Assembly: GCF_029433105.1 (NCBI RefSeq)
Contig: NZ_JARNTW010000016.1
Span: 1 to 64,000 of the forward strand
Direction: 5' to 3'
Source of the DNA: Runella sp. MFBS21
GTDB lineage: Bacteria > Bacteroidota > Bacteroidia > Cytophagales > Spirosomataceae
DNA length: 64,000 nucleotides
The number at the start of each line of letters is the position of its first letter. Position 1 is the stretch's first letter. The notes beneath the pieces are model-generated. The model was not told where the DNA came from. It did not search any database and worked only from the letters and a program-made list of their open reading frames with translations. Made by a program: the position numbers and the translations under genes. Below are positions 1 to 64,000 of the stretch, piece after piece.

Positions 1-632
1 CAATCGATACAGTTCAATGACATGCCATCGAAAGGCACCTGTTTTGTACTTTTTCTTTAAATTAATAAAGCTGCTCACTTTCATAACTTTACACAATTTG
101 TGTCAAGCTATTTCAGGGATATACAGTCGTTTAGACAAATACATTTTTGTTAAATTAACCTAATGATAGGTTATACCTCATGGCATAAATATCCTCGCAA
201 TTCAGACAATTTAAAAGCCGACAATAAGGTCTAATTAAAAGATATGACAGAGTTATACCTTGCCTTTATACTCAAAACAATAAAAATCCAATTCCTTCAA
301 TCTGTCTCGAAGGAAAGATAGAACGTGTTCTAAGCTACGTAGTAATCAAGACTCCCCACTCACGAAATAGCTATTGGGATTGGTTTAATCGTGTTTTATA
401 GTAGGCAAATATTAGCGAATGCCGTACCGATACACATTTTTTGACTCTGCAAGAAAAATATTGACGTAGAAAAGGATTAGGAACGGCCATTTCTATCAAG
501 ACTGAACAAGCTCCCTTCATTGACACTTGCTTAAGAAAGAGAAAATGTATACAGAAAACCAGAATTCGTATTACTCCCCAACGATAGGCCTACGCTAATT
601 TTGTAATCAAATCAAGACAATTAAAATCAATC
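1..632. other. Intergenic, no gene recognised
   Basis: This AT-rich stretch carries no open frame with recognisable protein features and no RNA gene I can identify. It probably contains the upstream region of the SDR gene that starts at 633. No clear TAnnTTTG promoter or hairpin terminator stands out. Confidence 0.5.
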
Positions 633-1448
633 ATGAAAAAAGTAATCTTAATCACGGGTGCCAGTTCAGGAATGGGCAAAGAAACCGCTAAAAAACTAAT
701 TGGTGAAGGCCACCGCGTTTATACTGTTGCCCGCCGAATTGACCAAATGCAAGACCTGAAAGCGATGGGTGGGTTTCCCCTACAAATGGATGTCACAAAC
801 GAAGCCGATATTCAACAGGTAGTGGATACCATCATCAAAAAAGAAGGTAAAATTGATGTACTGTGGAATAACGCTGGTTTTGGTTTATACGGCTCGGTAG
901 AAGATGTTCCTTTAGACGAAGCTCGAAGGGAGTTTGAGGTAAATGTGTTTGGAATGGCAGCCATGACCCAGAAAGTAGTCCCTTACATGCGGGAAACTAA
1001 GTCAGGTACAATCATTAATACCTCATCAATGGGAGGAAAGATGTATTTTCCGATGGGAGCCTGGTATCATGCGTCAAAACACGCAGTGGAAGGATTAAGC
1101 GATTGCTTACGCCTAGAATTGAAGCCCTTCCATATTAACGTAGTCGTGTTGGAACCTGGCTTTATTGCTACTGAATTTGGATCGGTACTCCTAAACAATT
1201 TCGCCAAAATCCGCCCCGACAGTGCCTATCGGGAGATGATGGATAAAATCATTGAAGGAACAAAAAAATCGGCAGAAGGCAATGGTTCATCCAAACCTTC
1301 AGTCATTGCCGATGCCATCAGTAAGATTGTCAATAGCAACAATCCTAAAACCCGTTACCGAGTCGGGAAATTTGCCAAGCCAATGGTCTGGATGCGGACT
1401 TATCTGGGTGATGAACTATTCGATAAAATTGTCATGAGTCAGATGTAA
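633..1448 (+). CDS. SDR family NAD(P)-dependent oxidoreductase
   Basis: This 271-residue protein is a classical short-chain dehydrogenase/reductase, a cytosolic Rossmann enzyme that oxidises alcohols or reduces carbonyls. The cofactor motif TGASSGMG is at residues 8-15, NNAG at 79-82, and the catalytic Ser/Tyr/Lys set lies near S131, Y145 and K149 (YHASK). An Arg pair after beta-2 (ARR, 33-35) suggests NADP(H) preference. The C-terminal part with a long helical segment resembles the retinol-dehydrogenase-like or YdfG-like subgroup. The substrate cannot be read from the sequence. It heads an accessory group with two more NAD(P)-binding enzymes and an AraC regulator, a common set for aldehyde or ketone detoxification; that role is inferred. 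Confidence 0.9.
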   Translation: MKKVILITGASSGMGKETAKKLIGEGHRVYTVARRIDQMQDLKAMGGFPLQMDVTNEADIQQVVDTIIKKEGKIDVLWNNAGFGLYGSVEDVPLDEARREFEVNVFGMAAMTQKVVPYMRETKSGTIINTSSMGGKMYFPMGAWYHASKHAVEGLSDCLRLELKPFHINVVVLEPGFIATEFGSVLLNNFAKIRPDSAYREMMDKIIEGTKKSAEGNGSSKPSVIADAISKIVNSNNPKTRYRVGKFAKPMVWMRTYLGDELFDKIVMSQM

Positions 1449-1780
1449 AATGGTCAACCACTAGGTCAAGACAACCATAGTAGAGTGCTTATCCATAGTT
1501 GTTGTTTATTCTGTACTTAATTGAAAACAGTTGACATAAACTCCTCAAAATGGCAGAAATCGTGATGCCCAAGAAGATGCGAAGAATTTCATTTTATTAG
1601 GTAGTACCTTGCACATTTTTCCAATGTGCATCCCCTCACAGATTATAAAAGCCTGTGAGGTTTTTTATCGTAGTACCAATATACCAAGTCAGGCTTCGTA
1701 CCTTTGGAACTAGATAGTAGGTAATGGAATGAGGACAACTACAAAAAAAGAAATGTCTTTTAACATCTTTCATTTTGCAT
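1449..1780. other. Intergenic with terminator
   Basis: This gap separates two SDR genes. Apart from the hairpin terminator at 1634-1666 I see no coding sequence. The last part before 1781 should carry the promoter or ribosome binding site of the second SDR, but no clear consensus is visible. Confidence 0.45.
1634..1666 (+). terminator. Rho-independent terminator
   Basis: CCTCACAG at 1634-1641 pairs with CTGTGAGG at 1653-1660 and is followed directly by six T residues. It lies about 185 bp after the first SDR gene and probably ends its transcript. Confidence 0.75.
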
Positions 1781-2542
1781 ATGAAAAAATTATTGAACAA
1801 AACAGCGATTGTGACCGGAGCAGGTTCTGGAATGGGAAAAGCCATTGCAGAATTATTTGCTAAAGAAGGGGCCAATGTAATACTGGCCGACATCAACCAA
1901 GAAGCCATAGAAACGATTGTTGCCGAAATTCAACAAGAAGGAGGGAAATCAATAGCTGTCAAAGCAAATATGGCCAATGAAAACGACATTGAGGCGATGG
2001 TAGCGGCAGCCGTAACTACCTACGGAAAGCTTGATATTCTGGTAAATAATGCGGGTATTATGGACAATTTCAAACCCGTCGGTGAAGTGGACGATGCCTC
2101 TTGGGAGAGGGTGATAGGTATCAACCTTACGGGGCCATTTAAAGCTGCCCGTGCTGCGATACATATTATGGAGAAGCAAGAGACGGGTGGAATTATTATC
2201 AACAATGCTTCTATCGGAGGTTTATTTGGAGCTCGCGGTGGAGCTGCCTATGTAGCCTCAAAGCATGGGCTTTTAGGACTCACCAAAAATATCGCATCCA
2301 CTTATGGCACTTTTGGCAAAATACGCTGCAATGCCATTGCCCCAGGCGGCGTAAAAACGAACATAGGACAAACCATTACAGACCCTAGTGAATTGGGATA
2401 CAAAGCTATCTTGAGTACTGGCGAATCCATTATGGGCGTTCCGGAGCAGATTGCTACGATTGCCCTATTCCTCGCATCTGATGAGTCCAGTTTTATAAAT
2501 GGAGATGTTATCACGGCAGATGGAGGCTGGACAGCGAGATAA
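1781..2542 (+). CDS. SDR family oxidoreductase (FabG-like)
   Basis: This 253-residue classical SDR has TGAGSGMG at 12-19, NNAG at 89-92, catalytic Ser near 144, and Tyr157/Lys161 in YVASK. The C-terminal SFINGDVITADGGW segment is the typical end of FabG or glucose-dehydrogenase-like SDRs. An acidic residue after beta-2 (LADIN) points to NAD(H) use. I place the start at the ATG at 1781; a TTG two codons upstream would add only two residues and is less likely. It is separated from the preceding SDR by a terminator, so it is probably transcribed on its own. The substrate is unknown. Confidence 0.92.
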   Translation: MKKLLNKTAIVTGAGSGMGKAIAELFAKEGANVILADINQEAIETIVAEIQQEGGKSIAVKANMANENDIEAMVAAAVTTYGKLDILVNNAGIMDNFKPVGEVDDASWERVIGINLTGPFKAARAAIHIMEKQETGGIIINNASIGGLFGARGGAAYVASKHGLLGLTKNIASTYGTFGKIRCNAIAPGGVKTNIGQTITDPSELGYKAILSTGESIMGVPEQIATIALFLASDESSFINGDVITADGGWTAR

Positions 2543-2580
2543 AAAACGTCTTTCTTTCAAAATGTAATATTGGCATTTCC

Positions 2581-2617
2581 CCCTCATTGGCTTCAAAGCC
2601 CGTGAGGGTTTCTTGTT
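2581..2617 (+). terminator. Nested-stem terminator
   Basis: CCCTCA (2581-2586) pairs with TGAGGG (2603-2608), and inside it GGCTT (2589-2593) pairs with AAGCC (2596-2600). A T-rich tail follows. It sits 40 bp after the second SDR gene and is likely its terminator. Confidence 0.65.
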
Positions 2618-2727
2618 ATGTTTGACAAAATGCTGCATCATATCTTGCCTAAAAACCAACCTGCACCAGCTTGCTATTGAGCAAAACATACTTGTCTAGA
2701 TACAGCACTCATCCTACTAACTGAAAA

Positions 2728-2758
2728 CGTGGATTTGTATACAACAATCGTGGATTTG
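2728..2758 (+). promoter_or_regulatory. Direct repeats, possible activator site
   Basis: CGTGGATTTG occurs at 2728-2737 and again at 2749-2758, a spacing of 21 bp or two helical turns. The repeats lie just upstream of a promoter-like TACTTTG at 2787-2793 and of the gene starting at 2818. This is a usual arrangement for AraC-type activators, and such a regulator is encoded at 4489; the link is inference. Confidence 0.35.
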
Positions 2759-2817
2759 ATTAATCACTGTCTCTAAAAATATTCAGTACTTTGTCTGGTA
2801 ATAATAACGCAGTTGAC

Positions 2818-3465
2818 ATGAAAGCAGTCATCATAGGGGCAACAGGAGCAACGGGCAAGGAATTGTTGCAATTGCTCATGGCAAGTAAGGACGTTTCGGA
2901 AATTGTAGCCTTAGTTCGCAAACCACTTCCTATAAAACATCCTAAGCTGAATACAATAGTTGTGGATTTTGGGAAATTAAGTGATTGGAAAAAGCACATT
3001 TCTGGCGATGTAGCATTTTCATGCCTTGGCACTACGTTGCGAGCAGCAGGTAGTCAGAAAGCGCAGTATGTCGTAGATTATGAGTACCAGTACGAATTTG
3101 CCAAACTAGCCAAAGATAATCATATCCCTACTTTTATCCTGATTTCATCTTCTACCGCTAATCCGAAATCATTGATATTCTATTCAAGAATGAAGGGGGA
3201 GTTGGAAAAATCTGTAGAAGCATTAGGCTTTAAAAACGTTGTCGTTTTCCGCCCTGGTCCATTGATAAGACCCGAAACTGACCGAACAGGCGAAAAGATA
3301 GGTGTAACTGTTATTTCTTTTCTGAATAAAGTTGGATTGTTCTGCAAGATGGCACCATTGGAAGTAAAAGACCTTGCCACATTGATGCTCCGTTACGCTA
3401 CAAAGCCTCCTTTGATATATACAATTCTGGAGTCAGGAAGAATACTAGAAGAAGCACGGAAGTAA
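2818..3465 (+). CDS. NAD(P)H-binding atypical SDR protein
   Basis: This 215-residue Rossmann protein begins MKAVIIGATGATGKE, with the GxxGxxG cofactor loop at residues 7-13. It matches the atypical SDR family of NAD(P)H-binding oxidoreductases (HTATIP2/TIP30- or YbjT-like), which are shorter than classical SDRs and often lack the YxxxK active site. A SSSTA segment and a KGELE helix correspond to the usual SSxGA and YxxxKxxxE positions. I choose the ATG at 2818 rather than the TTG at 2791, because the glycine loop should follow the N-terminus closely. The substrate is unknown; some members act as quinone reductases or regulators. Confidence 0.85.
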   Translation: MKAVIIGATGATGKELLQLLMASKDVSEIVALVRKPLPIKHPKLNTIVVDFGKLSDWKKHISGDVAFSCLGTTLRAAGSQKAQYVVDYEYQYEFAKLAKDNHIPTFILISSSTANPKSLIFYSRMKGELEKSVEALGFKNVVVFRPGPLIRPETDRTGEKIGVTVISFLNKVGLFCKMAPLEVKDLATLMLRYATKPPLIYTILESGRILEEARK

Positions 3466-3495
3466 ATAAAATATACGATTAAAAGATAAAAGACT

Positions 3496-3993
3496 ATGGA
3501 GTTGATACAACACACAACCAACTGGATTAAAGGAGAATTATTTGAAGCTAAACTCATTGTTTCCTTCGGAATTTTAACCGCAGTTGTGGGATTTCTGTTT
3601 TGGAAATTGGGCAATACGCCTAATTCTCATGCCCTTTTATGGCCACTTCTGGTATGTGGGGTCATTTATATAGGTGTTGGAGGAGGAATGCTTGTTTCTA
3701 ACCCAAAACGAATGGTAGAATTGCCTAAAAGTTATCAGCAAGACCAAAAAGCGTTTATTGTCTCTGAGAAGAAACGAGTAGATGATTTTCAATATGGCTA
3801 TAAGGTGTCCAAAATCGTGGCTACTATCTTTTTTGCCGCCACGTTACTCATTTTCTGGACTACCAAAAATCCAACCTGGATGGGCATCGGTATTGGGTTA
3901 TCGTATTTCGCTATAGCAGGTTTGGCAATTGACTATTTCTCCCAGGAACGAGCCGACACGTATTATAACGCTATTTTGGCCGCATTACATTAA
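3496..3993 (+). CDS. Small integral membrane protein
   Basis: This 165-residue protein has about four hydrophobic segments: roughly residues 22-36, 48-66, 105-121 and 128-146. A soluble charged stretch at about 70-100 (SNPKRMVELPKSYQQDQKAF) lies in the middle. I do not recognise a characterised family; proteins of this layout occur as hypothetical membrane proteins in Bacteroidota. It starts 30 bp after the preceding NAD(P)H-binding gene and is probably co-transcribed with it. No catalytic motif is visible, and its function is unknown. Confidence 0.8.
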   Translation: MELIQHTTNWIKGELFEAKLIVSFGILTAVVGFLFWKLGNTPNSHALLWPLLVCGVIYIGVGGGMLVSNPKRMVELPKSYQQDQKAFIVSEKKRVDDFQYGYKVSKIVATIFFAATLLIFWTTKNPTWMGIGIGLSYFAIAGLAIDYFSQERADTYYNAILAALH

Positions 3994-4031
3994 CAAAATA
4001 AAACATTCGTTATCCTTCCTATTTTAAAACA

Positions 4032-4288
4032 ATGGTTCAAATGGATCAATCAAAACCAGTACTGGTAACTGGCGCGCCTGGTTTTGCGGTTGTTGATGAT
4101 CGTAGGCCCCATGGCCAATAAATTTTTTACTCGACAAATGATTCGCAATAACTAACGTTGACATTCCGTTTAGCGTGGATAATTCCAAAATAAAGCGAGA
4201 TCTGCAATTAACGTTTCTCCCCCTCAAAACCACCATGGAAGACCGTTTTCAGGTATTGGTTGATGTACAAATACTAAAGGCTAAATAA
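4032..4288 (+). pseudogene. NAD-dependent reductase remnant, middle deleted
   Basis: The start at 4032 encodes MDQSKPVLVTGAPGF after a short leader, the N-terminal glycine loop of NAD-dependent epimerase/aldehyde reductases. This frame stops at 4119-4121. In a different frame, 4142-4288 encodes FSVDNSKIKRDLQLTF followed by a PLKTTMEDRF segment, which matches the usual C-terminal end of the same family (xDNSKxxRDLGLxFxPLxxT). About 250 central residues, including the YxxxK active site, are missing. It is therefore a decayed gene with a large internal deletion and frame change. Its neighbour at 4489 is an AraC regulator of the type that often sits beside such reductases. Confidence 0.65.
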
Positions 4289-4296
4289 CTAAAGTC

Positions 4297-4476
4297 ATGA
4301 AAAAAGCAAATCGCTATCTGGCTCGATTTATAGTCGATCTGGTAATATTTAGAGTACAACCTAAAAATTCACATTCCCACCTATCTATAACAACTGGCAG
4401 GGCACTTGGCTCCTTAATTCTTAGAAAAATAGACCCTATACGATTTACCGTTTTTACCCATGATTCGTATTCATAA
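4297..4476 (+). CDS. Doubtful small ORF, 59 codons
   Basis: An ATG at 4297 opens a basic 59-residue frame starting MKKANRYLARF and ending at a TAA at 4474-4476. It lies directly after the reductase remnant and 12 bp before the AraC gene. I recognise no family. It may be a leader peptide, another gene remnant, or chance; I lean to remnant or chance because the whole interval is decayed. Confidence 0.2.
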   Translation: MKKANRYLARFIVDLVIFRVQPKNSHSHLSITTGRALGSLILRKIDPIRFTVFTHDSYS

Positions 4477-4488
4477 AAAACACTGGTT

Positions 4489-5397
4489 ATGAGCAATATC
4501 CATCATATAGAAACGATTATTGAGATGTATAAAATGCTTCCAAAGGCGGAAGTAAAGCATCCATTGGTGGCCGTGGTCGATTTCTCGAAATATCAGGAAC
4601 AGATCAACTCTGGTATGAAAATGACGTTGGGATTTTACTCGGTCATGTTCAAAAACTTCTGCATCAACAAAATGAAGTATGGTCAGCAGACCTATGATTT
4701 CCAAGAAGGTAGTCTAATTTGCATGGCTCCTCGACAGTTGATCACCATGGATGAGCCCACAGAACCAATCATCGATGCAACAGGCTGGGGGTTATTCTTC
4801 CATCCTGATTTAATCCGGGGCACCTCTCTAGGAAAAAGCATCAAGGAGTATTCATTTTTCTCCTATGAAACCAACGAAGCACTTCACCTTTCTGAAAAGG
4901 AAAAGAATGTATTGGCCGATATTATCCAAAAAATCAATGCTGAACTACAGGAAAATATTGACAAGCATAGCCAAACACTGATTGTTTCGAACATCGAGTT
5001 ACTACTCAACTACTGTACTCGTTATTACGAGAGGCAGTTCATTACTCGAAAGCACGTTAATAATGACCTGTTAACAAAAGTAGAAGCCGTGTTACTGAAT
5101 TACATGCAGTCCACAGAGTTAAGTGAGAAGGGTTTACCAACCGTTAAATATTTAGCTGATCAAGTGAACCTGTCTCCTAATTATTTGAGTGACCTATTAA
5201 AAAAAGAAACAGGCATGAATGCCCAAGAGCGCATTCATTATTACCTGATTGAAGAAGCCAAAGATTTACTGTTAAACTCCAATTTATCCATCAGTGAATT
5301 AGCCTATAAATTAGGATTCACCTATCCTCAATATTTCTCAAGGCTATTCAAAGCAAAAACGGGTATTCTTCCCCTAGAATATCGACATAAAAATTAA
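4489..5397 (+). CDS. AraC family transcriptional regulator
   Basis: This 302-residue cytosolic DNA-binding regulator has an N-terminal cupin-like sensing domain (about 1-180) and a C-terminal AraC double helix-turn-helix (about 205-300). The first HTH contains VKYLADQVNLSPNYLSDLLKKETG and the second contains ISELAYKLGFTYPQYFSRLFKAKTG, both close to the family consensus. The N-terminal part resembles regulators beside Bacteroidota SDR and aldehyde reductase genes. The neighbouring reductase is a pseudogene, so this regulator may have lost its main target or may still control the SDR genes upstream. The inducer is unknown. Confidence 0.92.
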   Translation: MSNIHHIETIIEMYKMLPKAEVKHPLVAVVDFSKYQEQINSGMKMTLGFYSVMFKNFCINKMKYGQQTYDFQEGSLICMAPRQLITMDEPTEPIIDATGWGLFFHPDLIRGTSLGKSIKEYSFFSYETNEALHLSEKEKNVLADIIQKINAELQENIDKHSQTLIVSNIELLLNYCTRYYERQFITRKHVNNDLLTKVEAVLLNYMQSTELSEKGLPTVKYLADQVNLSPNYLSDLLKKETGMNAQERIHYYLIEEAKDLLLNSNLSISELAYKLGFTYPQYFSRLFKAKTGILPLEYRHKN

Positions 5398-5483
5398 CTC
5401 AGACAACCCTTCAGAAAAACCATTCTCGTTATACTGATACAATCTCACCCCTAATGTCCAGATTGACTCACATTAAATATAAA

Positions 5484-5565
5484 GCGAAACAACTTTGCAA
5501 GTTTCGCCGATATCTACTATTTTGAGCAAAAACGAGATTGAATTTTACACAACTTTTGCAAAGTT
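5484..5565. promoter_or_regulatory. Pair of related palindromes before crp/fnr-like gene
   Basis: AACTT-TGC-AAGTT at 5491-5503 and AACTTT-TGC-AAAGTT at 5551-5565 share one core, and their centres are about 61 bp apart. The first is embedded in a longer inverted repeat, GCGAAAC (5484-5490) with GTTTCGC (5501-5507). They precede the Crp/Fnr-type gene at 5601 and may be its autoregulatory operators; this is inferred from position only. Confidence 0.4.
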
Positions 5566-5600
5566 AGTTTCTTAGATTTATAAGTAGAAAATAATTACTA

Positions 5601-6170
5601 ATGATAGCAGACCTTCTGAAGCAATTTTTTGATCCTTTTGTCTGCCTTGACATTAAGGTCTGGGAAAATTTCGAAAAATTAGGAGGAGTACATCATTTCC
5701 CTAAAGAAAGTGTATTGAAAGCCTCAAATACAACAGAAAAATATTTAAGTCTATTACTTAAAGGAAGTGGAGGAAATCTGATTTGGAATAAGAATAACTT
5801 TGTGTGTATTGATATTGCCTTTGAAAATGAATTTTTGTGTGATTATATGTCATTTACCCTGCAACAACCCACACCTATTGAAGTTAGGCTTTTTGAAGAT
5901 GTAACCCTCTTCCGCATTTCGCATCAAAACTTCCAACAGACGTTGCTTAGTGGCAATCATGGCGAAAAGGTTACTAGGCTTGTGGCAGAAGCGGCATTTA
6001 TTGACAAACAACAGCAGCAAATCGACTTACTGACAAAAACAGCCAAAGAAAGGTATTTAGAACAATTGCAGAGTAGAAAAGGGATGGCAAGAACCCCCTT
6101 AAAGTATTTGGCCTCTTACCTTGGCATTACGCCACAGAGCTTGAGCAGAATAAGAGCAGAAAAAATTTGA
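5601..6170 (+). CDS. Crp/Fnr family regulator
   Basis: This 189-residue protein has the layout of Bacteroidota Crp/Fnr-type regulators. A cyclic-nucleotide-binding-like beta-roll spans about residues 20-130, and a C-terminal helix-turn-helix about 150-189 contains TPLKYLASYLGITPQSLSRIRAE. No FNR-type cysteine cluster is visible, so an Fe-S oxygen sensor is unlikely; there are only scattered cysteines (15, 69, 79). The effector is unknown. The gene stands alone, with palindromes upstream and a CPBP protease gene about 70 bp downstream. Base composition is more AT-rich than the operon that follows. Confidence 0.88.
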   Translation: MIADLLKQFFDPFVCLDIKVWENFEKLGGVHHFPKESVLKASNTTEKYLSLLLKGSGGNLIWNKNNFVCIDIAFENEFLCDYMSFTLQQPTPIEVRLFEDVTLFRISHQNFQQTLLSGNHGEKVTRLVAEAAFIDKQQQQIDLLTKTAKERYLEQLQSRKGMARTPLKYLASYLGITPQSLSRIRAEKI

Positions 6171-6209
6171 GACTTACCAAATGGTAACTCCTCTCTTGAA
6201 AGCTATATT

Positions 6210-6217
6210 TATGTTTG
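6210..6217 (+). promoter_or_regulatory. TAnnTTTG promoter element
   Basis: TATGTTTG at 6210-6217 matches the Bacteroidota -7 consensus and lies about 27 bp before the CPBP protease start at 6244. No good TTG lies at the expected -33 spacing, so this is a weak call. Confidence 0.35.
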
Positions 6218-6243
6218 CATCATCAAATCACTAAATGCTTTGA

Positions 6244-6948
6244 ATGATGCAAAACAAGAAAGTTCTTAAAGCCATACCTTTTTCAAAAACTATCGTAGTA
6301 CTTATTGGATTCCCAGCCATATCTACTCTAATTTCTTTATTACTTCTAAATCGCTCTTTAATTACAAACATTGGTTTTGATTTTTTAAGTACATTTTGGT
6401 CAATTATTATTGGATGGTATTTACTTCAAATATATTTTATCTCAAAAATACTACAAAAGTCTGGTTGGGAATGGACAGATATTGGTTTTACACTTTCAAA
6501 AAAGCAATTAATTTATCTTATTACAGGATATTTACTTTTTTCATGCACCTTACTTGTCTTTATTGAATTTTTATTATCAAACTCTTCTATAGATACAGAA
6601 AAATTAAAATCAATATCTTCATTGACTCCTAAAACAACCTCTACAAGATTTATTTTCATTCTTATGGGACTGGTCGCAGGTTTAGCAGAAGAAATAGTGT
6701 ATAGAGGGTTTGCCATCAGAGCTTTAGAAAGCAACAAAGTAAACAAGTGGTTAAGTATTTTTATTGCCACCATTCCTTTTATTTTTCAGCACGGATTAAA
6801 ATCTATAAATCAGTTTTGGTGGTTTTTCGCGTGGGGAGTTGTATTTGGGACACTTTTTTTGTTACTCAAAAAACTCACTATAAATATTGCAATTCATTGG
6901 CTAGTGATATTATCAGCAATGGTCGCTATTTTACAAACGATTAAATAA
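6244..6948 (+). CDS. CPBP family membrane metalloprotease
   Basis: This 234-residue polytopic membrane protein belongs to the CPBP family (CAAX prenyl endopeptidase/Abi, intramembrane glutamic endopeptidases). The diagnostic EExxxR motif is present as AEEIVYRGFAIR around residues 147-158, and a second motif (IFQHGLK) supplies the conserved His. About seven hydrophobic segments are visible. Bacterial members process or protect against peptides, or act in membrane stress; the substrate is unknown. Two ATGs in tandem open the gene (6244 and 6247). The sequence is strongly AT-rich compared with the operon downstream, consistent with an accessory gene. Confidence 0.9.
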   Translation: MMQNKKVLKAIPFSKTIVVLIGFPAISTLISLLLLNRSLITNIGFDFLSTFWSIIIGWYLLQIYFISKILQKSGWEWTDIGFTLSKKQLIYLITGYLLFSCTLLVFIEFLLSNSSIDTEKLKSISSLTPKTTSTRFIFILMGLVAGLAEEIVYRGFAIRALESNKVNKWLSIFIATIPFIFQHGLKSINQFWWFFAWGVVFGTLFLLLKKLTINIAIHWLVILSAMVAILQTIK

Positions 6949-6986
6949 TAATTGTATCCTTTAGATATTACAAAAATGATAGCTTT

Positions 6987-7033
6987 CCCCAAACTACCAT
7001 TTGGGGCAAAAATGAGGCTGCGTCTCCGACGCA
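6987..7033 (-). terminator. Hairpins after the long minus-strand operon
   Basis: Two inverted repeats lie just beyond the last gene of the minus-strand operon. TGCGTC/GACGCA flank TCC at 7019-7033, and CCCCAAA/TTTGGGG flank CTACCA at 6987-7006. On the minus strand a T-rich stretch follows the first hairpin at a short distance. They may end the operon from one side and the CPBP gene from the other. Confidence 0.4.
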
Positions 7034-7054
7034 AATTATAAAAACCCAACTCAC

Positions 7055-8116
7055 TCAGCGAACACCCATCAAAGAAGGCGTACGTACCCCTGGCAATATT
7101 TCACCGCTCACATATACCCAAACCCCCTCCCACTCTACTACGGGAAGCGTCACCCTAGATGGCCATTCTTTTTGCTCCCCCACGTACTCCCAAGTGTCGT
7201 CGGTAGGATGATACACCATGAGGCTTTTGATGATACCTGGATGTTTGGGAGGAGTACGCCATGCGCCCGTCATGCCATCTACCCCACCCCAAAAAAAGAA
7301 CCTTCCGTCTTTGAGTAAAGGTACCGTAGCCCCGCCTGCCGACGCGCCACGAGGCATAGGAGCAAGAGATTCCCAACGCGCTACAGGCTGACCATTTTCG
7401 CGTATCAACTCAAAACGATAAGCATCGGTCAAAATATGACGGTATTTGTGTCCCAAACGATTTAGTCCTGACGTTTCGCCGCTAAATACGTACCCATATT
7501 GTTGGTCTTTACCACACATTGGAAAAATACGAGCTTCTCCAGGAAACAATATTTCTTTCCAACCAGCGGCAGTATCTTTAAGGTCAAGCACCAGACACGT
7601 TTTGAGTGGTGCGGCGGTAGGTGTTTGATTTCCACCTATCAGTATCACCATATCGTTTAGCACTAAACCTCCCATTTGAGCCAAAGGATACGGAAGTGCA
7701 GGTAGGGATTTACGAACCACATCCGTACCATTCCATTCCAGAGCCTCAGCCTGCGTTAGATGCCCGTCTTGGTTACTTCCCCCAAATAGCAGCAATTGGT
7801 TTTGGTACGAAACCGAAGCTCCATATCCACAGGCTGCCGCAAGCTGCGTAGGGAGTCGCTTAGGTGTTCCGCCTTTTTCTAACACAAAAACATCATTGTA
7901 CCAACGCTTTTTGCCTCCTTCCCAAGGCATCTTGTCGGGAAAATTAGCCCCACCAATAGCAATCAAAGCGTTATGGCTTACACCCGCAAACATCCCTGCA
8001 CGCCCTTTGACATCGGGCAAATCGGGAAGTTTTACCCATTCTACCTTAGACTGAGCAAGTACTTCATGAAGAAAATTCATAGTAAAAAACAAAAGAAACA
8101 AAGCGAGTTTTTTCAT
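7055..8116 (-). CDS. Kelch-type mutarotase, NanM-like
   Basis: This 353-residue protein starts with a signal peptide (MKKLALFLLFF to VLAQS) and carries kelch repeats such as IAIGGANFPDKMPWEGGKK and LLFGGSNQDG. The WEGGKKRWYNDVFVLE region is typical of the cyclically permuted mutarotases related to N-acetylneuraminate epimerase NanM, which equilibrates alpha and beta sialic acid anomers in the periplasm. It is the last gene of the operon and lies 6 bp after the SMP-30 gene. Together with the NanA-like lyase and sialidase-like genes upstream it supports a sialic-acid-like or other ketose or uronic acid substrate. The exact substrate is inference. Confidence 0.87.
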   Translation of the reverse strand: MKKLALFLLFFTMNFLHEVLAQSKVEWVKLPDLPDVKGRAGMFAGVSHNALIAIGGANFPDKMPWEGGKKRWYNDVFVLEKGGTPKRLPTQLAAACGYGASVSYQNQLLLFGGSNQDGHLTQAEALEWNGTDVVRKSLPALPYPLAQMGGLVLNDMVILIGGNQTPTAAPLKTCLVLDLKDTAAGWKEILFPGEARIFPMCGKDQQYGYVFSGETSGLNRLGHKYRHILTDAYRFELIRENGQPVARWESLAPMPRGASAGGATVPLLKDGRFFFWGGVDGMTGAWRTPPKHPGIIKSLMVYHPTDDTWEYVGEQKEWPSRVTLPVVEWEGVWVYVSGEILPGVRTPSLMGVR

Positions 8117-8122
8117 ACTAAA

Positions 8123-8959
8123 TCAGAAGGAATGAGAAACAGTAATTACCATCACAGCACCGGGGCCAGGCTCGCCGTAGCCTCCCGTCACAAGCAGTAC
8201 TTGACGCTCAGGCTGATATTCGATAAAACACAAATTACTTGTCAGAGGAAGCTGTGTATCAATACTAAACAACCACTCTCCTTGAGAATTTATAACTTGA
8301 ATAGCCTGCATCCCATAATGTGCCACCCAAAGATTACCTTGGGGGTCGAGGGCAAGGCCGTCGGGTAAATTTTGACTAATCACACCCGACGAATGTGTAG
8401 GCAAGTCAATAAATATCTCTGCCTTGGCTTTCACTATGCCCGGTTCGGCAAGTTCTACCCGCAAGATTCGGTTTTTATAACTCTCTGCTACGTATAAATA
8501 CCGCTCATCGTTTGATAACGCCAACCCATTGGCATATTCTATACCTCGCAGCACCACTTTTTCATCACCATCCGCCCCTTTGAAAAACACTTTACCATCG
8601 ATAAGCAAAGAATCCGTAAAATAGAGGTTATTTTTACTATCAAGAATAAGGTCATTGGGGGTATGGATTTTTTCGCCCGCAATTTGCTCCCTAACGGGCT
8701 CAGGCAGAGGCTTTCCATTGATATCAAAACGCAAAATCCCGCCTTGCTTACTATCACAAAACCAGTGCGAGCCGTCAGCTGCTATGGCCTGTCCATTAGG
8801 ACATACGGCAGTGGCCCATTGTATGGCTTCGCCTTGTTGGTCAACCTTTCCTATCCAGCCACCCGTCAAGGCCGTAAAAAAAAGATGGCCTTCCGAATCG
8901 ACGGCGGGTCCTTCGGTATAAAAAGGAAGATTAAATAATTTTTGGACTGTAATCTGCAT
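8123..8959 (-). CDS. SMP-30/gluconolactonase-like lactonase
   Basis: This 278-residue six-bladed beta-propeller belongs to the SMP-30/gluconolactonase/LRE family of metal-dependent sugar lactonases. Likely metal ligands are Glu in TEGPAV (about 15-20), Asn in TPND (about 96-99), Asn in YANGLALS and Asp in LPDGLALD. No signal peptide is visible, so it should act in the cytosol. It would hydrolyse a sugar lactone made by a dehydrogenase such as the SDR in the same operon. It starts 7 bp after the M81 gene stop and ends 6 bp before the kelch gene. Strictosidine-synthase-like members share this fold, so the reaction is not certain. Confidence 0.88.
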   Translation of the reverse strand: MQITVQKLFNLPFYTEGPAVDSEGHLFFTALTGGWIGKVDQQGEAIQWATAVCPNGQAIAADGSHWFCDSKQGGILRFDINGKPLPEPVREQIAGEKIHTPNDLILDSKNNLYFTDSLLIDGKVFFKGADGDEKVVLRGIEYANGLALSNDERYLYVAESYKNRILRVELAEPGIVKAKAEIFIDLPTHSSGVISQNLPDGLALDPQGNLWVAHYGMQAIQVINSQGEWLFSIDTQLPLTSNLCFIEYQPERQVLLVTGGYGEPGPGAVMVITVSHSF

Positions 8960-8966
8960 GACAAAA

Positions 8967-10439
8967 TCAGCTGAGGTCTTCGAATGGGTATAAGGGCTTG
9001 CGCCGACAATGATACGTAAAAAGGGTCATATCGGCTTGCGTTGCTCCGGGGGTATCCACTTGCACGATTGCAGGGCATACCGACGAATAGGCCGCAATGG
9101 GCGCATTGACGCCTTTGGCAATAATCGCCTCAAATGCAGCAGGTTCTAACCCAAAAGCGGTCATCTGACGTAGGCTATAGGGCGGCGTGCGACGCGCCGT
9201 AAGCATGAGTATATTACCTTGGTCGGTTTCGACGATAGCCGTATTGCCCATATTATAATTGACAAAACCGCCGTGTTTGGGAGTATCTTCTTTAAAAATC
9301 CCGTCTGACAATTGTCTTAAAGTAACATAGACATGCCATCTGCCTTGGGTAGTAGTCAAATCAAGCCCAAATCGCTCTCCCAAACTATGCTGAAAAGCCT
9401 CTTCTACGGCGGTATGATCGGCTAGGCACGTAAATACTTTGGCAAAAGATTTTTTTTCAAAAAACTCAATCAAATGAGTGCTATTGCCCAAAGAGCCCCC
9501 ACCTACATTGTCGCCCATGTCGAGCAGCAAAATGGGTTTGGGCAAATCAGACAATTGTTCATAAACCTCTTCAATGCCCGTTTTTTTTCCGTTGAAAAGA
9601 CTTTTTCGGCTCAATACATAGGCTGTAAGCTGCTCTGCTACTTCTTCTAATTGAGTTTCTTGCGTATCAAGCCCATTAGCGATGAGCAAAAAACTAGAAC
9701 CCATCTCAGGTACGTCTGCGTAAGGAAACCCTAACAACAAACTTGCATGAATCAGGTCATTTTCAGCCGCTTTTGCATTCATAAAAGCCAATAGGCTTTT
9801 GCAAGGGTCGTGCGAAGTATATTGCTGCTCAATACTAATCGCCAAGGGCAATTGTACTAATTTTTGGATAGGTTTTAACTTACCTCTCAGTGTTTCTACC
9901 ATCCAGCGCCCCGCCCGCAACCCCGTTGCGTATTGGTCGATGTGGGGATTAGTACCATATGCAGTGAGGGCGTTGGTAACCTTTGCCATCGCAGGACTCA
10001 CATTGGCATGAGGGTCGAGGGTTCCGATGATAGGCACATCAGTCCCCACTTTCTCACGCAGTTGGCCTAACCAATGCCCATCCATGTCAGGATATTTTTC
10101 CGACACTCCCGCTCCGTGGGGCACTACCACGTAGCCATCGAGGTGGCTCACTTGGGCGAGTGCATTCCACATTTGAGTGAGAATTGCTTCATACGTTTTA
10201 CCCGAAATGATACCTCCGGGAGTAGCCGCTACATATAGTATGGGCACTAGCTCCATATCTTCGGCCTCTGCCACGGCGTCTATTACCCCGCTTATTTCGT
10301 GATGAGCGCCACGGTACTCCGACAAAATCTGCTGTCCTTCAAGCCAATACCCATTTCGAAAATCATCGAGCGTGGTAGGCCGCTCGATGAAAGTGTTGGT
10401 TTCGTGATAAATCCCTAATAGGGCGATTCGCTTTTTCAT
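8967..10439 (-). CDS. M81 family metallopeptidase (MlrC-like)
   Basis: At 490 residues this has the full length of the M81 family, whose reference member MlrC (microcystinase C) cleaves small linear peptides of microcystin. Family hallmarks are the N-terminal GIYHETNTF (10-17), the LDPHANVS segment around residue 160, and LLDMGDNVGGGS around residue 313; His and Asp residues in these are the probable zinc ligands. There is no signal peptide, so it should be cytosolic. The start codon overlaps the RidA stop by 4 nt. In this operon it more likely opens an amide bond in an imported intermediate than degrades a toxin; this is inference. Confidence 0.9.
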   Translation of the reverse strand: MKKRIALLGIYHETNTFIERPTTLDDFRNGYWLEGQQILSEYRGAHHEISGVIDAVAEAEDMELVPILYVAATPGGIISGKTYEAILTQMWNALAQVSHLDGYVVVPHGAGVSEKYPDMDGHWLGQLREKVGTDVPIIGTLDPHANVSPAMAKVTNALTAYGTNPHIDQYATGLRAGRWMVETLRGKLKPIQKLVQLPLAISIEQQYTSHDPCKSLLAFMNAKAAENDLIHASLLLGFPYADVPEMGSSFLLIANGLDTQETQLEEVAEQLTAYVLSRKSLFNGKKTGIEEVYEQLSDLPKPILLLDMGDNVGGGSLGNSTHLIEFFEKKSFAKVFTCLADHTAVEEAFQHSLGERFGLDLTTTQGRWHVYVTLRQLSDGIFKEDTPKHGGFVNYNMGNTAIVETDQGNILMLTARRTPPYSLRQMTAFGLEPAAFEAIIAKGVNAPIAAYSSVCPAIVQVDTPGATQADMTLFTYHCRRKPLYPFEDLS

Positions 10440-10816
10440 AACGCAATGACCGCATCTACCTCAAATTTTAGAATATCTCCCAAACACCCTATGAGAGTAG
10501 TACGAGCAGGAAAGGGCGCACTGAAATACTCGCGATAAATGGCATTGAATTCGGCCAAGTATTCCTGTTTACCCACATAATTTCGTACCTGAACGGCATT
10601 GTCAAGGGTAGTTCCAGCCGCTTCGGCAATGCGTTTTAGATTATCAAATGACCGGCGGCACTCTCCTTCAAAGGTATCAGTGACGATGTTGCCTTTGTCA
10701 TCGACCGAAGCTTGGCCTGAAATATAAAGATAACCGCCAGAAATAATACCCGGCGAAAAAGGCAAATGACTTTGAGGAACGTCGCTTCCTGTGATTGGTT
10801 GTTTTTTGGTGCTCAT
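10436..10816 (-). CDS. RidA family enamine/imine deaminase
   Basis: This 126-residue protein is a full-length RidA (YjgF/YER057c/UK114) member, a trimeric cytosolic enzyme that hydrolyses reactive enamines or imines released by PLP-dependent dehydratases. The SGQ segment near residue 34, the conserved Arg in PARTTL near 104-109 and Glu in FEVDAV near the C-terminus fit the active-site pattern. It overlaps the genes on both sides by 4 nt, so translation is coupled. A threonine-synthase-like PLP enzyme in the same operon is a natural source of the enamine. The divergence from housekeeping RidA suggests a pathway-specific copy. Confidence 0.92.
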   Translation of the reverse strand: MSTKKQPITGSDVPQSHLPFSPGIISGGYLYISGQASVDDKGNIVTDTFEGECRRSFDNLKRIAEAAGTTLDNAVQVRNYVGKQEYLAEFNAIYREYFSAPFPARTTLIGCLGDILKFEVDAVIAL

Positions 10817-11457
10817 AATACTCCGTATTTTAAATAGGCTTCAGTGGCCTTCATTCCATTTTTAATCTCATCTCTGGTAATATTTTCAGCCGAAACTTTG
10901 GCCAAGGCCGCTTTGATCACTTCCTCTTCTATGGCTTTGGGAATCACCACAATCCCGTCTTCATCAGCCATTACAATGTCGCCGGGCGCAAACCGAACGC
11001 CGTCGATTTCTACGGGCACATCTATATCAACTACCCGTTGGCGATTTTGACTATCATAAGGATTGCGAGCCGTCGCAAATACTGGAAACGCCATTTCTCG
11101 CATTTTGGCAATGTCCCGAATCGCTCCGTGAACAATCACCCCTACGCAGCCACTATTGCGAGCTGCCGTAGAAAGCAACTCTCCCCAAATCCCTGAGCGC
11201 TCCGAGCCTCCCGCTGCCGCAATTAGTATATCATCGGGTTGGCAGCTATCAACGGCTTTTAGCTCTAGTTCATAAGGGTTGGAATCGGTATGATACATAT
11301 CGGCCCAAAGCGTAGTTTTACAACGTCCCATGATTTTGTTAATACCCGTATAAGGCGTAAACGCAATCCGCGTAGCCTGATGCGTATAGCCCATTTGGTC
11401 CAATACATCCGAAATAACGGCTACGTACAACTGATTTTTGAGTTCTTCGAAATTCAT
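10813..11457 (-). CDS. RraA-type aldolase
   Basis: This 214-residue protein belongs to the RraA/HMG aldolase family, related to 4-hydroxy-4-methyl-2-oxoglutarate aldolases and oxaloacetate decarboxylases; family members were once misnamed menaquinone methyltransferases. The GGSERSGIWGELLS loop and the HGAIRDI motif (Arg-Asp pair that binds pyruvate and Mg2+) are conserved. It most likely cleaves or decarboxylates a 2-oxo acid in the cytosol. Its stop overlaps the RidA start by 4 nt. A second aldolase-type enzyme (NanA/DHDPS-like) occurs in the same operon, so the pathway may have two C-C cleavages. Confidence 0.9.
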   Translation of the reverse strand: MNFEELKNQLYVAVISDVLDQMGYTHQATRIAFTPYTGINKIMGRCKTTLWADMYHTDSNPYELELKAVDSCQPDDILIAAAGGSERSGIWGELLSTAARNSGCVGVIVHGAIRDIAKMREMAFPVFATARNPYDSQNRQRVVDIDVPVEIDGVRFAPGDIVMADEDGIVVIPKAIEEEVIKAALAKVSAENITRDEIKNGMKATEAYLKYGVL

Positions 11458-11568
11458 GTAAATCTGTTAAGTGGCAAGCCACTGCTAATTGTTAATTATC
11501 ATTTATCCTTTAATAAATCGTAGGTTAATCCCCTTAAAATGACCCGTAAAGAGGGACAACATTTTCAT

Positions 11569-12819
11569 CTAAGCTTCTTTTTCGTCGATAACATGCGCTG
11601 TTAGGTAAAGTCGATATAGGAGAAAAACACAAATCAACAATACGACCGTCGCTCCCCGAAACAGTATGCTCAAATCTAAGTGAGCGTCACGAACAGCCCC
11701 GCCAGCGTAGATACCAATACCGCCGATAATACACGAAAGCATATTGATGATGCCATAACCCGTAGCTCGATAACGGCGATCCACAATCATGCACAAAATA
11801 GGCATCATGTTGGCATCCAAAAAAGTACGCGTAAAAGCATAAATGGTAAAGCCCGCGATCGCCAATCCAAAAACGGAAGTGCTTGCCGCAATGAAAACAG
11901 CAGGCGCCGCAATGGTTAGTCCAATCATAGGAACCAATATCCTTCCTTTAGGATTCTGACGACTGAAGCGGTCGGCCAAATAGCCTCCTACTAGCACCCC
12001 AAACAAAGAAGCGGGGTGAAAATAGGCAGTGGCGTACATACCTGCTACACTTTGGGTAAGTCCAAAATGCTCTTGATAATAGGTCGGAAGCCAACCCACA
12101 ATCATCCACGTGACAACTCCTGCTATTCCCCAAAAGGTCAACGCTAGCCAATAGCCTCGGTTACTAAACAAAACACTAATGGCGTCTTTGAGCCCAATAG
12201 CAGAGGTAGTTTCAGAAATCGCGTTTTCGACTGTAGTGTCTTCTTTGCGGTCTTTGAGCGAAAAAGTGAGCAGTATCGCGTACACAATTCCGATGATGCC
12301 AAAAACCAAAAAGACGTAATTCCAAGTACGGTCTTCGGCAAGCCAACCACCAACAAACCCCAAACTTTGGCCAATCATGATACCACTCATGTGGATACCC
12401 GTAGCCAAGGAGCGACTACTCCCTCGGTGATAATCACTGATTAATGCCAAGGCCGCCGGGATGTAGCAGGCTTCGCTGATACCCATCAAAGCGCGCGTTA
12501 AGAGCAATTCTTCGAAAGTCGATACGTAGGCGGTCATCCACGTGACCAACGACCACACAAACAAACTCCCGATGATGACGCGACTACGATTGAAGCGGTC
12601 GGCGAGATAACCCGCTAAGGGACTTAGCAAGCCGTACACCCAAAGAAACAACGAAGTCAGCAAGCCAAATTGGGATTCGCTCATGGGAATAGAACTCATG
12701 ATAGACCCCCTCATGGTGGTAATCATCATTCGATCGAGGTAATTGAGACAGCCTACTACACAAAGCAAGCCCACAATTACCCAAGGATATACAGAGGAAA
12801 GAAAAGATACTTTTTTCAT
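11569..12819 (-). CDS. MFS transporter
   Basis: This 416-residue inner-membrane protein has about 12 hydrophobic helices and the major facilitator signature after TM2 (GYLADRFNRSRVIIG, about residues 71-85), repeated in the second half (GGYLADRFSRQNPKGR). The N-terminal NYLDRMMI segment resembles anion:cation symporter-type (ACS) MFS carriers for sugar acids. In the operon it is the only inner-membrane transporter, so it should carry the periplasmic product across the inner membrane, driven by a proton or sodium gradient. About 110 bp separate it from the RraA gene downstream; it begins 17 bp after the PLP-enzyme stop. Confidence 0.9.
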   Translation of the reverse strand: MKKVSFLSSVYPWVIVGLLCVVGCLNYLDRMMITTMRGSIMSSIPMSESQFGLLTSLFLWVYGLLSPLAGYLADRFNRSRVIIGSLFVWSLVTWMTAYVSTFEELLLTRALMGISEACYIPAALALISDYHRGSSRSLATGIHMSGIMIGQSLGFVGGWLAEDRTWNYVFLVFGIIGIVYAILLTFSLKDRKEDTTVENAISETTSAIGLKDAISVLFSNRGYWLALTFWGIAGVVTWMIVGWLPTYYQEHFGLTQSVAGMYATAYFHPASLFGVLVGGYLADRFSRQNPKGRILVPMIGLTIAAPAVFIAASTSVFGLAIAGFTIYAFTRTFLDANMMPILCMIVDRRYRATGYGIINMLSCIIGGIGIYAGGAVRDAHLDLSILFRGATVVLLICVFLLYRLYLTAHVIDEKEA

Positions 12820-12836
12820 AATGATGTAATAAGGTA

Positions 12837-13919
12837 TTACTCAAAATGTTGTTGAATAGCCGCAACACAATCAGCAACACCCATAGTGGATATGGCCGGA
12901 AGGCCGAAATTTCGTTCTACTGCACTCATGTCTTTGAAACCACTACCCGTCACAGGGCAAACAACCACGTCGGTGGGAGCGATTTCGCCCAATCGAAGCG
13001 CTTTGACAACTCCCGCCAAAGCCACTGCTCCCGCAGGTTCGCCAAAAACCCCTTCTGTTTGAGCCAATTGGCGATGCCATTCAAATACCTCAGCATCACT
13101 AACAGTATAGCCATTACCGCCTAGTTGTCGGCAGTTTTCGATTACTTGGTCTCCATCAATGACATTGGCTACTTGCAAGCCACTCACAAGGGTTGTAGAG
13201 TATCCGACAGGCGTAGCCTTATCACGTCCCTGACGTAAGGCCGACGCAATCGTGTCATTGCCTTCGGGCTGTACACAATGTACGCGGGTGGCAAGTCCTG
13301 CCGACAACACACCTCGGGTAATAGCGAGCGTCAAGCCCCCACCTCCTGCGGGCGAGAAGATATGTGTCGGAGCAGCGGGAAGTTGTTCGGCAATTTCATA
13401 AACCAACGTCTGTACGCCTTGCATAGCCGCCGGGCAATAACGAAACGCGCTAATAGGAAGCGGTAAATCAGATTTTTGACAAATAATAGCCAATTCAGCA
13501 AAGACTTGCTCCGTGACTGACGCACTTTTTCCAAAATCTTTAACCATCAATATCTCAGCACCATAGAGTTGCATTTGTTTGATTTTGGGCAAGGGAGCGC
13601 CGTCAACCACCACCACAATACACACAATCCCCGCCGCCGCACAATAAGCAGCCAAGGCAGCGCCTGTATTTCCGCTTGAAGTAGCAATACATACTTTTTG
13701 ACCTGCCGCCTGCATTTGACTGACTAGTACTGCCGCAAAACGGTCTTTGTAAGAGCCTGTTGGGTTGAGGTTTTCGGTTTTAAAATACAAGGCTTCAAGA
13801 CCTAGTTGCTTGCCAATGTACTTAGATTTCACCAACGGGGTTTGTCCTTCACCCAAAAACACGCGATGCGCTTCGGGGATAGCGGGTAAGTACGCGGCAT
13901 AATTCCAGATGGTTTTCAA
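12837..13919 (-). CDS. Threonine-synthase-like PLP enzyme
   Basis: This 360-residue fold-type II PLP enzyme has the lysine that binds PLP in NPTGSYKDR (K58) and the phosphate loop SSGNTGAA (81-88), plus a GGGGLT motif. The closest families are threonine synthase and threonine/diaminopropionate dehydratase-type enzymes. Gene context favours a beta-elimination or replacement step on an amino acid intermediate rather than threonine biosynthesis, because RidA, which clears enamines from such reactions, is in the same operon. Its start overlaps the SDR stop by 4 nt. The reaction is inferred; homoserine phosphate use cannot be excluded. Confidence 0.85.
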   Translation of the reverse strand: MKTIWNYAAYLPAIPEAHRVFLGEGQTPLVKSKYIGKQLGLEALYFKTENLNPTGSYKDRFAAVLVSQMQAAGQKVCIATSSGNTGAALAAYCAAAGIVCIVVVVDGAPLPKIKQMQLYGAEILMVKDFGKSASVTEQVFAELAIICQKSDLPLPISAFRYCPAAMQGVQTLVYEIAEQLPAAPTHIFSPAGGGGLTLAITRGVLSAGLATRVHCVQPEGNDTIASALRQGRDKATPVGYSTTLVSGLQVANVIDGDQVIENCRQLGGNGYTVSDAEVFEWHRQLAQTEGVFGEPAGAVALAGVVKALRLGEIAPTDVVVCPVTGSGFKDMSAVERNFGLPAISTMGVADCVAAIQQHFE

Positions 13920-14725
13920 AATTCGTTGGGCAGTTGGAGTTTTTTAATAGAATATTTATTGAAATTGAAATGAAACCCACCATCAACGGGCAAGGTTGTA
14001 CCAGTGATATAAGCGGCACTATCAGAAATCGCCCAGCGAATCACTTCGGCAATTTCTTGGGGCGATGCGCCGCGACCCAATGGCACAAAATCGGTCATTT
14101 CGTCAATTAGCTTTTGGCTAATGTCATTGCCTTCGTCATTTTTATAATCACGGCTCAAGGGCGTTTCGACCAAACCGGGCGCAATGCCCAGTACTCTGAT
14201 TCCGCTACGCCCGTAAGTCGTGGCAGTTTCTTGGGTCAAACTTTCCAAACCTCCTTTGGCCGCAATGTAGGCAGGTCCCATACCCGAAGGGCGATGAGCC
14301 ATCACGCTCGACACATTCACAATGACCCCCGAACGGCCTTGCTGCTCCATGTTTTCGGCCACCCATTTGGTCAAAAAAGCGGGGGCGGTTAAACATACTT
14401 TCAAGGTACGCTCCCATGTTTCCACTTGCATGGTACGCAGACTTTCTAAGGTACGCCAAGCCGCATTGTTGATAAGCACATCAATCTGCCCCCAAGTTTC
14501 AATCGTTGATTTCACTATGTGTTGGAGAAAATCTGCTTCGGCCAAATCCCCCACTAAAAGGAGTGTTTGGGTATGTTTTTGCAACACTTCGTCGAGTTGT
14601 GTAAGTCGCTCGGCGTCGGTATCAACCAGCGAAAGACAAAAACCTTCCTCCGCCAAAACACTGGCGGTGGCACTACCAATCCCGCCAGCTGCGCCAGTGA
14701 TAATAGCCACTTTTTTAGGATTCAT
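13916..14725 (-). CDS. SDR family oxidoreductase
   Basis: This 269-residue classical SDR has TGAAGGIG at 10-17, NNAA at the usual NNAG position (86-89), and the catalytic Tyr153/Lys157 in YIAAK. The C-terminal AAYITGTTLPVDGGF segment is typical. An Asp after beta-2 (LVDTD) suggests NAD(H). I choose the ATG at 14725; a TTG three codons upstream is less likely. The start overlaps the deacylase stop by 11 nt, and its own stop overlaps the next gene by 4 nt. In the pathway it may oxidise a sugar to a lactone for the SMP-30 enzyme; that is inference. Confidence 0.9.
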   Translation of the reverse strand: MNPKKVAIITGAAGGIGSATASVLAEEGFCLSLVDTDAERLTQLDEVLQKHTQTLLLVGDLAEADFLQHIVKSTIETWGQIDVLINNAAWRTLESLRTMQVETWERTLKVCLTAPAFLTKWVAENMEQQGRSGVIVNVSSVMAHRPSGMGPAYIAAKGGLESLTQETATTYGRSGIRVLGIAPGLVETPLSRDYKNDEGNDISQKLIDEMTDFVPLGRGASPQEIAEVIRWAISDSAAYITGTTLPVDGGFHFNFNKYSIKKLQLPNEF

Positions 14726-15644
14726 AAATAACAATTTTTCCGGGTTGAGTAATGGGTAAAATCCCTCCTAACGCGTCGCCTTTTTGCACTTTAATCAACG
14801 CCCTTTTTAGAAAAGCCAAGCCGTCTTTGTCACAAAACACCTCCGTCTGTAGCCCACTCATGGGATCTACTACATACCCCCACCGTTCTCCTTTTTTGAC
14901 AAACTCTCCGATGACTTTTTCTCCTACAAAAAAGCCATCCGTAGGCGCGGGAAGCATGGCTTGCAGGTAGCCTGACAAAACCCGATGGTCTTCTACCCAA
15001 AAGACGGGTTCTTCAAAAACAGGGGTAGCTTTATTTTCTATCATTTCTAGCCAAGAAAGGATATTCAAAAAGGCATTTTGATAGGCTTCTGCGACCTGTG
15101 GCCGAAAATTGGTTCCTCCGCCATATTCAAGATAAATGGCCGGAACCCCTGCATCGCGGGCAATCGACAAAGTGCGACCTTCGGGAGTAGGCTCGGTGCC
15201 CCATACAATCGGCAACTGACACGCTTTTGCCATAGTCCGCTGGCATTCAAGCACAAAAGAGTCAGAATGAAGCATATATCCTGCTAAGGCCGCAATGTCA
15301 AACATCACTCCACCGGTGTGCATATCGACCAAATAATCGGCTTGTCGAATCAACTGACTTACTTCGTCGGCTATGCGTTCCGTAATGCTTCCGTCGGGCG
15401 AACCAGGACAAGTACGGGCTAAATCCAATCCGTCTTCTCCGCAGCGGCTACCATTGCGAAATGCACTTTCATTGGCCGTGGGAACAATCGTAACCGAGCC
15501 TTTATGGAGTAGTTTGGATACGATTTCTTTCAAAACCAATACCGCCTTCATAGGCTCATACTCATCTCCATGCACGCCCGCTATCAACAAAACGTGAGGG
15601 CCACTTTGAGCGGATTTTAAAGTATATGACTGAACAAGATTCAT
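14715..15644 (-). CDS. Aspartoacylase/succinylglutamate desuccinylase-like deacylase
   Basis: This 309-residue cytosolic enzyme belongs to the AstE/AspA branch of the M14 zinc carboxypeptidase clan, which removes acyl groups from amino acids. Zinc ligands are visible as HxxE in GVHGDEYE and His in DMHTGG, the substrate-binding Arg lies in LDLARTCPG, and the catalytic Glu is in YLEYGGG. The C-terminal part has a barrel-like domain (about 215-305) as in DoeB/N-alpha-acetyl-diaminobutyrate deacetylases. I use the ATG at 15644 rather than the TTG four codons upstream. It lies between sialidase-like genes and the SDR, and probably deacylates an imported acyl amino compound. Confidence 0.85.
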   Translation of the reverse strand: MNLVQSYTLKSAQSGPHVLLIAGVHGDEYEPMKAVLVLKEIVSKLLHKGSVTIVPTANESAFRNGSRCGEDGLDLARTCPGSPDGSITERIADEVSQLIRQADYLVDMHTGGVMFDIAALAGYMLHSDSFVLECQRTMAKACQLPIVWGTEPTPEGRTLSIARDAGVPAIYLEYGGGTNFRPQVAEAYQNAFLNILSWLEMIENKATPVFEEPVFWVEDHRVLSGYLQAMLPAPTDGFFVGEKVIGEFVKKGERWGYVVDPMSGLQTEVFCDKDGLAFLKRALIKVQKGDALGGILPITQPGKIVIYES

Positions 15645-15658
15645 CACAGAAAACAATA

Positions 15659-16780
15659 CTATTGATACAGCGATTTGATGCTCATTTTACGAATATTGAC
15701 TACCGACAAGTGGGTTTTGGCCGCCTGACTTCCCGCACAATAAGCCAACAATACATCTTTGCCTTTAAAATGAATAGCCGTGTAGCAATACCAGCCGTCA
15801 GGGTCGGTTTCGATGTTTTTGATATGTTGCCAAGTTTTGCCTTCATCGCGCGAAACTGCAATGGTCAGCGGTGTACGTTTGCCCCAACGACCGCCTTCTT
15901 CCGATTTTTTATTGTTATTCCAGACCATCAACAAATCGCCCGTGGAAGGAATACGCGCCATTGAAGCAGGCGAAAGGGGCGAGAGAATATCGCTCGGTTT
16001 AATAGGGCTCCACGTTTGACCTCGGTCTTCGGAAAAACTAAGCTCCTGGAATCCACTATCGGCCCGAATAAACATCATGATTTTACCGTCTTTCAGCTCT
16101 ACGAGCCCCGGTTCTTGCGTGATTGTAGGAGCAGGATTGGGTACCGCAGGGCTAGAAGTCCACGTTTTGCCGTTGTCGTCTGAGTAATAACTAAAAAGTG
16201 TGGCCCGATTTTGCCAAGCCGTTTCGGGCGTACGATGTAGAGCGACCGCCATGAGCAATCGTCCATTTTTAAGTTGAATCACGCGGTTGTTGTTCAATAC
16301 AAAATAGCCTTTTTTGTCAGTAATACAAGGAATGGGTTCGCTCCAAGTCTGCGCCTCGTCGGTCGAAATACGCATCAGCGGGATACAATCCATTTCGGAG
16401 TTTTTCTTCAAATAAAACAAGGCAATTTTCCCATTTTTTAGCCTCAACAACGATACCGACATCACATTCATATCTCCTTCGCGGTCCACAATCAGGCGGT
16501 CGGAAGAAGACCAAGTTTTGCCACCGTCGTCGGAAACACGCCCCGCCAAATAAGCAGGTGCATGGTCGCTGGTAGATTTGCCTGTATAATGCGAATAGAC
16601 AAAGAGAATTTTGCCGTTTTTCAACGTAATAAAATCCCCTTCACTATTTCGTGGATTGTTTTCTCCGGGACGAAGTTGTAAAGTCACAGCAGGGTCTGTC
16701 TGACCTAGCGCTGTTGCCGTAAATCCAATCACAGCCCACAAAAGGGGAATTAATAAGCGATAAATTCGAAAATAAGTCAT
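15659..16780 (-). CDS. BNR/Asp-box sialidase-like protein 1
   Basis: This 373-residue exported protein has a signal peptide ending near ATALGQT and a six-bladed propeller with Asp boxes: SDDGGKTWSS, STDEAQTWSE, SDDNGKTWTS, SEDRGQTWSP and SRDEGKTWQH. The fold is that of exo-sialidases (BNR_2). The classical F/YRIP motif is replaced by NPRNSEGDFITL near residue 40, a different subfamily, so sialidase activity is not proven. It is closely related to the next gene upstream (16804-17922), pointing to tandem duplication. It lies 14 bp before the deacylase gene. In the periplasm it may release a terminal acidic sugar. Confidence 0.83.
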   Translation of the reverse strand: MTYFRIYRLLIPLLWAVIGFTATALGQTDPAVTLQLRPGENNPRNSEGDFITLKNGKILFVYSHYTGKSTSDHAPAYLAGRVSDDGGKTWSSSDRLIVDREGDMNVMSVSLLRLKNGKIALFYLKKNSEMDCIPLMRISTDEAQTWSEPIPCITDKKGYFVLNNNRVIQLKNGRLLMAVALHRTPETAWQNRATLFSYYSDDNGKTWTSSPAVPNPAPTITQEPGLVELKDGKIMMFIRADSGFQELSFSEDRGQTWSPIKPSDILSPLSPASMARIPSTGDLLMVWNNNKKSEEGGRWGKRTPLTIAVSRDEGKTWQHIKNIETDPDGWYCYTAIHFKGKDVLLAYCAGSQAAKTHLSVVNIRKMSIKSLYQ

Positions 16781-16803
16781 GGGTTTAGGAATACTTAAAA
16801 GAG

Positions 16804-17922
16804 TTATGGATAAAGAAAATCAATACTCAATCGCCTCACGTTGGTCACCGAAAGCCCCGTACCTTTGGGGCGGTTGCCAGCACAATAACTCAGCAATAGA
16901 TTTTTTTTACCAACAAAATGAATCGCCGTATAGCAATACCAACCATCGGGGTCATTTTCAAGCACTTGTTGATTTTTCCAGCTTTTACCGTTATCGCTCG
17001 AAACGGCAATATTGAGCGGTGTACGGCGGCCTTTATAGCCTTCTTTTACGGCACTGTTGTCGTTCCAAACCAACACTAAATCGCCCGTAGAAGGAATACG
17101 CGCCACCGAAGCAGGCGAAAGGGGCGAGCGGATTTCGGTAGGCGCTACGGTGCTCCAAGTTTTGCCACCGTCTTTTGAAAAAGAAGCATATTGTACTCCC
17201 GCATCTGTTCGGATAAACATCATGACTTCTTTTTTACCGAGCGCAATCAGCCCCGGTTCTTGTAGCATCACGGCATTGGGATTTTCTAAGGCTAGACTCG
17301 AAGTCCAGGTTTTTCCGTTGTCGTCCGAACGATAACAGTAAATAACACCGTGGTCATTGAAATCGCCTCCATCGGGAGTCTTATGATGCGCTACGGGCAT
17401 GAGCAGCGTACCATTTTTGAGCTGAATGATGCGGTTGTTGTTCAATACAAAATAGCCTTTTTTGTCCGTAATACAAGTAGTAGCTTCGCTCCAAGTTTCG
17501 CCTTCGTCTTTCGAGATACGCAACATCGGGATACAATCATCAATGGAGTTTTTGCCCGCATAAAACAAGGCAATGTCACCATTTCGCAAGCGCAGTAAAG
17601 ACACCGACATCACGTTCATACCAGCGTTGTTTTTGACAATCATGCGGTCCTGGTCAGTCCATGTTTTGCCACCGTCAGAAGAGTATCGAGCTACCAAATC
17701 GGCTTGGGCAAAATCACTGGCCGAATTGCCCGTGAAACGACTGTATATAAACAAGATACGCCCATCTTTGAGGGTTACAAAATCCCCCTCACTATTGCGA
17801 GGATTGTTAGACCCAGGTTCAAGTCTCAATACCACCTCATTTTCTTTTGCCAACTGAGCACGAATCATAAATGTTTGACTCAGCAAAAACACCAAGACAA
17901 AAATCATTTTTATAGATTTCAT
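16804..17922 (-). CDS. BNR/Asp-box sialidase-like protein 2
   Basis: This paralogue of the preceding protein has the same NPRNSEGDFVTL segment and Asp boxes SDGGKTWTD, SKDEGETWSE, SDDNGKTWTS, SKDGGKTWST and SDNGKSWKN. A signal peptide is visible (MKSIKMIFVLVFLLSQ to IRAQ). I start at 17922, which gives a normal signal peptide; ATGs at 17928 and 17952 are possible, the latter overlapping the upstream gene. Several stretches are nearly identical at the DNA level to the neighbour, for example around 17431 and 16281. Two paralogues may split related linkages, or the duplication may be recent. True sialidase activity is not established. Confidence 0.83.
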   Translation of the reverse strand: MKSIKMIFVLVFLLSQTFMIRAQLAKENEVVLRLEPGSNNPRNSEGDFVTLKDGRILFIYSRFTGNSASDFAQADLVARYSSDGGKTWTDQDRMIVKNNAGMNVMSVSLLRLRNGDIALFYAGKNSIDDCIPMLRISKDEGETWSEATTCITDKKGYFVLNNNRIIQLKNGTLLMPVAHHKTPDGGDFNDHGVIYCYRSDDNGKTWTSSLALENPNAVMLQEPGLIALGKKEVMMFIRTDAGVQYASFSKDGGKTWSTVAPTEIRSPLSPASVARIPSTGDLVLVWNDNSAVKEGYKGRRTPLNIAVSSDNGKSWKNQQVLENDPDGWYCYTAIHFVGKKNLLLSYCAGNRPKGTGLSVTNVRRLSIDFLYP

Positions 17923-17932
17923 AGGCATTTTA

Positions 17933-19093
17933 TTAATAAAAATCAGCTTCATTCAATGAAATACGCAGGTCACCTTGCATGGTAGTCACCCAAAGTTTGC
18001 CGGGTTTTATCTCAAAAATATAAGGGTACGCAATCCACGCTTTCGAAGTATCACTGTTTTGGATTTTGTATGACTTCGCAATCACTCTCGGTTTACTCCA
18101 TGTTTTGCCATCATCATCTGAGAAAGCGATAGATAGCTCTTCGCGGTGATTGCTCGCCGCTATTTCCGAAAACTGCCCATCGCCTCCACGAAGGGGATAA
18201 GTATTTTTTCCTTCGGGAAAACGTCGATTCCAAATCAAAACGAGTTTGCCAGACGCCAGGCGTTTGAGCTGTCCAGGAGCCGAAGCCGCCGGAATAGCCG
18301 TAGGACGGATGGTTTTCCACGTAATGCCTTCATCGTCAGAAAAACATTCCCAAAAAGTGCCCCAATTGGTACGCATCAATTGCCAAATCTGCCCGTCTTT
18401 GAGCTGCTCGATAGTCGATTCTGTCACCCCACTATGGTGACCAATACCTCCCAAATCAATGACGTTTGAGCGTTCCCAATTTTCGCCATCGTCGCGCGAG
18501 GTGTAAGTCAATACCGTATGATGACCGGGATTGTGGCGCATCATCATCGACGTAAAAATGACATTTCCGATTTGGGTTTCAATCATGCTCCGAATCGCGC
18601 CCGTATGCTCGGTATGAAGTCGCCTCAAGTTTTGCCAAGTACGGCCACCGTCAAGGCTACGAATCGCATAAGTAGGCAAAATAGCCCCCGGCGAATCGGA
18701 GGTTTTGGGGTCCCATTTCCATTCCGAACGCTCCGCCAGATTGAGAAAAGCAAAAATAATAACGCCGCTACGGGTCGTAATCATCGCCCTTTCTCCCGAA
18801 ACGTTGAATTTTTCGGGTTGGGCAAAAAGTGGGAATGACTCCCACGTTTTGCCTTCATCTTTGCTGATTTTGCTATTTTGACCATCAATAGCCACGATAT
18901 GCCCTTGTTTGTTTCTTACAAACGGCCCCATCAATTGCCCCTTCAGTTCTTCCACATTTTTGGGAATCCACGCATCTGAGGCTGTTATTTTTCCGTTTTG
19001 TTCATTAAAAACAGGAACGCTTTCTTGTGCTTGCGTAAGGGTAGCCGAAAGTAGCAAGCCACCCATCAAACCTACGATAGTTCTTTTTTTCAT
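17933..19093 (-). CDS. Sialidase-like BNR protein 3
   Basis: This 386-residue exported protein starts with a signal peptide (MKKRTIVGLMGGLLLS to TQAQES) and has Asp boxes SKDEGKTWES, SLDGGRTWQN, SRDDGENWER, SDDEGITWKT and SDDDGKTWSK. It belongs to the sialidase superfamily but is clearly more distant from the two downstream paralogues, with no NPRNSEG segment. A GHHSGVTESTIEQL segment and NWGTFWE lie in the middle and could form the active site. I start at the ATG at 19093; upstream in-frame codons overlap the aldolase gene. It starts 16 bp after the aldolase stop. The substrate is unknown. Confidence 0.82.
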   Translation of the reverse strand: MKKRTIVGLMGGLLLSATLTQAQESVPVFNEQNGKITASDAWIPKNVEELKGQLMGPFVRNKQGHIVAIDGQNSKISKDEGKTWESFPLFAQPEKFNVSGERAMITTRSGVIIFAFLNLAERSEWKWDPKTSDSPGAILPTYAIRSLDGGRTWQNLRRLHTEHTGAIRSMIETQIGNVIFTSMMMRHNPGHHTVLTYTSRDDGENWERSNVIDLGGIGHHSGVTESTIEQLKDGQIWQLMRTNWGTFWECFSDDEGITWKTIRPTAIPAASAPGQLKRLASGKLVLIWNRRFPEGKNTYPLRGGDGQFSEIAASNHREELSIAFSDDDGKTWSKPRVIAKSYKIQNSDTSKAWIAYPYIFEIKPGKLWVTTMQGDLRISLNEADFY

Positions 19094-19109
19094 TCTCCTT
19101 TGTCGTGAT

Positions 19110-20024
19110 TTATTTACTAATCGTCCCAACGGTCAATGCCATTTTTTCCAAAATTTCGAGCACGGGTTCGTCCTCCCACGGTTGGTTGTGCATACCCAAC
19201 GGCGGATTGGGCATACCGATACGAATACCATGTTTGAGTTGCATTGCTTTGTCAAAAAACGACCACGCATTCGGCAAAACAGTATGGATGATTTCTTGTA
19301 AAGTGAGCATGAATCGTTGTCCCAATTCATAATTACCGGCTATGAAAGCATTGCGTACATAGCGGCATTCTTCACCCCATAGATTGTAAAAACTACCGAT
19401 AGCTCCCACTGTTCCACTCAAAGTAGCTTGACAAAACAACTCATCTGCTCCGCTAAAAAGAATCAAATCATCGCCTGCCAAGATATGCATTAGACTGATT
19501 TCGTAGAGGTTTTGGGTGGTCAGTTTCATACCCTCAATATTGGGCAGGGTGAGCAGTTTGTCAATATAAGCGCGAGCGTCGCCCGCAAAAATGCTTTGAT
19601 TTCCTACATGGTAAGGGAAAAAGGGGATATTGATCGAAGAACTAATGGCGCGGTAATGAGCGAGGGCATTTTCGGTACCTCCTTGATAATAGATAGGTGC
19701 TACCGAAGATATTCCGTACACGCCAGCTTTTTCGGCGGCTTGCGCCAGACGTATCGACTCCCGGGTATTCAGTGCACCTACTTGAGTCATCACAGGGATT
19801 TTGTTGCCAACGATTTCCATTACTTTTTGGGTAACTTCAATTCTTTGTTTTTCGCTAAACAACACCCCTTGCCCCGTCGAGCCGAGCACATAGATACCGT
19901 CGAGCTGCTGGTCAAGACACAATTGAGTAATTTTTTCTAACTCCGCAAAATGAGGTGCGCCTTCTTGGTCAACTGGGGTAAACAAAGCAGGCCACAGCCC
20001 TCCGATGGATGATTTATTATACAT
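19110..20024 (-). CDS. N-acetylneuraminate lyase/DHDPS family aldolase
   Basis: This 304-residue TIM-barrel class I aldolase belongs to the DHDPS/NanA family. The substrate loop GSTGQG (48-53; GSTGE in NanA), the catalytic Tyr138 in FFPYHVG and the Schiff-base Lys167 in GMKLTT are all present. Known reactions are cleavage of N-acetylneuraminate to N-acetylmannosamine and pyruvate, or of other 2-keto-3-deoxy sugar acids. It is cytosolic and begins 166 bp after SusD, beyond a large inverted repeat. NanM-like and sialidase-like partners make a sialic-acid-type substrate plausible, but the downstream NanE/NanK enzymes are missing here, so another keto acid is possible. Confidence 0.87.
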   Translation of the reverse strand: MYNKSSIGGLWPALFTPVDQEGAPHFAELEKITQLCLDQQLDGIYVLGSTGQGVLFSEKQRIEVTQKVMEIVGNKIPVMTQVGALNTRESIRLAQAAEKAGVYGISSVAPIYYQGGTENALAHYRAISSSINIPFFPYHVGNQSIFAGDARAYIDKLLTLPNIEGMKLTTQNLYEISLMHILAGDDLILFSGADELFCQATLSGTVGAIGSFYNLWGEECRYVRNAFIAGNYELGQRFMLTLQEIIHTVLPNAWSFFDKAMQLKHGIRIGMPNPPLGMHNQPWEDEPVLEILEKMALTVGTISK

Positions 20025-20085
20025 TATGGATAAATTTTAATTTCAAAATTCTTAGTAATCAGCTATTTAGTACACAGCCATTTAA

Positions 20086-20171
20086 TTTTACCCGCAGATT
20101 GTTGTTAATACAAAACCTTTTTTCAGCAGCAATCAGCGCTTTTATAATTCGGCGAATCTCTGCGGGTAAAA
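20086..20171. repeat. Long-range inverted repeat between susD and the aldolase
   Basis: TTTTACCCGCAGA at 20086-20098 is the reverse complement of TCTGCGGGTAAAA at 20159-20171, with about 60 nt between. It fills most of the gap after susD. It may act as an attenuator or processing hairpin that lowers expression of the genes after susCD, or be a copy of a CGCAGA/TCTGCG palindromic repeat. No strong U-tract supports a plain terminator. Confidence 0.6.
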
Positions 20172-20190
20172 AATCGAAATTACGATGTAC

Positions 20191-21663
20191 TTAATAGCCA
20201 GGATTCTGTTTGACTTTGTTTTCCAAGCTAAGGGTATTGGCTGAAATCGGGAACAACAACAAGTAATCTTTACCAGCGCGACTTTGGAGCGAAGGTACTT
20301 TTTCAAAAGCTTTGCCAAAACGCACAAGGTCCCACCAGCGCTTCCCTTCTAAGCCCAACTCTAGCAAGCGTTCTTTGAGAATAACCTCATCATTCTGGGC
20401 TTGCGTACCATTTACAAAACCATGAGTAGCAATATTTTTACCGTAAGCCCTTGTTCTGACTTGCATAATTTCGGCCGTGGGGTCTTGTCCTAAGGCATTT
20501 TTGATTTCAGCAATCATCAACAAAATATCGGCATAACGATAAATGACATAATCGTCCAAATAATAACGGGTACCTAGCTCTACCATCCCGTCAAATTTGA
20601 CGGCAAATGAAGCATAGAATCGGCGAGTACCGCTTGTAGAGGTGTATATTTCGCGAAAAGTCCCATTTTTACGTTGGTCATCATCCGTAAATTGACTGCG
20701 AAAGGTCTGTGAAGGTGCCCAGAAATTTTGCCCGCCAGCCACTCCCAAGGCCGCCGATATTTCGCTGCTTATATCAACAGGTATAGAAGGTGCCCCAAAG
20801 TGCATATTTAGATAATCGTTGTTGGTAAATTCATTACGACGAAAATTGACGGCAAACACAATCTCTTTGTTGCCTTTATTGGCATAATCAAACACACTGC
20901 TATAATCATCCAACAAAGTCACATCGGAAGTCTTAACTTGGTTGAGAGCCTCCAAAGCCTTTGTCAAATCGGCATTGCCACCGCCTAGTTTTTTGGCCGT
21001 CCAAAGATATACGTCTCCTTTGAGGGCGTTGAGAGCGGGCTTGCTCCAGATATTACGCCCTGTCGGGAAAGTATTGTCAGGAAAAAGTGCTATACCTTTA
21101 TCAATGTCGTCTTTGATAAGTTTGAAAACATCTGCTACAGAAGAACGCTCTTTTTGGATAGATGCAGGGTCAAATTGAACGGTAGGCTCGGTCACAATCG
21201 GTAGCTCCCCCCAAGTTCTGACCATAGAAAAATACACAAAAGCCCGCATAGCATAAGCTTGCGCCAAAATCTTGTTTTTAGCGGCTTCCGATGTGAAGCT
21301 GATGTTAGGTACATTTTTCAAAACGAGGTTGGCGTGGTGAACAATGGTATACATCCCCTGCCAATCTGGACCCGAAGTAGTGGCATCCAACTGATTGAGA
21401 TAAAACGGATCACGCCCGTCTAGGCCCTGAATCCCAGAACCCATCGTCTCTCCACGGGCTTCTCCCCACAAAAACATATTACGACTCGCTTGCGTACGAA
21501 GATACACATACATGCCATATACCCCGCCGTTGGCATCGTCTTGGGTTTTCCAGAAAGATTCGTTACTGATGACACTCGTCGGCGTCACATTTAGGTTTTC
21601 GGTACAAGAGGCAAATAGAAGGCTCAAAAGTACCAATTTCAAAAATATGGATTTCGATTTCAT
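20191..21663 (-). CDS. SusD/RagB family surface lipoprotein
   Basis: This 490-residue protein is a SusD-type outer-membrane lipoprotein that binds glycans at the cell surface and caps the SusC channel. It begins MKSKSIFLKLVLLSLLFASC, a lipoprotein signal with Cys20, followed by the TENLNVTPT stretch usual for SusD. TPR-like helical regions span the N-terminal half, and the C-terminal region contains the family-typical RYYLDDYVIYRYADILLMIAE and RWWDLVRFG segments. It starts 15 bp after the susC stop. The carbohydrate specificity cannot be read from the sequence. Confidence 0.95.
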   Translation of the reverse strand: MKSKSIFLKLVLLSLLFASCTENLNVTPTSVISNESFWKTQDDANGGVYGMYVYLRTQASRNMFLWGEARGETMGSGIQGLDGRDPFYLNQLDATTSGPDWQGMYTIVHHANLVLKNVPNISFTSEAAKNKILAQAYAMRAFVYFSMVRTWGELPIVTEPTVQFDPASIQKERSSVADVFKLIKDDIDKGIALFPDNTFPTGRNIWSKPALNALKGDVYLWTAKKLGGGNADLTKALEALNQVKTSDVTLLDDYSSVFDYANKGNKEIVFAVNFRRNEFTNNDYLNMHFGAPSIPVDISSEISAALGVAGGQNFWAPSQTFRSQFTDDDQRKNGTFREIYTSTSGTRRFYASFAVKFDGMVELGTRYYLDDYVIYRYADILLMIAEIKNALGQDPTAEIMQVRTRAYGKNIATHGFVNGTQAQNDEVILKERLLELGLEGKRWWDLVRFGKAFEKVPSLQSRAGKDYLLLFPISANTLSLENKVKQNPGY

Positions 21664-21678
21664 GATAATTCGGAAGGG

Positions 21679-24600
21679 TTAAAGCGAAACATTTAAACCA
21701 AACATGAATGTTCTAGGAACAGGATAGCGTCCACGGTCGGTGCCTCCTTCTTCAGGATTCAGCCCTTTGTATTTTGTAAAATACCCTAGATTTTGGGCAG
21801 TTAGATTGAGTCTTACACCATCTATTTTCAAGCGACTTGTGTATTTTTTTGGTACACTATATGTAAGTGAAACCTCTCTTAAGCATAGAAAATCGCCTGA
21901 TTCGTAGTATCTCGAATTACTACCATTGGCAGAGGTAGCATTACGGAAAAGGTTGTTTTGCCCCAACTGATCGGCCCAGTAGTACTTGGGAACTTCGGTG
22001 ATATCACCCGGTTTTTTCCATGACGAAAGTGCCTCTTTTGAGATATTAATATCTCCTTGAAACTGCCCAATCATCTGTGCACGAGGATAGTTGAAAATCG
22101 TATGACCCGTGGTATAATCGGCACGTACATACAATCCTAAACCACGGTAACTAAGAGAGTTTGAAATACCGCCTGTCAAAGTTGGGAAAGGGTTGCCTAC
22201 ATAAACGCGGTCGCGGGCATCGATAGAGCCATTGCCGTCGGCATCAAGCCAAATCACATCTCCACCGTATTTGGTACGATTTGCTCTCGAAATTAGATAA
22301 TCAATTGGTGCACTCGCGGCTGCTTCGTCGGTAGCATAAATTCCGAGTTGTTTATAGGAAAACATATCTCCTACCCGACCGCCTTCTTGCAATCCGCCAT
22401 AATATACGTAAGATTGAGTCTGAGGATCCCAAATTTCGATACCACCAATACGGTTGTTGATATTACCATTGGTAGGTAGTTTAAGAATTTTCATTTTGGT
22501 TTTGGCCGCATTGAGCGATACTACCCATTCCAAAGGCGAAGTTGAAGGTAGTACGTTGGCCCGAAGTTCTACCTCTATCCCTTTGTTTTCAAGACTTCCT
22601 AAATTGGTACGAACGCTCGAAAAACCCGTCGAAAGTGGTAAGCTCAAATCGGTTAAGAGATTGTCAGTCACACGGCGATAAACATCCACTAGCATATTGA
22701 TTCGGCCATTCCATACAGCGATGTCAGTACCAATATTGACTGTTTTAGAACGTTCCCATTTCAAACTTGAATTGGCCAATACGGTATTAGTAATCGCGGC
22801 ATTGGTGTTATACAAATTCCCCACACTGTACTGTCCTTGTGATTGAAAATCAGTGAGTCCCGCAATGTTACCGTTTACACCGTAGCTTGCTCTCAACTTA
22901 ACCCGTAGCATATCTTCACTGATTCCTTTCCAAAAATTTTCTTTATGAAGATTCCAGCCCACAGATACTCCCGGAAAAAAGCCCCATTGATGCGTTTTTC
23001 CCAAGTTAGAAGCACCGTCGTAGCGGGCATTGAGCGAAACAAGGTATTTTTCCATGTAGTCATAATTGATACGTGAAAAATACCCTACTAATACTTGGCG
23101 GCTTTCAAAACCTGTCACCGACACAGGCGTAGCAGAAGCATTGAGCGTAGGAATCAAATCCGAAGAAGCCCCCTGCCCGACGGCTCCTAGCCCAGTAGTA
23201 TCTCTTTGGAAATAAGAAATACCCACCTTCGCATCAAGATTGTGCGCTTGGCCGATGCTTTTGATATAAGACAATACTCCGTCAGCTTGGTATTGCGTCC
23301 GTTTGCCAAACGACCCCGTGGCCGTACGTGTGGAAACAAACGAGGTAGGGCCATTTAGGAATCCTTGCTGAAACGAACGGCCATCTCCCGTAGTTTCATA
23401 AATAGAAAGCTGTGGGTCAAAAGATAGCCCTGGTAAAATCTGCCAATGACTACCTATCGCCATCGAAAGATTGGCGAAAGCGTTTTTCCCTTTTAGTTTA
23501 TTCAGAAAATATTCTGGGTTACCAATCGACTGTGCCAAACCAGGAGCCAATGTACCGTCTTCAAAACGATACTTGGTGGTTTGAGGAATGTCGATAGAGC
23601 GCTCAAAAATGCTGTTGTTTGAAAATACTTGGTTGTTTCCTGAGCGCGAGTACATCATACGCGCATAAAACTTCAGGTGGTCGTTGACCATCAAATCTCC
23701 ATTCAAGTCAAAATTGAGACGCTGGTACATGGTCGTAATGGCGATGCCTTGTGCATTCATGTAGCCAATACCTGCATTGAAGGTAGCTTTCTCACTTCCA
23801 CCCGACAATGAAACGTGGTGGTTGTGGGAAAGCGCATTCTGAAACAATACTTTCTGAAAATCAGTCTCCTGAAAAATAATCGTTTTGGTAGGATCTACGG
23901 GGTCGGGCATACTCTGCCAGCCTTCATTGAGTTTTTGTCTATTTTGATCGGTCAAATATTGGGTAGTATAAGGTGTCAAATTGGTCAAATCGTTACCCGT
24001 TCCGTATCCCGTTTTTCCAGCCAACTGAGTCAAATAAGTCGAATTGCCCGACACCGCTACTGTAGCCAATATTCCTTGACGTTGGTAATCAATATAATCT
24101 CGCGCCGAAGCAAGGTCATAACCCTTGGCCAATTGCGACATCGACAGATTATACTGATAATTGACTCTCAGCTTACCACTTTTACCTGATTTGGTAGTTA
24201 CAATCACTACCCCGTTAGAAGCCCGCGCTCCATAGATAGCCGTCGAAGCAGCATCTTTTAGAACCTGAATAGATTCGATTTCTTCAGAGCTGATATCGCT
24301 CAAATCTGGACGAACTACACCATCTATAATATACAGAGGTGCTGCTCCATTGGGATTAATGATAGAAGTACCACCCCGCAATACCACCCGTGGTGCTGCG
24401 CCGGGCTGTCCCGAAACCGTCTGTACGCGTACCCCTGCAATCGACCCTTGCAACGACGATGCCGCGTTTTGATAAGGCACGTTTTCTAATACCTTATTAT
24501 CAAGACGCGATACGGCCGTCGTTATTTTGTCGCGCGATTGGGTTCCGTATCCCACCACAAGCACTTCATTGAGTGTCTGCAAATCTTGATTTAATGAAAC

Positions 24601-24912
24601 ATTGATTTCGGTTTGGGTACCCACCATCACTTCCTGTGATTTGTAACCCACAAAACTAAAAACCAAGGTTTGCCCACTTTGCACCGCAATGGTGTATTTG
24701 CCATTAGCGTCGGTATTTACTCCGAGCTGAGTGCCTTTGACCACCACCGTCACAAAAGGCATAGGAGCGGAATCTTCGGCTGACCGCACCACACCGCCGA
24801 TTTTTTGCTGTGCAAATAAGACTGTAAAACTGGCGCAACATAGGGCAACCAAAAATAATACTCTCCAAGGCGACTTTAGCTTCTTTTTCATCCTGATAAA
24901 GTTTTGATTCAT
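21679..24912 (-). CDS. SusC/RagA family TonB-dependent transporter
   Basis: This 1077-residue outer-membrane protein starts with a signal peptide (to VLFAQQK). A carboxypeptidase-D-regulatory-like domain follows (about 35-110), then the TonB plug with the SusC signature (STAIYGARASNGVVIVTTKSG, about 222-244), and a 22-strand beta-barrel ending in a C-terminal aromatic-type strand (TFMFGLNVSL). It imports the oligosaccharide delivered by SusD, using TonB energy. It is the first gene of the operon. A methionine at residue 8 (24891) is an alternative start. A promoter with palindromes lies just upstream. Confidence 0.96.
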   Translation of the reverse strand: MNQNFIRMKKKLKSPWRVLFLVALCCASFTVLFAQQKIGGVVRSAEDSAPMPFVTVVVKGTQLGVNTDANGKYTIAVQSGQTLVFSFVGYKSQEVMVGTQTEINVSLNQDLQTLNEVLVVGYGTQSRDKITTAVSRLDNKVLENVPYQNAASSLQGSIAGVRVQTVSGQPGAAPRVVLRGGTSIINPNGAAPLYIIDGVVRPDLSDISSEEIESIQVLKDAASTAIYGARASNGVVIVTTKSGKSGKLRVNYQYNLSMSQLAKGYDLASARDYIDYQRQGILATVAVSGNSTYLTQLAGKTGYGTGNDLTNLTPYTTQYLTDQNRQKLNEGWQSMPDPVDPTKTIIFQETDFQKVLFQNALSHNHHVSLSGGSEKATFNAGIGYMNAQGIAITTMYQRLNFDLNGDLMVNDHLKFYARMMYSRSGNNQVFSNNSIFERSIDIPQTTKYRFEDGTLAPGLAQSIGNPEYFLNKLKGKNAFANLSMAIGSHWQILPGLSFDPQLSIYETTGDGRSFQQGFLNGPTSFVSTRTATGSFGKRTQYQADGVLSYIKSIGQAHNLDAKVGISYFQRDTTGLGAVGQGASSDLIPTLNASATPVSVTGFESRQVLVGYFSRINYDYMEKYLVSLNARYDGASNLGKTHQWGFFPGVSVGWNLHKENFWKGISEDMLRVKLRASYGVNGNIAGLTDFQSQGQYSVGNLYNTNAAITNTVLANSSLKWERSKTVNIGTDIAVWNGRINMLVDVYRRVTDNLLTDLSLPLSTGFSSVRTNLGSLENKGIEVELRANVLPSTSPLEWVVSLNAAKTKMKILKLPTNGNINNRIGGIEIWDPQTQSYVYYGGLQEGGRVGDMFSYKQLGIYATDEAAASAPIDYLISRANRTKYGGDVIWLDADGNGSIDARDRVYVGNPFPTLTGGISNSLSYRGLGLYVRADYTTGHTIFNYPRAQMIGQFQGDINISKEALSSWKKPGDITEVPKYYWADQLGQNNLFRNATSANGSNSRYYESGDFLCLREVSLTYSVPKKYTSRLKIDGVRLNLTAQNLGYFTKYKGLNPEEGGTDRGRYPVPRTFMFGLNVSL

Positions 24913-24964
24913 GCATTTTTTCTTTTACGGGCACTTAGAATAGCCAAATTTAATTCTAAAATTC

Positions 24965-24979
24965 ATTTGTAGGACAAAT
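24965..24979. promoter_or_regulatory. FadR/GntR-type operator candidate
   Basis: ATTTGT-AGG-ACAAAT is a perfect palindrome carrying the GTnnnAC core known for FadR-subfamily GntR operators. It overlaps the -7 box and start of transcription of susC. The divergent gene at 25093 encodes a FadR-type regulator, a natural partner. Confidence 0.6.
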
Positions 24980-25003
24980 ATAATGATAGGATTTAACTAT
25001 CAA
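24975..25003 (-). promoter_or_regulatory. susC promoter, Bacteroidota type
   Basis: On the minus strand TATATTTG (24975-24982) matches the TAnnTTTG -7 box, and TTG lies at 25001-25003 with an 18-bp spacer. The start of transcription would be near 24968, about 55 bp before the susC ATG. Confidence 0.6.
24984..25002. promoter_or_regulatory. Second palindrome in the susC promoter spacer
   Basis: TGATAG (24984-24989) and CTATCA (24997-25002) form an inverted repeat with a 7-nt spacer that fills the gap between the -33 and -7 boxes. It could bind a repressor, but it lacks the GTnnnAC core of the neighbouring palindrome. Confidence 0.35.
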
Positions 25004-25092
25004 CATAATTGTAGAAAAAAAAATATAATTATCTGCTACTTTTCTTGTTTAAGTACTAACTTGCACGACCATTGTACAGGGATAGAAAATAT

Positions 25093-25788
25093 ATGACTAC
25101 AAACAAACTAGATACTCTAGAGCCTCTTGGGAGTCTGTCGATGACCGACCGCGTCGAAAACAGTCTTCGATTGTATTTTACCGAAAGTGGGTTTAAGCCA
25201 GGAGATTCCTTGCCCAATGAGCAAGAGATGGCTCAGAAACTGAATGTGAGCCGAAATGTGGTACGAGAAGCACTTAGTAGATTAAGAATGTTGGGCATGA
25301 TTGAAGCACGTCCACGCCGTGGCATGGTAATCGCCCAGCCCGATTTGCTAGTGGGCTTAGAAAAAGTAATGAATCCGTCGCTTTTAAGTCAAGACAATCT
25401 CAAAGATGTATTTGAACTTCGGCTCATCTTAGAAATGGGAATCGCCGAATTTCTTTTTGCTCGTAAAACCGAACAAGATTTAAACGAATTAGAAGCGATT
25501 GTAGCAAGTCAAAACGACGCGACGGTTGTTTCGAAAGAAGAAGAGATTGCCTTTCATGGAAAGCTATACGAAATGACTGGCAATGATACCTTCAAAAGAT
25601 TTCAAACGCTTTTAATGCCGACTTTCGACCACGTGTTTACGGGTTATTATAACCAAAGTAAAAAGATAGAAATCCCTAATCCCGTAACGCACTACGATTT
25701 ATTCAAGATTTTGAAAACGGGTACTGTCGAAGAGTTCCGAAAAGCAATGTACACACATTTAGCAGTGTATTTTGCTTCTATATTATAA
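25093..25788 (+). CDS. FadR-type GntR family regulator
   Basis: This 231-residue regulator has an N-terminal winged helix-turn-helix of GntR type (about 15-80, LPNEQEMAQKLNVSRNVVREALSRLRMLGMIEARPRRG) and a C-terminal all-helical FCD ligand-binding domain (about 95-225) with the usual EMG...LEAIV and His-bearing helices (FHGKLYEMTGN, MYTHLAVYF). FadR-type members sense organic or sugar acids and mostly act as repressors. It is divergent from the susC operon and probably controls it through the palindromes in the shared region. I start at the ATG at 25093; a TTG seven codons upstream is less likely. Confidence 0.92.
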   Translation: MTTNKLDTLEPLGSLSMTDRVENSLRLYFTESGFKPGDSLPNEQEMAQKLNVSRNVVREALSRLRMLGMIEARPRRGMVIAQPDLLVGLEKVMNPSLLSQDNLKDVFELRLILEMGIAEFLFARKTEQDLNELEAIVASQNDATVVSKEEEIAFHGKLYEMTGNDTFKRFQTLLMPTFDHVFTGYYNQSKKIEIPNPVTHYDLFKILKTGTVEEFRKAMYTHLAVYFASIL

Positions 25789-25901
25789 TGTATAATGCAA
25801 GAAGTAATTATTTAACAACAGCCTAGGATTGCCGTAGGCGGGGATTTTTAGTATTACGAAAGCTTTCGGGATTTCATAGAAGACGTCTCACCCTGCTTTT
25901 G

Positions 25902-25937
25902 GCAATGCTATATTAATAGCATTGCGCTTTGTTTTTT
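25902..25937 (+). terminator. Terminator of the gntR gene
   Basis: GCAATGCTAT (25902-25911) pairs perfectly with ATAGCATTGC (25916-25925) across a 4-nt loop, followed by a run of T residues at 25932-25937. It lies about 110 bp after the GntR-type regulator gene. Confidence 0.8.
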
Positions 25938-25971
25938 ATACTTATATTTCGCTCATCTCTCTCTGCAAACT

Positions 25972-26415
25972 TCAATAAAAACTAAATATTGTATTTAGTT
26001 GGTTTGTTATATATACACACACACCAACTATTGATAGATTTACTAAAGCTCTAAAAATCCATTTCTGATTTGATAAGTCGTAGTTAATTTGTTTTGCAAT
26101 CAAAACAGCCATTCCCATCAAAAAAAACCAAACCGAAAAAAACAGCGAGATTTTCCCTCTTATTAAAGTCGTTACTAAATCGTGGATAAGTCCACAGAAA
26201 ACAAACGTTAACACTAAAGAAAATCCTGTTGGAAATATTTTCTTTAACGGTCGAAATATCTTTGTTCCTAAATAATAACCAAAAATCGGATTCCAGAAAT
26301 TCCAAAAGGCTGAAAAATTATGTGCACCAAGCGACCTTTCTAAATTAGAACGAAGCGAATTGGGATGTCCGAAAGGAACACCATTTCTCTTCTTTATATA
26401 TTCGGATAATTTCAT
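25972..26415 (-). CDS. MBOAT-like small membrane protein
   Basis: This 147-residue protein has three or four hydrophobic helices. The central segment FVFCGLIHDLVTTLIRG has the His in a helix (about residue 78), as in MBOAT or wax-synthase-type acyltransferases, and the N-terminal RSLGAHNFSAFWNFWNPIFGYYLG resembles the short acyltransferase-like proteins known in Bacteroidota. MBOAT enzymes are normally about 450 residues, so this is either a minimal homologue or a fragment; the open frame has a clean start and stop. It is AT-rich. It lies 16 bp after the DUF3800 gene on the same strand. The function is unknown. Confidence 0.65.
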   Translation of the reverse strand: MKLSEYIKKRNGVPFGHPNSLRSNLERSLGAHNFSAFWNFWNPIFGYYLGTKIFRPLKKIFPTGFSLVLTFVFCGLIHDLVTTLIRGKISLFFSVWFFLMGMAVLIAKQINYDLSNQKWIFRALVNLSIVGVCVYITNQLNTIFSFY

Positions 26416-26431
26416 TCTAGTAGTTTTCCTA

Positions 26432-27577
26432 TTAATCCAGTAGCTTTTTCAACAATTTATACTCCGACTGACTTAGCAAGTCGAGTTCGCCATTGGTAGC
26501 CAACAAAATACGGTCACGGCACTTCTGGATTCGTGACAGCAAAGGCTGGATAATCGTATTGCTATGATTGATAAAATTATATAAATCCTGCTCTCCTGCG
26601 GGCAACTTATATCCTTTAGAACTACTCGCAATCAACACCCCCGCATCACGAAGAGGCGCTATCACTTTCGCTTGAAAATAATGCAAGCTGATATTGGTAT
26701 TACGCCCTGCTTGAATATGATTCATCAACTCGCGACTTGAGATATAGCGCATTGGATTGACGTGCCGAAAATGAAAAATCAAATAACCCAAACAGTGAAT
26801 TTGGTCGATTTTCTGCGGCGCACTTGTATAATTTAGATTTCGGTGTAAATAATCCTGTGCCAATTGCAAACTCAGCTCCGCAATTTCTCGATTATAAAGA
26901 AAAGCCTCTTCGGGTACTTGAACCGAAAGCGGCTGAAATGCCTCAGGCCAATAACGAAATGTAAGCATTTTGGATTTGAGCAAAGACGAAAATTCCTGAC
27001 GATGCTCCGACAAAACCGTTTCATCATAACATCGTGCCAGTGTGTCAGCCACAAAGCCCGCCGCTTGCATGATTAGCTGCGAAGCATCTTGCACAAAACC
27101 AAAGCTAGACTGATTGAACAAATTAGGGATATGATTGGCATACACGTATTTCACAAAACCCTCCATGAAGCTATCGCTACCGAGTAGATTGGCAACCAAC
27201 TCCAAGTTAGGAAAAGTCCGATACAGCTCTCGGTCGGCCAAGCCATGCAAAAACTTATAAAAAGAGCCTTTGTACTGAAATCCTTCGGTACGAAGTTGCC
27301 GCTTATCAACCACCAAACCAAAGATATGAAATGGAAGTTTGAGTAATTCAGTCAAAATCTGCAAGCGACGCTTGTCATCATTACCTACTTTTGAAGCATG
27401 AATGTGGGCATTGGGAAAGAATTGATGACGGATTACTTCCAACCGCTCTTCTATTTCGGGCAAAGCAGTTTTGGAAAGCAGCAGCGCCGCCACAATATAA
27501 TGCGTAGAAGTAGCAGGTTTCGTAAAATCGAGATCGGTATTCCCCCACTCGTCCAAAAAGGCTATTTGTTCAGGCAT
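26432..27577 (-). CDS. DUF3800 domain-containing protein
   Basis: This 381-residue protein starts with AFLDEWGNTDLDF (residues 5-17), a variant of the FLDESGD motif that opens DUF3800 proteins, which have an RNase-H-like fold. Further family features are LEVIRHQFF, HIHASKVG near 59-66 and FGLVVDKRQL near 90. The C-terminal half carries helical segments and a basic end. DUF3800 proteins often lie in mobile or defence regions, but their biochemical role is not settled. The gene lies next to two tRNA-Val genes, a typical integration spot. Function and partners are unknown. Confidence 0.8.
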   Translation of the reverse strand: MPEQIAFLDEWGNTDLDFTKPATSTHYIVAALLLSKTALPEIEERLEVIRHQFFPNAHIHASKVGNDDKRRLQILTELLKLPFHIFGLVVDKRQLRTEGFQYKGSFYKFLHGLADRELYRTFPNLELVANLLGSDSFMEGFVKYVYANHIPNLFNQSSFGFVQDASQLIMQAAGFVADTLARCYDETVLSEHRQEFSSLLKSKMLTFRYWPEAFQPLSVQVPEEAFLYNREIAELSLQLAQDYLHRNLNYTSAPQKIDQIHCLGYLIFHFRHVNPMRYISSRELMNHIQAGRNTNISLHYFQAKVIAPLRDAGVLIASSSKGYKLPAGEQDLYNFINHSNTIIQPLLSRIQKCRDRILLATNGELDLLSQSEYKLLKKLLD

Positions 27578-27612
27578 AAGTATTCCTTAGAAGCCAGAAA
27601 GATAGAAAATAA

Positions 27613-27647
27613 AAAGAAAGAGCGATGAAATTCATCGCTCTTTCTTT
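27613..27647. terminator. Strong bidirectional hairpin after tRNA genes
   Basis: A perfect 17-bp inverted repeat (27613-27629 with 27631-27647) has A-rich and T-rich ends. On the minus strand it follows the tRNA-Val pair and should terminate their transcript. Confidence 0.75.
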
Positions 27648-27651
27648 GAAG

Positions 27652-27726
27652 TGGGAGTTGAGGGATTCGAACCCCCGACCCTCTGCTTGTAAGGCAGATG
27701 CTCTGAACCAGCTGAGCTAAACTCCC
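27652..27726 (-). tRNA. tRNA-Val(UAC), copy 2
   Basis: The minus strand folds into a normal cloverleaf: acceptor GGGAGTT/AACTCCC, D-stem GCTC/GAGC, anticodon stem TCTGC/GCAGA with loop CTTACAA (anticodon TAC), and T-arm with GTTCGAAT. The discriminator base is A, and CCA is not encoded. It is identical to the copy at 27793-27867. It reads valine codons GUA and GUG. Confidence 0.95.
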
Positions 27727-27792
27727 GATTTGTTATTATTTTTCAAAATAATCAGACACTTATTATGACTTACAACTATCTGATTTTCAGTG

Positions 27793-27867
27793 TGGGAGTT
27801 GAGGGATTCGAACCCCCGACCCTCTGCTTGTAAGGCAGATGCTCTGAACCAGCTGAGCTAAACTCCC
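27793..27867 (-). tRNA. tRNA-Val(UAC), copy 1
   Basis: This has the same cloverleaf and anticodon TAC as the copy at 27652-27726, with 66 bp between them. The two copies are identical over the whole 75 nt and probably form one precursor transcript on the minus strand. Confidence 0.95.
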
Positions 27868-27997
27868 GATTATTTTTTTAATTTCCCGCCCGTCGGCGTC
27901 GTTTGGGAGTGCAAATATGTAGGTCTAAAAATGCTTTTCCAAACTTTTCTTTAACTTTTTTTACAAAAAAATCGAATCTCTCTGAAACTCAAGGCAC

Positions 27998-28795
27998 TTA
28001 CCTTTTTAAATTATTTTCGCGTATAATATCACATACCTCTATTGTATCCAATGCTTTGTGAAAGGGTACTACGCGATATTGTGAAGCCACACCCAAGCGC
28101 TGAAGACTTATTTCATCCTCTGGAATAAAATCTTTATTTTTAGATATACTATCGTCATTCATCATTTGCCAAGTAGCGCCTCCCGTCAGGTAGGCCTCAA
28201 ATCCATCCTGTTGTAACTTATCAATCAACCGCTCCACGATAGGCCAAGTCCTTCCTTTTATATCTTTTTGTTCTCCTACCTTTGCTAAATGAAAGAGCGT
28301 ACGTACATAATAATCTTTCTGGATTTCCTGAGGCTTATAATGGTTGGCATAAGGTCCAATCACATCAAATTCATGACTGTGGCTACAAATTGCAAAAGGA
28401 ATCCCGTTGCGAGGAAAAGAAGAGCGTACTTCTATCTTTTGGCGAGAACTTAATACCTGCAAATCGATTTGAGTCTTAGAATGATGAAATTCGGTCTCGG
28501 CCACAATCTCTCCCCGGCGATTCAACAATTTTTTCCAGAGCCACTCCGACAACAAGCCTGCCACGCAGCTATTTAGGATTTTGTCATAACTACGTGGCGT
28601 AATAGCATAATTAGCAGCCCTGGGATTGACCAATGCCGCTAATTCTTTTCCTTTTTCTAAAATACTATTGAGTAAGTGACTATCGGTGACATTGGTTTTG
28701 TAGTTAAACTCACACCTTACCACTCTAAAGGGTTTTTCTCTTTGGGTACGGCTATCGTGCTGACGGCAATTTATTTCCCAAAGAGACATATTCAT
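27998..28795 (-). CDS. Protein with PD-(D/E)XK-nuclease-like motif
   Basis: This 265-residue protein is of no family I can name. It has an SEWLW helix with Glu84, then GEIVAETEF, QIDLQV (Asp111) and KIEVRSS (Glu122, Arg124). This order E...D...ExR resembles the PD-(D/E)XK nuclease core, with Arg where Lys is usual. Adjacent aromatic and basic segments fit a nucleic-acid-binding fold. No signal peptide or membrane segment is seen. It begins 11 bp after the SDR gene stop and ends about 130 bp before the tRNA pair. A defence or repair nuclease is a hypothesis; the K-to-R change may reduce activity. Confidence 0.6.
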   Translation of the reverse strand: MNMSLWEINCRQHDSRTQREKPFRVVRCEFNYKTNVTDSHLLNSILEKGKELAALVNPRAANYAITPRSYDKILNSCVAGLLSEWLWKKLLNRRGEIVAETEFHHSKTQIDLQVLSSRQKIEVRSSFPRNGIPFAICSHSHEFDVIGPYANHYKPQEIQKDYYVRTLFHLAKVGEQKDIKGRTWPIVERLIDKLQQDGFEAYLTGGATWQMMNDDSISKNKDFIPEDEISLQRLGVASQYRVVPFHKALDTIEVCDIIRENNLKR

Positions 28796-28806
28796 GACTT
28801 TAACTG

Positions 28807-29559
28807 CTATTTTCGATAAATCGTAGTAGGAGCCGACTGAGCAGAAGCGTAGATAGTCATATCCGCAATCGTTACACGAGCAGGCGCTGAGACGGCGTAT
28901 AGAATAGCATCCGCAATATCTTCTGCTAGTAGTGGCTCAAACCCTTCATACACTTTGGCAGCTCGCTCTTCATCTCCTTTAAAACGCACTAACGAAAACT
29001 CTGTTTCGACTGCGCCAGGTGCCACATTGGTGACTTTGATCCCGTGCTGTGTCAAGTCTAGACGCATCCCTTCACTTATGGCCTCAACAGCTTTTTTTGA
29101 AGCACAGTACACCGCTCCATTGGCATAAGTTTGCTTACCCGCTACCGAACTCAAATTAATGATATGCCCTCGAGAACGTGCCACCATACCTGTGATGACA
29201 GCTTTCGAAACATACAGTAAGCCTTGTACGTTGCCATCAATCATGGCGTCCCAGTCTTCTAAGCTACCTTCTTGAATAGATGATAAGCCATGTGCATTTC
29301 CAGCATTATTGACCAATATATCAATAGCCTGCCAGGATTCGGGCAAAGACTCAATAGCAGTAAAAACCGCCTCTTTATTGCTCACATCAAACAACAAAGT
29401 AGTAGTTTTTACCTGTGAATTAAGAAAGGAAGCTAATTCCTCCAAACGTTCTTGGCGACGCCCGCACAAAATAAGATTTATACCTACTTTGGCAAACGCG
29501 ACGGCCGTAGCTCGTCCTATTCCGGACGTGGCTCCCGTAATCAGGGCGATTCGAGACAT
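28807..29559 (-). CDS. SDR family oxidoreductase (YdfG-like)
   Basis: This 250-residue classical SDR has TGATSGIG at 8-15, NNAG at 84-87, catalytic Ser138, Tyr151 and Lys155 (YCASK), and an Arg pair after beta-2 (CGRRQ) that favours NADP(H). It matches the YdfG/serine-3-dehydrogenase-like group that acts on L-allo-threonine or 3-hydroxy acids and related carbonyls. It is followed 11 bp later by the nuclease-like gene on the same strand, so the two share a transcript, although the functional link is unclear. Confidence 0.9.
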   Translation of the reverse strand: MSRIALITGATSGIGRATAVAFAKVGINLILCGRRQERLEELASFLNSQVKTTTLLFDVSNKEAVFTAIESLPESWQAIDILVNNAGNAHGLSSIQEGSLEDWDAMIDGNVQGLLYVSKAVITGMVARSRGHIINLSSVAGKQTYANGAVYCASKKAVEAISEGMRLDLTQHGIKVTNVAPGAVETEFSLVRFKGDEERAAKVYEGFEPLLAEDIADAILYAVSAPARVTIADMTIYASAQSAPTTIYRK

Positions 29560-29693
29560 AAGTGTTTAGATAGGGTCAAATATAAAGAATAGATTTGCCC
29601 AAAGATGGTAAAAGCCGCTCAAATCCACAAAGAAGAAATACAATAAAAATCTGAAAATCCTAGAAAAGTAATTGACAGATTTTTATCAAAAAA

Positions 29694-30047
29694 CTACGCA
29701 AGCGCCAATTCAATGGTAGAAAAAAGTATCTTATCTGAATAGGGAGCCATTAGAAAAGCCACTTTCCCTTCAATATTAGCGGGCACTCTTATCGAACTAT
29801 CCAAAGCCAAAAAAACGACTGGCAAGTCTAAACCCGATTCTTTTTTAATCCATTCTACCACCGACGCTTGTGCCACATCGCAAACAATCAAGCTAGGTTG
29901 ATAGATTAATACAGTTTGAAGAAATTCATTACTAGAGGCTGGAATAACACGAAAAACATCATATGCAGAGGCTTCCAAGGCCGTTTCTACTTCAGTGATG
30001 TCTGTATTTCCACCTTCTAGTAATAGAACTTTACTAGATACAGTCAT
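29694..30047 (-). CDS. Degenerate response-regulator receiver protein
   Basis: This single-domain protein of 117 residues has a receiver-like alternation: VLLLEGG at the N-terminus, the phospho-acceptor-like Asp in PSLIVCDV, and a C-terminal FLMAPYS in place of the usual xxKP motif. The acidic pair normally found after the first strand is reduced to one Glu, and the Lys before Pro is missing, so phosphorylation may be lost. I choose the ATG at 30047, which puts the first strand at the N-terminus; an ATG at 30089 is possible. It stands alone with no histidine kinase beside it. The partner is unknown. Confidence 0.6.
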   Translation of the reverse strand: MTVSSKVLLLEGGNTDITEVETALEASAYDVFRVIPASSNEFLQTVLIYQPSLIVCDVAQASVVEWIKKESGLDLPVVFLALDSSIRVPANIEGKVAFLMAPYSDKILFSTIELALA

Positions 30048-30376
30048 TGTTTGGTCAATTTTGGTTAAGTATAGGGCAGGTATCCACATTTGTCTTGGTT
30101 GGTTATACAATCATTAAAATATACGGCTTCTAAATCTCTAAATATTATCCACAGCAATATGATAGGTCATTTTGTGAATAAAAATTATTGAGCATATAGA
30201 CAAAATAGTATTTAAAATCTCTGCTAGTGTTTTATTAAAATACGGACTTACCAAGCAGCAATCACTTTCTATCTACAATGCTTTCCTAATTCCAAGTTAT
30301 TGTCCTAAAACAACTATTTCAATTATGTATAAACACTGTATGTATAGACTTACATTTAAACAAAAAGTAACAAAAT

Positions 30377-31414
30377 TTATGCTATATAACGCCAAAAAAT
30401 ATCATCACCTACCGTTATTTGCTTATCAAACTTCAAACCTGCAGAAAGCAAGGGGGCTTCTGTCCCCCGTGTAATCATAAGTGGACTCTTAAAAATTCGC
30501 ACTTCATCAAATTTCCCTTCATTTAAAAAGGTTTGGAGTAGCACGGTTCCCCCCTCAACCAAAAGAGACTGTATTTTTCGTTGATAAAGATCTTGTAAAA
30601 AATGTTCTAAAAAGTTTTCGTCAAAGTCTATCTGTACAAAGCTCGTTTCTTGACTTTCTTCGTTCTTAAATGCGTTATAACACAACGTTTTTTGAGAATT
30701 GTCAAACAAATTCAAAGTAGTAGGTAAACGTAAGGTGCGATCCAAAACCACCCTAGTAGGATTAGGGCCAGTCCAAAGACGTGTATTGAGCTGTGGATTA
30801 TCGTTAAGAGCGGTATTAGTTCCTACCAAAATCGCATCTTCTTGGGCGCGCCATTGATGACCCAACATCCTAGATTGTTTGCCACTAATACTAAGCGGAT
30901 GTTTATTTTCATCAGCCACAAACCCATCAGCTGTTTCTGCCCATTTGAGAATAATATAGGGGCGTTTTTTTTCAAAAAAAGTAAAAAAACGTATGTTTAA
31001 TTGTCTACCTTTTTCAGCTAAAACTCCTGTAGTAACCTCAATTCCAGCAGCTCTGAGTTTTTGAATACCTTTACCAGCCACCAATGGATTAGGGTCATCA
31101 TTACAAACCACAACCCTTTTCACTTTTTTGGCTACCAATAAATCTGCACAAGGGGGTGTTTTTCCAAAGTGAGAGCATGGCTCTAGAGTTACATATACCG
31201 TGGCATCTTCAAGCTTAAACAAATCTTCTTGACTTACATCATTTATAGCGTTGACTTCTGCGTGCCAATCCCCGTACTTCTTATGCCATCCTTCTCCAAT
31301 GATTTGACCCTCATACACAATCACACATCCTACCATTGGATTTGGACTGACGTGCCCACTACCAAGCATTGCTAGTTCTAGTGCTCGGTCCATGTACAAA
31401 TTATCGCTTAACAT
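30377..31414 (-). CDS. ribD: Riboflavin biosynthesis deaminase/reductase RibD
   Basis: This 345-residue bifunctional enzyme deaminates 2,5-diamino-6-ribosylamino-pyrimidinone phosphate and then reduces the sugar. The N-terminal cytidine-deaminase-like zinc domain (1-145) has HAEVNAI and EPCSHFGKTPPC as zinc-binding motifs, and the C-terminal domain (about 148-345) is the DHFR-like reductase. The length matches the family. It is cytosolic. It is divergent from the prephenate dehydrogenase gene, and no FMN riboswitch or other rib genes are seen in the window. Confidence 0.95.
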   Translation of the reverse strand: MLSDNLYMDRALELAMLGSGHVSPNPMVGCVIVYEGQIIGEGWHKKYGDWHAEVNAINDVSQEDLFKLEDATVYVTLEPCSHFGKTPPCADLLVAKKVKRVVVCNDDPNPLVAGKGIQKLRAAGIEVTTGVLAEKGRQLNIRFFTFFEKKRPYIILKWAETADGFVADENKHPLSISGKQSRMLGHQWRAQEDAILVGTNTALNDNPQLNTRLWTGPNPTRVVLDRTLRLPTTLNLFDNSQKTLCYNAFKNEESQETSFVQIDFDENFLEHFLQDLYQRKIQSLLVEGGTVLLQTFLNEGKFDEVRIFKSPLMITRGTEAPLLSAGLKFDKQITVGDDIFWRYIA

Positions 31415-31553
31415 TAGTTTAATTAAAGTTTAAAAGTAATATAAAAAATAGTTGCCTCTCCAACTCATGTACAATAAACTGTATGAAATTGCACTTTTTT
31501 ACTATAAAATCTAAGATTCTATCACTTCTCCACACTTATTTTAGAGAAGTCCC

Positions 31554-31561
31554 TACTTTTG
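31554..31561 (+). promoter_or_regulatory. TAnnTTTG promoter element for tyrA-like gene
   Basis: TACTTTTG at 31554-31561 fits the -7 consensus and lies 53 bp before the ATG at 31614. No clear TTG is found at the usual -33 spacing. Confidence 0.4.
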
Positions 31562-31613
31562 CATCCTACTTAAATTGTGTTATTCTAATTAGTTGCCAAA
31601 ATTGTTATTTAAA

Positions 31614-32471
31614 ATGAATACCTCTATCATCGGAATAGGACTGCTAGGAGGCTCGTATGCCCTCTCTTTACGCGACAAATACCCCAAAATGCATTTCATC
31701 GGAGTGGATGCGTCAGAAGTTCATGGTAGGTTGGCAGTGGCCAAGGGCATTATCGATGAAGTTCTTCCCCTCGAAATGGCTGTCCCTCAATCAGACTTGG
31801 TGGTATTGGCGGTGCCAGTCAATCATATCGTTGATTTAGTACCTAAAGTACTTGACCTCATACCACCCAAAGCTACGGTTGTTGATTTAGGTTCTACCAA
31901 ACGGCTTATTTGTGAAGCTGCTGATAAGCACCCCAATCGCCAGAGATTTGTAGCGGCTCATCCTATGGCTGGAACAGAAAATTCAGGTCCCTCAGCCGCT
32001 TTTCGTGAACTTCTTCCTGAAAAAAATGTCATTTTGTGTGACACTCAAAAAAGTGCTTCTGATAGCCTAGCTTTGGTAGAAGCATTGTTTAAAGACATTG
32101 GAATGAAAATACATTACATGTCGCCTGAAGAACATGATTTGCATCTTGCCTATGTCTCGCACCTAAGTCACGTTACTTCTTTTGCTTTAGGATATACGGT
32201 CTTAGAAAAAGAAAAAGACGAGCAAAATATTTTCGATATGGCAAGTACGGGATTTAGCTCCACTGTACGCCTCGCCAAAAGCTCACCTGCTATGTGGGCA
32301 CCTATTTTTGACCAAAACCGAGAGAATCTTTCTAGGGCATTAGGCGATTATATTGAATTTTTGAAGGAGTACAAAACTTACATTGATACACGCGATGTCA
32401 ATGCAAGCTTTGGCTTTATGCAGCGTGCCAACGACATTCGCAGGGTACTTTCGGGGATTGATAAAAAATAA
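31614..32471 (+). CDS. Prephenate dehydrogenase
   Basis: This 285-residue protein is a monofunctional prephenate/arogenate dehydrogenase of tyrosine biosynthesis (TyrA type). The N-terminal GIGLLGGSYAL motif (6-16) binds NAD, VDLGST lies at the end of the Rossmann part, and AHPMAGTENSGP (about 116-127) carries the conserved catalytic His and neighbours. The helical C-terminal domain includes HDLHLAYVSHLSHVTSFAL, which is typical. The start is the ATG at 31614; a TTG seven codons upstream is not needed. No chorismate mutase or ACT domain is present. The esterase gene follows 4 bp after the stop. Confidence 0.93.
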   Translation: MNTSIIGIGLLGGSYALSLRDKYPKMHFIGVDASEVHGRLAVAKGIIDEVLPLEMAVPQSDLVVLAVPVNHIVDLVPKVLDLIPPKATVVDLGSTKRLICEAADKHPNRQRFVAAHPMAGTENSGPSAAFRELLPEKNVILCDTQKSASDSLALVEALFKDIGMKIHYMSPEEHDLHLAYVSHLSHVTSFALGYTVLEKEKDEQNIFDMASTGFSSTVRLAKSSPAMWAPIFDQNRENLSRALGDYIEFLKEYKTYIDTRDVNASFGFMQRANDIRRVLSGIDKK

Positions 32472-32475
32472 CGGT

Positions 32476-33297
32476 ATGATGAAACGTTTTCTTTCACACT
32501 CTTGGATACTGCTACTATTGTCTGTAAGCCATGCTGCTTTAAGTCAAAGCACAGCAAAAAAACCATTTGTAATGGGGGTAATTGAAGAAATTTATTCAAA
32601 CGAATTAAAAGAAAAACGGTATCTCAATATTTATTTACCTGAGGGGTATTCGCCAGATTCGGCGGCGCTATACCCCGTTATTTATCTGTTGGATGGTTCG
32701 GCCGACGAAGATTTCATCCATGTATCGGGCTTAGTTCAGTTTTATAATTTTCCTTGGATTGATGTTTTACCCAAATCTATCGTCGTAGGGATTGCCAATC
32801 GAGACAGAAAACGCGATTTTACTTATCCTACTACTATCGAGAAAGACAAAAAAGATTTTCCAACCACTGGGGGTTCTTCTCAATTTATCTCTTTTCTGGA
32901 GAAAGAACTTCAGCCTTATATTCAAAAAAACTACAAAACCAGCACCTCCAAAATGCTTATTGGTCAATCACTTGGAGGTTTACTAGCTACGGAAATTCTT
33001 TTCAAAAAACCTTCGATGTTTGACCAATATATCATCGTAAGTCCGAGCTTATGGTGGGATAAAGAATCCTTATTGAAGCTTTCTCCCGTAGCCCCTACTC
33101 AGCCCACTAAGGTAATAATAGCAGTAGGAAAGGAAGGGCGAATCATGGAGAGAGATGCAAAAAAACTCTACCAATTTCTCAAACATCAGGATTCTTCTCA
33201 GCTAAAAGTAGGTTTTGATTACTTAAAAAATAAAAACCACGCCACGATTTATCATCAAGCCCTTGCGAATGCCTTTATGCTACTCAAAGCATTATAA
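32476..33297 (+). CDS. Secreted esterase/hydrolase, Fes/IroE-like
   Basis: This 273-residue exported protein starts with a signal peptide (MMKRFLSHSWILLLLSVSHAALSQS). It belongs to the esterase D/Fes-like alpha/beta hydrolases (DUF putative esterase): YLPEGYSPDS and PVIYLLDGSADEDF open the fold, the nucleophile Ser sits in IGQSLGGLLATE (about 160-171), and a C-terminal His is in NKNHATIYHQA. Family members hydrolyse siderophore esters or acyl groups on sugars. The start is at 32476, 4 bp after the prephenate dehydrogenase stop, so the genes are co-transcribed although they appear unrelated. Confidence 0.87.
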   Translation: MMKRFLSHSWILLLLSVSHAALSQSTAKKPFVMGVIEEIYSNELKEKRYLNIYLPEGYSPDSAALYPVIYLLDGSADEDFIHVSGLVQFYNFPWIDVLPKSIVVGIANRDRKRDFTYPTTIEKDKKDFPTTGGSSQFISFLEKELQPYIQKNYKTSTSKMLIGQSLGGLLATEILFKKPSMFDQYIIVSPSLWWDKESLLKLSPVAPTQPTKVIIAVGKEGRIMERDAKKLYQFLKHQDSSQLKVGFDYLKNKNHATIYHQALANAFMLLKAL

Positions 33298-33381
33298 TTA
33301 ATACCCAAGATAGGTACAGGATTTGCATCGTTTTTTGACAAATTCTATACTTTTTTAGCAATATAAGAAGCTCATATGACA

Positions 33382-33412
33382 TTAGAATAAGTCCAAAAGT
33401 CTCTTAAATTTG
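33382..33412 (+). promoter_or_regulatory. Promoter of the carboxylase gene
   Basis: TAAATTTG at 33405-33412 is a perfect TAnnTTTG -7 box. TTAG at 33382-33385 with a 19-bp spacer is a weak -33 box. The start codon follows at 33451. Confidence 0.45.
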
Positions 33413-33450
33413 TGAAAGATTATACAAACCTTCAATGAACTTACCCTTAC

Positions 33451-35010
33451 ATGGCAACAACCCCAACATCCCCCAGTAAAACAGAAATTTTGGACAAAAA
33501 AAATGAGGAAGCGCTATTAGGCGGTGGTACAAAGCGTATCGAGCAACAACACAAAAAAGGCAAACTTCACGCCAGAGAGCGCGTTGAATTGCTGCTTGAT
33601 GCGGGGTCGTTTGAAGAAATTGGGAAGTTTGTCATGCACCGTTGTAAAGACTTTGGACTTGATAAAGAGTACTATCTGGGCGACGGCGTTATCACGGGCT
33701 ATGGTACTATTGAAGGACGCCTAGTGTATGTTTTTGCGCAAGATTTTACCGTTTTTGGGGGTTCTCTTTCTGAAACCCACGCCGAAAAGATCTGCAAAAT
33801 CATGGATTTGGCCATGAAAAATGGAGCGCCTGTTATTGGGCTTAATGACTCAGGCGGTGCTCGTATTCAAGAAGGTGTATTGTCGTTGGCAGGTTATGCC
33901 GATATTTTTTACCGCAATACCCTTGCTTCGGGGGTCATTCCGCAAATTTCGGCGATTATGGGGCCTTGTGCGGGCGGGGCAGTGTATTCGCCTGCTATTA
34001 CGGATTTCATTATGATGGTAGAAAACACCTCCTATATGTTTGTGACAGGTCCCAATGTAGTAAAGACCGTCACCCATGAAGATGTAACTTCGGAAGAACT
34101 TGGGGGGGCGATGACCCACGCCACCAAATCAGGCGTGACCCATTTTGTAAGTGCCAACGAAGTAGAATGCCTTCGTGACCTACGTCGTTTGTTGAGTTAT
34201 ATTCCCCAAAATTGCGAAGAAGAAGCTCCCATGCTCCCTTACGAAGCAAGCAATGAAAAAAGGCCCAAACTCAATACTCTTATCCCCGAAAACCCCAATC
34301 AACCTTATGATATGAGAGAGGTGATTGATGAGCTAGTAGATGAGGGAAGTTTTTGGGAAGTTCATAAATATTTTGCCGAAAATATCGTCGTCGGTTTTGC
34401 CCGTCTTGGTGGGCGGAGTATCGGCATTGTAGCCAATCAACCTGCGGTATTGGCGGGCGTACTTGATATCGATTCAAGCACCAAAGGGGCTCGATTTGTT
34501 AGGTTTTGTGATAGCTTCAATATTCCTTTGTTGGTATTGGAAGATGTACCCGGCTTTTTGCCTGGTACCGACCAAGAATGGAATGCTATCATCACCAACG
34601 GCGCCAAATTGCTTTATGCTTTTTGTGAAGCTACGGTGCCGCGCGTTACGGTCATTACTCGTAAAGCCTACGGTGGTGCCTATGATGTCATGAACTCAAA
34701 GCACATCGGAGCTGACATGAACTACGCTTGGCCTACGGCCGAAATCGCCGTGATGGGAGCGAGTGGAGCAGCGGAAATTATTTTCAAAAAAGAGATTGCC
34801 GAAGCAGATGACTCGGCAGCGAAGCTTCAAGAAAAAGTTCAAGAATATACCACTAAGTTTGCCAACCCCTACCGAGCTGCTCATCGCGGATATATTGATG
34901 AAGTGATTTATCCCGAACAAACGCGGGAGAAATTGTTAAGAGCTTTTAAAATGCTTGAAAACAAAGTCGCTAATCTCCCCAAAAAGAAACATGGCAATAT
35001 TCCATTGTAA
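33451..35010 (+). CDS. Acyl-CoA carboxylase beta (carboxyltransferase) subunit
   Basis: This 519-residue protein has the length of propionyl- or methylmalonyl-CoA carboxylase beta subunits (PccB-like). Two crotonase-type carboxyltransferase domains are visible. The N-terminal one has [13 protein letters not shown] (about 130-142) and [13 protein letters not shown], and the C-terminal one has [15 protein letters not shown] and [16 protein letters not shown]. With a biotin carboxylase/BCCP partner it forms acyl-CoA carboxylase in the cytosol, converting propionyl-CoA to methylmalonyl-CoA or acetyl-CoA to malonyl-CoA. No alpha subunit gene is in the window. Reversal to a decarboxylase complex is also known. 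Confidence 0.95.
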
Positions 35011-35012
35011 AG

Positions 35013-35720
35013 TCATCTTTTAACAAATTTGGATTCTATTTTTTCTAATACTTCGGCTCGTAGGTTGCGACTTAAGGGTAGCTTCTCGTCACCTACGTGG
35101 ATTTCGTTGCCCTCTATACGGTCAATTTTACCTACCGGCACGAGGTAAGATTTATGAATTTTGACAAACTGCTCAGTAGGCAAATACTCTTCTAAACCTC
35201 TCATGGTCAAATAGGTAATGTATTTTCGCTGAGTAGTTTGTAAAACAATGTAGTTTTCTAAAGCTTTGACATACAGCAAATCTTTTATTTCTATTCGCTC
35301 GATTTTTCCGTCGCACTTCACAAAAAAATAATCAGCACTCGTAGTCAAACTTTTATTTTTTTGCTCATAAAAACCTTTGGCTTTCAAAGCAGCCTTTATA
35401 AAACGCTCAATCGAAATGGGCTTTAATAAATAATCCAACACATCCAACTCAAACCCCTCCAAAGCATATTGTGGATAGGCCGTCGTCACAATTACAGCGG
35501 GAGGATTTGGTATTTTTTTAAGAAGCTCTAGCCCACTCATTTGGGGCATCTCTATGTCCAAAAAAAGCAAATCAATCGGGTGCTGGGCCAATAGATTGAT
35601 GGCCTTTAAGGGGCTTTCGGCTTCACCTACTAGACACAGCCATTCCAAATCTTCCACAAATTCTCGCAAAATCTGACGAGCTATTGGCTCATCATCCGCT
35701 ATCAAACAATTGATTTTCAT
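35013..35720 (-). CDS. LytTR-type response regulator
   Basis: This 235-residue regulator has an N-terminal receiver domain (about 1-120), with acidic pair DDE at 9-11, phospho-acceptor Asp55 in LLFLDIEMPQMSG and KP near 101, and a C-terminal LytTR DNA-binding domain (about 135-235) with the YVKALENYIVLQT and KSYLVPVGKI segments. The start overlaps the sensor kinase stop by 4 nt, so they form one two-component system. It is back to back with a TonB-dependent receptor gene at 37093, a possible target. Confidence 0.93.
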   Translation of the reverse strand: MKINCLIADDEPIARQILREFVEDLEWLCLVGEAESPLKAINLLAQHPIDLLFLDIEMPQMSGLELLKKIPNPPAVIVTTAYPQYALEGFELDVLDYLLKPISIERFIKAALKAKGFYEQKNKSLTTSADYFFVKCDGKIERIEIKDLLYVKALENYIVLQTTQRKYITYLTMRGLEEYLPTEQFVKIHKSYLVPVGKIDRIEGNEIHVGDEKLPLSRNLRAEVLEKIESKFVKR

Positions 35721-36754
35721 AGGCTTGATTTCAAGTTTATTTTTAGAAAAACGTCAAATAATTCGTTTGTTTCCCGAATTTCGAGTTGATAACACCGAGG
35801 ATAAAGTAATTCCAATCTCCTTTTTACGTTGGCAATGCCAATGCCACTTGACGATGATTTAGGCTTCATTTGTTTTTCATTTTTAGTGTTTTTACACAAA
35901 AACACCAAAGCACCTTCTTCTGTAAACATCTGAATATCAATCACATTTAAAGCACTGACATGATCACTTACAAACTTAAAGGCGTTTTCGACAAAAGGCG
36001 AAAAAAGCAAGGGAGCTATCAAAATACCCTGTATATCCTGATGAAAATTTACCTCAACCTTCAAATTGTCATTTTTCCGTAAACGCTGAAGATTAATGTA
36101 GTTTTGGAGGTATTCTATTTCTTTTTCGATGCCTACTTTTTCTGCATTACATTCATACAACTGATACCGTAGCAAATCCGAAAACTGCACCACTAGCTGT
36201 CGTGCTATAGGGTTGGTTTTATGAATAGAGCCATAGATAAGATTTAGGGTATTAAACACCACATGTGGGTTCATCTGTGATTTGAGATATTGCAGCTCTG
36301 TTGCCAGTTGTTCATTTCTGATTTTTTGTACCAATTCTCTCTGATAAAACCACTCTCTGCTCAGCCAAATAGCCATGCTAAAAATAGCGTAAAATACCGC
36401 AATAGAGACATTATAAAAGGTATTGACCCACAATGTTTGTCGTTCGGTATCTCCCAATACATAGCCATATAGATACATATCGTGGAGATTTTTGAACAGC
36501 ACATAGGCCAGAACCAATCCTGCTAGGCTCAAAAAATATCCTCCATAACGCTTGGCATTGAACAACCTTGGAATCAATATCCACAAATTACCATAAATAA
36601 CGCCCGCCAGTAGGAGATTTCGTACCAATAACTCTCCCACAAAGTCACCCCAGCTCAGCTTGTCAATAATATAGCTGCGGTTGTAGGCATGAAATGAAAT
36701 CGTTGCCAGCCAAAACAAGACGTGGTCTATACGATATCTAAAAAGTATTTCCAT
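35717..36754 (-). CDS. LytS/YpdA-type sensor histidine kinase
   Basis: This 345-residue membrane kinase has four predicted transmembrane segments (about 12-24, 42-64, 73-90, 110-131) and a His-kinase domain of the PF06580 type. The phospho-acceptor His164 is in SQMNPHVVFNTLNLIYG, and the C-terminal ATP-binding part has NAFKF and SGIGIANVKRRLELLY. The sensing part has no large periplasmic domain, so it likely reads a membrane or intramembrane signal. It shares a 4-nt overlap with the LytTR response regulator downstream. The signal is unknown. Confidence 0.93.
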   Translation of the reverse strand: MEILFRYRIDHVLFWLATISFHAYNRSYIIDKLSWGDFVGELLVRNLLLAGVIYGNLWILIPRLFNAKRYGGYFLSLAGLVLAYVLFKNLHDMYLYGYVLGDTERQTLWVNTFYNVSIAVFYAIFSMAIWLSREWFYQRELVQKIRNEQLATELQYLKSQMNPHVVFNTLNLIYGSIHKTNPIARQLVVQFSDLLRYQLYECNAEKVGIEKEIEYLQNYINLQRLRKNDNLKVEVNFHQDIQGILIAPLLFSPFVENAFKFVSDHVSALNVIDIQMFTEEGALVFLCKNTKNEKQMKPKSSSSGIGIANVKRRLELLYPRCYQLEIRETNELFDVFLKINLKSSL

Positions 36755-37092
36755 GCTGAAAGTTAGGGAATTGCGGGGTTGTAGCCCAAATAATTTACGT
36801 CAAACATCTAAATCACTTGACGAGTGCTTTTAGGGTGCCTTTTATCAAGTATTTTTATCTTCTCACCTAAGAAATTATCTCCCTTTGCATACGCTTATTT
36901 CTTTTGTATCATCAAAGTGTCAGGGTCATAAAAGTTAACTAAAGCCCAAAAAATAGAAAGCTGATGCAACATTCTCTAAAAAAATGTCTCCTTGCTGTAA
37001 CCAATCTAAAAAAATAGAGTATTCACGACAACATCCATCCTAACCACAAAATCTATTCACTCACTCTTTTTGACAGCCAAATAATCTAAACC
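36755..37092. other. Divergent intergenic region
   Basis: This gap between the kinase gene and the TonB-dependent receptor gene must hold promoters for both. It is T- and A-rich. I see no protein-coding frame, no obvious LytTR direct repeat and no perfect TAnnTTTG box. Confidence 0.4.
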
Positions 37093-39495
37093 ATGAAACA
37101 TTTATGCTGCTTGGCCCTATTTTTAGGGCTTACGGGCTATGCTTTTGCCCAAAAATCAAAAATCACGGGTTTTATCCTTGATTCTGCATCTCGCAAACCT
37201 GTTGAATTTGCAACGGTGGCACTCTTGCAAAACAACAAAATTTTAGAAGGAGCAACTTCTGATGTAACTGGCAAATTCGTGTTTTCGAAAGTAGCTGATG
37301 GAAACTACGAAATCAGAATTACCTTCGTAGGTTATCAAGATAAGGTAGTAAATGGACTAAAAGTAAGCCAAGATAATGACCTAGATGTAGGTGTTATTTC
37401 ATTTTCACAAACCGCCCAACAACTCAATGAAGTAAGGGTGGTAGAACAAAAAGCTTTGTTTGAAGACAAACCCGACCGCTTGGTGTATAATGCCGAAAAA
37501 GACATCACAATCAAGGGAGGAAATGCGGGGGATGTATTGCGCAAAATCCCTTCGATTGCGGTAGATTTGGACGGTAACGTCGAACTCCGTGGAAGTTCAA
37601 ACATCAAAGTACTCATCAACAATAAGCCTTCCAATCTGATGGCGAAGAGTATTGCCGATGTATTGAAACTTATCCCCGCCGACGACATCAAGCAGATTGA
37701 GGTAATCACCTCACCCTCTGCCAAATACGACGCCGAAGGCACAGCGGGTATCATCAATATCATCACTAAACGAAACAACTTACAAGGCATCAATGGCAAG
37801 GCCAATACGTCTTTTGGTCGCTGGAATGATAACTACAACGGCTCGCTCAACTACCGTAAAAAAAGCTTTGGGGTATCGGCAAGAGGGGGTTTTAACAAAT
37901 GGCGTAACCTAGGCGAAAACAGCCTGACTCGTCTCTCCACCGTCGAAAGTTATCAAACCAAACTTATCCAAAATACTTCATTTAGGGGCGGTGGCGAAAA
38001 CCTTTATGGCAATATTTCGGCGGAATGGGATATTGATACCCTCAATCGTTTAAGTGCAGGACTCAACTTTTATGATGGCAAAAATGCTATGAATTTTGAC
38101 TACTTCAATGAATTTTCGAGCGGTACTGCCACTCCATCCTTGTTTACCCGAAAATTATATCGCATTTATGATTGGGACGGGGGCACGCTCAACATTGACT
38201 ATAATAAGACTTTCAAAAAGCCTAAAAAAGAATTTAACGTTCTGACTATGTTTTCGAAAGAAGCAGAAGATAGTTATTACAACCTCGATCAGCTCAACGC
38301 CGAAAACATTATTTATTACCGCGAAAAAAGCCCTAATGTAAGCCGCAATTATGAAGGGACTATCCAAATAGATTTTACCAATCCGCTTGATAGCGTCAGT
38401 ACCTTAGAAGTCGGGGCCAAAAGTATTTTGAGAAATGTAAAAAGCGACTATCGGGTAGCCACTGCCCTCGACGGAAGTGATGATTTTCAGGATGTGCCCG
38501 CACTTGCCAATGTCTTTGATTATAACCAGCAAGTAGCCTCTGCTTACCTTGCCTACTCGCGTACTTCCAAAAACAAATGGAGTATCAATGCCGGCGCTCG
38601 CTATGAGCATACTTTTATTCAAGCAGAGTTTTTGGCGGGTAAGGTGCCTTTCTCAAACAATTATGGCAACCTCATTCCCAATGTCAGTATTTCGAGAAAT
38701 TTACCAAAAAACCAAAAATTAAAACTCAGCTACTCACAGCGAATCCAGCGCCCTATGCTTTGGTTTTTAAATCCTTACGTAAATGCGAGTGAGCCTCAGT
38801 CAACCTATTCGGGCAATCCTTATCTCAACCCCGAACTAACCCACAGCGCTGAAGCAAGCTATAACGTTTATATCAAAGAGTCATCGGTGAATGCCACCTT
38901 TTTCATGCGCCAAACCAACAATGCCATCGAACGCATCCGTACCGTAGATAGCGAAGGAGTGTCTAATTTGACTTTCCAGAATATTTCTCAAAATATCTCC
39001 TACGGACTCACGCTGAGTGGTTCGGCCAAAATCAAGAAAAAATTCACTTCTAATGGCTCTATCAATTTGTATTATAACATCCTCAATAGTCCTGCCCTAC
39101 AGGCTCAAAACTCCAATTGGATGTACCGCCTCAACCTTAATTCTACCTACGATTTTGGGAAAGGCTTAAAAGCGCAATTCTTTGGCTTTTTCAATTCACC
39201 AAGGGTAATGCTGCAAGGCAAAATCGGAGGCTATGCCTATTACAATGTAGCTTTACAAAAAGAAATCTTAAAGAAAAAAGGCTCTGTTAGTCTAGGGCTA
39301 GACAACTTTTTTGCCCCTTATATCGAACAAAAAATTCAATTTTCCTCCCCTACTTTTGTCCAAGATGGTATGAGTCGGTTCTTCAATCGGGGTTGGCGAG
39401 TAAGTTTTTCTTATGAATTTGGAAAAATGAGCAGCCAACCTCAGCGCAGTAAGAAAAGCATCAACAACGATGATAAAAAAGGCGGCGAAAACTAA
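37093..39495 (+). CDS. TonB-dependent receptor, outer membrane beta-barrel family
   Basis: This 800-residue outer-membrane protein has a signal peptide (to YAFAQK), a carboxypeptidase-regulatory-like domain (about 24-105, VEFATVALL and GATSDVTGKFVFSKVADGNYEIRITFVGYQ), a TonB plug domain (about 130-225, with DVLRKIPSIAVDLDGNVELRG) and a beta-barrel (about 230-785). This is the outer membrane beta-barrel family type common in Bacteroidota, without a SusD partner next to it. Its C-terminal tail (SQPQRSKKSINNDDKKGGEN) is unusually basic and polar. The ligand is unknown; a metal-chelate or peptide is possible. Confidence 0.93.
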   Translation: MKHLCCLALFLGLTGYAFAQKSKITGFILDSASRKPVEFATVALLQNNKILEGATSDVTGKFVFSKVADGNYEIRITFVGYQDKVVNGLKVSQDNDLDVGVISFSQTAQQLNEVRVVEQKALFEDKPDRLVYNAEKDITIKGGNAGDVLRKIPSIAVDLDGNVELRGSSNIKVLINNKPSNLMAKSIADVLKLIPADDIKQIEVITSPSAKYDAEGTAGIINIITKRNNLQGINGKANTSFGRWNDNYNGSLNYRKKSFGVSARGGFNKWRNLGENSLTRLSTVESYQTKLIQNTSFRGGGENLYGNISAEWDIDTLNRLSAGLNFYDGKNAMNFDYFNEFSSGTATPSLFTRKLYRIYDWDGGTLNIDYNKTFKKPKKEFNVLTMFSKEAEDSYYNLDQLNAENIIYYREKSPNVSRNYEGTIQIDFTNPLDSVSTLEVGAKSILRNVKSDYRVATALDGSDDFQDVPALANVFDYNQQVASAYLAYSRTSKNKWSINAGARYEHTFIQAEFLAGKVPFSNNYGNLIPNVSISRNLPKNQKLKLSYSQRIQRPMLWFLNPYVNASEPQSTYSGNPYLNPELTHSAEASYNVYIKESSVNATFFMRQTNNAIERIRTVDSEGVSNLTFQNISQNISYGLTLSGSAKIKKKFTSNGSINLYYNILNSPALQAQNSNWMYRLNLNSTYDFGKGLKAQFFGFFNSPRVMLQGKIGGYAYYNVALQKEILKKKGSVSLGLDNFFAPYIEQKIQFSSPTFVQDGMSRFFNRGWRVSFSYEFGKMSSQPQRSKKSINNDDKKGGEN

Positions 39496-39557
39496 GACGC
39501 CTTTGTGGTAATACGCTTTCTTGAGAGGAGATTTTCAGATTATTTATAAAAAAACAA

Positions 39558-40163
39558 ATGAAAAAGCTGACCTTAACTTTGATGTGTACCGCTATCATTT
39601 CAGTAGGTTATTGTCAAAAAATAGGGGGTGGTTGCGAAGATTGCGAGCTGATGTTTGAAGGTATTCCTGAGCAGCTGCATTGGCAAACCACCCTCGCCTC
39701 TCCCAAAGAAGAAGGCGAACGTATGATGATTAGCGGTACGATTTACCAAAAAGACGGTAAAACACCAGCGGCGGGCGTTATCTTGTACGTATATCATACG
39801 GATGTAAAAGGTGAATACAAACCTGCCGCTGCCCAAAAGCACGGGCGGCGGCATGGACATCTTCGTGGATGGATGAAGACCGACGCCCAAGGGCGCTATC
39901 AGTTTAGTACGATTCGCCCAGCGGCGTATCCTAATCAGCGATTTGCGGCCCATATCCATCCTATCATCAAGGAATCGAAAAAAAATGAATATTGGATTGA
40001 CGAATATCAGTTTGAAGATGACCCACTCCTTACCCAAAAAGACTTACAAAATGCCCAAAATCGCGGCGGTTCGGGCATTATCAAACTAACCAAAAATGAA
40101 AAAGGTATCTGGATTGGCAAAAGAGATATAACTTTAGGAAAAAATATTCCTAATTACTATTAA
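39558..40163 (+). CDS. Exported intradiol ring-cleavage dioxygenase-like protein
   Basis: This 201-residue protein starts with a signal peptide (to GYCQK) and has the fold and motif of the protocatechuate 3,4-dioxygenase beta family: ILYVYHTDVKGEY, GWMKTDAQGRYQFSTIRPAAYPNQRFAAHIHP, where Tyr (YP) and His (HIH) are the likely Fe(III) ligands. The second Tyr ligand in YHTD is also plausible. Known intradiol enzymes cleave catechols in the cytosol; this exported subgroup has an unsettled role and may act on periplasmic or extracellular phenolics. It lies 62 bp after the TonB receptor gene and 15 bp before a LysE exporter, a probable operon. Confidence 0.88.
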   Translation: MKKLTLTLMCTAIISVGYCQKIGGGCEDCELMFEGIPEQLHWQTTLASPKEEGERMMISGTIYQKDGKTPAAGVILYVYHTDVKGEYKPAAAQKHGRRHGHLRGWMKTDAQGRYQFSTIRPAAYPNQRFAAHIHPIIKESKKNEYWIDEYQFEDDPLLTQKDLQNAQNRGGSGIIKLTKNEKGIWIGKRDITLGKNIPNYY

Positions 40164-40178
40164 CTCCTATCTCTTCAG

Positions 40179-40811
40179 ATGAATGCTAGCGATTTTTTGC
40201 TTTTTGCTTTTGCTACCCTAATGCTCAACCTCACCCCCGGTGCCGACATGATATACGTCGCTACGCGTAGTACGACCCAAGGCACTAAAGCAGGAATCGT
40301 ATCGGCATTGGGGATTGCAGGGGGGTGTTTAATTCATACCTTAGCTGCTGTTTTGGGACTATCGGTACTCATCGCAAAGTCGGCGGTGGCTTTCAATATC
40401 GTTAAGTTTCTGGGAGTGGGCTATTTGTGTTATTTAGGTATCACTGCTTTGTTAGATAAAAGTCACTTGTCAACAAGCACTAAAGTAGAAGTAATTCCGC
40501 TCAAAAAAATCTTTTGGCAGGGTGTTTATACCAATACCCTTAATCCCAAAGTAGCGTTGTTTTTCTTGGCTTTTTTGCCACAATTTGCGCACGTAGAGGC
40601 CGAAAACTTCAAATGGCAAATCTTATTTTTGGGAGTTTGGTTTAACTTATCAGGGACGTTGGTAAACGGTTTAGTGGCGGTTGTGTTTGGAAAAGCTGGT
40701 AATTATTTCAACAAACTCCCCCATTTTGCGCGTCTTCAAAACAAAATTACTGGCATCATGATGATTGGCTTAGGGGCCTATTTGGCTTTTGCAAAAAAGG
40801 CTAATTCCTAA
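40179..40811 (+). CDS. LysE family translocator
   Basis: This 210-residue inner-membrane protein has six hydrophobic helices and the LysE/RhtB signature near the N-terminus (NLTPGADMIYVATRSTTQGTKAGIVSALGIAGG, about 17-49). Other family features are NPKVALFFLAFLPQF (about 122-136) and a C-terminal GLGAYLAF. Members export amino acids such as lysine, threonine or homoserine and related compounds. It ends the operon with the dioxygenase-like gene, followed by a hairpin terminator. The substrate is not readable. Confidence 0.9.
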   Translation: MNASDFLLFAFATLMLNLTPGADMIYVATRSTTQGTKAGIVSALGIAGGCLIHTLAAVLGLSVLIAKSAVAFNIVKFLGVGYLCYLGITALLDKSHLSTSTKVEVIPLKKIFWQGVYTNTLNPKVALFFLAFLPQFAHVEAENFKWQILFLGVWFNLSGTLVNGLVAVVFGKAGNYFNKLPHFARLQNKITGIMMIGLGAYLAFAKKANS

Positions 40812-40823
40812 CGCTATTCATAG

Positions 40824-40856
40824 AAAAGGGGAAACCCTTACGGACTTCCCCCTTTT
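40824..40856. terminator. Bidirectional terminator
   Basis: AAAAGGGGAA (40824-40833) pairs with TTCCCCCTTTT (40846-40856), with one bulged C. It lies between the convergent LysE gene and the acidic-protein gene and can serve both. Confidence 0.65.
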
Positions 40857-40877
40857 GTATTGGCTTGCTCGATGGGT

Positions 40878-41429
40878 TTATTCGTCGTCTTCGTCGCTCG
40901 TAAACGAATAAAGAGTCGTGTCCAATTTCAGACGGCCACTGTTAAAATCCTCGATAAATTTTGAAACTACGTCGTCCGTAATGGCTTCTACATTCAAACT
41001 AGCATCTAGTCCTACGCCATATTCAAAATCGGTTTCAATCTCCAAGTGTTCTTTCACTTTTACCGCTTCTTCTTCTTCGAAGGTTTCGATCAATTCGGTG
41101 ATTAGCTCTTCGGCTTCTTCTTCCTCTTCAGGGCTCATGTTAAAACCGGGACCACGCTCATCAAGAGGCAAGTATTTAGGATATACCTTTTGGGCTTGTT
41201 CTACGGCTTTTTCATATACCAAACTACTATGATGTAAGCGTAGGGTATAAATAATTGCATCGTAAATAACCTCTTGGCCTTTATAATTTCCAACAAACTG
41301 CACATGTGCCAGCTCGCCTTGGTCGGCCATACTATCTTCTTCATCATCACAATGAACAAAATTGGTACCGGCTTCGCGGCATTCTTCTTTGAGAAGTTCT
41401 ATTTCTTCGGGACTATATCCGTCATTCAT
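40878..41429 (-). CDS. Acidic hypothetical protein
   Basis: This 183-residue, strongly acidic protein is of no family I recognise. It has an N-terminal helix MNDGYSPEEIELLKEE, a CDDEEDSMADQGE stretch, a folded-looking middle (HVQFVGNYKGQEVIYDAIIYTLRLHHSSLVYEKA), a long Glu-rich helix (SPEEEEEAEELITELIETFEEEEA, about 102-125) and an acidic C-terminal end (SDEDDE). The heavy charge suggests a soluble cytosolic protein that binds a basic partner. No signal peptide or catalytic motif is visible. It stands alone with its own terminator. Confidence 0.8.
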   Translation of the reverse strand: MNDGYSPEEIELLKEECREAGTNFVHCDDEEDSMADQGELAHVQFVGNYKGQEVIYDAIIYTLRLHHSSLVYEKAVEQAQKVYPKYLPLDERGPGFNMSPEEEEEAEELITELIETFEEEEAVKVKEHLEIETDFEYGVGLDASLNVEAITDDVVSKFIEDFNSGRLKLDTTLYSFTSDEDDE

Positions 41430-41728
41430 AATATTGTCTGATTTTATTGATGAAGTAAAATAACCGAATCATTAGGGGAAATCAAAGAATATATGACAAA
41501 TTTGGAGCAAATAAGCAGTTGATACCCATGAAAGATTTTTTTAAAGACAACCTTAGAGTGGTCGAGCTTGCTAGCGTGTTGGCAGGGCCGGCAGTGGGCA
41601 TGTTTTTTGCCGAACTTGGGGCAGAAGTTATCAAAATCGAAAACAAAAAAACGGGAGGTGATATGACTCGCACTTGGAAACTCCCCTCCGAAAATCCAGT
41701 CTTTTCTTTCTCGGCTTACTATGCAAGT

Positions 41729-41900
41729 TTGACTACTCCCCCGCATGAATGACGGGGGATTCTTGCGAAAGATTCGAGCTACTGCCCCGTCTTAGCTCGC
41801 AACGGATGAGTCCCCACCCGGAATATCTTAGAGAGTCCAAAGTTGCGGATATTGATTGCCGCATTCAGGTCTCTATCATGTTTGGTTTCACACTTTGCAC
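41729..41900 (-). ncRNA. Predicted omega-RNA (reRNA) of TnpB
   Basis: In IS200/IS605 elements the TnpB guide RNA overlaps the tnpB 3' end and the right end, and its guide is the flanking host DNA. Here the scaffold would run on the minus strand from within tnpB to 41729, and the guide from 41728 downwards, beginning ACTTGCATAGTAAGCC. The upstream boundary is a guess. Confidence 0.5.
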
Positions 41901-42927
41901 AAGTCCACTCCCGTTCCGAAAGAACGAGTTCGCCTTTGTGTTGACCACAGCTTGAACAGATTTTAGAACTTGGCTCAAAGCGACCTATCTGTTCAAAGTT
42001 CTTACCATACCACTCGCATTTATACCGGACTTGGTTTTCAAACATACTCCATCCCACGTCGGCAATCGAACGGGATAGGTTCTTGTTTTTAACCATTCCG
42101 ACAATATTCAAATCTTCCATCACGACTGTATCGAACTGCTTGACTATCGCAGTTGATGTTTTGTGGAGAAAGTCTTTGCGTTGGTTGCTTACTTTCTCAT
42201 GGAGTTTAGCAACTACTAAGTTTTGCTTTTGATAGCCTTTACTTTGCTCTTTTGCCCCTTTGCGGAACCGACGTTTAAGCGTTCGTTGCTCAACCCGCAA
42301 TCGTTTTAGAGAATGAAACAGAAACTTAGGGTTATCAATCTTGCTTCCATCTGACAGCGTAGCAAAGTGTTTAAGACCCACATCAATTCCAACGGCAGTA
42401 TGGCCAACCATTGGATTCTTTACGGCAGCAGCTTGTCCAGTCTCAACCAGAATAGAGACAAAGTATTTGCCTGGTGGTGTTTTGCTAACGGTAGCATTGC
42501 GGATAGTACCATTGAATCCTCTGGAAACAATCAACTTTACCCATTTCAACTTGGGCAGAAACAATGCCCCGGCTTCCCAATCAACCTTTACGCCTTGTGG
42601 AACGTGAAAAGATTGTTTGTGTCGCTTTGATTTAAAGCGAGGGAATTTAGCCCGACCCTTAAAGAAGTTGGAGAACGCATTATCCAGATTGGAAATGGCG
42701 TGTTGAAGGGCATGAGTAGGTGATTCATAGAGCCACTCAAATTCGGTTTTCAACTCGGTTAACTGTTTCATCAAATCAAAGCAGTTAACCGACACGCCTT
42801 TGGTATAAACGTGTATCTTGGTTTCTAAGGCAAGATTGTACACGAATCGACATGACCCCATGATTTGATTCAGGTGGTTAGTCTGTTCAGGGGTCGGAGC
42901 CAACTCGTATTTAAACGCCTTTAACAT
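41779..42927 (-). CDS. tnpB: TnpB, RNA-guided nuclease of an IS605-type element
   Basis: This 382-residue protein has the normal length of TnpB. The RuvC-type nuclease residues are all visible: Asp182 in VGIDVGLKHFA, Glu271 in VVMEDLNIVG and Asp353 in HDRDLNAAINI. The zinc finger has Cys324/327 (CSSCG) and Cys343/346 (CAKC). The N-terminal half is the wedge/REC-like domain with LKAFKYELAPT and the RFKSK segment. The start is the ATG at 42927; the upstream in-frame ATG at 42957 lies in a hairpin and would precede the conserved LKAFKY. It should cut DNA next to the TTGAC motif when guided by its omega-RNA. Confidence 0.94.
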   Translation of the reverse strand: MLKAFKYELAPTPEQTNHLNQIMGSCRFVYNLALETKIHVYTKGVSVNCFDLMKQLTELKTEFEWLYESPTHALQHAISNLDNAFSNFFKGRAKFPRFKSKRHKQSFHVPQGVKVDWEAGALFLPKLKWVKLIVSRGFNGTIRNATVSKTPPGKYFVSILVETGQAAAVKNPMVGHTAVGIDVGLKHFATLSDGSKIDNPKFLFHSLKRLRVEQRTLKRRFRKGAKEQSKGYQKQNLVVAKLHEKVSNQRKDFLHKTSTAIVKQFDTVVMEDLNIVGMVKNKNLSRSIADVGWSMFENQVRYKCEWYGKNFEQIGRFEPSSKICSSCGQHKGELVLSEREWTCAKCETKHDRDLNAAINIRNFGLSKIFRVGTHPLRAKTGQ

Positions 42928-42942
42928 ACCCAAAGATACGCA

Positions 42943-42973
42943 TTTTGCAATAAACAAAAAAAGTATTGCAAAA
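42943..42973. repeat. Inverted repeat upstream of tnpB
   Basis: TTTTGCAATA (42943-42952) and TATTGCAAAA (42964-42973) form a 10-bp stem. It lies just upstream of the tnpB start, between the left-end hairpin and the gene, and may be an expression control structure. Confidence 0.5.
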
Positions 42974-44026
42974 ATAAAATCGGATTCGTGCGCTCGGCCT
43001 AAAGGACCGGGGCTTGCGTCGCCTGTAATTTATCGTCAATTGGAACAAAACTAGCTTCTTATTAGATTTAGAAAACCCCACTGACCGGCAGCAGCTTTAT
43101 GATATTATTGAAACCGCCGACATCGTCATTAGTAATTATCGCCTACAAGTTGCCCAAAAATTAGGCGTAGACTATGCCACTCTTTCGGCGTTAAATTCGT
43201 CTCTTATCTTTGCCCAACTCAACGCCTTCGATTCCGAAAGCGAACGCCCCGCTTTCGACGTAGTACTCCAAGCCGAAGCGGGTTTTATGTACATGAATGG
43301 CGAAGCTGACGGGCCTCCTATCAAGATGCCCGTTGCTTTGATTGATGTCTTAGCAGCTCACCAACTCAAAGAAGGGATTTTACTCGCCCTACTTCGCCGC
43401 ACCCAAACCGGAAAAGGAGCCTTCGTACAAACCTCTTTGTTTGAAGCCGCAGTAGCTTCTTTGGTCAATCAAGCTACCAACTGGCTCATGGGTGGATATA
43501 TCCCTCAACGCATGGGAACTCAACATCCCAATATCGCTCCCTACGGCGACCTATATACTTGTAGCGATGGGCAGCAGATTGTATTGGCCGTAGGCACCGA
43601 AAAACAGTTTGCTCATTTGTGCTATCAACTAAAGCTAGAAGCCTTATTGGAAGACCTACGATTTGACACCAATGCTGCTAGAGTGAAAAATCGGGCAGTA
43701 GTACTAAACGCCCTATTGTCTGAGAAAATTTCTGTACAGGAATCCTCTATTTTGTTGCAAAATCTTGAAAAACAAGGAGTTCCTTCGGCATCCATTCGCA
43801 ATATGCAGCAGGTATTTACGCTCCCTGCTGCACAATCCATGATTTTGGAAGAAACTTGGCCCGACGGCACTCTGAGCCAACGCGTCAAAACGGTAGCGTT
43901 TGAAATACAAGCTTAAACTTTTTAAACTAATTCCAAAACACAATTTTAATAAATTACCGCCTTACTGTAACTTACACACCCAAGTGAAGTATCTTTTACA
44001 AATGCCATCTCTAATCTGCTTCACTT

Positions 44027-45445
44027 ATGATTAAAATCCTCGCGATTACCCAATTTTTACTTCTACTTTCCTCTGTTATGATTTGGGGAAAAAGCACGTT
44101 TTCAGCCCAACTGGCTTCTTTTCCCTCCGCCGAGTACCGCCTCGTTTATCAACAAAACATGCTAAATGCTTATCGAGGAGAAGTACTAGCCCAAGGCAAA
44201 TCGGACATTCATGGAACGTTTTCCGTTTCTTTTTCCATTACTTCTCCACAGCCCCTATTATTATTTATTGGGAATCAGTTTTTTAAAATTTGGTTCACTC
44301 CCGAAGCATCCCTTCACTTCAAAGAAGCGGAGGGCCGATTTGAGTTTAATGGAACCAATGCCCTTGAAAATAAATTTTTGTTTGACACTCGATTGATGCA
44401 GCCTTACACTGTCAATCCAGTAGCCACCTCGACTCACTTTGAGCCTGATTCACAAATCACTTACTTGTCTCAGCTAGAAAAAGAACGTTGGGACCAATAT
44501 CGCAACACAATTGCCCATCAAAATGTATCACCAATCTTCCAGTCATTTGTGACTGGCGAAATCAACGGTTTTACTTTTTTACAAAAAAACCAATATCCCC
44601 AACGCTTTATTTACATGACCAAGACCCTACGGATAGAAGATATTCCTGAGAATTATTATGATTTTTGGCAGGGGTTTCAATTGTTAGACGATGCAACACC
44701 GAGCGATATCTATCATCAAAGTTTGCAGGCATTTATCGAGTTTAAAGCCAAAAGTAAAGTAGGACATTCTGCAGATATGAATGAGCTATATCAAACCGAA
44801 TTTGCGCTGATGGATTCGCTCTTAAAAGGCAGACCTCTCACACTTCAGCGACAGAAGGCTGAGGCTATCCGCTTTTTGATTCAATATACAGATTTGAATG
44901 AGCTTTCTCAAAAAGCTATCCATACCCTGTATAACGATTTCCCGAGTTCTTCCTATGTTGTTTTTTTGGAAAAAGAATGGAGAAAAAAAACAAAAACGAT
45001 GCTTTCTAGCCCAAGCTTTCAACTACGCGATTCACAAGGCAATTTAGTGGCCAGTAAAGATTTGAAGGGCAAAGTAGTATATATTGATTTTTGGGGGAGT
45101 TGGTGTCAACCCTGTATAGCTTTGATACCGAGTTCGGAGAAGTTGCAACAAAAGTTTAAAAATCAACCAGTAGTTTTTCTGTTCATCAACTTCCATGATT
45201 CTAAAGAAAAATGGCTTAAAACCCTACAACAAAGGCAACTGACAGGTCTACATTTGAAAGCTGAGAAAGAAAATGAAGCTTACTTTCAGGAGGTTTTTGG
45301 GATAGGAGAAGGCTTTCCTCGGTATGCCTTACTCGACCGAGAAGGAAAATTACAGTCAACGGCCGCTCCCCGCCCCGACTCTCCCGAAATTGTTCCTTTG
45401 TTGGAACAGTTTATTAAAGCCGAACAGAAATTATCAGATAAATAA
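44027..45445 (+). CDS. TlpA-like thioredoxin-domain protein
   Basis: This 472-residue exported protein starts with a signal peptide (to MIWGKST). A long N-terminal part of no recognised family (about 30-320) with helical repeats is followed by a thioredoxin/TlpA domain (about 325-465) with the redox motif WCQPC in GSWCQPCIALIPSSE. It probably acts in the periplasm on disulfides or in a related redox role, and resembles the DUF4369/TlpA fusions of Bacteroidota. Its partner is unknown. It follows the disrupted CoA-transferase gene and is ended by a strong hairpin. Confidence 0.85.
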   Translation: MIKILAITQFLLLLSSVMIWGKSTFSAQLASFPSAEYRLVYQQNMLNAYRGEVLAQGKSDIHGTFSVSFSITSPQPLLLFIGNQFFKIWFTPEASLHFKEAEGRFEFNGTNALENKFLFDTRLMQPYTVNPVATSTHFEPDSQITYLSQLEKERWDQYRNTIAHQNVSPIFQSFVTGEINGFTFLQKNQYPQRFIYMTKTLRIEDIPENYYDFWQGFQLLDDATPSDIYHQSLQAFIEFKAKSKVGHSADMNELYQTEFALMDSLLKGRPLTLQRQKAEAIRFLIQYTDLNELSQKAIHTLYNDFPSSSYVVFLEKEWRKKTKTMLSSPSFQLRDSQGNLVASKDLKGKVVYIDFWGSWCQPCIALIPSSEKLQQKFKNQPVVFLFINFHDSKEKWLKTLQQRQLTGLHLKAEKENEAYFQEVFGIGEGFPRYALLDREGKLQSTAAPRPDSPEIVPLLEQFIKAEQKLSDK

Positions 45446-45451
45446 AAAATA

Positions 45452-45482
45452 GCCTGCCAAACAAAAAGGTTGTTTGGCAGGC
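45452..45482. terminator. Bidirectional terminator
   Basis: GCCTGCCAAACAA (45452-45464) pairs with TTGTTTGGCAGGC (45470-45482), a 13-bp stem with a 5-nt loop and flanking A and T runs. It lies between the convergent TlpA-like and dehydrogenase genes. Confidence 0.8.
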
Positions 45483-45512
45483 CAATTTAATAAAAGTCAC
45501 TCTTTTTTTTGC

Positions 45513-46526
45513 TCAAAAAGTAATTGCCACTTTTCCAATGGTTTTACCCGACTCAAGAAGTTGATGTGCTTGTTTAAAATTCTCTACCGTCAATCCCTCT
45601 AGCGTCAGATATAAGGTAGATTGAAGTGCCTCGGCTTCTACAAGGTCGGCGATTTGGTTTAGGATATGGTGCTGTTGTATCATATCTTCGGTCTGAAACA
45701 TGCTTCGCGTATACATATATTCCCAAGAAAAACTAGCACTCTTGGTTTTCAGCTTGTTGAGAGCTACCGGTTCACTACTTGCCGTGATAGATCCAATATG
45801 CCCCTGAGGTTTGATAAGCTCCACCATAGCATCCCAATAAGCACCCGTATTTACAAAATCAGCGATAAAATCAACATAATGAAAGCCTGCATTGTGCACT
45901 CCATTCACCAAATCTTGGTGGTTAACTACTACATCTGCACCCATTTTTTTGCACCACTCTACGGTTTCGGGGCGCGAGGCCGTAGCAATGACAGTAAGCC
46001 CGGCTACCGTTTTTGCTAATTGAATGGCGATTGAGCCCATACCACCAGCACCTCCGATAATCAAAAGCGTTTTACCTTTGTCTTTTTCGGTACTAATCCG
46101 CATTCGGTCAAAGAGGATTTCCCAGGCCGTCAGTCCCGTTAGAGGAATCACTGCCGCCTCAGCCACGCTCAAGTTTTTGGGTTTTCGCCCTACTATACGT
46201 TCGTCAATTAACTGATAATCAGCATTGCTCCCTGGCTTCGTAATATCTCCGGCATAATAAACTTCATCGCCCTTTTTGAATAACGTTACCGCTTCGCCTA
46301 CTTCTTCTACGATTCCCACCGCATCCCAGCCTATGATTTTGGGAGTATCCAAAACTACCTCTTTGGCGCTGTTTTGACGGATTTTGTAATCAACAGGGTT
46401 TACACTCACAGCTTGTACTTTCACCAATAAATCGTGCGCATGAGGTGTGGGTTTTTCGGTTTCAAAAGCGATAAAACTTTCTTGCTCAACAATAGGAAGC
46501 GATCTCTTAAATCCAATAGCTTTCAT
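45513..46526 (-). CDS. Zinc-type alcohol dehydrogenase-like (quinone reductase) protein
   Basis: This 337-residue medium-chain dehydrogenase/reductase has a GroES-like N-terminal domain (about 1-135) and a Rossmann domain (about 140-290) with GGAGGMGSIAIQLAK as the nucleotide loop. The pattern matches the TIGR02817 zinc-binding alcohol dehydrogenase family, close to quinone reductases; the catalytic Cys/His zinc ligands of true ADHs are not seen, so the name is historical. It should reduce a quinone or enone with NADPH in the cytosol. The substrate is unknown. It converges with the TlpA-like gene. Confidence 0.88.
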   Translation of the reverse strand: MKAIGFKRSLPIVEQESFIAFETEKPTPHAHDLLVKVQAVSVNPVDYKIRQNSAKEVVLDTPKIIGWDAVGIVEEVGEAVTLFKKGDEVYYAGDITKPGSNADYQLIDERIVGRKPKNLSVAEAAVIPLTGLTAWEILFDRMRISTEKDKGKTLLIIGGAGGMGSIAIQLAKTVAGLTVIATASRPETVEWCKKMGADVVVNHQDLVNGVHNAGFHYVDFIADFVNTGAYWDAMVELIKPQGHIGSITASSEPVALNKLKTKSASFSWEYMYTRSMFQTEDMIQQHHILNQIADLVEAEALQSTLYLTLEGLTVENFKQAHQLLESGKTIGKVAITF

Positions 46527-46669
46527 GTATAATTTCGTTGTTTTTTCAATTTGGCTATGTAGCTTTCGCTACTTTTTTAACCAAATAAAAAGCATTTGCG
46601 TTTCTAGGAAGTTAGAATTTTGGAAGAATAAGAAAAAACGAAGAAGTGCTCAGCGTAGTTTGGGCACCG

Positions 46670-47266
46670 TTATTTCTGTTGCGAAAATAGCTCGTGCAAC
46701 TGCCATATTTTGGGCAAAAGGAGTTGTTGCTCATCATTATGAATCACAAAATCAGCGATTTTTAAGCGTTCTTCTTCCGACACTTGCCGATTGATAATAT
46801 CTCTAATTTCGGTTTCGGAGCGGTGAGGGTCGCGCTGTTGTACTCTTTTCACCCGCAAGTCCACAGGTGCTTGCACTACGACCACTTTATCCAAAGAATT
46901 GTTGCTACCCGCTTTGCTCATAATAGCTGCTTCCTTCACAACATAGGGCGCATTTTGGTAGGTCTCCATCCATTGTAAGGTATCTTCACCCACACGTGGA
47001 TGTACCACAGCATTGAGTTCACGCAAAAGCACGGGATTTTGAAACACTCGCCCTGCTACCCATTGACGGTTGTAGCTACCTTCAGCAGTGTATGCTTCGT
47101 TTCCTAACAATGCCTCTACGGTTTTTCGGAGTTTAGGGTCATGATTAAGAAGCCATTTAGCACGCTCATCAGCCGAGTACACCGGCACTCCTAACGCCCC
47201 AAAAACTCGACATACTAAGCTTTTGCCAGAACCAATTCCTCCCGTAATTCCGATTTGAAGTGCCAT
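46670..47266 (-). CDS. coaE: Dephospho-CoA kinase
   Basis: This 198-residue P-loop kinase performs the last step of coenzyme A synthesis, phosphorylating the ribose 3'-OH of dephospho-CoA. The Walker A GGIGSGKS (9-16) and the DERAKWLL region after it, plus RVKRVQQRDPHR in the lid, fit CoaE. The length is normal. It is cytosolic and lies beside ybbR-like and yajC genes, a common Bacteroidota neighbourhood. The gene has a conventional ATG start. Confidence 0.94.
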   Translation of the reverse strand: MALQIGITGGIGSGKSLVCRVFGALGVPVYSADERAKWLLNHDPKLRKTVEALLGNEAYTAEGSYNRQWVAGRVFQNPVLLRELNAVVHPRVGEDTLQWMETYQNAPYVVKEAAIMSKAGSNNSLDKVVVVQAPVDLRVKRVQQRDPHRSETEIRDIINRQVSEEERLKIADFVIHNDEQQLLLPKIWQLHELFSQQK

Positions 47267-47341
47267 TTTGGGGGGTAGTGCAAAATTTTACGGTTTTGAA
47301 GAACAAAAAAGGAACTTACTTTTTCAAAAAGTATTTCCTCT

Positions 47342-48106
47342 CTATTTCTTCTTTTTTGATTTGTTTTTTGAAGATGTTTCTTTGGCGGGCTGTGCGGCTT
47401 TAACGGCTGGGGTGGGATTGATATTTCTTAGAAGTTCGCCTACTTCAAAGCTCACAAAAACCCGCTCTGCACTTGCCTTCAATAAAGGCGATTGGGGATA
47501 TCGGATAGGCAGTTCTTCATCATAATTCCCCTGAATCTTTTGGGCGGGCACTTTCACAACGATGGTATCAGGGATATCCACAATAAGCGACGTAGGGCCA
47601 TCAAAAGTAACAGTAGATGGATTAAGATTAATAAAACTTGAGACCACAAAACGAGGTGCAAGATTGAGCCCAATGCTATCAACTTTCAGCACGCTGGTTT
47701 TTATCATTCGTTCCTCAAAATCCAATACCCCTGAGTCAAGCACTATATTAGAGATACGAACATCCTTCACCTGCTCATGCATCGTGGCTACTAGTGCATT
47801 AGTATTAAGTACCGAAGTCGCAAGCGGATTGGTAAGAGGGTATGAAACTGGCGGTACCGTAAACGAAAGAGATTTTCGCAGTAGTGTCCATCCATTGCCT
47901 ACCAATACCGCACTTACACTTTTGGGAAGCGGTGTAGTAGGAATGTACAATGAGTCGTTGTAGGTAATATGGATAGGATAGCGTACTTGCAGGGTGTAGC
48001 CATCTTTATTGAGCTCATTGAAGAGCCAAATTACCGTAGCCGCAATCATACACAAGATAGCAATGCGGCTACGAGAAGGTTGTGACGAGAGAGGAATCTG
48101 TGCCAA
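47342..48106 (-). CDS. YbbR-like domain protein (CdaR-like)
   Basis: This 254-residue protein has one N-terminal membrane segment (about 13-25) after a short basic start, and YbbR-like repeats in the exported part. These end in a low-complexity basic tail (ETSSKNKSKKKK). YbbR/CdaR proteins often control diadenylate cyclase in other phyla; no cyclase gene is in the window. It lies between coaE and yajC on the same strand; the gaps to its neighbours (about 75 and 64 bp) suggest one operon with them. The role here is inferred only from the family. Confidence 0.85.
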   Translation of the reverse strand: MAQIPLSSQPSRSRIAILCMIAATVIWLFNELNKDGYTLQVRYPIHITYNDSLYIPTTPLPKSVSAVLVGNGWTLLRKSLSFTVPPVSYPLTNPLATSVLNTNALVATMHEQVKDVRISNIVLDSGVLDFEERMIKTSVLKVDSIGLNLAPRFVVSSFINLNPSTVTFDGPTSLIVDIPDTIVVKVPAQKIQGNYDEELPIRYPQSPLLKASAERVFVSFEVGELLRNINPTPAVKAAQPAKETSSKNKSKKKK

Positions 48107-48170
48107 TGTGAATAACAGGTTAGTGTCTTATGAGAGAGTCATGCTCTCCATTTAGTCTAAACCTACCATG

Positions 48171-48479
48171 TTATGCGGCAGGAGTAGATACCTTACGCGA
48201 AATCGACGATTTTTCAAATTTGAGTTTAGTTCCTTTACCATCAACTTCCACAGTTACTGTATTTTCATATACCGATACTACAGTTCCGTGTAAGCCCCCT
48301 ATAGTGACGATTTCGTCTCCTTTTTTAAGTTCTTCCAAAAATTTCTTTTGGTCTTTTTGCTTTTTTTGTTGGGGACGAATCATAAAAAAATAAAAAACGC
48401 CAATGATACCTGCCCAAAGAACAAGTTGGTATATCATAGATGATTGCCCTCCTTGGGCTTGTAAAAGAATAGTTTGCAT
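48171..48479 (-). CDS. yajC: Preprotein translocase subunit YajC
   Basis: This 102-residue protein has one N-terminal transmembrane segment (MIYQLVLWAGIIGVFYFFMI, about residues 13-32) followed by MIRPQQKKQKDQKKFLEELKKGDEIVTIGGLHGTVV, the characteristic YajC signature. It is part of the SecDF-YajC complex that aids protein export. I take the ATG at 48479; an upstream TTG start would add 14 residues with no helix. It is the last complete gene of the yajC-ybbR-coaE group in transcription order from the right. Confidence 0.93.
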   Translation of the reverse strand: MQTILLQAQGGQSSMIYQLVLWAGIIGVFYFFMIRPQQKKQKDQKKFLEELKKGDEIVTIGGLHGTVVSVYENTVTVEVDGKGTKLKFEKSSISRKVSTPAA

Positions 48480-48557
48480 AAAAGTTGATTGTTTTGAATC
48501 AGTTGGTTGAGTTTTACTCAATCAAATAAACAGGATTAGGTTATTAAAAATACAATG

Positions 48558-48992
48558 TTAGGGAGTAGCGGTTGTGTCTTTGGTAGCGACCACATTGGCT
48601 TTAAACTGAATTTCGCTAGTAGCGGGATTGGTATTGGCAAAAATGGTCACCGTTTTTAACTGCTGTCCTTCTTTACCTTTGCTATTAAAATGTACCAAAA
48701 TAGACTCTTCTTCTCCGGGGCCGATTGGTTCGCGGGGCCATTGAGGAATGGTACAGCCACAAGAAGCACTTACATTATTGATAATCAGCGGAAAATCACC
48801 CACATTCTTAAATTTGAATCGGTGTTCTACTTCCTGCCCTTCTTTGACAGTCCCAAAATCAAAATTTTTTATGTCTTCAGCAAACTCAAATTTTGGGAGT
48901 TTATCATCCATATTGTTGGCAGCAGTTTTGTCTTGATTGCTACCGCACGAAAACAAACCAACACTTACAAGGATAAAAAAAAGAATCCGCAT
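48558..48992 (-). CDS. DUF1573 lipoprotein
   Basis: This 144-residue lipoprotein has the signal MRILFFILVSVGLFSC with lipobox Cys16. The rest is the DUF1573 domain: FDFGTVKEGQEVEHRFKFKN, GDFPLIINNVSASCGCTIPQWP and a later VHFNSKGKEGQQLKTVTI segment. The CGC motif of the domain is present. Such proteins have an immunoglobulin-like fold and occur in Bacteroidota surface or periplasm; the function is not settled. It precedes yajC in the same orientation. Confidence 0.93.
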   Translation of the reverse strand: MRILFFILVSVGLFSCGSNQDKTAANNMDDKLPKFEFAEDIKNFDFGTVKEGQEVEHRFKFKNVGDFPLIINNVSASCGCTIPQWPREPIGPGEEESILVHFNSKGKEGQQLKTVTIFANTNPATSEIQFKANVVATKDTTATP

Positions 48993-49076
48993 TTTGATCT
49001 AATTTTTTAAGGATAATTTAAGTGAGCAAAAATTAAAAAGCTTAAGACATACCTTTTTTTATATAAAAAATAAGGA

Positions 49077-49105
49077 TGCCCTCGCGTATGAGCTACACGA
49101 GGGCA
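49077..49105 (-). terminator. Terminator after the ytxH-like gene
   Basis: TGCCCTCG (49077-49084) pairs with CGAGGGCA (49098-49105), and on the minus strand a T-rich stretch follows. It lies just after the YtxH gene stop. Confidence 0.65.
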
Positions 49106-49111
49106 GGTAGT

Positions 49112-49414
49112 TTATACGGTTTGTTTTTTGATTTGAGCCATCAAACGATCTACATCTTCGAGCAAGCGTTCTGCTTTTTCGCGTGCGTCGGTTACCACTT
49201 TTTGGCCTTCTGTTTTGGCCAAACTTTCTGGCAAATCTTTTCCTTCTAGCAAATCAGAAATCAACCCTTGCAATTGCTCACGGTATTTTGAAAGCCGATA
49301 CGACAGTTTGTCACGAGTGATTTCTCCCTTTTCGGGGGCATACAATACCCCAATGGCAGCTCCTGTAGCTACTCCAGCCAAAAAAGCCACTAATGTTCTT
49401 GATGAATTGCTCAT
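49112..49414 (-). CDS. YtxH domain-containing protein
   Basis: This 100-residue protein begins MSNSSRTLVAFLAGVATGAAIGVLYAPEKG, the GxLxGxAxGxxxGxLxAPxxG hallmark of the YtxH/gas-vesicle-like family, in which the first helix is membrane-anchored. The rest is a charged coiled-coil-type helix. Family members appear under stress, but a biochemical role is not known. It has its own hairpin terminator and lies upstream of the nusB gene. Confidence 0.9.
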   Translation of the reverse strand: MSNSSRTLVAFLAGVATGAAIGVLYAPEKGEITRDKLSYRLSKYREQLQGLISDLLEGKDLPESLAKTEGQKVVTDAREKAERLLEDVDRLMAQIKKQTV

Positions 49415-49628
49415 GTTTTGGAATGTTTTCTTGTAATCCTGCGATTACTAATGATTATTTGTCACTATTTAGCAATATGCTTTAGGCTGTAAGCCATAAG
49501 CCTTTTATTAAAAATGATTTTGTATACTCAACGAACCTCGGCTGTGATTGCCTAAAACATCGCAAAAAATGCTTATGGCTTAAAACTTATTGCCTAAGGC
49601 TCATTTAAAATATGCTTGGCTTTTCAAC

Positions 49629-50801
49629 CTATTTGTTGTCCAAAAGGCCCCTTCCACTCTTACGCACTTTTCCTTCTTTGACAAGTTTTTTGGAAAGGGT
49701 ATCCAAAATTCCGTTCACAAATTTACCACTTTTTGGCGTACTATATTCTTTTGCGATTTCAATTGCCTCATTGATGGTCACTTTTACGGGGATGCCAGGA
49801 AAGTTGACCATCTCCGAAACGCTCATTTTCAGGATTAAATAATCCATCGGTGCCAATCGTTCCAAATCCCAATTTTTGAGTGGCTCAGCAACAAGCTGCT
49901 CGTATTCATCGTTTCGAGTCACGGTTTGCTCAAAAAGCTCTTCCATAAAATAACGGTCTTCTTCCCAATCGTCGGTCAATGGTGAAAGCTGAACGCCCTC
50001 TGGCTCCGTGGCTGATTTCAGGGTTTTATTGGTCATCTTACGCGCCAAATCCCCATTTTCGCTCCAATATAAGTCATTCAATTCAAAAAAATTGATAACT
50101 TCTTCATTTTTCAGAATCACCTCTTTTAGGGCGTGTTGCATCAGCTGTTGGTCTTCTTCGACGGTATGTTTCTTCTGTGCACAATAGGCACGGTATACTT
50201 CATCTTGCCGAAAAACCTCCCTAAAAAGCTTACGTACCATCCCAGTAGCATGCTCTCCCCAGCTTATTCCGCGACGAATAAATTCATCTTGTAAAACTGT
50301 GCTTTGGGTAAGGGCAACTACGACTTGGTTTGTATCAAAACCCGACAATTTGGACAAAGGATTACTATCGGGATCGTCGTATTGGCGCTCACGCTCGCCC
50401 TGAGATAAGCTACCCAGCTCAATAAATAGCTGCAACAACAATAAGTACGAATTATAAATCGCTTCTACCTCAGGAGTAAGTTGTCGGGCAATCCGCTGCT
50501 TATCTTTTCGATAAAGGTCTTGATAGTATTTTAGGGCATTTTTGGCTGTTACGATTGCTTCGGCGGGCGCATCTTCATCTTTCGAAATATCCCCACCACG
50601 ATAGTTTTCTTCTAGAAGCATCGTCGTAATTTTACGCATACCTTCCAGCTTTACTGGATCTTGGGGAGTCATAGAATTGAGATCCGGCTTAAACGACTCC
50701 ACTATGAAATCTACGGCCAATTGATAGTCTGCCTCACGGGCAGCTTGAAGTGCATAAAGGGATTGTAATACCTTTATACGAAGATGTCTTCGACTTAACA
50801 T
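49629..50801 (-). CDS. nusB: Transcription antitermination factor NusB, long form
   Basis: At 390 residues this is far longer than the enterobacterial NusB (about 140); the C-terminal region (about 265-365) has the NusB core (DRYFMEELFEQTVTRN, LAPMDYLILKMSVSEMVNF and VTINEAIEIAKEYSTPKSGKFVNGILD). An N-terminal helical extension starting MLSRRHLRIKVLQSLYALQ is typical for the Bacteroidota form. NusB binds NusE and boxA RNA in antitermination of rRNA genes, and takes part in ribosome assembly. A TAnnTTTG promoter lies upstream. Function is taken from the family. Confidence 0.92.
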   Translation of the reverse strand: MLSRRHLRIKVLQSLYALQAAREADYQLAVDFIVESFKPDLNSMTPQDPVKLEGMRKITTMLLEENYRGGDISKDEDAPAEAIVTAKNALKYYQDLYRKDKQRIARQLTPEVEAIYNSYLLLLQLFIELGSLSQGERERQYDDPDSNPLSKLSGFDTNQVVVALTQSTVLQDEFIRRGISWGEHATGMVRKLFREVFRQDEVYRAYCAQKKHTVEEDQQLMQHALKEVILKNEEVINFFELNDLYWSENGDLARKMTNKTLKSATEPEGVQLSPLTDDWEEDRYFMEELFEQTVTRNDEYEQLVAEPLKNWDLERLAPMDYLILKMSVSEMVNFPGIPVKVTINEAIEIAKEYSTPKSGKFVNGILDTLSKKLVKEGKVRKSGRGLLDNK

Positions 50802-50863
50802 TCAGTCCTGAGAGTTTGTGCAAATAAGCAGCAAGGAAAAGAACTTGCTTGTGTTTCCGAGTG

Positions 50864-50871
50864 CAAAGGTA
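50864..50871 (-). promoter_or_regulatory. TAnnTTTG element for nusB
   Basis: On the minus strand TACCTTTG (plus CAAAGGTA at 50864-50871) is a perfect -7 box about 63 bp upstream of the nusB start. Confidence 0.5.
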
Positions 50872-51071
50872 CGCTAATTGCCGCAAAAGTAATACCTATC
50901 CCCCCAAGATTTTGAGAAAATAAGTGTTAAGCTACCATGCCTATGCCTTCTTTTACGAAGCGCATTTTGGGAATGTTAGCATAGATACTCCTTCCTAAAT
51001 ATCCCCTTTATTTCTTTTTATTTTTATAAAAAATAAACCCTCTAAACGCCAAATTTTGTTCAAAAAAACAC

Positions 51072-51102
51072 TTGGTAAACTCATACAAAAACCGTAATTT
51101 TA
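51072..51102 (+). promoter_or_regulatory. recA promoter candidate
   Basis: TTG at 51072-51074 and TAATTTTA at 51095-51102 are separated by 20 bp, close to the Bacteroidota consensus. The start codon is at 51246, leaving a leader of about 130 nt. Confidence 0.4.
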
Positions 51103-51245
51103 CCCCTATGAAGGAAGTCCCTTCAGTTAGTCGTTAAAGGACTTAATGAGTATTAACAGCCCATGTAAATAATGCTTCCCAATAACGAATAGCATCTCTC
51201 TTTCACTAATCTAATATTTTTTAGGTAAGCAATTAATTAAACAAA

Positions 51246-52304
51246 ATGGCCGACAACAAAGAACAAAAATTCAAAGCCCTGCAAACCACTCTTGAAAAGC
51301 TAGACAAAGCCTATGGTAAAGGTACCGTAATGCGTCTGAGCGACACCAAAGTAATGGACGTAGAAGTCATCTCTACAGGCTCCGTAGGTCTCGATCTAGC
51401 ATTGGGAATCGGTGGCTTACCCCGCGGACGTGTCGTGGAAGTTTATGGCCCTGAATCGTCTGGGAAAACGACCCTCGCCATGCATTGTATTGCCGAAGCA
51501 CAAAAAGCAGGAGGATTGGCTGCGTTTATTGATGCGGAGCACGCCTTTGATCGTGTCTATGCCCAAAAGTTAGGAATCGACACCCAAAACCTTCTTATTT
51601 CACAACCCGACAACGGTGAGCAAGCACTCGAAATCGCCGAACATTTGATTTCGTCGGGAGCCATTGACATCATTGTGATTGACTCAGTAGCAGCCCTTGT
51701 GCCCAAAGCCGAAATCGATGGAGAAATGGGTGACAGTAAAATGGGTCTACAAGCCCGCTTGATGTCGCAAGCACTTCGTAAATTAACAGGGGTTATCAAC
51801 CGTACCAACTGTTGCTGCATTTTTATTAACCAATTGCGCGACAAAATCGGAGTTATGTTTGGCAGCCCAGAAACTACTACAGGTGGTAACGCACTCAAGT
51901 ATTATGCTTCGGTACGTTTGGATATTCGTCGAATTGGTCAAATCAAAGAAAGTGCCGACAATATCACCGGAAACCGTACCAAAGTAAAAGTGGTAAAAAA
52001 CAAATTAGCTCCTCCATTTAAAGTAGTTGAATTTGACATTATGTACGGCGAAGGAATCTCTAAAGTAGGCGAAATTATCGATTTGGCCGTTGAGTTAGAG
52101 ATTGTTAAAAAATCAGGTTCTTGGTTTAGCTATGATGGCAACCGCCTCTCACAAGGCCGTGATGCTGTAAAGCAACTACTCAAAGACAACCCTGAACTGA
52201 CAGAAGAAATTGAGGCCAAAATCCGAGCCAAAGTCAGTGAAGATGAAAATGCTTTGATTGATACGCTCGAACCCAATATCGCCGACGACGGTACACCAGA
52301 TTAA
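51246..52304 (+). CDS. recA: Recombinase RecA
   Basis: This 352-residue DNA-dependent ATPase catalyses strand exchange and activates the SOS cleavage of LexA. The Walker A motif GPESSGKTT (68-76), the [13 protein letters not shown] loop, and the [17 protein letters not shown] and [27 protein letters not shown] motifs are all intact. The length matches RecA. The N-terminal [13 protein letters not shown] segment is also standard. It has its own terminator. Known exactly by sequence; regulation of the gene was not visible. Confidence 0.98.
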
Positions 52305-52318
52305 TTCATATCAAGCCA

Positions 52319-52345
52319 GGGCGGAGAGAGTCTCCGCCCTTTTTT
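52319..52345 (+). terminator. recA terminator
   Basis: GGGCGGAGA (52319-52327) pairs with TCTCCGCCC (52331-52339) and six T residues follow. It lies 14 bp after the recA stop. Confidence 0.85.
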
Positions 52346-52351
52346 GTTGCT

Positions 52352-53491
52352 TTATTTCAAAATTTCTCGCGAAATCACTAACTTTTGAATTTCGCTCGTT
52401 CCTTCGCCAATCGTACAAAGTTTACAGTCACGGTAAAATTTCTCGACCGGAAAGTCTTTGGTGAAACCATATCCTCCAAAAATCTGTACGGCTTCATTGG
52501 CTACCCTCACCGACACTTCTGAAGCATAGTATTTGGCAGTGGCACTCTGTAAAGTCACCTTCTCGCCTCTATCTTTACGGTCAGCGGCGTCGTAAATAAG
52601 CAATTTTGCTGCCTCTATTTCGGTATACATATCAGCCAATTTAAAAGCAATACTTTGAAACTGAGAAATAGGCTTACCGAATTGTTCTCTTTCTTTAGAG
52701 TAAGCCAGTGCCGCTTCATAAGCGCCCAGCGCCGTTCCCAAACTTAGAGCGGCAATCGAAATCCGTCCACCATCAAGGATTTTCAACGACTGTACAAACC
52801 CTTCCCCTACTTCGCCCAATACTTGACTCTCATGAATACGGCAATCCTGAAAAATCATCTCAGCCGTTTCGGAAGCTCTCATTCCAAGTTTATCTTCTTT
52901 TTTGCCTGCCACAAATCCCGTAGTACCACGCTCTACCACAAAAGCCGTAGCTCCGCGCTTATCACCAGGTGCTCCCGTACGCGCAATCACCACGGCCACG
53001 TTGCCACTTTTACCGTGCGTAATAAAATTTTTAGAGCCATTGAGTACCCAATACTCCCCTTCTTTGACAGCCACCGTACGCATATTGCCCGCATCCGAGC
53101 CTGTATTGGGCTCTGTAAGGCCCCACGCTCCAATCCACTCACCAGAGGCAAGTTTAGGCAAATATTTTTGTTTTTGTGATTCATTCCCAAACATCAATAT
53201 ATGATTGGTACAGAGCGAATTGTGAGCTGCCATAGAAAGCCCAATCGAGGGATCTACTTTACTCAATTCGACAATCGCCGTCACATATTCTCGATACCCC
53301 AACCCTGCACCACCGTATTGCTCGGGCACTAACACTCCCATCACACCTAATTCTCCTAACTGATGAAACACATCCACAGGAAAATGCTGCTTTTCGTCCC
53401 AGTCTCGCACGTAGGGTTTAATCATTTTAAGGGCAAAATCTCGCACAGCCTGTGCAATCAATTCTTGATTTTCTACAATTTCTGTAATCAT
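52352..53491 (-). CDS. Acyl-CoA dehydrogenase
   Basis: This 379-residue FAD flavoenzyme is typical of short- or branched-chain acyl-CoA dehydrogenases. The FAD/substrate segment EPNTGSDAGNMRT (about 129-141), the HGKSGNVAVVIAR region and the C-terminal GEGTSEIQKLVISREIL motif are visible; the catalytic Glu should lie in the IFGGYGFTKDFPVEKFYRD region. It oxidises acyl-CoA to enoyl-CoA and passes electrons to ETF. I use the ATG at 53491; upstream residues (53551) precede a non-conserved extension. It converges with the recA gene. Confidence 0.93.
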   Translation of the reverse strand: MITEIVENQELIAQAVRDFALKMIKPYVRDWDEKQHFPVDVFHQLGELGVMGVLVPEQYGGAGLGYREYVTAIVELSKVDPSIGLSMAAHNSLCTNHILMFGNESQKQKYLPKLASGEWIGAWGLTEPNTGSDAGNMRTVAVKEGEYWVLNGSKNFITHGKSGNVAVVIARTGAPGDKRGATAFVVERGTTGFVAGKKEDKLGMRASETAEMIFQDCRIHESQVLGEVGEGFVQSLKILDGGRISIAALSLGTALGAYEAALAYSKEREQFGKPISQFQSIAFKLADMYTEIEAAKLLIYDAADRKDRGEKVTLQSATAKYYASEVSVRVANEAVQIFGGYGFTKDFPVEKFYRDCKLCTIGEGTSEIQKLVISREILK

Positions 53492-53877
53492 GGATGTAAA
53501 ATAGATTGGTTTTCGTTGTTGACTATATATTCCTAATTTATAAAAATACAACGACTATGCCAAGGTTTGGGAACTAATCCCAACAGCCATGAAGAGGAAA
53601 ATTTTGTTATCCAAAGATTTAGTGGCTCAAGTATTTCTTAAAGTATTACAAAAGATAGAAAAAATTTGTCACAACAACTATTTTATAATACTATTCTTTT
53701 TAGAAAAAATGGCGTATTCACCGTAAAATCATTAGTAGTATGACAAATATGCGATTGGTTTAGAGGGTTTGACAAAATTCTTCTAATTTTGGGACGATTT
53801 GTATAGACTCAAAAAAATACAATTTTAAACTTTTTCAGTAAATTATTAGATTACTAACCAAATCATCATATAAAGGC
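53492..53877. other. Intergenic upstream of UDP-glucose dehydrogenase
   Basis: This AT-rich region between divergent genes has no supported coding frame. It contains a TAATTTTG element at 53784-53791 that may serve the UDP-glucose dehydrogenase gene. Confidence 0.4.
53784..53791 (+). promoter_or_regulatory. TAnnTTTG element before UDP-glucose dehydrogenase
   Basis: TAATTTTG matches the -7 consensus but no matching -33 TTG was found at the right spacing; the leader to the ATG at 53878 would be about 80 nt. Low confidence. Confidence 0.3.
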
Positions 53878-55194
53878 ATGAAAATAGCAGTAGTAGGAAC
53901 TGGATATGTAGGACTTGTAACAGGTACTTGTTTTTCTGAAACAGGGATTCAAGTAACTTGTATCGACATCGATGTAAAAAAAGTTGAAAAACTCAACAAC
54001 AGTGTTATTCCCATTTACGAGCCAGGCCTCGATGTTCTTTTCCACCGCAACGTAGCCGAAGGCCGCCTAAAATTCACGACCAACCTTGCAGAAGGTATTA
54101 AAGATGCAGAAGTTATATTTTTAGCTTTGCCAACGCCTCCAGGTGAAGACGGTTCTGCTGATTTGAAATATATTTTGAAAGTGGCCGACGACCTCGGAAA
54201 CATTATGGAAGAGTATGCGGTGATTGTGGATAAGAGCACCGTACCCGTGGGTACCGCCGAGAAAGTCTACGCTGCTGTCGCCAAAAACGCCAAAGTAGAT
54301 TTCGACGTCGTCTCAAATCCTGAATTTTTACGAGAAGGTGTAGCCGTTGAAGACTTTATGAAACCCGACCGCGTGGTGATTGGGACACGTTCAGAAAAAG
54401 CAAAGAAAGTAATGGAAAAACTGTACGCACCACTGGTACGCCAAGGCAATCCCGTTATTTTCATGGACGAACGCTCAGCCGAAATGACCAAATATGCCGC
54501 TAACTCGTTTTTGGCTATGAAAATTACGTTTATGAACGAAATCGCTAACCTATGCGAACTTGCAGGTGCCGACGTAGACAATGTGCGTAAAGGTATTGGT
54601 ACTGATAGCCGTATTGGTAAACGTTTCTTGTTTGCAGGTATTGGCTACGGCGGAAGCTGCTTCCCCAAAGACGTACAAGCATTGGCCAAAACCTCTGAAG
54701 AGTATAACTATGATTTCAAGGTTTTGAAGTCAGTAATGGAAGTGAATGAACTCCAAAAAACCAAAATGCTTCCTTTACTTAGAAAGCATTTTGATGGGGA
54801 GCTCCAAGGAAAAACCATCGCCGTGTGGGGACTTTCTTTTAAACCTTATACCGATGATATTCGCGAAGCCCCAGCTTTGGAAAATATCAAGATTTTGCTT
54901 GAAGAAGGGGCCAAAGTAATTGCCTACGATCCCGAAGGTATGGAAAACGTAAAAAATTATGTGTTTGGCAACAAAATCACTTATGCACATACTCCTTACG
55001 CTGCCTTAGATGACGCCGATGCATTGATGATTTTTACTGAATGGCCCCAATTCCGTACTCCCGAATTTGAAAAAATGGCGTTATTGATGAAAAATAAAGT
55101 TATTTTTGACGGCCGTAATGTGTACGAATTGGATCAAATGAAAGAATTAGGTTTCACTTACTATTCAATCGGACGCGAAACCGTAACCCAGTAA
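53878..55194 (+). CDS. UDP-glucose 6-dehydrogenase
   Basis: This 438-residue enzyme converts UDP-glucose to UDP-glucuronate with two NAD+. The N-terminal Rossmann motif GTGYVGLVTG (7-16), the PTPPGEDGSADL loop and the catalytic Cys in GGSCFPKD (about 258-265) are conserved, as is the C-terminal NAD-like domain with WGLSFKPYTDDIREAP. The length is standard for Ugd. It lies 74 bp before a UDP-glucuronate decarboxylase, so the two give UDP-xylose for cell-surface polysaccharide. Confidence 0.96.
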   Translation: MKIAVVGTGYVGLVTGTCFSETGIQVTCIDIDVKKVEKLNNSVIPIYEPGLDVLFHRNVAEGRLKFTTNLAEGIKDAEVIFLALPTPPGEDGSADLKYILKVADDLGNIMEEYAVIVDKSTVPVGTAEKVYAAVAKNAKVDFDVVSNPEFLREGVAVEDFMKPDRVVIGTRSEKAKKVMEKLYAPLVRQGNPVIFMDERSAEMTKYAANSFLAMKITFMNEIANLCELAGADVDNVRKGIGTDSRIGKRFLFAGIGYGGSCFPKDVQALAKTSEEYNYDFKVLKSVMEVNELQKTKMLPLLRKHFDGELQGKTIAVWGLSFKPYTDDIREAPALENIKILLEEGAKVIAYDPEGMENVKNYVFGNKITYAHTPYAALDDADALMIFTEWPQFRTPEFEKMALLMKNKVIFDGRNVYELDQMKELGFTYYSIGRETVTQ

Positions 55195-55268
55195 GTTTCA
55201 ATAGTGTAGGTTTGTCGTAGCTTTGGTAGCTACCCAGTTTTGATAATTGATAAATTGATAATTGATAC

Positions 55269-56240
55269 ATGAAAAGAGTCTTAATTACAGGCGCAGCAGG
55301 CTTTTTAGGGTCGCACTTATGCGATAGGTTTATTGCAGAGGGTTTTTATGTCATTGGAATGGACAACCTCATCACAGGCGATTTGCGCAACATAGAGCAT
55401 TTGCGTTCAAACCCCAAATTTGAGTTTATTCACCACGACATTTCCAAACACATTGTCATTGACGGTGAGCTGCATTATATCCTCAACTTTGCCTCTCCTG
55501 CTAGCCCCATTGACTACTTAAAAATCCCTATTCAGACCCTTAAAGTGGGGTCGTTGGGTACTCAAAACTGTCTTGGACTTGCCAAAGCCAAAGGAGCCCG
55601 TATCTTGGTAGCTTCTACTTCTGAGGTATATGGCGACCCACTCGTACACCCCCAAAATGAAGAATACTGGGGCCATGTCAATCCAGTAGGATTGCGCGGA
55701 TGCTACGACGAAGCCAAGCGCTTCCAAGAAGCTATCACGATGGCTTACCACCGCCACCACGGTGTCGAGACACGTATCGTACGTATTTTCAACACCTACG
55801 GACCTCGCATGCGTCTGAACGACGGCCGAGTGCTACCAGCTTTTATTGGCCAAGCATTGCGTGGAGAAGACCTTACGGTATTTGGTGATGGTTCACAAAC
55901 TCGCTCTTTCTGTTACGTCGATGACTTAGTTGAAGGTATTTATCGCCTCCTTATGAGCGATTATGCCATGCCTGTCAACGTTGGAAACCCCGCCGAAATC
56001 ACCATTGGGCAGTTTGCTGAAGAAATTATCAAACTTACTGGAACTACTCAAAAAGTAATCTACAAACCTCTTCCACAAGACGATCCAAAACAGCGTCAAC
56101 CAGATATTACATTGGCTAAGCAAGTTTTGGGTTGGGAGCCAAAAGTATCAAGAGCGGAAGGCTTAAAAATCACTTACGAATACTTCAAGAATCTTCCCGA
56201 AGATCGTTTATATGAAGAAACTCACCACCGTGAGTTTTAA
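55269..56240 (+). CDS. UDP-glucuronate decarboxylase (UXS-like)
   Basis: This 323-residue extended SDR has GAAGFLGSH (8-16), the active-site Tyr/Lys in CYDEAKR (about 147-153) and Ser/Thr in [10 protein letters not shown]. The sequence is of the UXS type: [22 protein letters not shown] and the [20 protein letters not shown] region are conserved. It decarboxylates UDP-glucuronate to UDP-xylose. It follows the UDP-glucose dehydrogenase gene, a typical operon, and has a bidirectional terminator. Confidence 0.95.
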
Positions 56241-56262
56241 GACACGATTCTATTCTATTCAT

Positions 56263-56297
56263 CAACGCCCTTTGCCAAATTTTAGCAAAGGGCGTTG
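56263..56297. terminator. Bidirectional terminator
   Basis: CAACGCCCTTTGC (56263-56275) pairs with GCAAAGGGCGTTG (56285-56297) across a 9-nt loop. It lies between the decarboxylase gene and the convergent small gene. Confidence 0.8.
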
Positions 56298-56299
56298 TG

Positions 56300-56527
56300 T
56301 TAGGTTGAGCTATCTTTTTTCTTTTTAATTTTACTGAACCCAACATTGCTTTCTACAATATCCCACACTATCATTTCTCCCTCCTTGTTATCGTTCGCAA
56401 TGCCTACTGGTTTGACTACTAAATAACGATCATCATCCATTTCATTATTTAGATCGTACGCTTGCCTTCCTAATTCTAGATTTTTTTGTATTTCTTTGAG
56501 CTGAGCTACATCTTTTGCTGTTGGCAT
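56300..56527 (-). CDS. Small hypothetical protein, 75 residues
   Basis: This 75-residue soluble-looking protein of no known family contains a helical start (KDVAQLKEIQKNLELGRQAYDLNNEMDDD) and a strand-rich second half (YLVVKPVGIANDNKEGEMIVWDIVESNVGF). It ends in a basic tail (KIKKKKDSST). It has an ATG start and stops right at the terminator hairpin. No motif suggests a function; a small single-domain protein or toxin/antitoxin-like component cannot be judged. Confidence 0.55.
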   Translation of the reverse strand: MPTAKDVAQLKEIQKNLELGRQAYDLNNEMDDDRYLVVKPVGIANDNKEGEMIVWDIVESNVGFSKIKKKKDSST

Positions 56528-56677
56528 ACTAATGGAAATTTAGTATAAAAAGTTTTTCCTTTAATTATTTTACCAACATATATACGGATGTTTAAACGTA
56601 ATCGATGATTTAATAGCATGAATTGGGATTTTTATTAAACCTCTTTTCAAGTCCCTCTTGTTGCTATTTCTCAAAGA

Positions 56678-58072
56678 CTAATCTGTTTTCATATTGTTTC
56701 CATCATAGGGATGTAACCGTCTGAAAACAAATCCAGAAATAATTGTAAGTATTCCAATAGCTAGAAAGGTATATCGAAAAGCCTCATGTAAGTGGAGTGC
56801 TGGTAAATGTTCCTGAAATATTTTTAATAAAAGTAGCCCAAAAGAAATCCCAAACCCTATCGCCAACTGTTGGTTGACTGAAAGTAAGGAGTTGCCATTG
56901 CTCTCATGATAATTTCTAAGGTCAGCAATTGAGATGGTGTTCATGGCCGTAAATTGAATAGAATTGAAAAAACCTAAAACCATCAAAATAGGCATAAAGG
57001 TATAAACAGCGCTATTCACTGCTGGAATAGCCAATAAACAAATCATGAGACCAATAATAAACGTATTGAACATCAGTGTTTTTCGATAGCCCCATTTGTT
57101 TAGAATTCTAATAACTACCGATTTTCCAAACATCGCCGAAACAGCCATGGGCGCCACAATCCAGCCAGAAAGAACAGCACTTTTGCCATAATCTACTTGA
57201 ATCATCAAAGGGACCAACAAAGGTACAGAGCTAATGCCCAAGCGCGTTGCTAAATTCCCAAGAATTCCTACCCGAAATGTTCTTACTTTAAACAAATTGA
57301 GAGGAAAAATGGGATACTGCGCAAACAAGGCATGCTTATAGTAAAAAAATAACAATAAAAAGCTCAAAATAAAAACGAGAAGTACAGGTGTAAGATTCTT
57401 CGCATTCCCTAGCCACTCCAACGAAATGGACATCAATAAAGAAGCAGAGGCGAAGATTAAAAAACCTTTCAAATCAAAATGAGTAGAAGGAGCCTTATAA
57501 TTTGGCATGTATTTTTGACTCAACAAAATGCCAATTAATCCCATGGGAATATTGATTAGGAAAATCCAATGCCAGCTCAAAAAATCAACGATATAACCTC
57601 CAAACAAAGGTCCAAGTACAGGACCAATGAGTGCGGGGACAATAGCGTAATTCATCGCTTTTACTATCTCATTTTTGTGAAATGTCTTAATAAGTGCCAA
57701 TTTCCCCACTGGTGTCATCAGGCTTCCCCCTATTCCTTGTATCACCCTTGCGATGACCAAATGGGTTAAGTTTTGAGAAAGTGAACAAAAAAATGAACCA
57801 ATGCTAAAAAATAATAAGGCAAGAATAAATATCTTTTTGGTTCCAAACTTATCCGCCAAAAAACCACTCACTGGCATAAATACCGCTAAAGTAAGTACAT
57901 AACTCACAATCGCATTTTGCATATGTAGGGGCGACTCGTGCAATGAATTGGCAATCGAAGGTAAAGAAGTATTAAGAATGGTAGAGTCCAACATCTGCAT
58001 AAAAATAGACGTGGCCAACACTATAGGCAGGACTCTCTTCGTCATTTGTATATCATCTATGGTGTTATTCAT
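56678..58072 (-). CDS. MFS drug/H+ antiporter, DHA2 family
   Basis: This 464-residue inner-membrane protein has about 14 hydrophobic segments, as expected for the DHA2 (EmrB/QacA) type. The motif A-like GFLADKFGTKKIF (about 70-82) and the motif C region GPVLGPLFGGYIVDFLSWHWIFLINIPMGL (about 147-176) are characteristic. Motif D1-like LDSTILNTSLPSIA lies near the N-terminus. It probably exports drugs or hydrophobic compounds by proton antiport. I use the ATG at 58072; an upstream start would run into the sigma-factor terminator hairpin. Confidence 0.9.
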   Translation of the reverse strand: MNNTIDDIQMTKRVLPIVLATSIFMQMLDSTILNTSLPSIANSLHESPLHMQNAIVSYVLTLAVFMPVSGFLADKFGTKKIFILALLFFSIGSFFCSLSQNLTHLVIARVIQGIGGSLMTPVGKLALIKTFHKNEIVKAMNYAIVPALIGPVLGPLFGGYIVDFLSWHWIFLINIPMGLIGILLSQKYMPNYKAPSTHFDLKGFLIFASASLLMSISLEWLGNAKNLTPVLLVFILSFLLLFFYYKHALFAQYPIFPLNLFKVRTFRVGILGNLATRLGISSVPLLVPLMIQVDYGKSAVLSGWIVAPMAVSAMFGKSVVIRILNKWGYRKTLMFNTFIIGLMICLLAIPAVNSAVYTFMPILMVLGFFNSIQFTAMNTISIADLRNYHESNGNSLLSVNQQLAIGFGISFGLLLLKIFQEHLPALHLHEAFRYTFLAIGILTIISGFVFRRLHPYDGNNMKTD

Positions 58073-58103
58073 TGGCTGAATGTATTTAGTTTTCAATTCC
58101 TTA

Positions 58104-58150
58104 AAAAGCAAGAAGGGGTTGTCTTTGCGAGACAACCCCTTCTTGCTTTT
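58104..58150 (-). terminator. Terminator of the sigma-factor gene
   Basis: A 21-bp stem pairs 58104-58124 with 58130-58150 around a 5-nt loop, with A and T ends. On the minus strand it follows the sigma-factor stop and precedes the MFS gene. Confidence 0.85.
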
Positions 58151-58161
58151 TACCGAAAAAT

Positions 58162-59025
58162 CTACCCTAAATAAGTTTTGAGGGCTTTGCTACGTGAGGT
58201 ATGACGCAAACGACGAATCGCTTTTTCTTTGATTTGGCGTACCCTTTCACGAGTAAGATTAAATTTTTCCCCTATTTCTTCTAGGGTCATTGGGTGCTCA
58301 CCGTTTAAGCCAAAATATAAGGCAATGACATCTGATTCACGTTGAGTAAGCGTAGAAAGCGCACGCGCTACTTCTTTTCGTAGCGAATCATTGATAAGCC
58401 CTTGATCTGGTTTCTCCTCCATGTCGTTTTCGAGTACATCGAGAAGGCTATTTTCTTCACCTTGTACGAAAGGAGCATCCATGGAGACGTGACGTCCAGA
58501 GATTTTGAGAGTATCTACGACCTCATTGGCAGAAATATCAAGTACTTCGGCCAATTCCTCGGGCGAAGGCTCACGTTCAAATTTCTGCTCAAGATCCGAA
58601 AATGTCTTTGAGATTTTATTAAGAGATCCTACACGGTTGAGTGGAAGACGCACGATACGGGACTGCTCGGCCAAAGCCTGCAAGATGGATTGACGAATCC
58701 ACCATACTGCGTACGAAATGAATTTAAAACCACGGGTTTCGTCAAAACGCTGTGCCGCTTTGATAAGACCTAAGTTTCCTTCATTGATTAAATCACCAAG
58801 CGACAAACCTTGGTTTTGGTATTGTTTTGCAACTGATACCACAAAACGCAAGTTTGCTTTTGTCAATCTCTCCAATGCTTGCTGATCACCTTCCCGAATT
58901 CGTTGCGCCAAAGTTACCTCCTCATCGGGGGTGAGCAAATCTACCTTACCAATTTCCTGTAAATACTTATCGAGTGATTGGCTTTCACGGTTGGTAATCT
59001 GCTTGCTGATTTTAAGCTGTCTCAT
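58162..59025 (-). CDS. rpoD: Primary sigma factor RpoD/SigA
   Basis: This 287-residue sigma-70 protein is the Bacteroidota primary sigma factor, which lacks region 1.1 and recognises TAnnTTTG promoters. Region 1.2 ([11 protein letters not shown]), region 2 ([54 protein letters not shown] and [15 protein letters not shown]) and region 4 ([26 protein letters not shown]) are intact. It directs core RNA polymerase to housekeeping promoters. It has its own terminator. Confidence 0.96.
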
Positions 59026-59127
59026 TTATTTATACTTTGGTGCTGTTTACTTCTATTTGGTAACGAAAAAAGAGGACTAAAAGTTAAAAAACGCTCGGAT
59101 TTTTAAGTTAAAAAACCAAAAATCTAC

Positions 59128-61353
59128 TTACCGTGGGCGGCGGTTATCATCCTTACGGCGTTCTCCTCTATCTCCACGGTCGTTGCGGTCTCCTCTATCC
59201 TCACGAGGAGGTCGTTCTACGTAGCCTTCTGGCTTGGGCAAGAGCACTTTTCTTGACAGGCGGAATTTACCCGTTTTTTTATCGTGTTCTACCAATTTCA
59301 CTTGTACTTCTTCACCTACTTGAAGTACCCCGTCCATATTTTCGAGGCGTTCCCACGTAATTTCAGAAATATGCAATAACCCGTCTTTGCCCGGCATAAA
59401 CTCTACAAATGCACCAAATGGCTGAATGGTCTTCACGATTCCGGTGTACACTTCGCCTACCTCTGGAATAGCAACAATCCCTTTGATACGCTTCACAGCG
59501 ATATCCATGCTTTGCCCATTGGTTGCAAATATGCTCACAAAGCCCGCATTGTCGCGCTCTTCGATGGTCACTGTAGCACCAGATACACGCTGAATCTCCT
59601 GCACAATCTTACCACCTGGCCCGATTACGGCACCGATTTGGTCTTGAGCAATCTGAATCACTACTGCACGAGGAGCATGAGGTTTGAGTTCTTCACGCGG
59701 CTCAGTGATGGCTTTCTTCATTTCACCTAAAATATGCAAACGACCACGGCGAGCTTGAGCCAATGCTTCGGTCAATACTTCATACGAAAGTCCATTGACT
59801 TTCAAGTCCATCTGACAAGCCGTGATTCCATTTTCGGTACCAGTTACCTTAAAATCCATATCACCTAAGTGATCTTCATCCCCAAGGATATCCGACAAAA
59901 TGGCGTATTTACCAGCCTCATCCGTAATCAATCCCATTGCAATTCCGGCCACTGGTGCTTTTATTTTCACACCCGCATCCATAAGCGCAAGCGTACCAGC
60001 ACATACAGTAGCCATTGAGGAGGAACCATTTGATTCTAATATATCAGAAACTATACGAATTGTGTATGGATTTTCTTCATCGGGAGGCAATACTTTTTTC
60101 AATGCACGATGCGCCAAGTTGCCGTGCCCTACTTCACGGCGACCAGGTCCACGGTTAGGTTTTACCTCTCCTGTAGAAAACCCTGGAAAATTGTAATGCA
60201 ACAAAAAACGTCCGTATCCATAAGCCATCGCTGTATCGATGATTTGTTCGTCCATTTTAGTGCCCAAGGTCACAGTAGTGAGCGATTGGGTTTCACCGCG
60301 GGTAAAAAGCGCCGATCCGTGCGGAGCAGGTAAAAAATCTACCTCACTCTCAATCGGCCGAATCTGCTCCAAGGCTCTTCCGTCGAGGCGTTTTCTTTCA
60401 TCGAGCACAAGTCTACGTGAAGCTTCCCATTCTAAGTCGTGGTAATAACGCTTTATGAGGGGAAGTTTTTCTTCGTATGTTTCTGGATTTTCTTCTTTGA
60501 ATTTTTCGAGGTATTCCGTAATGACAGCCTTAAATCCCTCTTTACGAACTTGTTTGTTGGCCGAGCCTTGTTGAGCTACAGCATAAATTTTGTCATAACA
60601 GGCCTCTCTTACTTTTTGACGCAACTCTTCATCGTGCGTCACATATTCAAAAGGGCGTTTTTCGGTTTTGCCAGCCGCTGCTTCAAATTCTTTTTGCGCT
60701 GCACATTGAATCTTAATCACCTCATGGGCAGCTTTGAGGGCTTCTACCACTTCTTCTTCAGAAGCCTCGCTCATTTCACCTTCCACCATACAAATATCTT
60801 TTGCAGAGGCAGCTACAATGAGGTCGAGGGTTGCATTTTTGAGTTGAGAAGTAGGAGGATTGATGATATACTGCCCGTCTATTTTGGCTACCCTTACTTC
60901 AGAAATAGGGCCATTAAACGGAATATCTGTAATCATTAAAGCTGATGACGCTGCCAAAGCAGCTAAGGCATCTGGTAATACTTCGGCGTCGGCCGAAATC
61001 AAAAATACATTTACTTGTGTATCTGCATAAAAGTCGTCTGGAAACATCGGACGGAGTGCTCGGTCTACCAAACGGCTCACCAATACTTCGTGGTCAGAGA
61101 GCTTACCTTCTCTTTTTTGGAAGCTTCCAGGGATTCGACCCGCCGAGGCAAATTTCTCTTGGTAATCGACCGACAATGGTAGAAAATCAGTACCGGGTCT
61201 GGCTTCTGGATTGGACACAACCGTTGCCAGCAGCATCGTATTGCCCATACGTACAACTACCGAGCCGTTGGCTTGTCTGGCTAACTTTCCAGTTTCAATT
61301 GTGATAGTACGACCATCCGGAAGCGTAATGGTCTTAGTGATGATGTTAAACAT
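59128..61353 (-). CDS. pnp: Polyribonucleotide nucleotidyltransferase
   Basis: This 741-residue phosphorolytic exoribonuclease degrades RNA from the 3' end. Two RNase PH domains (about 10-230 and 315-540) are followed by a KH domain (about 555-620, with [15 protein letters not shown]) and an S1 domain (about 625-700, [33 protein letters not shown]). The C-terminus is a basic, Arg/Asp/Gly-rich tail of about 35 residues ([19 protein letters not shown]), likely disordered. It follows rpsO, the usual order. Confidence 0.97.
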
Positions 61354-61533
61354 GAAAGAAGAATTAATAAACCGCTTTTTGCCCCCTTTGGGCTATTGAT
61401 ATTATCATTTAAGTGCATAAGTCATTTATAGCTTATTGCTACTTTACTTTTAGCTCTTCCTAAATGATTTTTTGTAAAATATTTTTTGGATAAAATAAAC
61501 TAGCGTAGTTCGTTCTATCAAGGAAGAAAATGA

Positions 61534-61570
61534 CAAACAGGGAATCCAACTGTTTGGAATTCCCTGTTTG
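61534..61570 (-). terminator. rpsO terminator
   Basis: CAAACAGGGAATCC (61534-61547) pairs with GGAATTCCCTGTTTG (61556-61570), with one unpaired base. On the minus strand it lies directly after the rpsO stop. Confidence 0.75.
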
Positions 61571-61578
61571 AGTATCGC

Positions 61579-61848
61579 TTATTTTCTGATGTTCAATTCA
61601 GCGATGATAGAGCGATAACGACTGATGTCATTTTTTTGAAGATAATTTAATAATCTTCTGCGCTTTCCTACCAATTTCAAAAGACCAAGACGGGTAGCAT
61701 TGTCATGCTTGTGCTGCTTCAAATGCTCTGTCAAGTGGTTGATACGGTGGGTAAATAAAGCAATTTGTGATTCGGGTGAGCCAGTGTCGCTCTCAGACTT
61801 GCCATATTTTTGAAACAAGTCTTTTTTCACTTCCGATGTTAAATACAT
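61579..61848 (-). CDS. rpsO: 30S ribosomal protein S15
   Basis: This 89-residue protein is S15, which binds 16S rRNA helices 20-22 and nucleates the central domain of the 30S subunit. The segments [60 protein letters not shown] are the classical S15 signature, including the HxxDxxxRxxLxxLVxKRRxLLxYL motif. It lies just upstream of pnp and has its own promoter and terminator. Confidence 0.98.
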
Positions 61849-61896
61849 AATTGTAACCTCAGATTAAAAGAAAAAACATAATTATAAAAACGGCTG

Positions 61897-61904
61897 CAAA
61901 GATA
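61897..61904 (-). promoter_or_regulatory. TAnnTTTG element for rpsO
   Basis: On the minus strand TATCTTTG (plus CAAAGATA at 61897-61904) matches the -7 consensus about 50 bp before the rpsO start. No clear -33 TTG is seen. Confidence 0.45.
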
Positions 61905-61909
61905 CTAAA

Positions 61910-63418
61910 TTAATTTGAATAAATTGTTTTATCTTTTCGCCATTTTTTTAATACGGCCCCATTGTCCCATTTTTTCTTTATTTTCTCCAACCAAATCACG
62001 TAAATGTCTTTGTCGAATAGTCTAGAATCCTTCATAGCCCTATCTGCAAAGTAAAATCCAACCAGTAATAATATAGCGTTTGAAAACCAAGCTCCTATCG
62101 GTACCACTACCAAGCCATCTTTCGCCCATTTATCACCTTGTAAAGTCAATACATAAGACAAGATAAAAAATAATACCGATACCAAAACCGGAATTCCAAA
62201 GCCTCCTTTTTTGATAATAGCTCCCAAAGGTGCTCCCAATAAAAACATTACAAAGCACGAAACCGCTTGGGTATATTTATGGTGCATTTCCAAATCATAC
62301 CGATACCATGCTTTGCCTTTTTCGCTAATGTAGGTTTTGTTACTTTCGGCATAAGATTTTACGTTTTGGGCTTGGTTTAGGGCAGTAGCTACAATCTGCT
62401 CCTTCTCTGAAGCACTTATAATAGGCTTTTTCTTCAACAAAGAATCCACCCACTTTCCATACTTTGGGGCTGTTTGCTTAGGTAAAGTCTCTGCTCTGAA
62501 GGCATAGCTAAAGTACTGTTTTGATTGGGTAAAAAGCCCATCCCTTGATTTTTTATACTCTTTTTTGAGCGAATCGGCTACTCTTCTCAATTCTACGGCG
62601 TCTTTCATGTATTCATGGTACTGAAACTGTGTCTCATCGGTACGTTTTAGTCCAAAAGACTCCAAACTCACCACCATTTTATAATGCCCAAAATGAGAAC
62701 GGGTAAATTGACGATTATCAGCTGAGGAATAAGCACCACCCGATTGCGCACTTTCGCTGTATTGATTGCCATTATAAAGCTCAAAAACGAGGTAGGCTTT
62801 GTCATGAATGGTATACATCAATCCTGAATCCGCCAAAATCACCTCTCGGTTGCCCGCATTGTAGTCGTTGGTAGGGTGCCGATAAATGACCAGCCCCTTG
62901 AGGCTTCGTTCGTTGGGCGCTGGAAATTTTTTATCTACTTTGATATTGTAGCCTGGCAAGTCGTTATAAAAAATCCCCTCTTTGATATTGAGGGTTGCTT
63001 TGGCGGTTTTGATATCATAAAGTAAGCTATACCCTTTAAGGTTAGCCCAAGGAGCGACTTCATTATTATACCAAAAAGAAAAAAGCGTAATACACATCAC
63101 TACAACCATCACAGAGCGCATAGCACGCCAAGTAGAAATCCCTGCGCTTTTGATGGCGGTCAGTTCAAAAAACTCCCCTAGATTTCCGAAGGTCATCAAC
63201 GACGAAAGCAAAACTGCCAAGGGCAGTGCAATAGGGATGGTAATTAGGCTAAAATAAGTTAATAATTTAACATAATTTATGAAATCAATGTCTTTTCCTA
63301 CAAGTTCGTTGAGATACTGAGAAATAAGACGCATCAAGAAAATGAAGACAACAATACACAGCGTCAACACAAACGGCCCTAAAAACGACCGTAAAACTAA
63401 CTTATCAATCTTTTTCAT
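61910..63418 (-). CDS. LptF/LptG permease family protein
   Basis: This 502-residue inner-membrane protein belongs to the LptF/LptG (YjgP/YjgQ) family, which with LptB moves lipopolysaccharide from the inner membrane. The N-terminal membrane part (about 13-120) has the conserved FVLTLCIVVFIFLMRLISQYLNELVGKDI and PIALPLAVLLSSLMTFGNLGEFFELTAIKSAGIS region, a large periplasmic beta-jellyroll follows, and three more helices close the protein (about 380-470). Bacteroidota may use one or two such proteins. It is one gene upstream of rpsO. Confidence 0.92.
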   Translation of the reverse strand: MKKIDKLVLRSFLGPFVLTLCIVVFIFLMRLISQYLNELVGKDIDFINYVKLLTYFSLITIPIALPLAVLLSSLMTFGNLGEFFELTAIKSAGISTWRAMRSVMVVVMCITLFSFWYNNEVAPWANLKGYSLLYDIKTAKATLNIKEGIFYNDLPGYNIKVDKKFPAPNERSLKGLVIYRHPTNDYNAGNREVILADSGLMYTIHDKAYLVFELYNGNQYSESAQSGGAYSSADNRQFTRSHFGHYKMVVSLESFGLKRTDETQFQYHEYMKDAVELRRVADSLKKEYKKSRDGLFTQSKQYFSYAFRAETLPKQTAPKYGKWVDSLLKKKPIISASEKEQIVATALNQAQNVKSYAESNKTYISEKGKAWYRYDLEMHHKYTQAVSCFVMFLLGAPLGAIIKKGGFGIPVLVSVLFFILSYVLTLQGDKWAKDGLVVVPIGAWFSNAILLLVGFYFADRAMKDSRLFDKDIYVIWLEKIKKKWDNGAVLKKWRKDKTIYSN

Positions 63419-63515
63419 GCATTCGACTTGGGCTGCTAATAGTCAGGCGTTAATGATTAATGAAATTTAATAAATAATTTGTTTCATCAATCAACTCATG
63501 ACTTCTACCCCTTCT

Positions 63516-63908
63516 TCAGCTTCCGACAATTTCCTTCAGACTTTCTATTAAACCACCCCAAAGGTCTTTTAGTTCTTCAGCATCAGCATTGAGTGAATAA
63601 TCCGTAATGCGTAAATAGGTAGAGCCTGTCAAATCACTAACATCTATTTTAAACTCGATGTAATTGTTGTCGCGATTACTCTCACTCGTATTAAGAAACT
63701 CAAATTTCACGCTTTTATTGAGTCGCAACGACGTTTGCTCTGCAATATGACTTTCCTTATCCCATACAAAGTCAAAGGTATGGTCAGGCCTAATATTGAC
63801 TTTATCACAAAACCATTGTGACAACCCCGATGCCGTACTCACATACGGAAATAGCATCTTAGGAGAAGCTCTAAGCTCGTATTCGTCGGTGTATTTGAAT
63901 TTTTGCAT
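63516..63908 (-). CDS. START-like domain protein (SRPBCC)
   Basis: This 130-residue protein has the START-like or AHSA1-type fold of SRPBCC superfamily members: KYTDEYELRASPKMLFPYVSTASGLSQWFCDKVNIRPDHTFDFVWD (about 4-50) and the closing long helix LKDLWGGLIESLKEIVG. Such proteins bind hydrophobic ligands in a cavity. A similar protein family is encoded in many Bacteroidota and named START-like. No partner is evident. The ATG start at 63908 is conventional. Confidence 0.88.
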   Translation of the reverse strand: MQKFKYTDEYELRASPKMLFPYVSTASGLSQWFCDKVNIRPDHTFDFVWDKESHIAEQTSLRLNKSVKFEFLNTSESNRDNNYIEFKIDVSDLTGSTYLRITDYSLNADAEELKDLWGGLIESLKEIVGS

Positions 63909-64000
63909 AGTATTTGGGTTTGGTTAATGGTTAGTATTATAGACTAGGGATAAAAACGTACAAATCAGTATCTTTACTTCATCCTTTCATCGCTCTTACG

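Follow-up and report, generated by a model that had tools for sequence, protein, structure and literature searches.

A SusCD locus of Runella with a proposed oxidative, kinase-free back end for sialic-acid use

To our knowledge, bacterial sialic-acid routes all rely on an epimerase and a kinase, which turn ManNAc into GlcNAc or GlcNAc phosphate. A SusCD locus of Runella sp. MFBS21 raises the question of which sugar is used, and how, where sialidase-like proteins and a NanA-type lyase are encoded beside candidate oxidation, deacylation and deamination enzymes. We analyzed a window of 64,000 nucleotides (contig NZ_JARNTW010000016.1, positions 1 to 64,000), in which a first-pass annotation had described a SusCD run with a divergent FadR-type regulator. 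Coordinates, strands and families all match that description by open reading frames, Pfam and NCBIfam: the run comprises 15 - strand genes that begin with SusC (21679-24912) and end with a NanM-like kelch protein (7055-8116), and the divergent regulator brings the count to 16. Pfam backs the family assignment of 16/16 proteins and NCBIfam that of 10/16, with no protein passing an NCBIfam cut-off among the matches listed (best 25 families for three proteins). Within the run, neighboring genes are separated by -20 to +23 bp, with the exceptions of SusD/NanA (166 bp) and MFS/RraA (111 bp). The features are as follows.

25072..25788, + strand: GntR/FadR-type (FCD) regulator, divergent (Pfam GntR 4.4e-15, FCD 1.6e-13)
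24965..24979, no strand: palindrome ATTTGTAGGACAAAT, putative operator of the FadR-type regulator (motif comparison)
21679..24912, - strand: SusC-type TonB-dependent outer-membrane importer (Pfam)
20191..21663, - strand: SusD-type glycan-binding lipoprotein (Pfam)
19110..20024, - strand: NanA, N-acetylneuraminate-lyase-type aldolase (PDB matches; nine active-site positions kept)
17933..19129, - strand: BNR1, exported propeller related to GH181/GH33 sialidases (PDB, fold, residues)
16804..17952, - strand: BNR2, exported GH33-like sialidase candidate (Pfam BNR_2 1.8e-38)
15659..16780, - strand: BNR3, exported GH33-like sialidase candidate (PDB exo-sialidases, AF2 fold)
14715..15656, - strand: AstE/DoeB-type deacylase, candidate N-acetylmannosaminate deacetylase (Pfam PF24827)
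13916..14734, - strand: SDR dehydrogenase, candidate ManNAc 1-dehydrogenase (NCBIfam, below cut-off; motif residues)
12837..13919, - strand: fold-type II PLP enzyme, threonine-synthase-like, candidate D-mannosaminate ammonia-lyase (Pfam, NCBIfam)
11569..12819, - strand: MFS carrier, candidate inner-membrane sialate importer (Pfam, NCBIfam)
10813..11457, - strand: RraA-like protein, candidate KDG aldolase (Pfam, NCBIfam; the family includes class II pyruvate aldolases)
10436..10816, - strand: RidA-family protein (Pfam, NCBIfam)
8967..10439, - strand: M81/MlrC-type metallohydrolase (PDB 3iuu and MlrC 7ylq)
8123..8959, - strand: SMP-30/gluconolactonase-type lactonase (Pfam; residues E16, N102, N144, D200)
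7055..8116, - strand: NanM-like kelch mutarotase, signal-like N-terminus (Pfam NANM 8.1e-28; TIGR03548 4.2e-33, below cut-off)

The closest PDB structures to the window's NanA are N-acetylneuraminate lyases. S47, T48, Y137, K165, T167 and G189, together with the NAL-type residues D191, E192 and S/T208, are kept in 41/41 cluster lyases compared, a set that includes the window's own and in which L090 and L132 are one gene. E192 of the lyase bonds O8/O9 of Neu5Ac, according to PMC3014015. The DHDPS family of this lyase also includes KDG aldolases; positions 192 and 208 are D192/A208 in YagE/YjhH and A192/V208 in E. coli DapA, unlike the cluster lyases, and a KDG aldolase was not preferred given NAL-type residues at both. 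Against the NCBIfam NAL model the window's NanA scores 160 bits, below the cut-off of 281, and is outscored (191 bits) by the lyase of a second locus on contig 36 of the same genome, ordered SusCD-BNR-BNR-NanA-kelch. Lyases of this second type also keep E192 and S/T208 (8/8 compared), so the signature marks NAL-type lyases generally; the contig 36 locus may serve ordinary sialic acid, and the window locus may serve another.

The BNR proteins look like sialidases, both by sequence and by predicted fold. The top PDB matches of BNR1 are AmGH181 (9eob, 8axs, 8axi, 8hls), and its predicted fold matches mostly sialidases at a TM of about 0.5-0.6; the AF2 model of BNR3 (pLDDT 86) matches mostly sialidases at about 0.7. 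E237, R253, R329, Y368 and Q385 of BNR1 are invariant in 12 sequences, and BNR2 and BNR3 have a common invariant R/E/Y set (R44, E223, R239, R302 and Y333, in 21 sequences), with roles assigned by alignment only in both cases, and for residues other than the acid/base Asp. By crude hydropathy, the BNR proteins and the kelch protein have hydrophobic, signal-like N-termini, which are absent in M81, AstE and the PLP enzyme. The earlier proposal is supported in that an acylated acidic sugar would be imported, trimmed outside the cytosol (in line with the N-termini of the BNR and kelch proteins), deacylated, oxidized and cleaved by one conserved unit. A mutarotase and an inner-membrane carrier are also in place, the kelch protein scoring above the Pfam NANM cut-off and an MFS carrier being present. 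In several relatives GDSL esterases, of which the window has none, adjoin or are fused to BNR proteins, which fits the expectation for O-acetylated sialic acid.

Pfam finds no NanE, AGE epimerase or ManNAc/GlcNAc kinase among the 16 locus proteins, and across 111 related core-type stretches NanE, AGE epimerase and YhcH are found in none, while NanK matches in two. The NanE model has no match in the window's own genome, on which ground a plain canonical nan locus was rejected; five members of the AGE epimerase family are encoded in other parts of that genome. Family-wide, the NanE model has matches at E<=0.001 in 140/222 genomes, 18 of them above cut-off; these matches are partial and reach 29.6 bits at best, and we read them collectively as unrelated proteins. 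A like front end (BNR, GDSL, SusCD, NanA, kelch, MFS) is joined to an AGE epimerase in L219. Among the eight second-type stretches AGE occurs only there, and NanE or NanK in none, which leaves a single locus as the basis for comparison with a standard back end. The missing NanE and NanK had previously been taken to argue against plain Neu5Ac catabolism; we read the absence as a sign that the kinase/epimerase back end was probably replaced, more than as an argument against sialic acid. NAL-type lyase residues and sialidase-like folds suggest that the acidic acylated sugar of the first-pass annotation is sialic acid itself.

We propose that the locus is under FadR control and allows growth on sialic acid, either Neu5Ac or a closely related sugar, with an oxidative, kinase-free back end in place of the phosphorylating nan back end, a reading we regard as reasonably probable. 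Its basis is gene content, conserved residues, two predicted BNR folds, co-inheritance and a shared operator, and we infer all substrates, products and the order of steps. Exported candidate sialidases BNR1-3 would free sialic acid from glycans, SusCD and the MFS carrier would bring it in, with the kelch protein supplying the correct anomer, and NanA would split Neu5Ac into pyruvate and ManNAc. The SDR would oxidize ManNAc at C1 to a lactone, SMP-30 would convert this to N-acetyl-D-mannosaminate, and the AstE/DoeB-type enzyme would release mannosaminate and acetate. The fold-II PLP enzyme and RidA, which we propose to place at the conversion of a 2-amino-aldonate to a 2-keto-3-deoxy-aldonate, would remove ammonia from mannosaminate to give KDG (2-keto-3-deoxy-gluconate), from which RraA would yield a second pyruvate and D-glyceraldehyde. 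The sequence of events is probably to cleave, oxidize, open the lactone, deacylate, deaminate and cleave again. A point against this route is that M81 has no step in it. A fuller version, which we advance tentatively and at slightly short of an even chance, holds that a complete kinase-free route runs from Neu5Ac via N-acetyl-D-mannosaminate and KDG and yields two molecules of pyruvate along with glyceraldehyde, acetate and ammonia, that AstE-SDR-PLP-M81 is a portable module found behind other front ends in Planctomycetota, Verrucomicrobiota and Chloroflexota, and that RidA and M81 as a pair perform an undescribed step.

The residues compared in the back-end enzymes are kept throughout: H29, E32, H113 and E177 of AstE (26/26), Y156 and K160 of the SDR (23/23), Lys58 of the PLP enzyme's SYKDR motif (22/22), R105 of RidA (21/21), H12, E13, D142, H144 and H166 of M81 (20/20), E16, N102, N144 and D200 of SMP-30 (23/23), and R114-D115 of RraA (23/23), which we take to be the R-D pair of the RraA/HMG-aldolase active-site motif. 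The PDB relatives of AstE include N-acetyl-L-2,4-diaminobutyrate deacetylase, the closest NCBIfam match of the SDR is a glucose 1-dehydrogenase subfamily (below cut-off), and the PLP enzyme is similar to threonine synthase and to dehydratases. Mannosaminate has the L configuration at C2, which fits the L-type relatives of AstE and the PLP enzyme; glucosaminate is D-configured. AstE and SDR adjoin in 56/59 loci holding both, SDR and PLP enzyme in 51/53, and RidA and M81 in 42/44. M81 is unsupported as an obligatory enzyme, being missing from L069 and L077, where the rest of the core is present, and from L209. Elsewhere, an HpcH/HpaI aldolase directly before AstE (L159) could replace the aldolase, and a PF10282 lactonase (L145) the lactonase.

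The gene set co-occurs beyond chance. Within the window's family the deacylase (E<=1e-30) is found in 25/222 genomes, spread over 7/36 genera, and this lyase type (E<=1e-40) in the same 25, a count of lyases with at least 51% identity to the window's and not of every NAL-like protein. The NAL model, matched by 209/222 family genomes at E<=1e-33 and by none above cut-off, was set aside as uninformative for counting all sialate lyases of the family. AstE, SDR, PLP enzyme, RraA, RidA, SMP-30 and kelch occur together in 22/26 relatives; of the remaining four, one set is cut by a contig end, two are the parts of a set that is split, and one is an orphan deacylase. A broader sample, the 80 loci nearest by deacylase, overlaps the family set and is related by descent; 54 of these are Bacteroidota, 45 of which have SDR and PLP enzyme. 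These 45 loci hold RidA (44), NanA (43), M81 (42), SMP-30 (42), BNR (39), kelch (38), MFS (32) and RraA (23), leaving 22 lacking RraA and six lacking BNR. Random co-occurrence, which the first-pass annotation had named as fatal to its reading, does not describe the 25/25 shared genomes and these Bacteroidota counts. Eleven non-Bacteroidota loci with the PLP enzyme contain this NanA, SMP-30 and kelch in 0/11 and BNR in 2/11, so the back end also exists without a sialic-acid front end. Deacylase homologs across the order (57/148 genomes) were treated as background, the best besides the window's own reaching E 3.7e-26 at 31% identity.

We propose ATTTGTNNNACAAAT, on the pattern of its occurrence in related sequences, as the operator of the FadR-type regulator. 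It is exact in 13/14 FadR/SusC gaps, window included, with one mismatch in L070, and has 4 sites in the 7.9 Mb genome vs 0 for a reversed-pattern control. Exact sites occur in 12/24 deacylase-nearest loci with a FadR match (Runella, Spirosoma, Dyadobacter, Siphonobacter); among these 24, none was found outside the window's family. Dyadobacter frigoris carries the set divided among four sites, all of which have FadR and ATTTGTNNNACAAAT: SusCD-NanA-AstE lies in L071 and L074, and BNR-SDR-PLP-MFS-RraA-RidA-M81-SMP30-kelch in L235 and L236. The main cluster of D. bucti (L209) lacks AstE, which stands with FadR and the operator in an orphan locus (L076); no operator was found on the 20 kb stretch of L209, which ends inside SusD. 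Most regulator orthologs align from about residue 7-8 or later, so the real start of the regulator is probably the ATG at 25093.

The same chemistry might act on another nonulosonic acid, either Neu5Gc or one that is di-N-acylated (legionaminic/pseudaminic type), with AstE and M81 each removing a different acyl group in the latter. Two metallohydrolases of amide-cutting families, with M81 in 42/45 Bacteroidota loci, and the other sialidase-lyase locus already in the genome are consistent with this; however, L069 and L077 lack M81 yet have the rest of the core, retention of the C8/C9-diol-binding E192 in 41/41 cluster lyases disfavors 9-deoxy acids (not Neu5Gc), and the 4-amino group of a di-N-acylated acid would presumably block the last aldol step. 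We judge such a substrate unlikely. It seems quite unlikely that the lyase is instead a KDG aldolase and that GlcNAc or GalNAc from another glycan is oxidized to an aldonic acid in the style of chitin oxidation, as the ong pathway does for GlcNAc (PMC9537276). KDG aldolases do belong to the DHDPS family, and the back end lacks NanA in 11 non-Bacteroidota loci, but residues 192 and 208 are NAL-type and not KDG-aldolase-type, the predicted BNR folds are sialidase-like, and the enzymes known for D-configured glucosaminate belong to the D-amino-acid type, which the enzymes of this locus do not.

Sialoglycopeptide breakdown, in which sialidases and lyase use the sugar and the released peptide, serine or threonine falls to M81, AstE, the PLP enzyme and RidA, would accord with the peptide and acyl-amino-acid hydrolases among the M81 and AstE families and with the PLP enzyme's likeness to threonine synthase and dehydratases. 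It gives no role to the SDR, SMP-30 or RraA, despite the adjacency of AstE-SDR (56/59) and SDR-PLP (51/53), and signal-like N-termini are absent in M81, AstE and the PLP enzyme; we hold it very unlikely. Gene order may be common to related genomes by descent, yet the set is patchy (7/36 genera) and split loci retain the same regulator and operator, and we give scarcely any credence to adjoining genes with unrelated jobs co-inherited by chance.

Read as an oxidative route for sialic acid, the locus shares with canonical nan (E. coli nanATEK) its candidate sialidases, import across the outer membrane, a NanM-like mutarotase, an MFS carrier and NanA, and differs in having an oxidation-deacylation-deamination module in place of epimerase and kinase. 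Ectoine and hydroxyectoine degradation uses DoeB and EutB, and the closest named relatives here include both a deacetylase of DoeB type and a PLP dehydratase of fold II; unlike that route, the locus has candidate sialidases, NanA, SMP-30, kelch and SusCD, and none of its 16 proteins is of the M24 ectoine-hydrolase type. In the ong pathway of Pseudoalteromonas prydzensis, a GlcNAc-derived 2-acetamido-aldonate loses its acetyl group and then its amino group to give KDG, and a RidA-family protein is essential (PMC9537276). That logic would be shared, and RidA is found in 44/45 Bacteroidota SDR+PLP loci; by family, however, the locus has no OngB or fold-III OngC. Where ong has the D-aminoacylase OngB, the fold-III PLP enzyme OngC, a kinase acting on KDG and a carrier of the SSS type (PMC9537276), the locus has an AstE/DoeB-type enzyme, a fold-II PLP enzyme and no kinase, and its aldonate would arise within the cell via SDR and lactonase. 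Sulfo-Entner-Doudoroff and other sugar-oxidation routes (PMC12133307) share the proposed SDR 1-dehydrogenase, lactonase, 2-keto-3-deoxy acid and aldolase, and use a sugar-acid dehydratase where this locus would have a deacetylase and PLP ammonia-lyase/RidA.

In the open-access papers searched, we recognized no description of mannosaminate catabolism or of ManNAc oxidation in sialic-acid use. The proposal is testable in cultivated, named strains, including Runella zeae and a number of species of Dyadobacter and Larkinella. We know of few substrates for the M81 metallohydrolase family; if the proposal is true, that family would be tied to a defined pathway and mannosaminate would gain a metabolic place. 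It would also add a second, oxidative way of using sialic acid, a common animal sugar, and this way would escape searches for NanE and NanK, so that genome-based prediction of sialic-acid use would change.

These data indicate that the locus is inherited as a single gene set. Open reading frames and family searches confirmed the gene run described by the first-pass annotation: fifteen minus-strand genes from SusC to the NanM-like kelch protein, with a divergent GntR/FCD regulator. The conserved co-occurrence it had proposed as a check was also found, the core genes standing together in 22 of the 26 stretches fetched around orthologues of the deacylase AstE (25 within the window's family and one from its class). 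Their order is AstE-SDR-PLP-(NanA)-(MFS)-RraA-RidA-(M81)-SMP30-kelch, where bracketed genes are missing or elsewhere in some stretches. The remaining four comprise a set cut by a contig end (L073), two D. frigoris copies (L071, L074) and, from D. bucti, an orphan FadR-AstE pair (L076). The rest of the split D. frigoris set lies at two other places (L235, L236), both of which also have a FadR gene; the main D. bucti cluster, on a different contig, lacks AstE (L209). The gene set is thus one unit.

The deacylase (E<=1e-30) and this NanA type (E<=1e-40) each occur in 25 of 222 family genomes, with identical genome lists; across the phylum sample, the deacylase was found in 2 of 395 genomes, the window's own counted. 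A contig search yielded 391 relatives, of which the best 80 were retained and assigned phylum labels by us; genes were counted at score thresholds that we set, and many of these loci are short. Among these best 80 of 391, 54 belong to the Bacteroidota; SDR and PLP are present in 45 of the 54, together with RidA (44), NanA (43), M81 (42), SMP-30 (42), BNR (39), kelch (38), SusD (34), MFS (32), SusC (31), RraA (23) and FadR (20). The PLP enzyme was present in 11 of the 26 non-Bacteroidota loci in the same best 80, accompanied by M81 (11), SDR (8), RraA (6), RidA (2) and BNR (2), and by NanA, SMP-30 or kelch in none of the 11. In Spirosoma telluris (L109/L084), the lyase, BNR1, SDR, PLP, M81 and kelch genes appear to be split into at least two pieces in the assembly, reflecting either decay or assembly error.

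The window corresponds to contig 8 of its genome, which totals 7.88 Mb. Because the block at 7055-20024 is GC-richer (46.7%) than its flanks (38.1% left, 41.0% right) and the deacylase occurs in 2 of 13 genus genomes of the family set, we infer that the locus resembles a unit that is mobile or has been retained patchily; the deacylase of a congeneric genome, G692, is 93% identical. Two tandem tRNA-Val (tac) genes lie beyond the locus (27651-27726 and 27792-27867), a possible insertion neighbourhood for this block.

A candidate operator was located beside the regulator:
Window 24965-24979: palindrome ATTTGTNNNACAAAT, between FadR and SusC, proposed operator.
It is exact in 13 of 14 FadR/SusC gaps, the window's included, and also occurs in both L235 and L236 and upstream of the orphan AstE (L076). 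It was not found on L212, L213 or L219, stretches around other sialidase-lyase loci, nor on L209, which ends before the regulator end. The whole genome holds four sites, one being that of the FadR/SusC gap; the window holds one exact and one one-mismatch site, with 0.56 expected at up to one mismatch.

The front end makes this very probably a sialic-acid locus. BNR3 matches solved exo-sialidases in sequence, and its predicted structure (pLDDT 86) fits sialidase folds best, the exceptions among the 50 listed being 5hx0 (an uncharacterised Dyadobacter protein) and 4j9t (a designed protein). The best sequence match of BNR1 is AmGH181 (PMC10067855, PMC12018670); by alignment and spacing, BNR1 retains the equivalents of the AmGH181 residues E218, R234, R305 and Q367, and has Tyr at the position of Gln350 in GH181. 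Its fold match is weaker than that of BNR3 (pLDDT 79, TM 0.5-0.6). Nine N-acetylneuraminate lyase (NAL) positions are retained in all 41 cluster lyases. GDSL esterases adjoin BNR proteins, or form fusions with them, in L072, L069, L090, L209 and L123; none lies beside those of the window.

No epimerase or kinase for the ManNAc left by NanA was found in the locus. With AGE from L219 and NanE, YhcH and NanK from E. coli as queries, AGE, NanE and YhcH gave no hit in 111 stretches of overlapping genomes (L065-L170, L209-L211, L235, L236), and NanK matched in two; the E. coli queries all recovered their own genes. L219 has the same front end but with an AGE epimerase. The contrast between such AGE-bearing loci and the 111 core stretches is thin, because among eight stretches with a second-type lyase AGE occurs only in L219, the source of the query.

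The locus instead holds an SDR, a lactonase, a deacylase related to N-acetyl-L-2,4-diaminobutyrate deacetylase, a fold-II PLP enzyme closest to threonine synthase, RidA and an RraA-type protein. By sequence comparison these retain the expected residues, which we take to be catalytic. In the proposed route, the SDR would convert ManNAc to a lactone, the lactonase would yield N-acetylmannosaminate, the deacylase would release mannosaminate, the PLP enzyme with RidA would form 2-keto-3-deoxy-gluconate (KDG), and RraA would split KDG into pyruvate and glyceraldehyde. In substance, we consider this oxidative route reasonably probable. Among NCBIfam families listed, no locus protein reaches cut-off, and RraA is absent from 22 of the 45 Bacteroidota loci with SDR and PLP (best 80 of 391). 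At C2, glucosaminic acid is D and mannosaminic acid L; the L-type relatives of the back-end enzymes thus speak for mannosaminate as the substrate. N-acetyl-D-mannosamine dehydrogenase is one of the SDR sugar dehydrogenases named in PMC12133307. In the oxidative chitin-utilisation (ong) pathway, GlcNAc-acid is deacetylated then deaminated to KDG, and a RidA-family protein of unknown role, OngD, is essential (PMC9537276). The relatives of OngB and OngC are D-amino-acid enzymes, whereas the window's deacylase and PLP enzyme have L-type relatives.

The last steps of the route may vary, because downstream of the core some relatives, whether or not they have RraA, carry an aldo/keto reductase and a gluconate-5-dehydrogenase-like SDR; neither was seen at the window locus:
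L114:9382-11138: both families identified.
L117:15451-17171: both families identified.
L085:214-1152: one of the two.
L069:908-1699: one of the two.
In L159 an HpcH/HpaI aldolase precedes AstE and may stand in for RraA, as may a PF10282 lactonase in L145 for SMP-30, although such proteins are common. A class-III aminotransferase gene lies in or adjoins the cluster at L117:18270-19565 and L160:16086-17384.

M81, to which the proposed route gives no step, retains its presumed metal ligands and adjoins RidA in 42 of the 44 loci holding both. Verrucomicrobiota and Planctomycetota clusters (L144, L145, L147, L149, L151, L152, L164) read AstE-(SDR)-PLP-M81 without NanA, with RraA in six of seven; L144 has an M24 peptidase gene within the run, and sulfatases and an SSF carrier close by. 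In a planctomycete (L143:12056-17638), a GFO/IDH/MocA oxidoreductase, a GDSL esterase and a weak FadR match stand beside PLP-SDR and RidA-M81-AstE; its DHDPS-family protein lacks the NAL residues.

A second SusC-SusD-BNR-BNR-NanA-kelch locus was observed on contig 36 of the same genome (2547-12417; L212) and in R. zeae (L213), a member of Spirosomataceae, Bacteroidota, where it includes a BNR_assoc_N neuraminidase-type protein. The lyase of this second locus has Asn at position 48, and that of contig 36 outscores the window's with the NAL model. The genome thus carries two sialidase-lyase loci, of which that on contig 36 may process the commoner sialic acid through the standard pathway, with the window locus taking another one.
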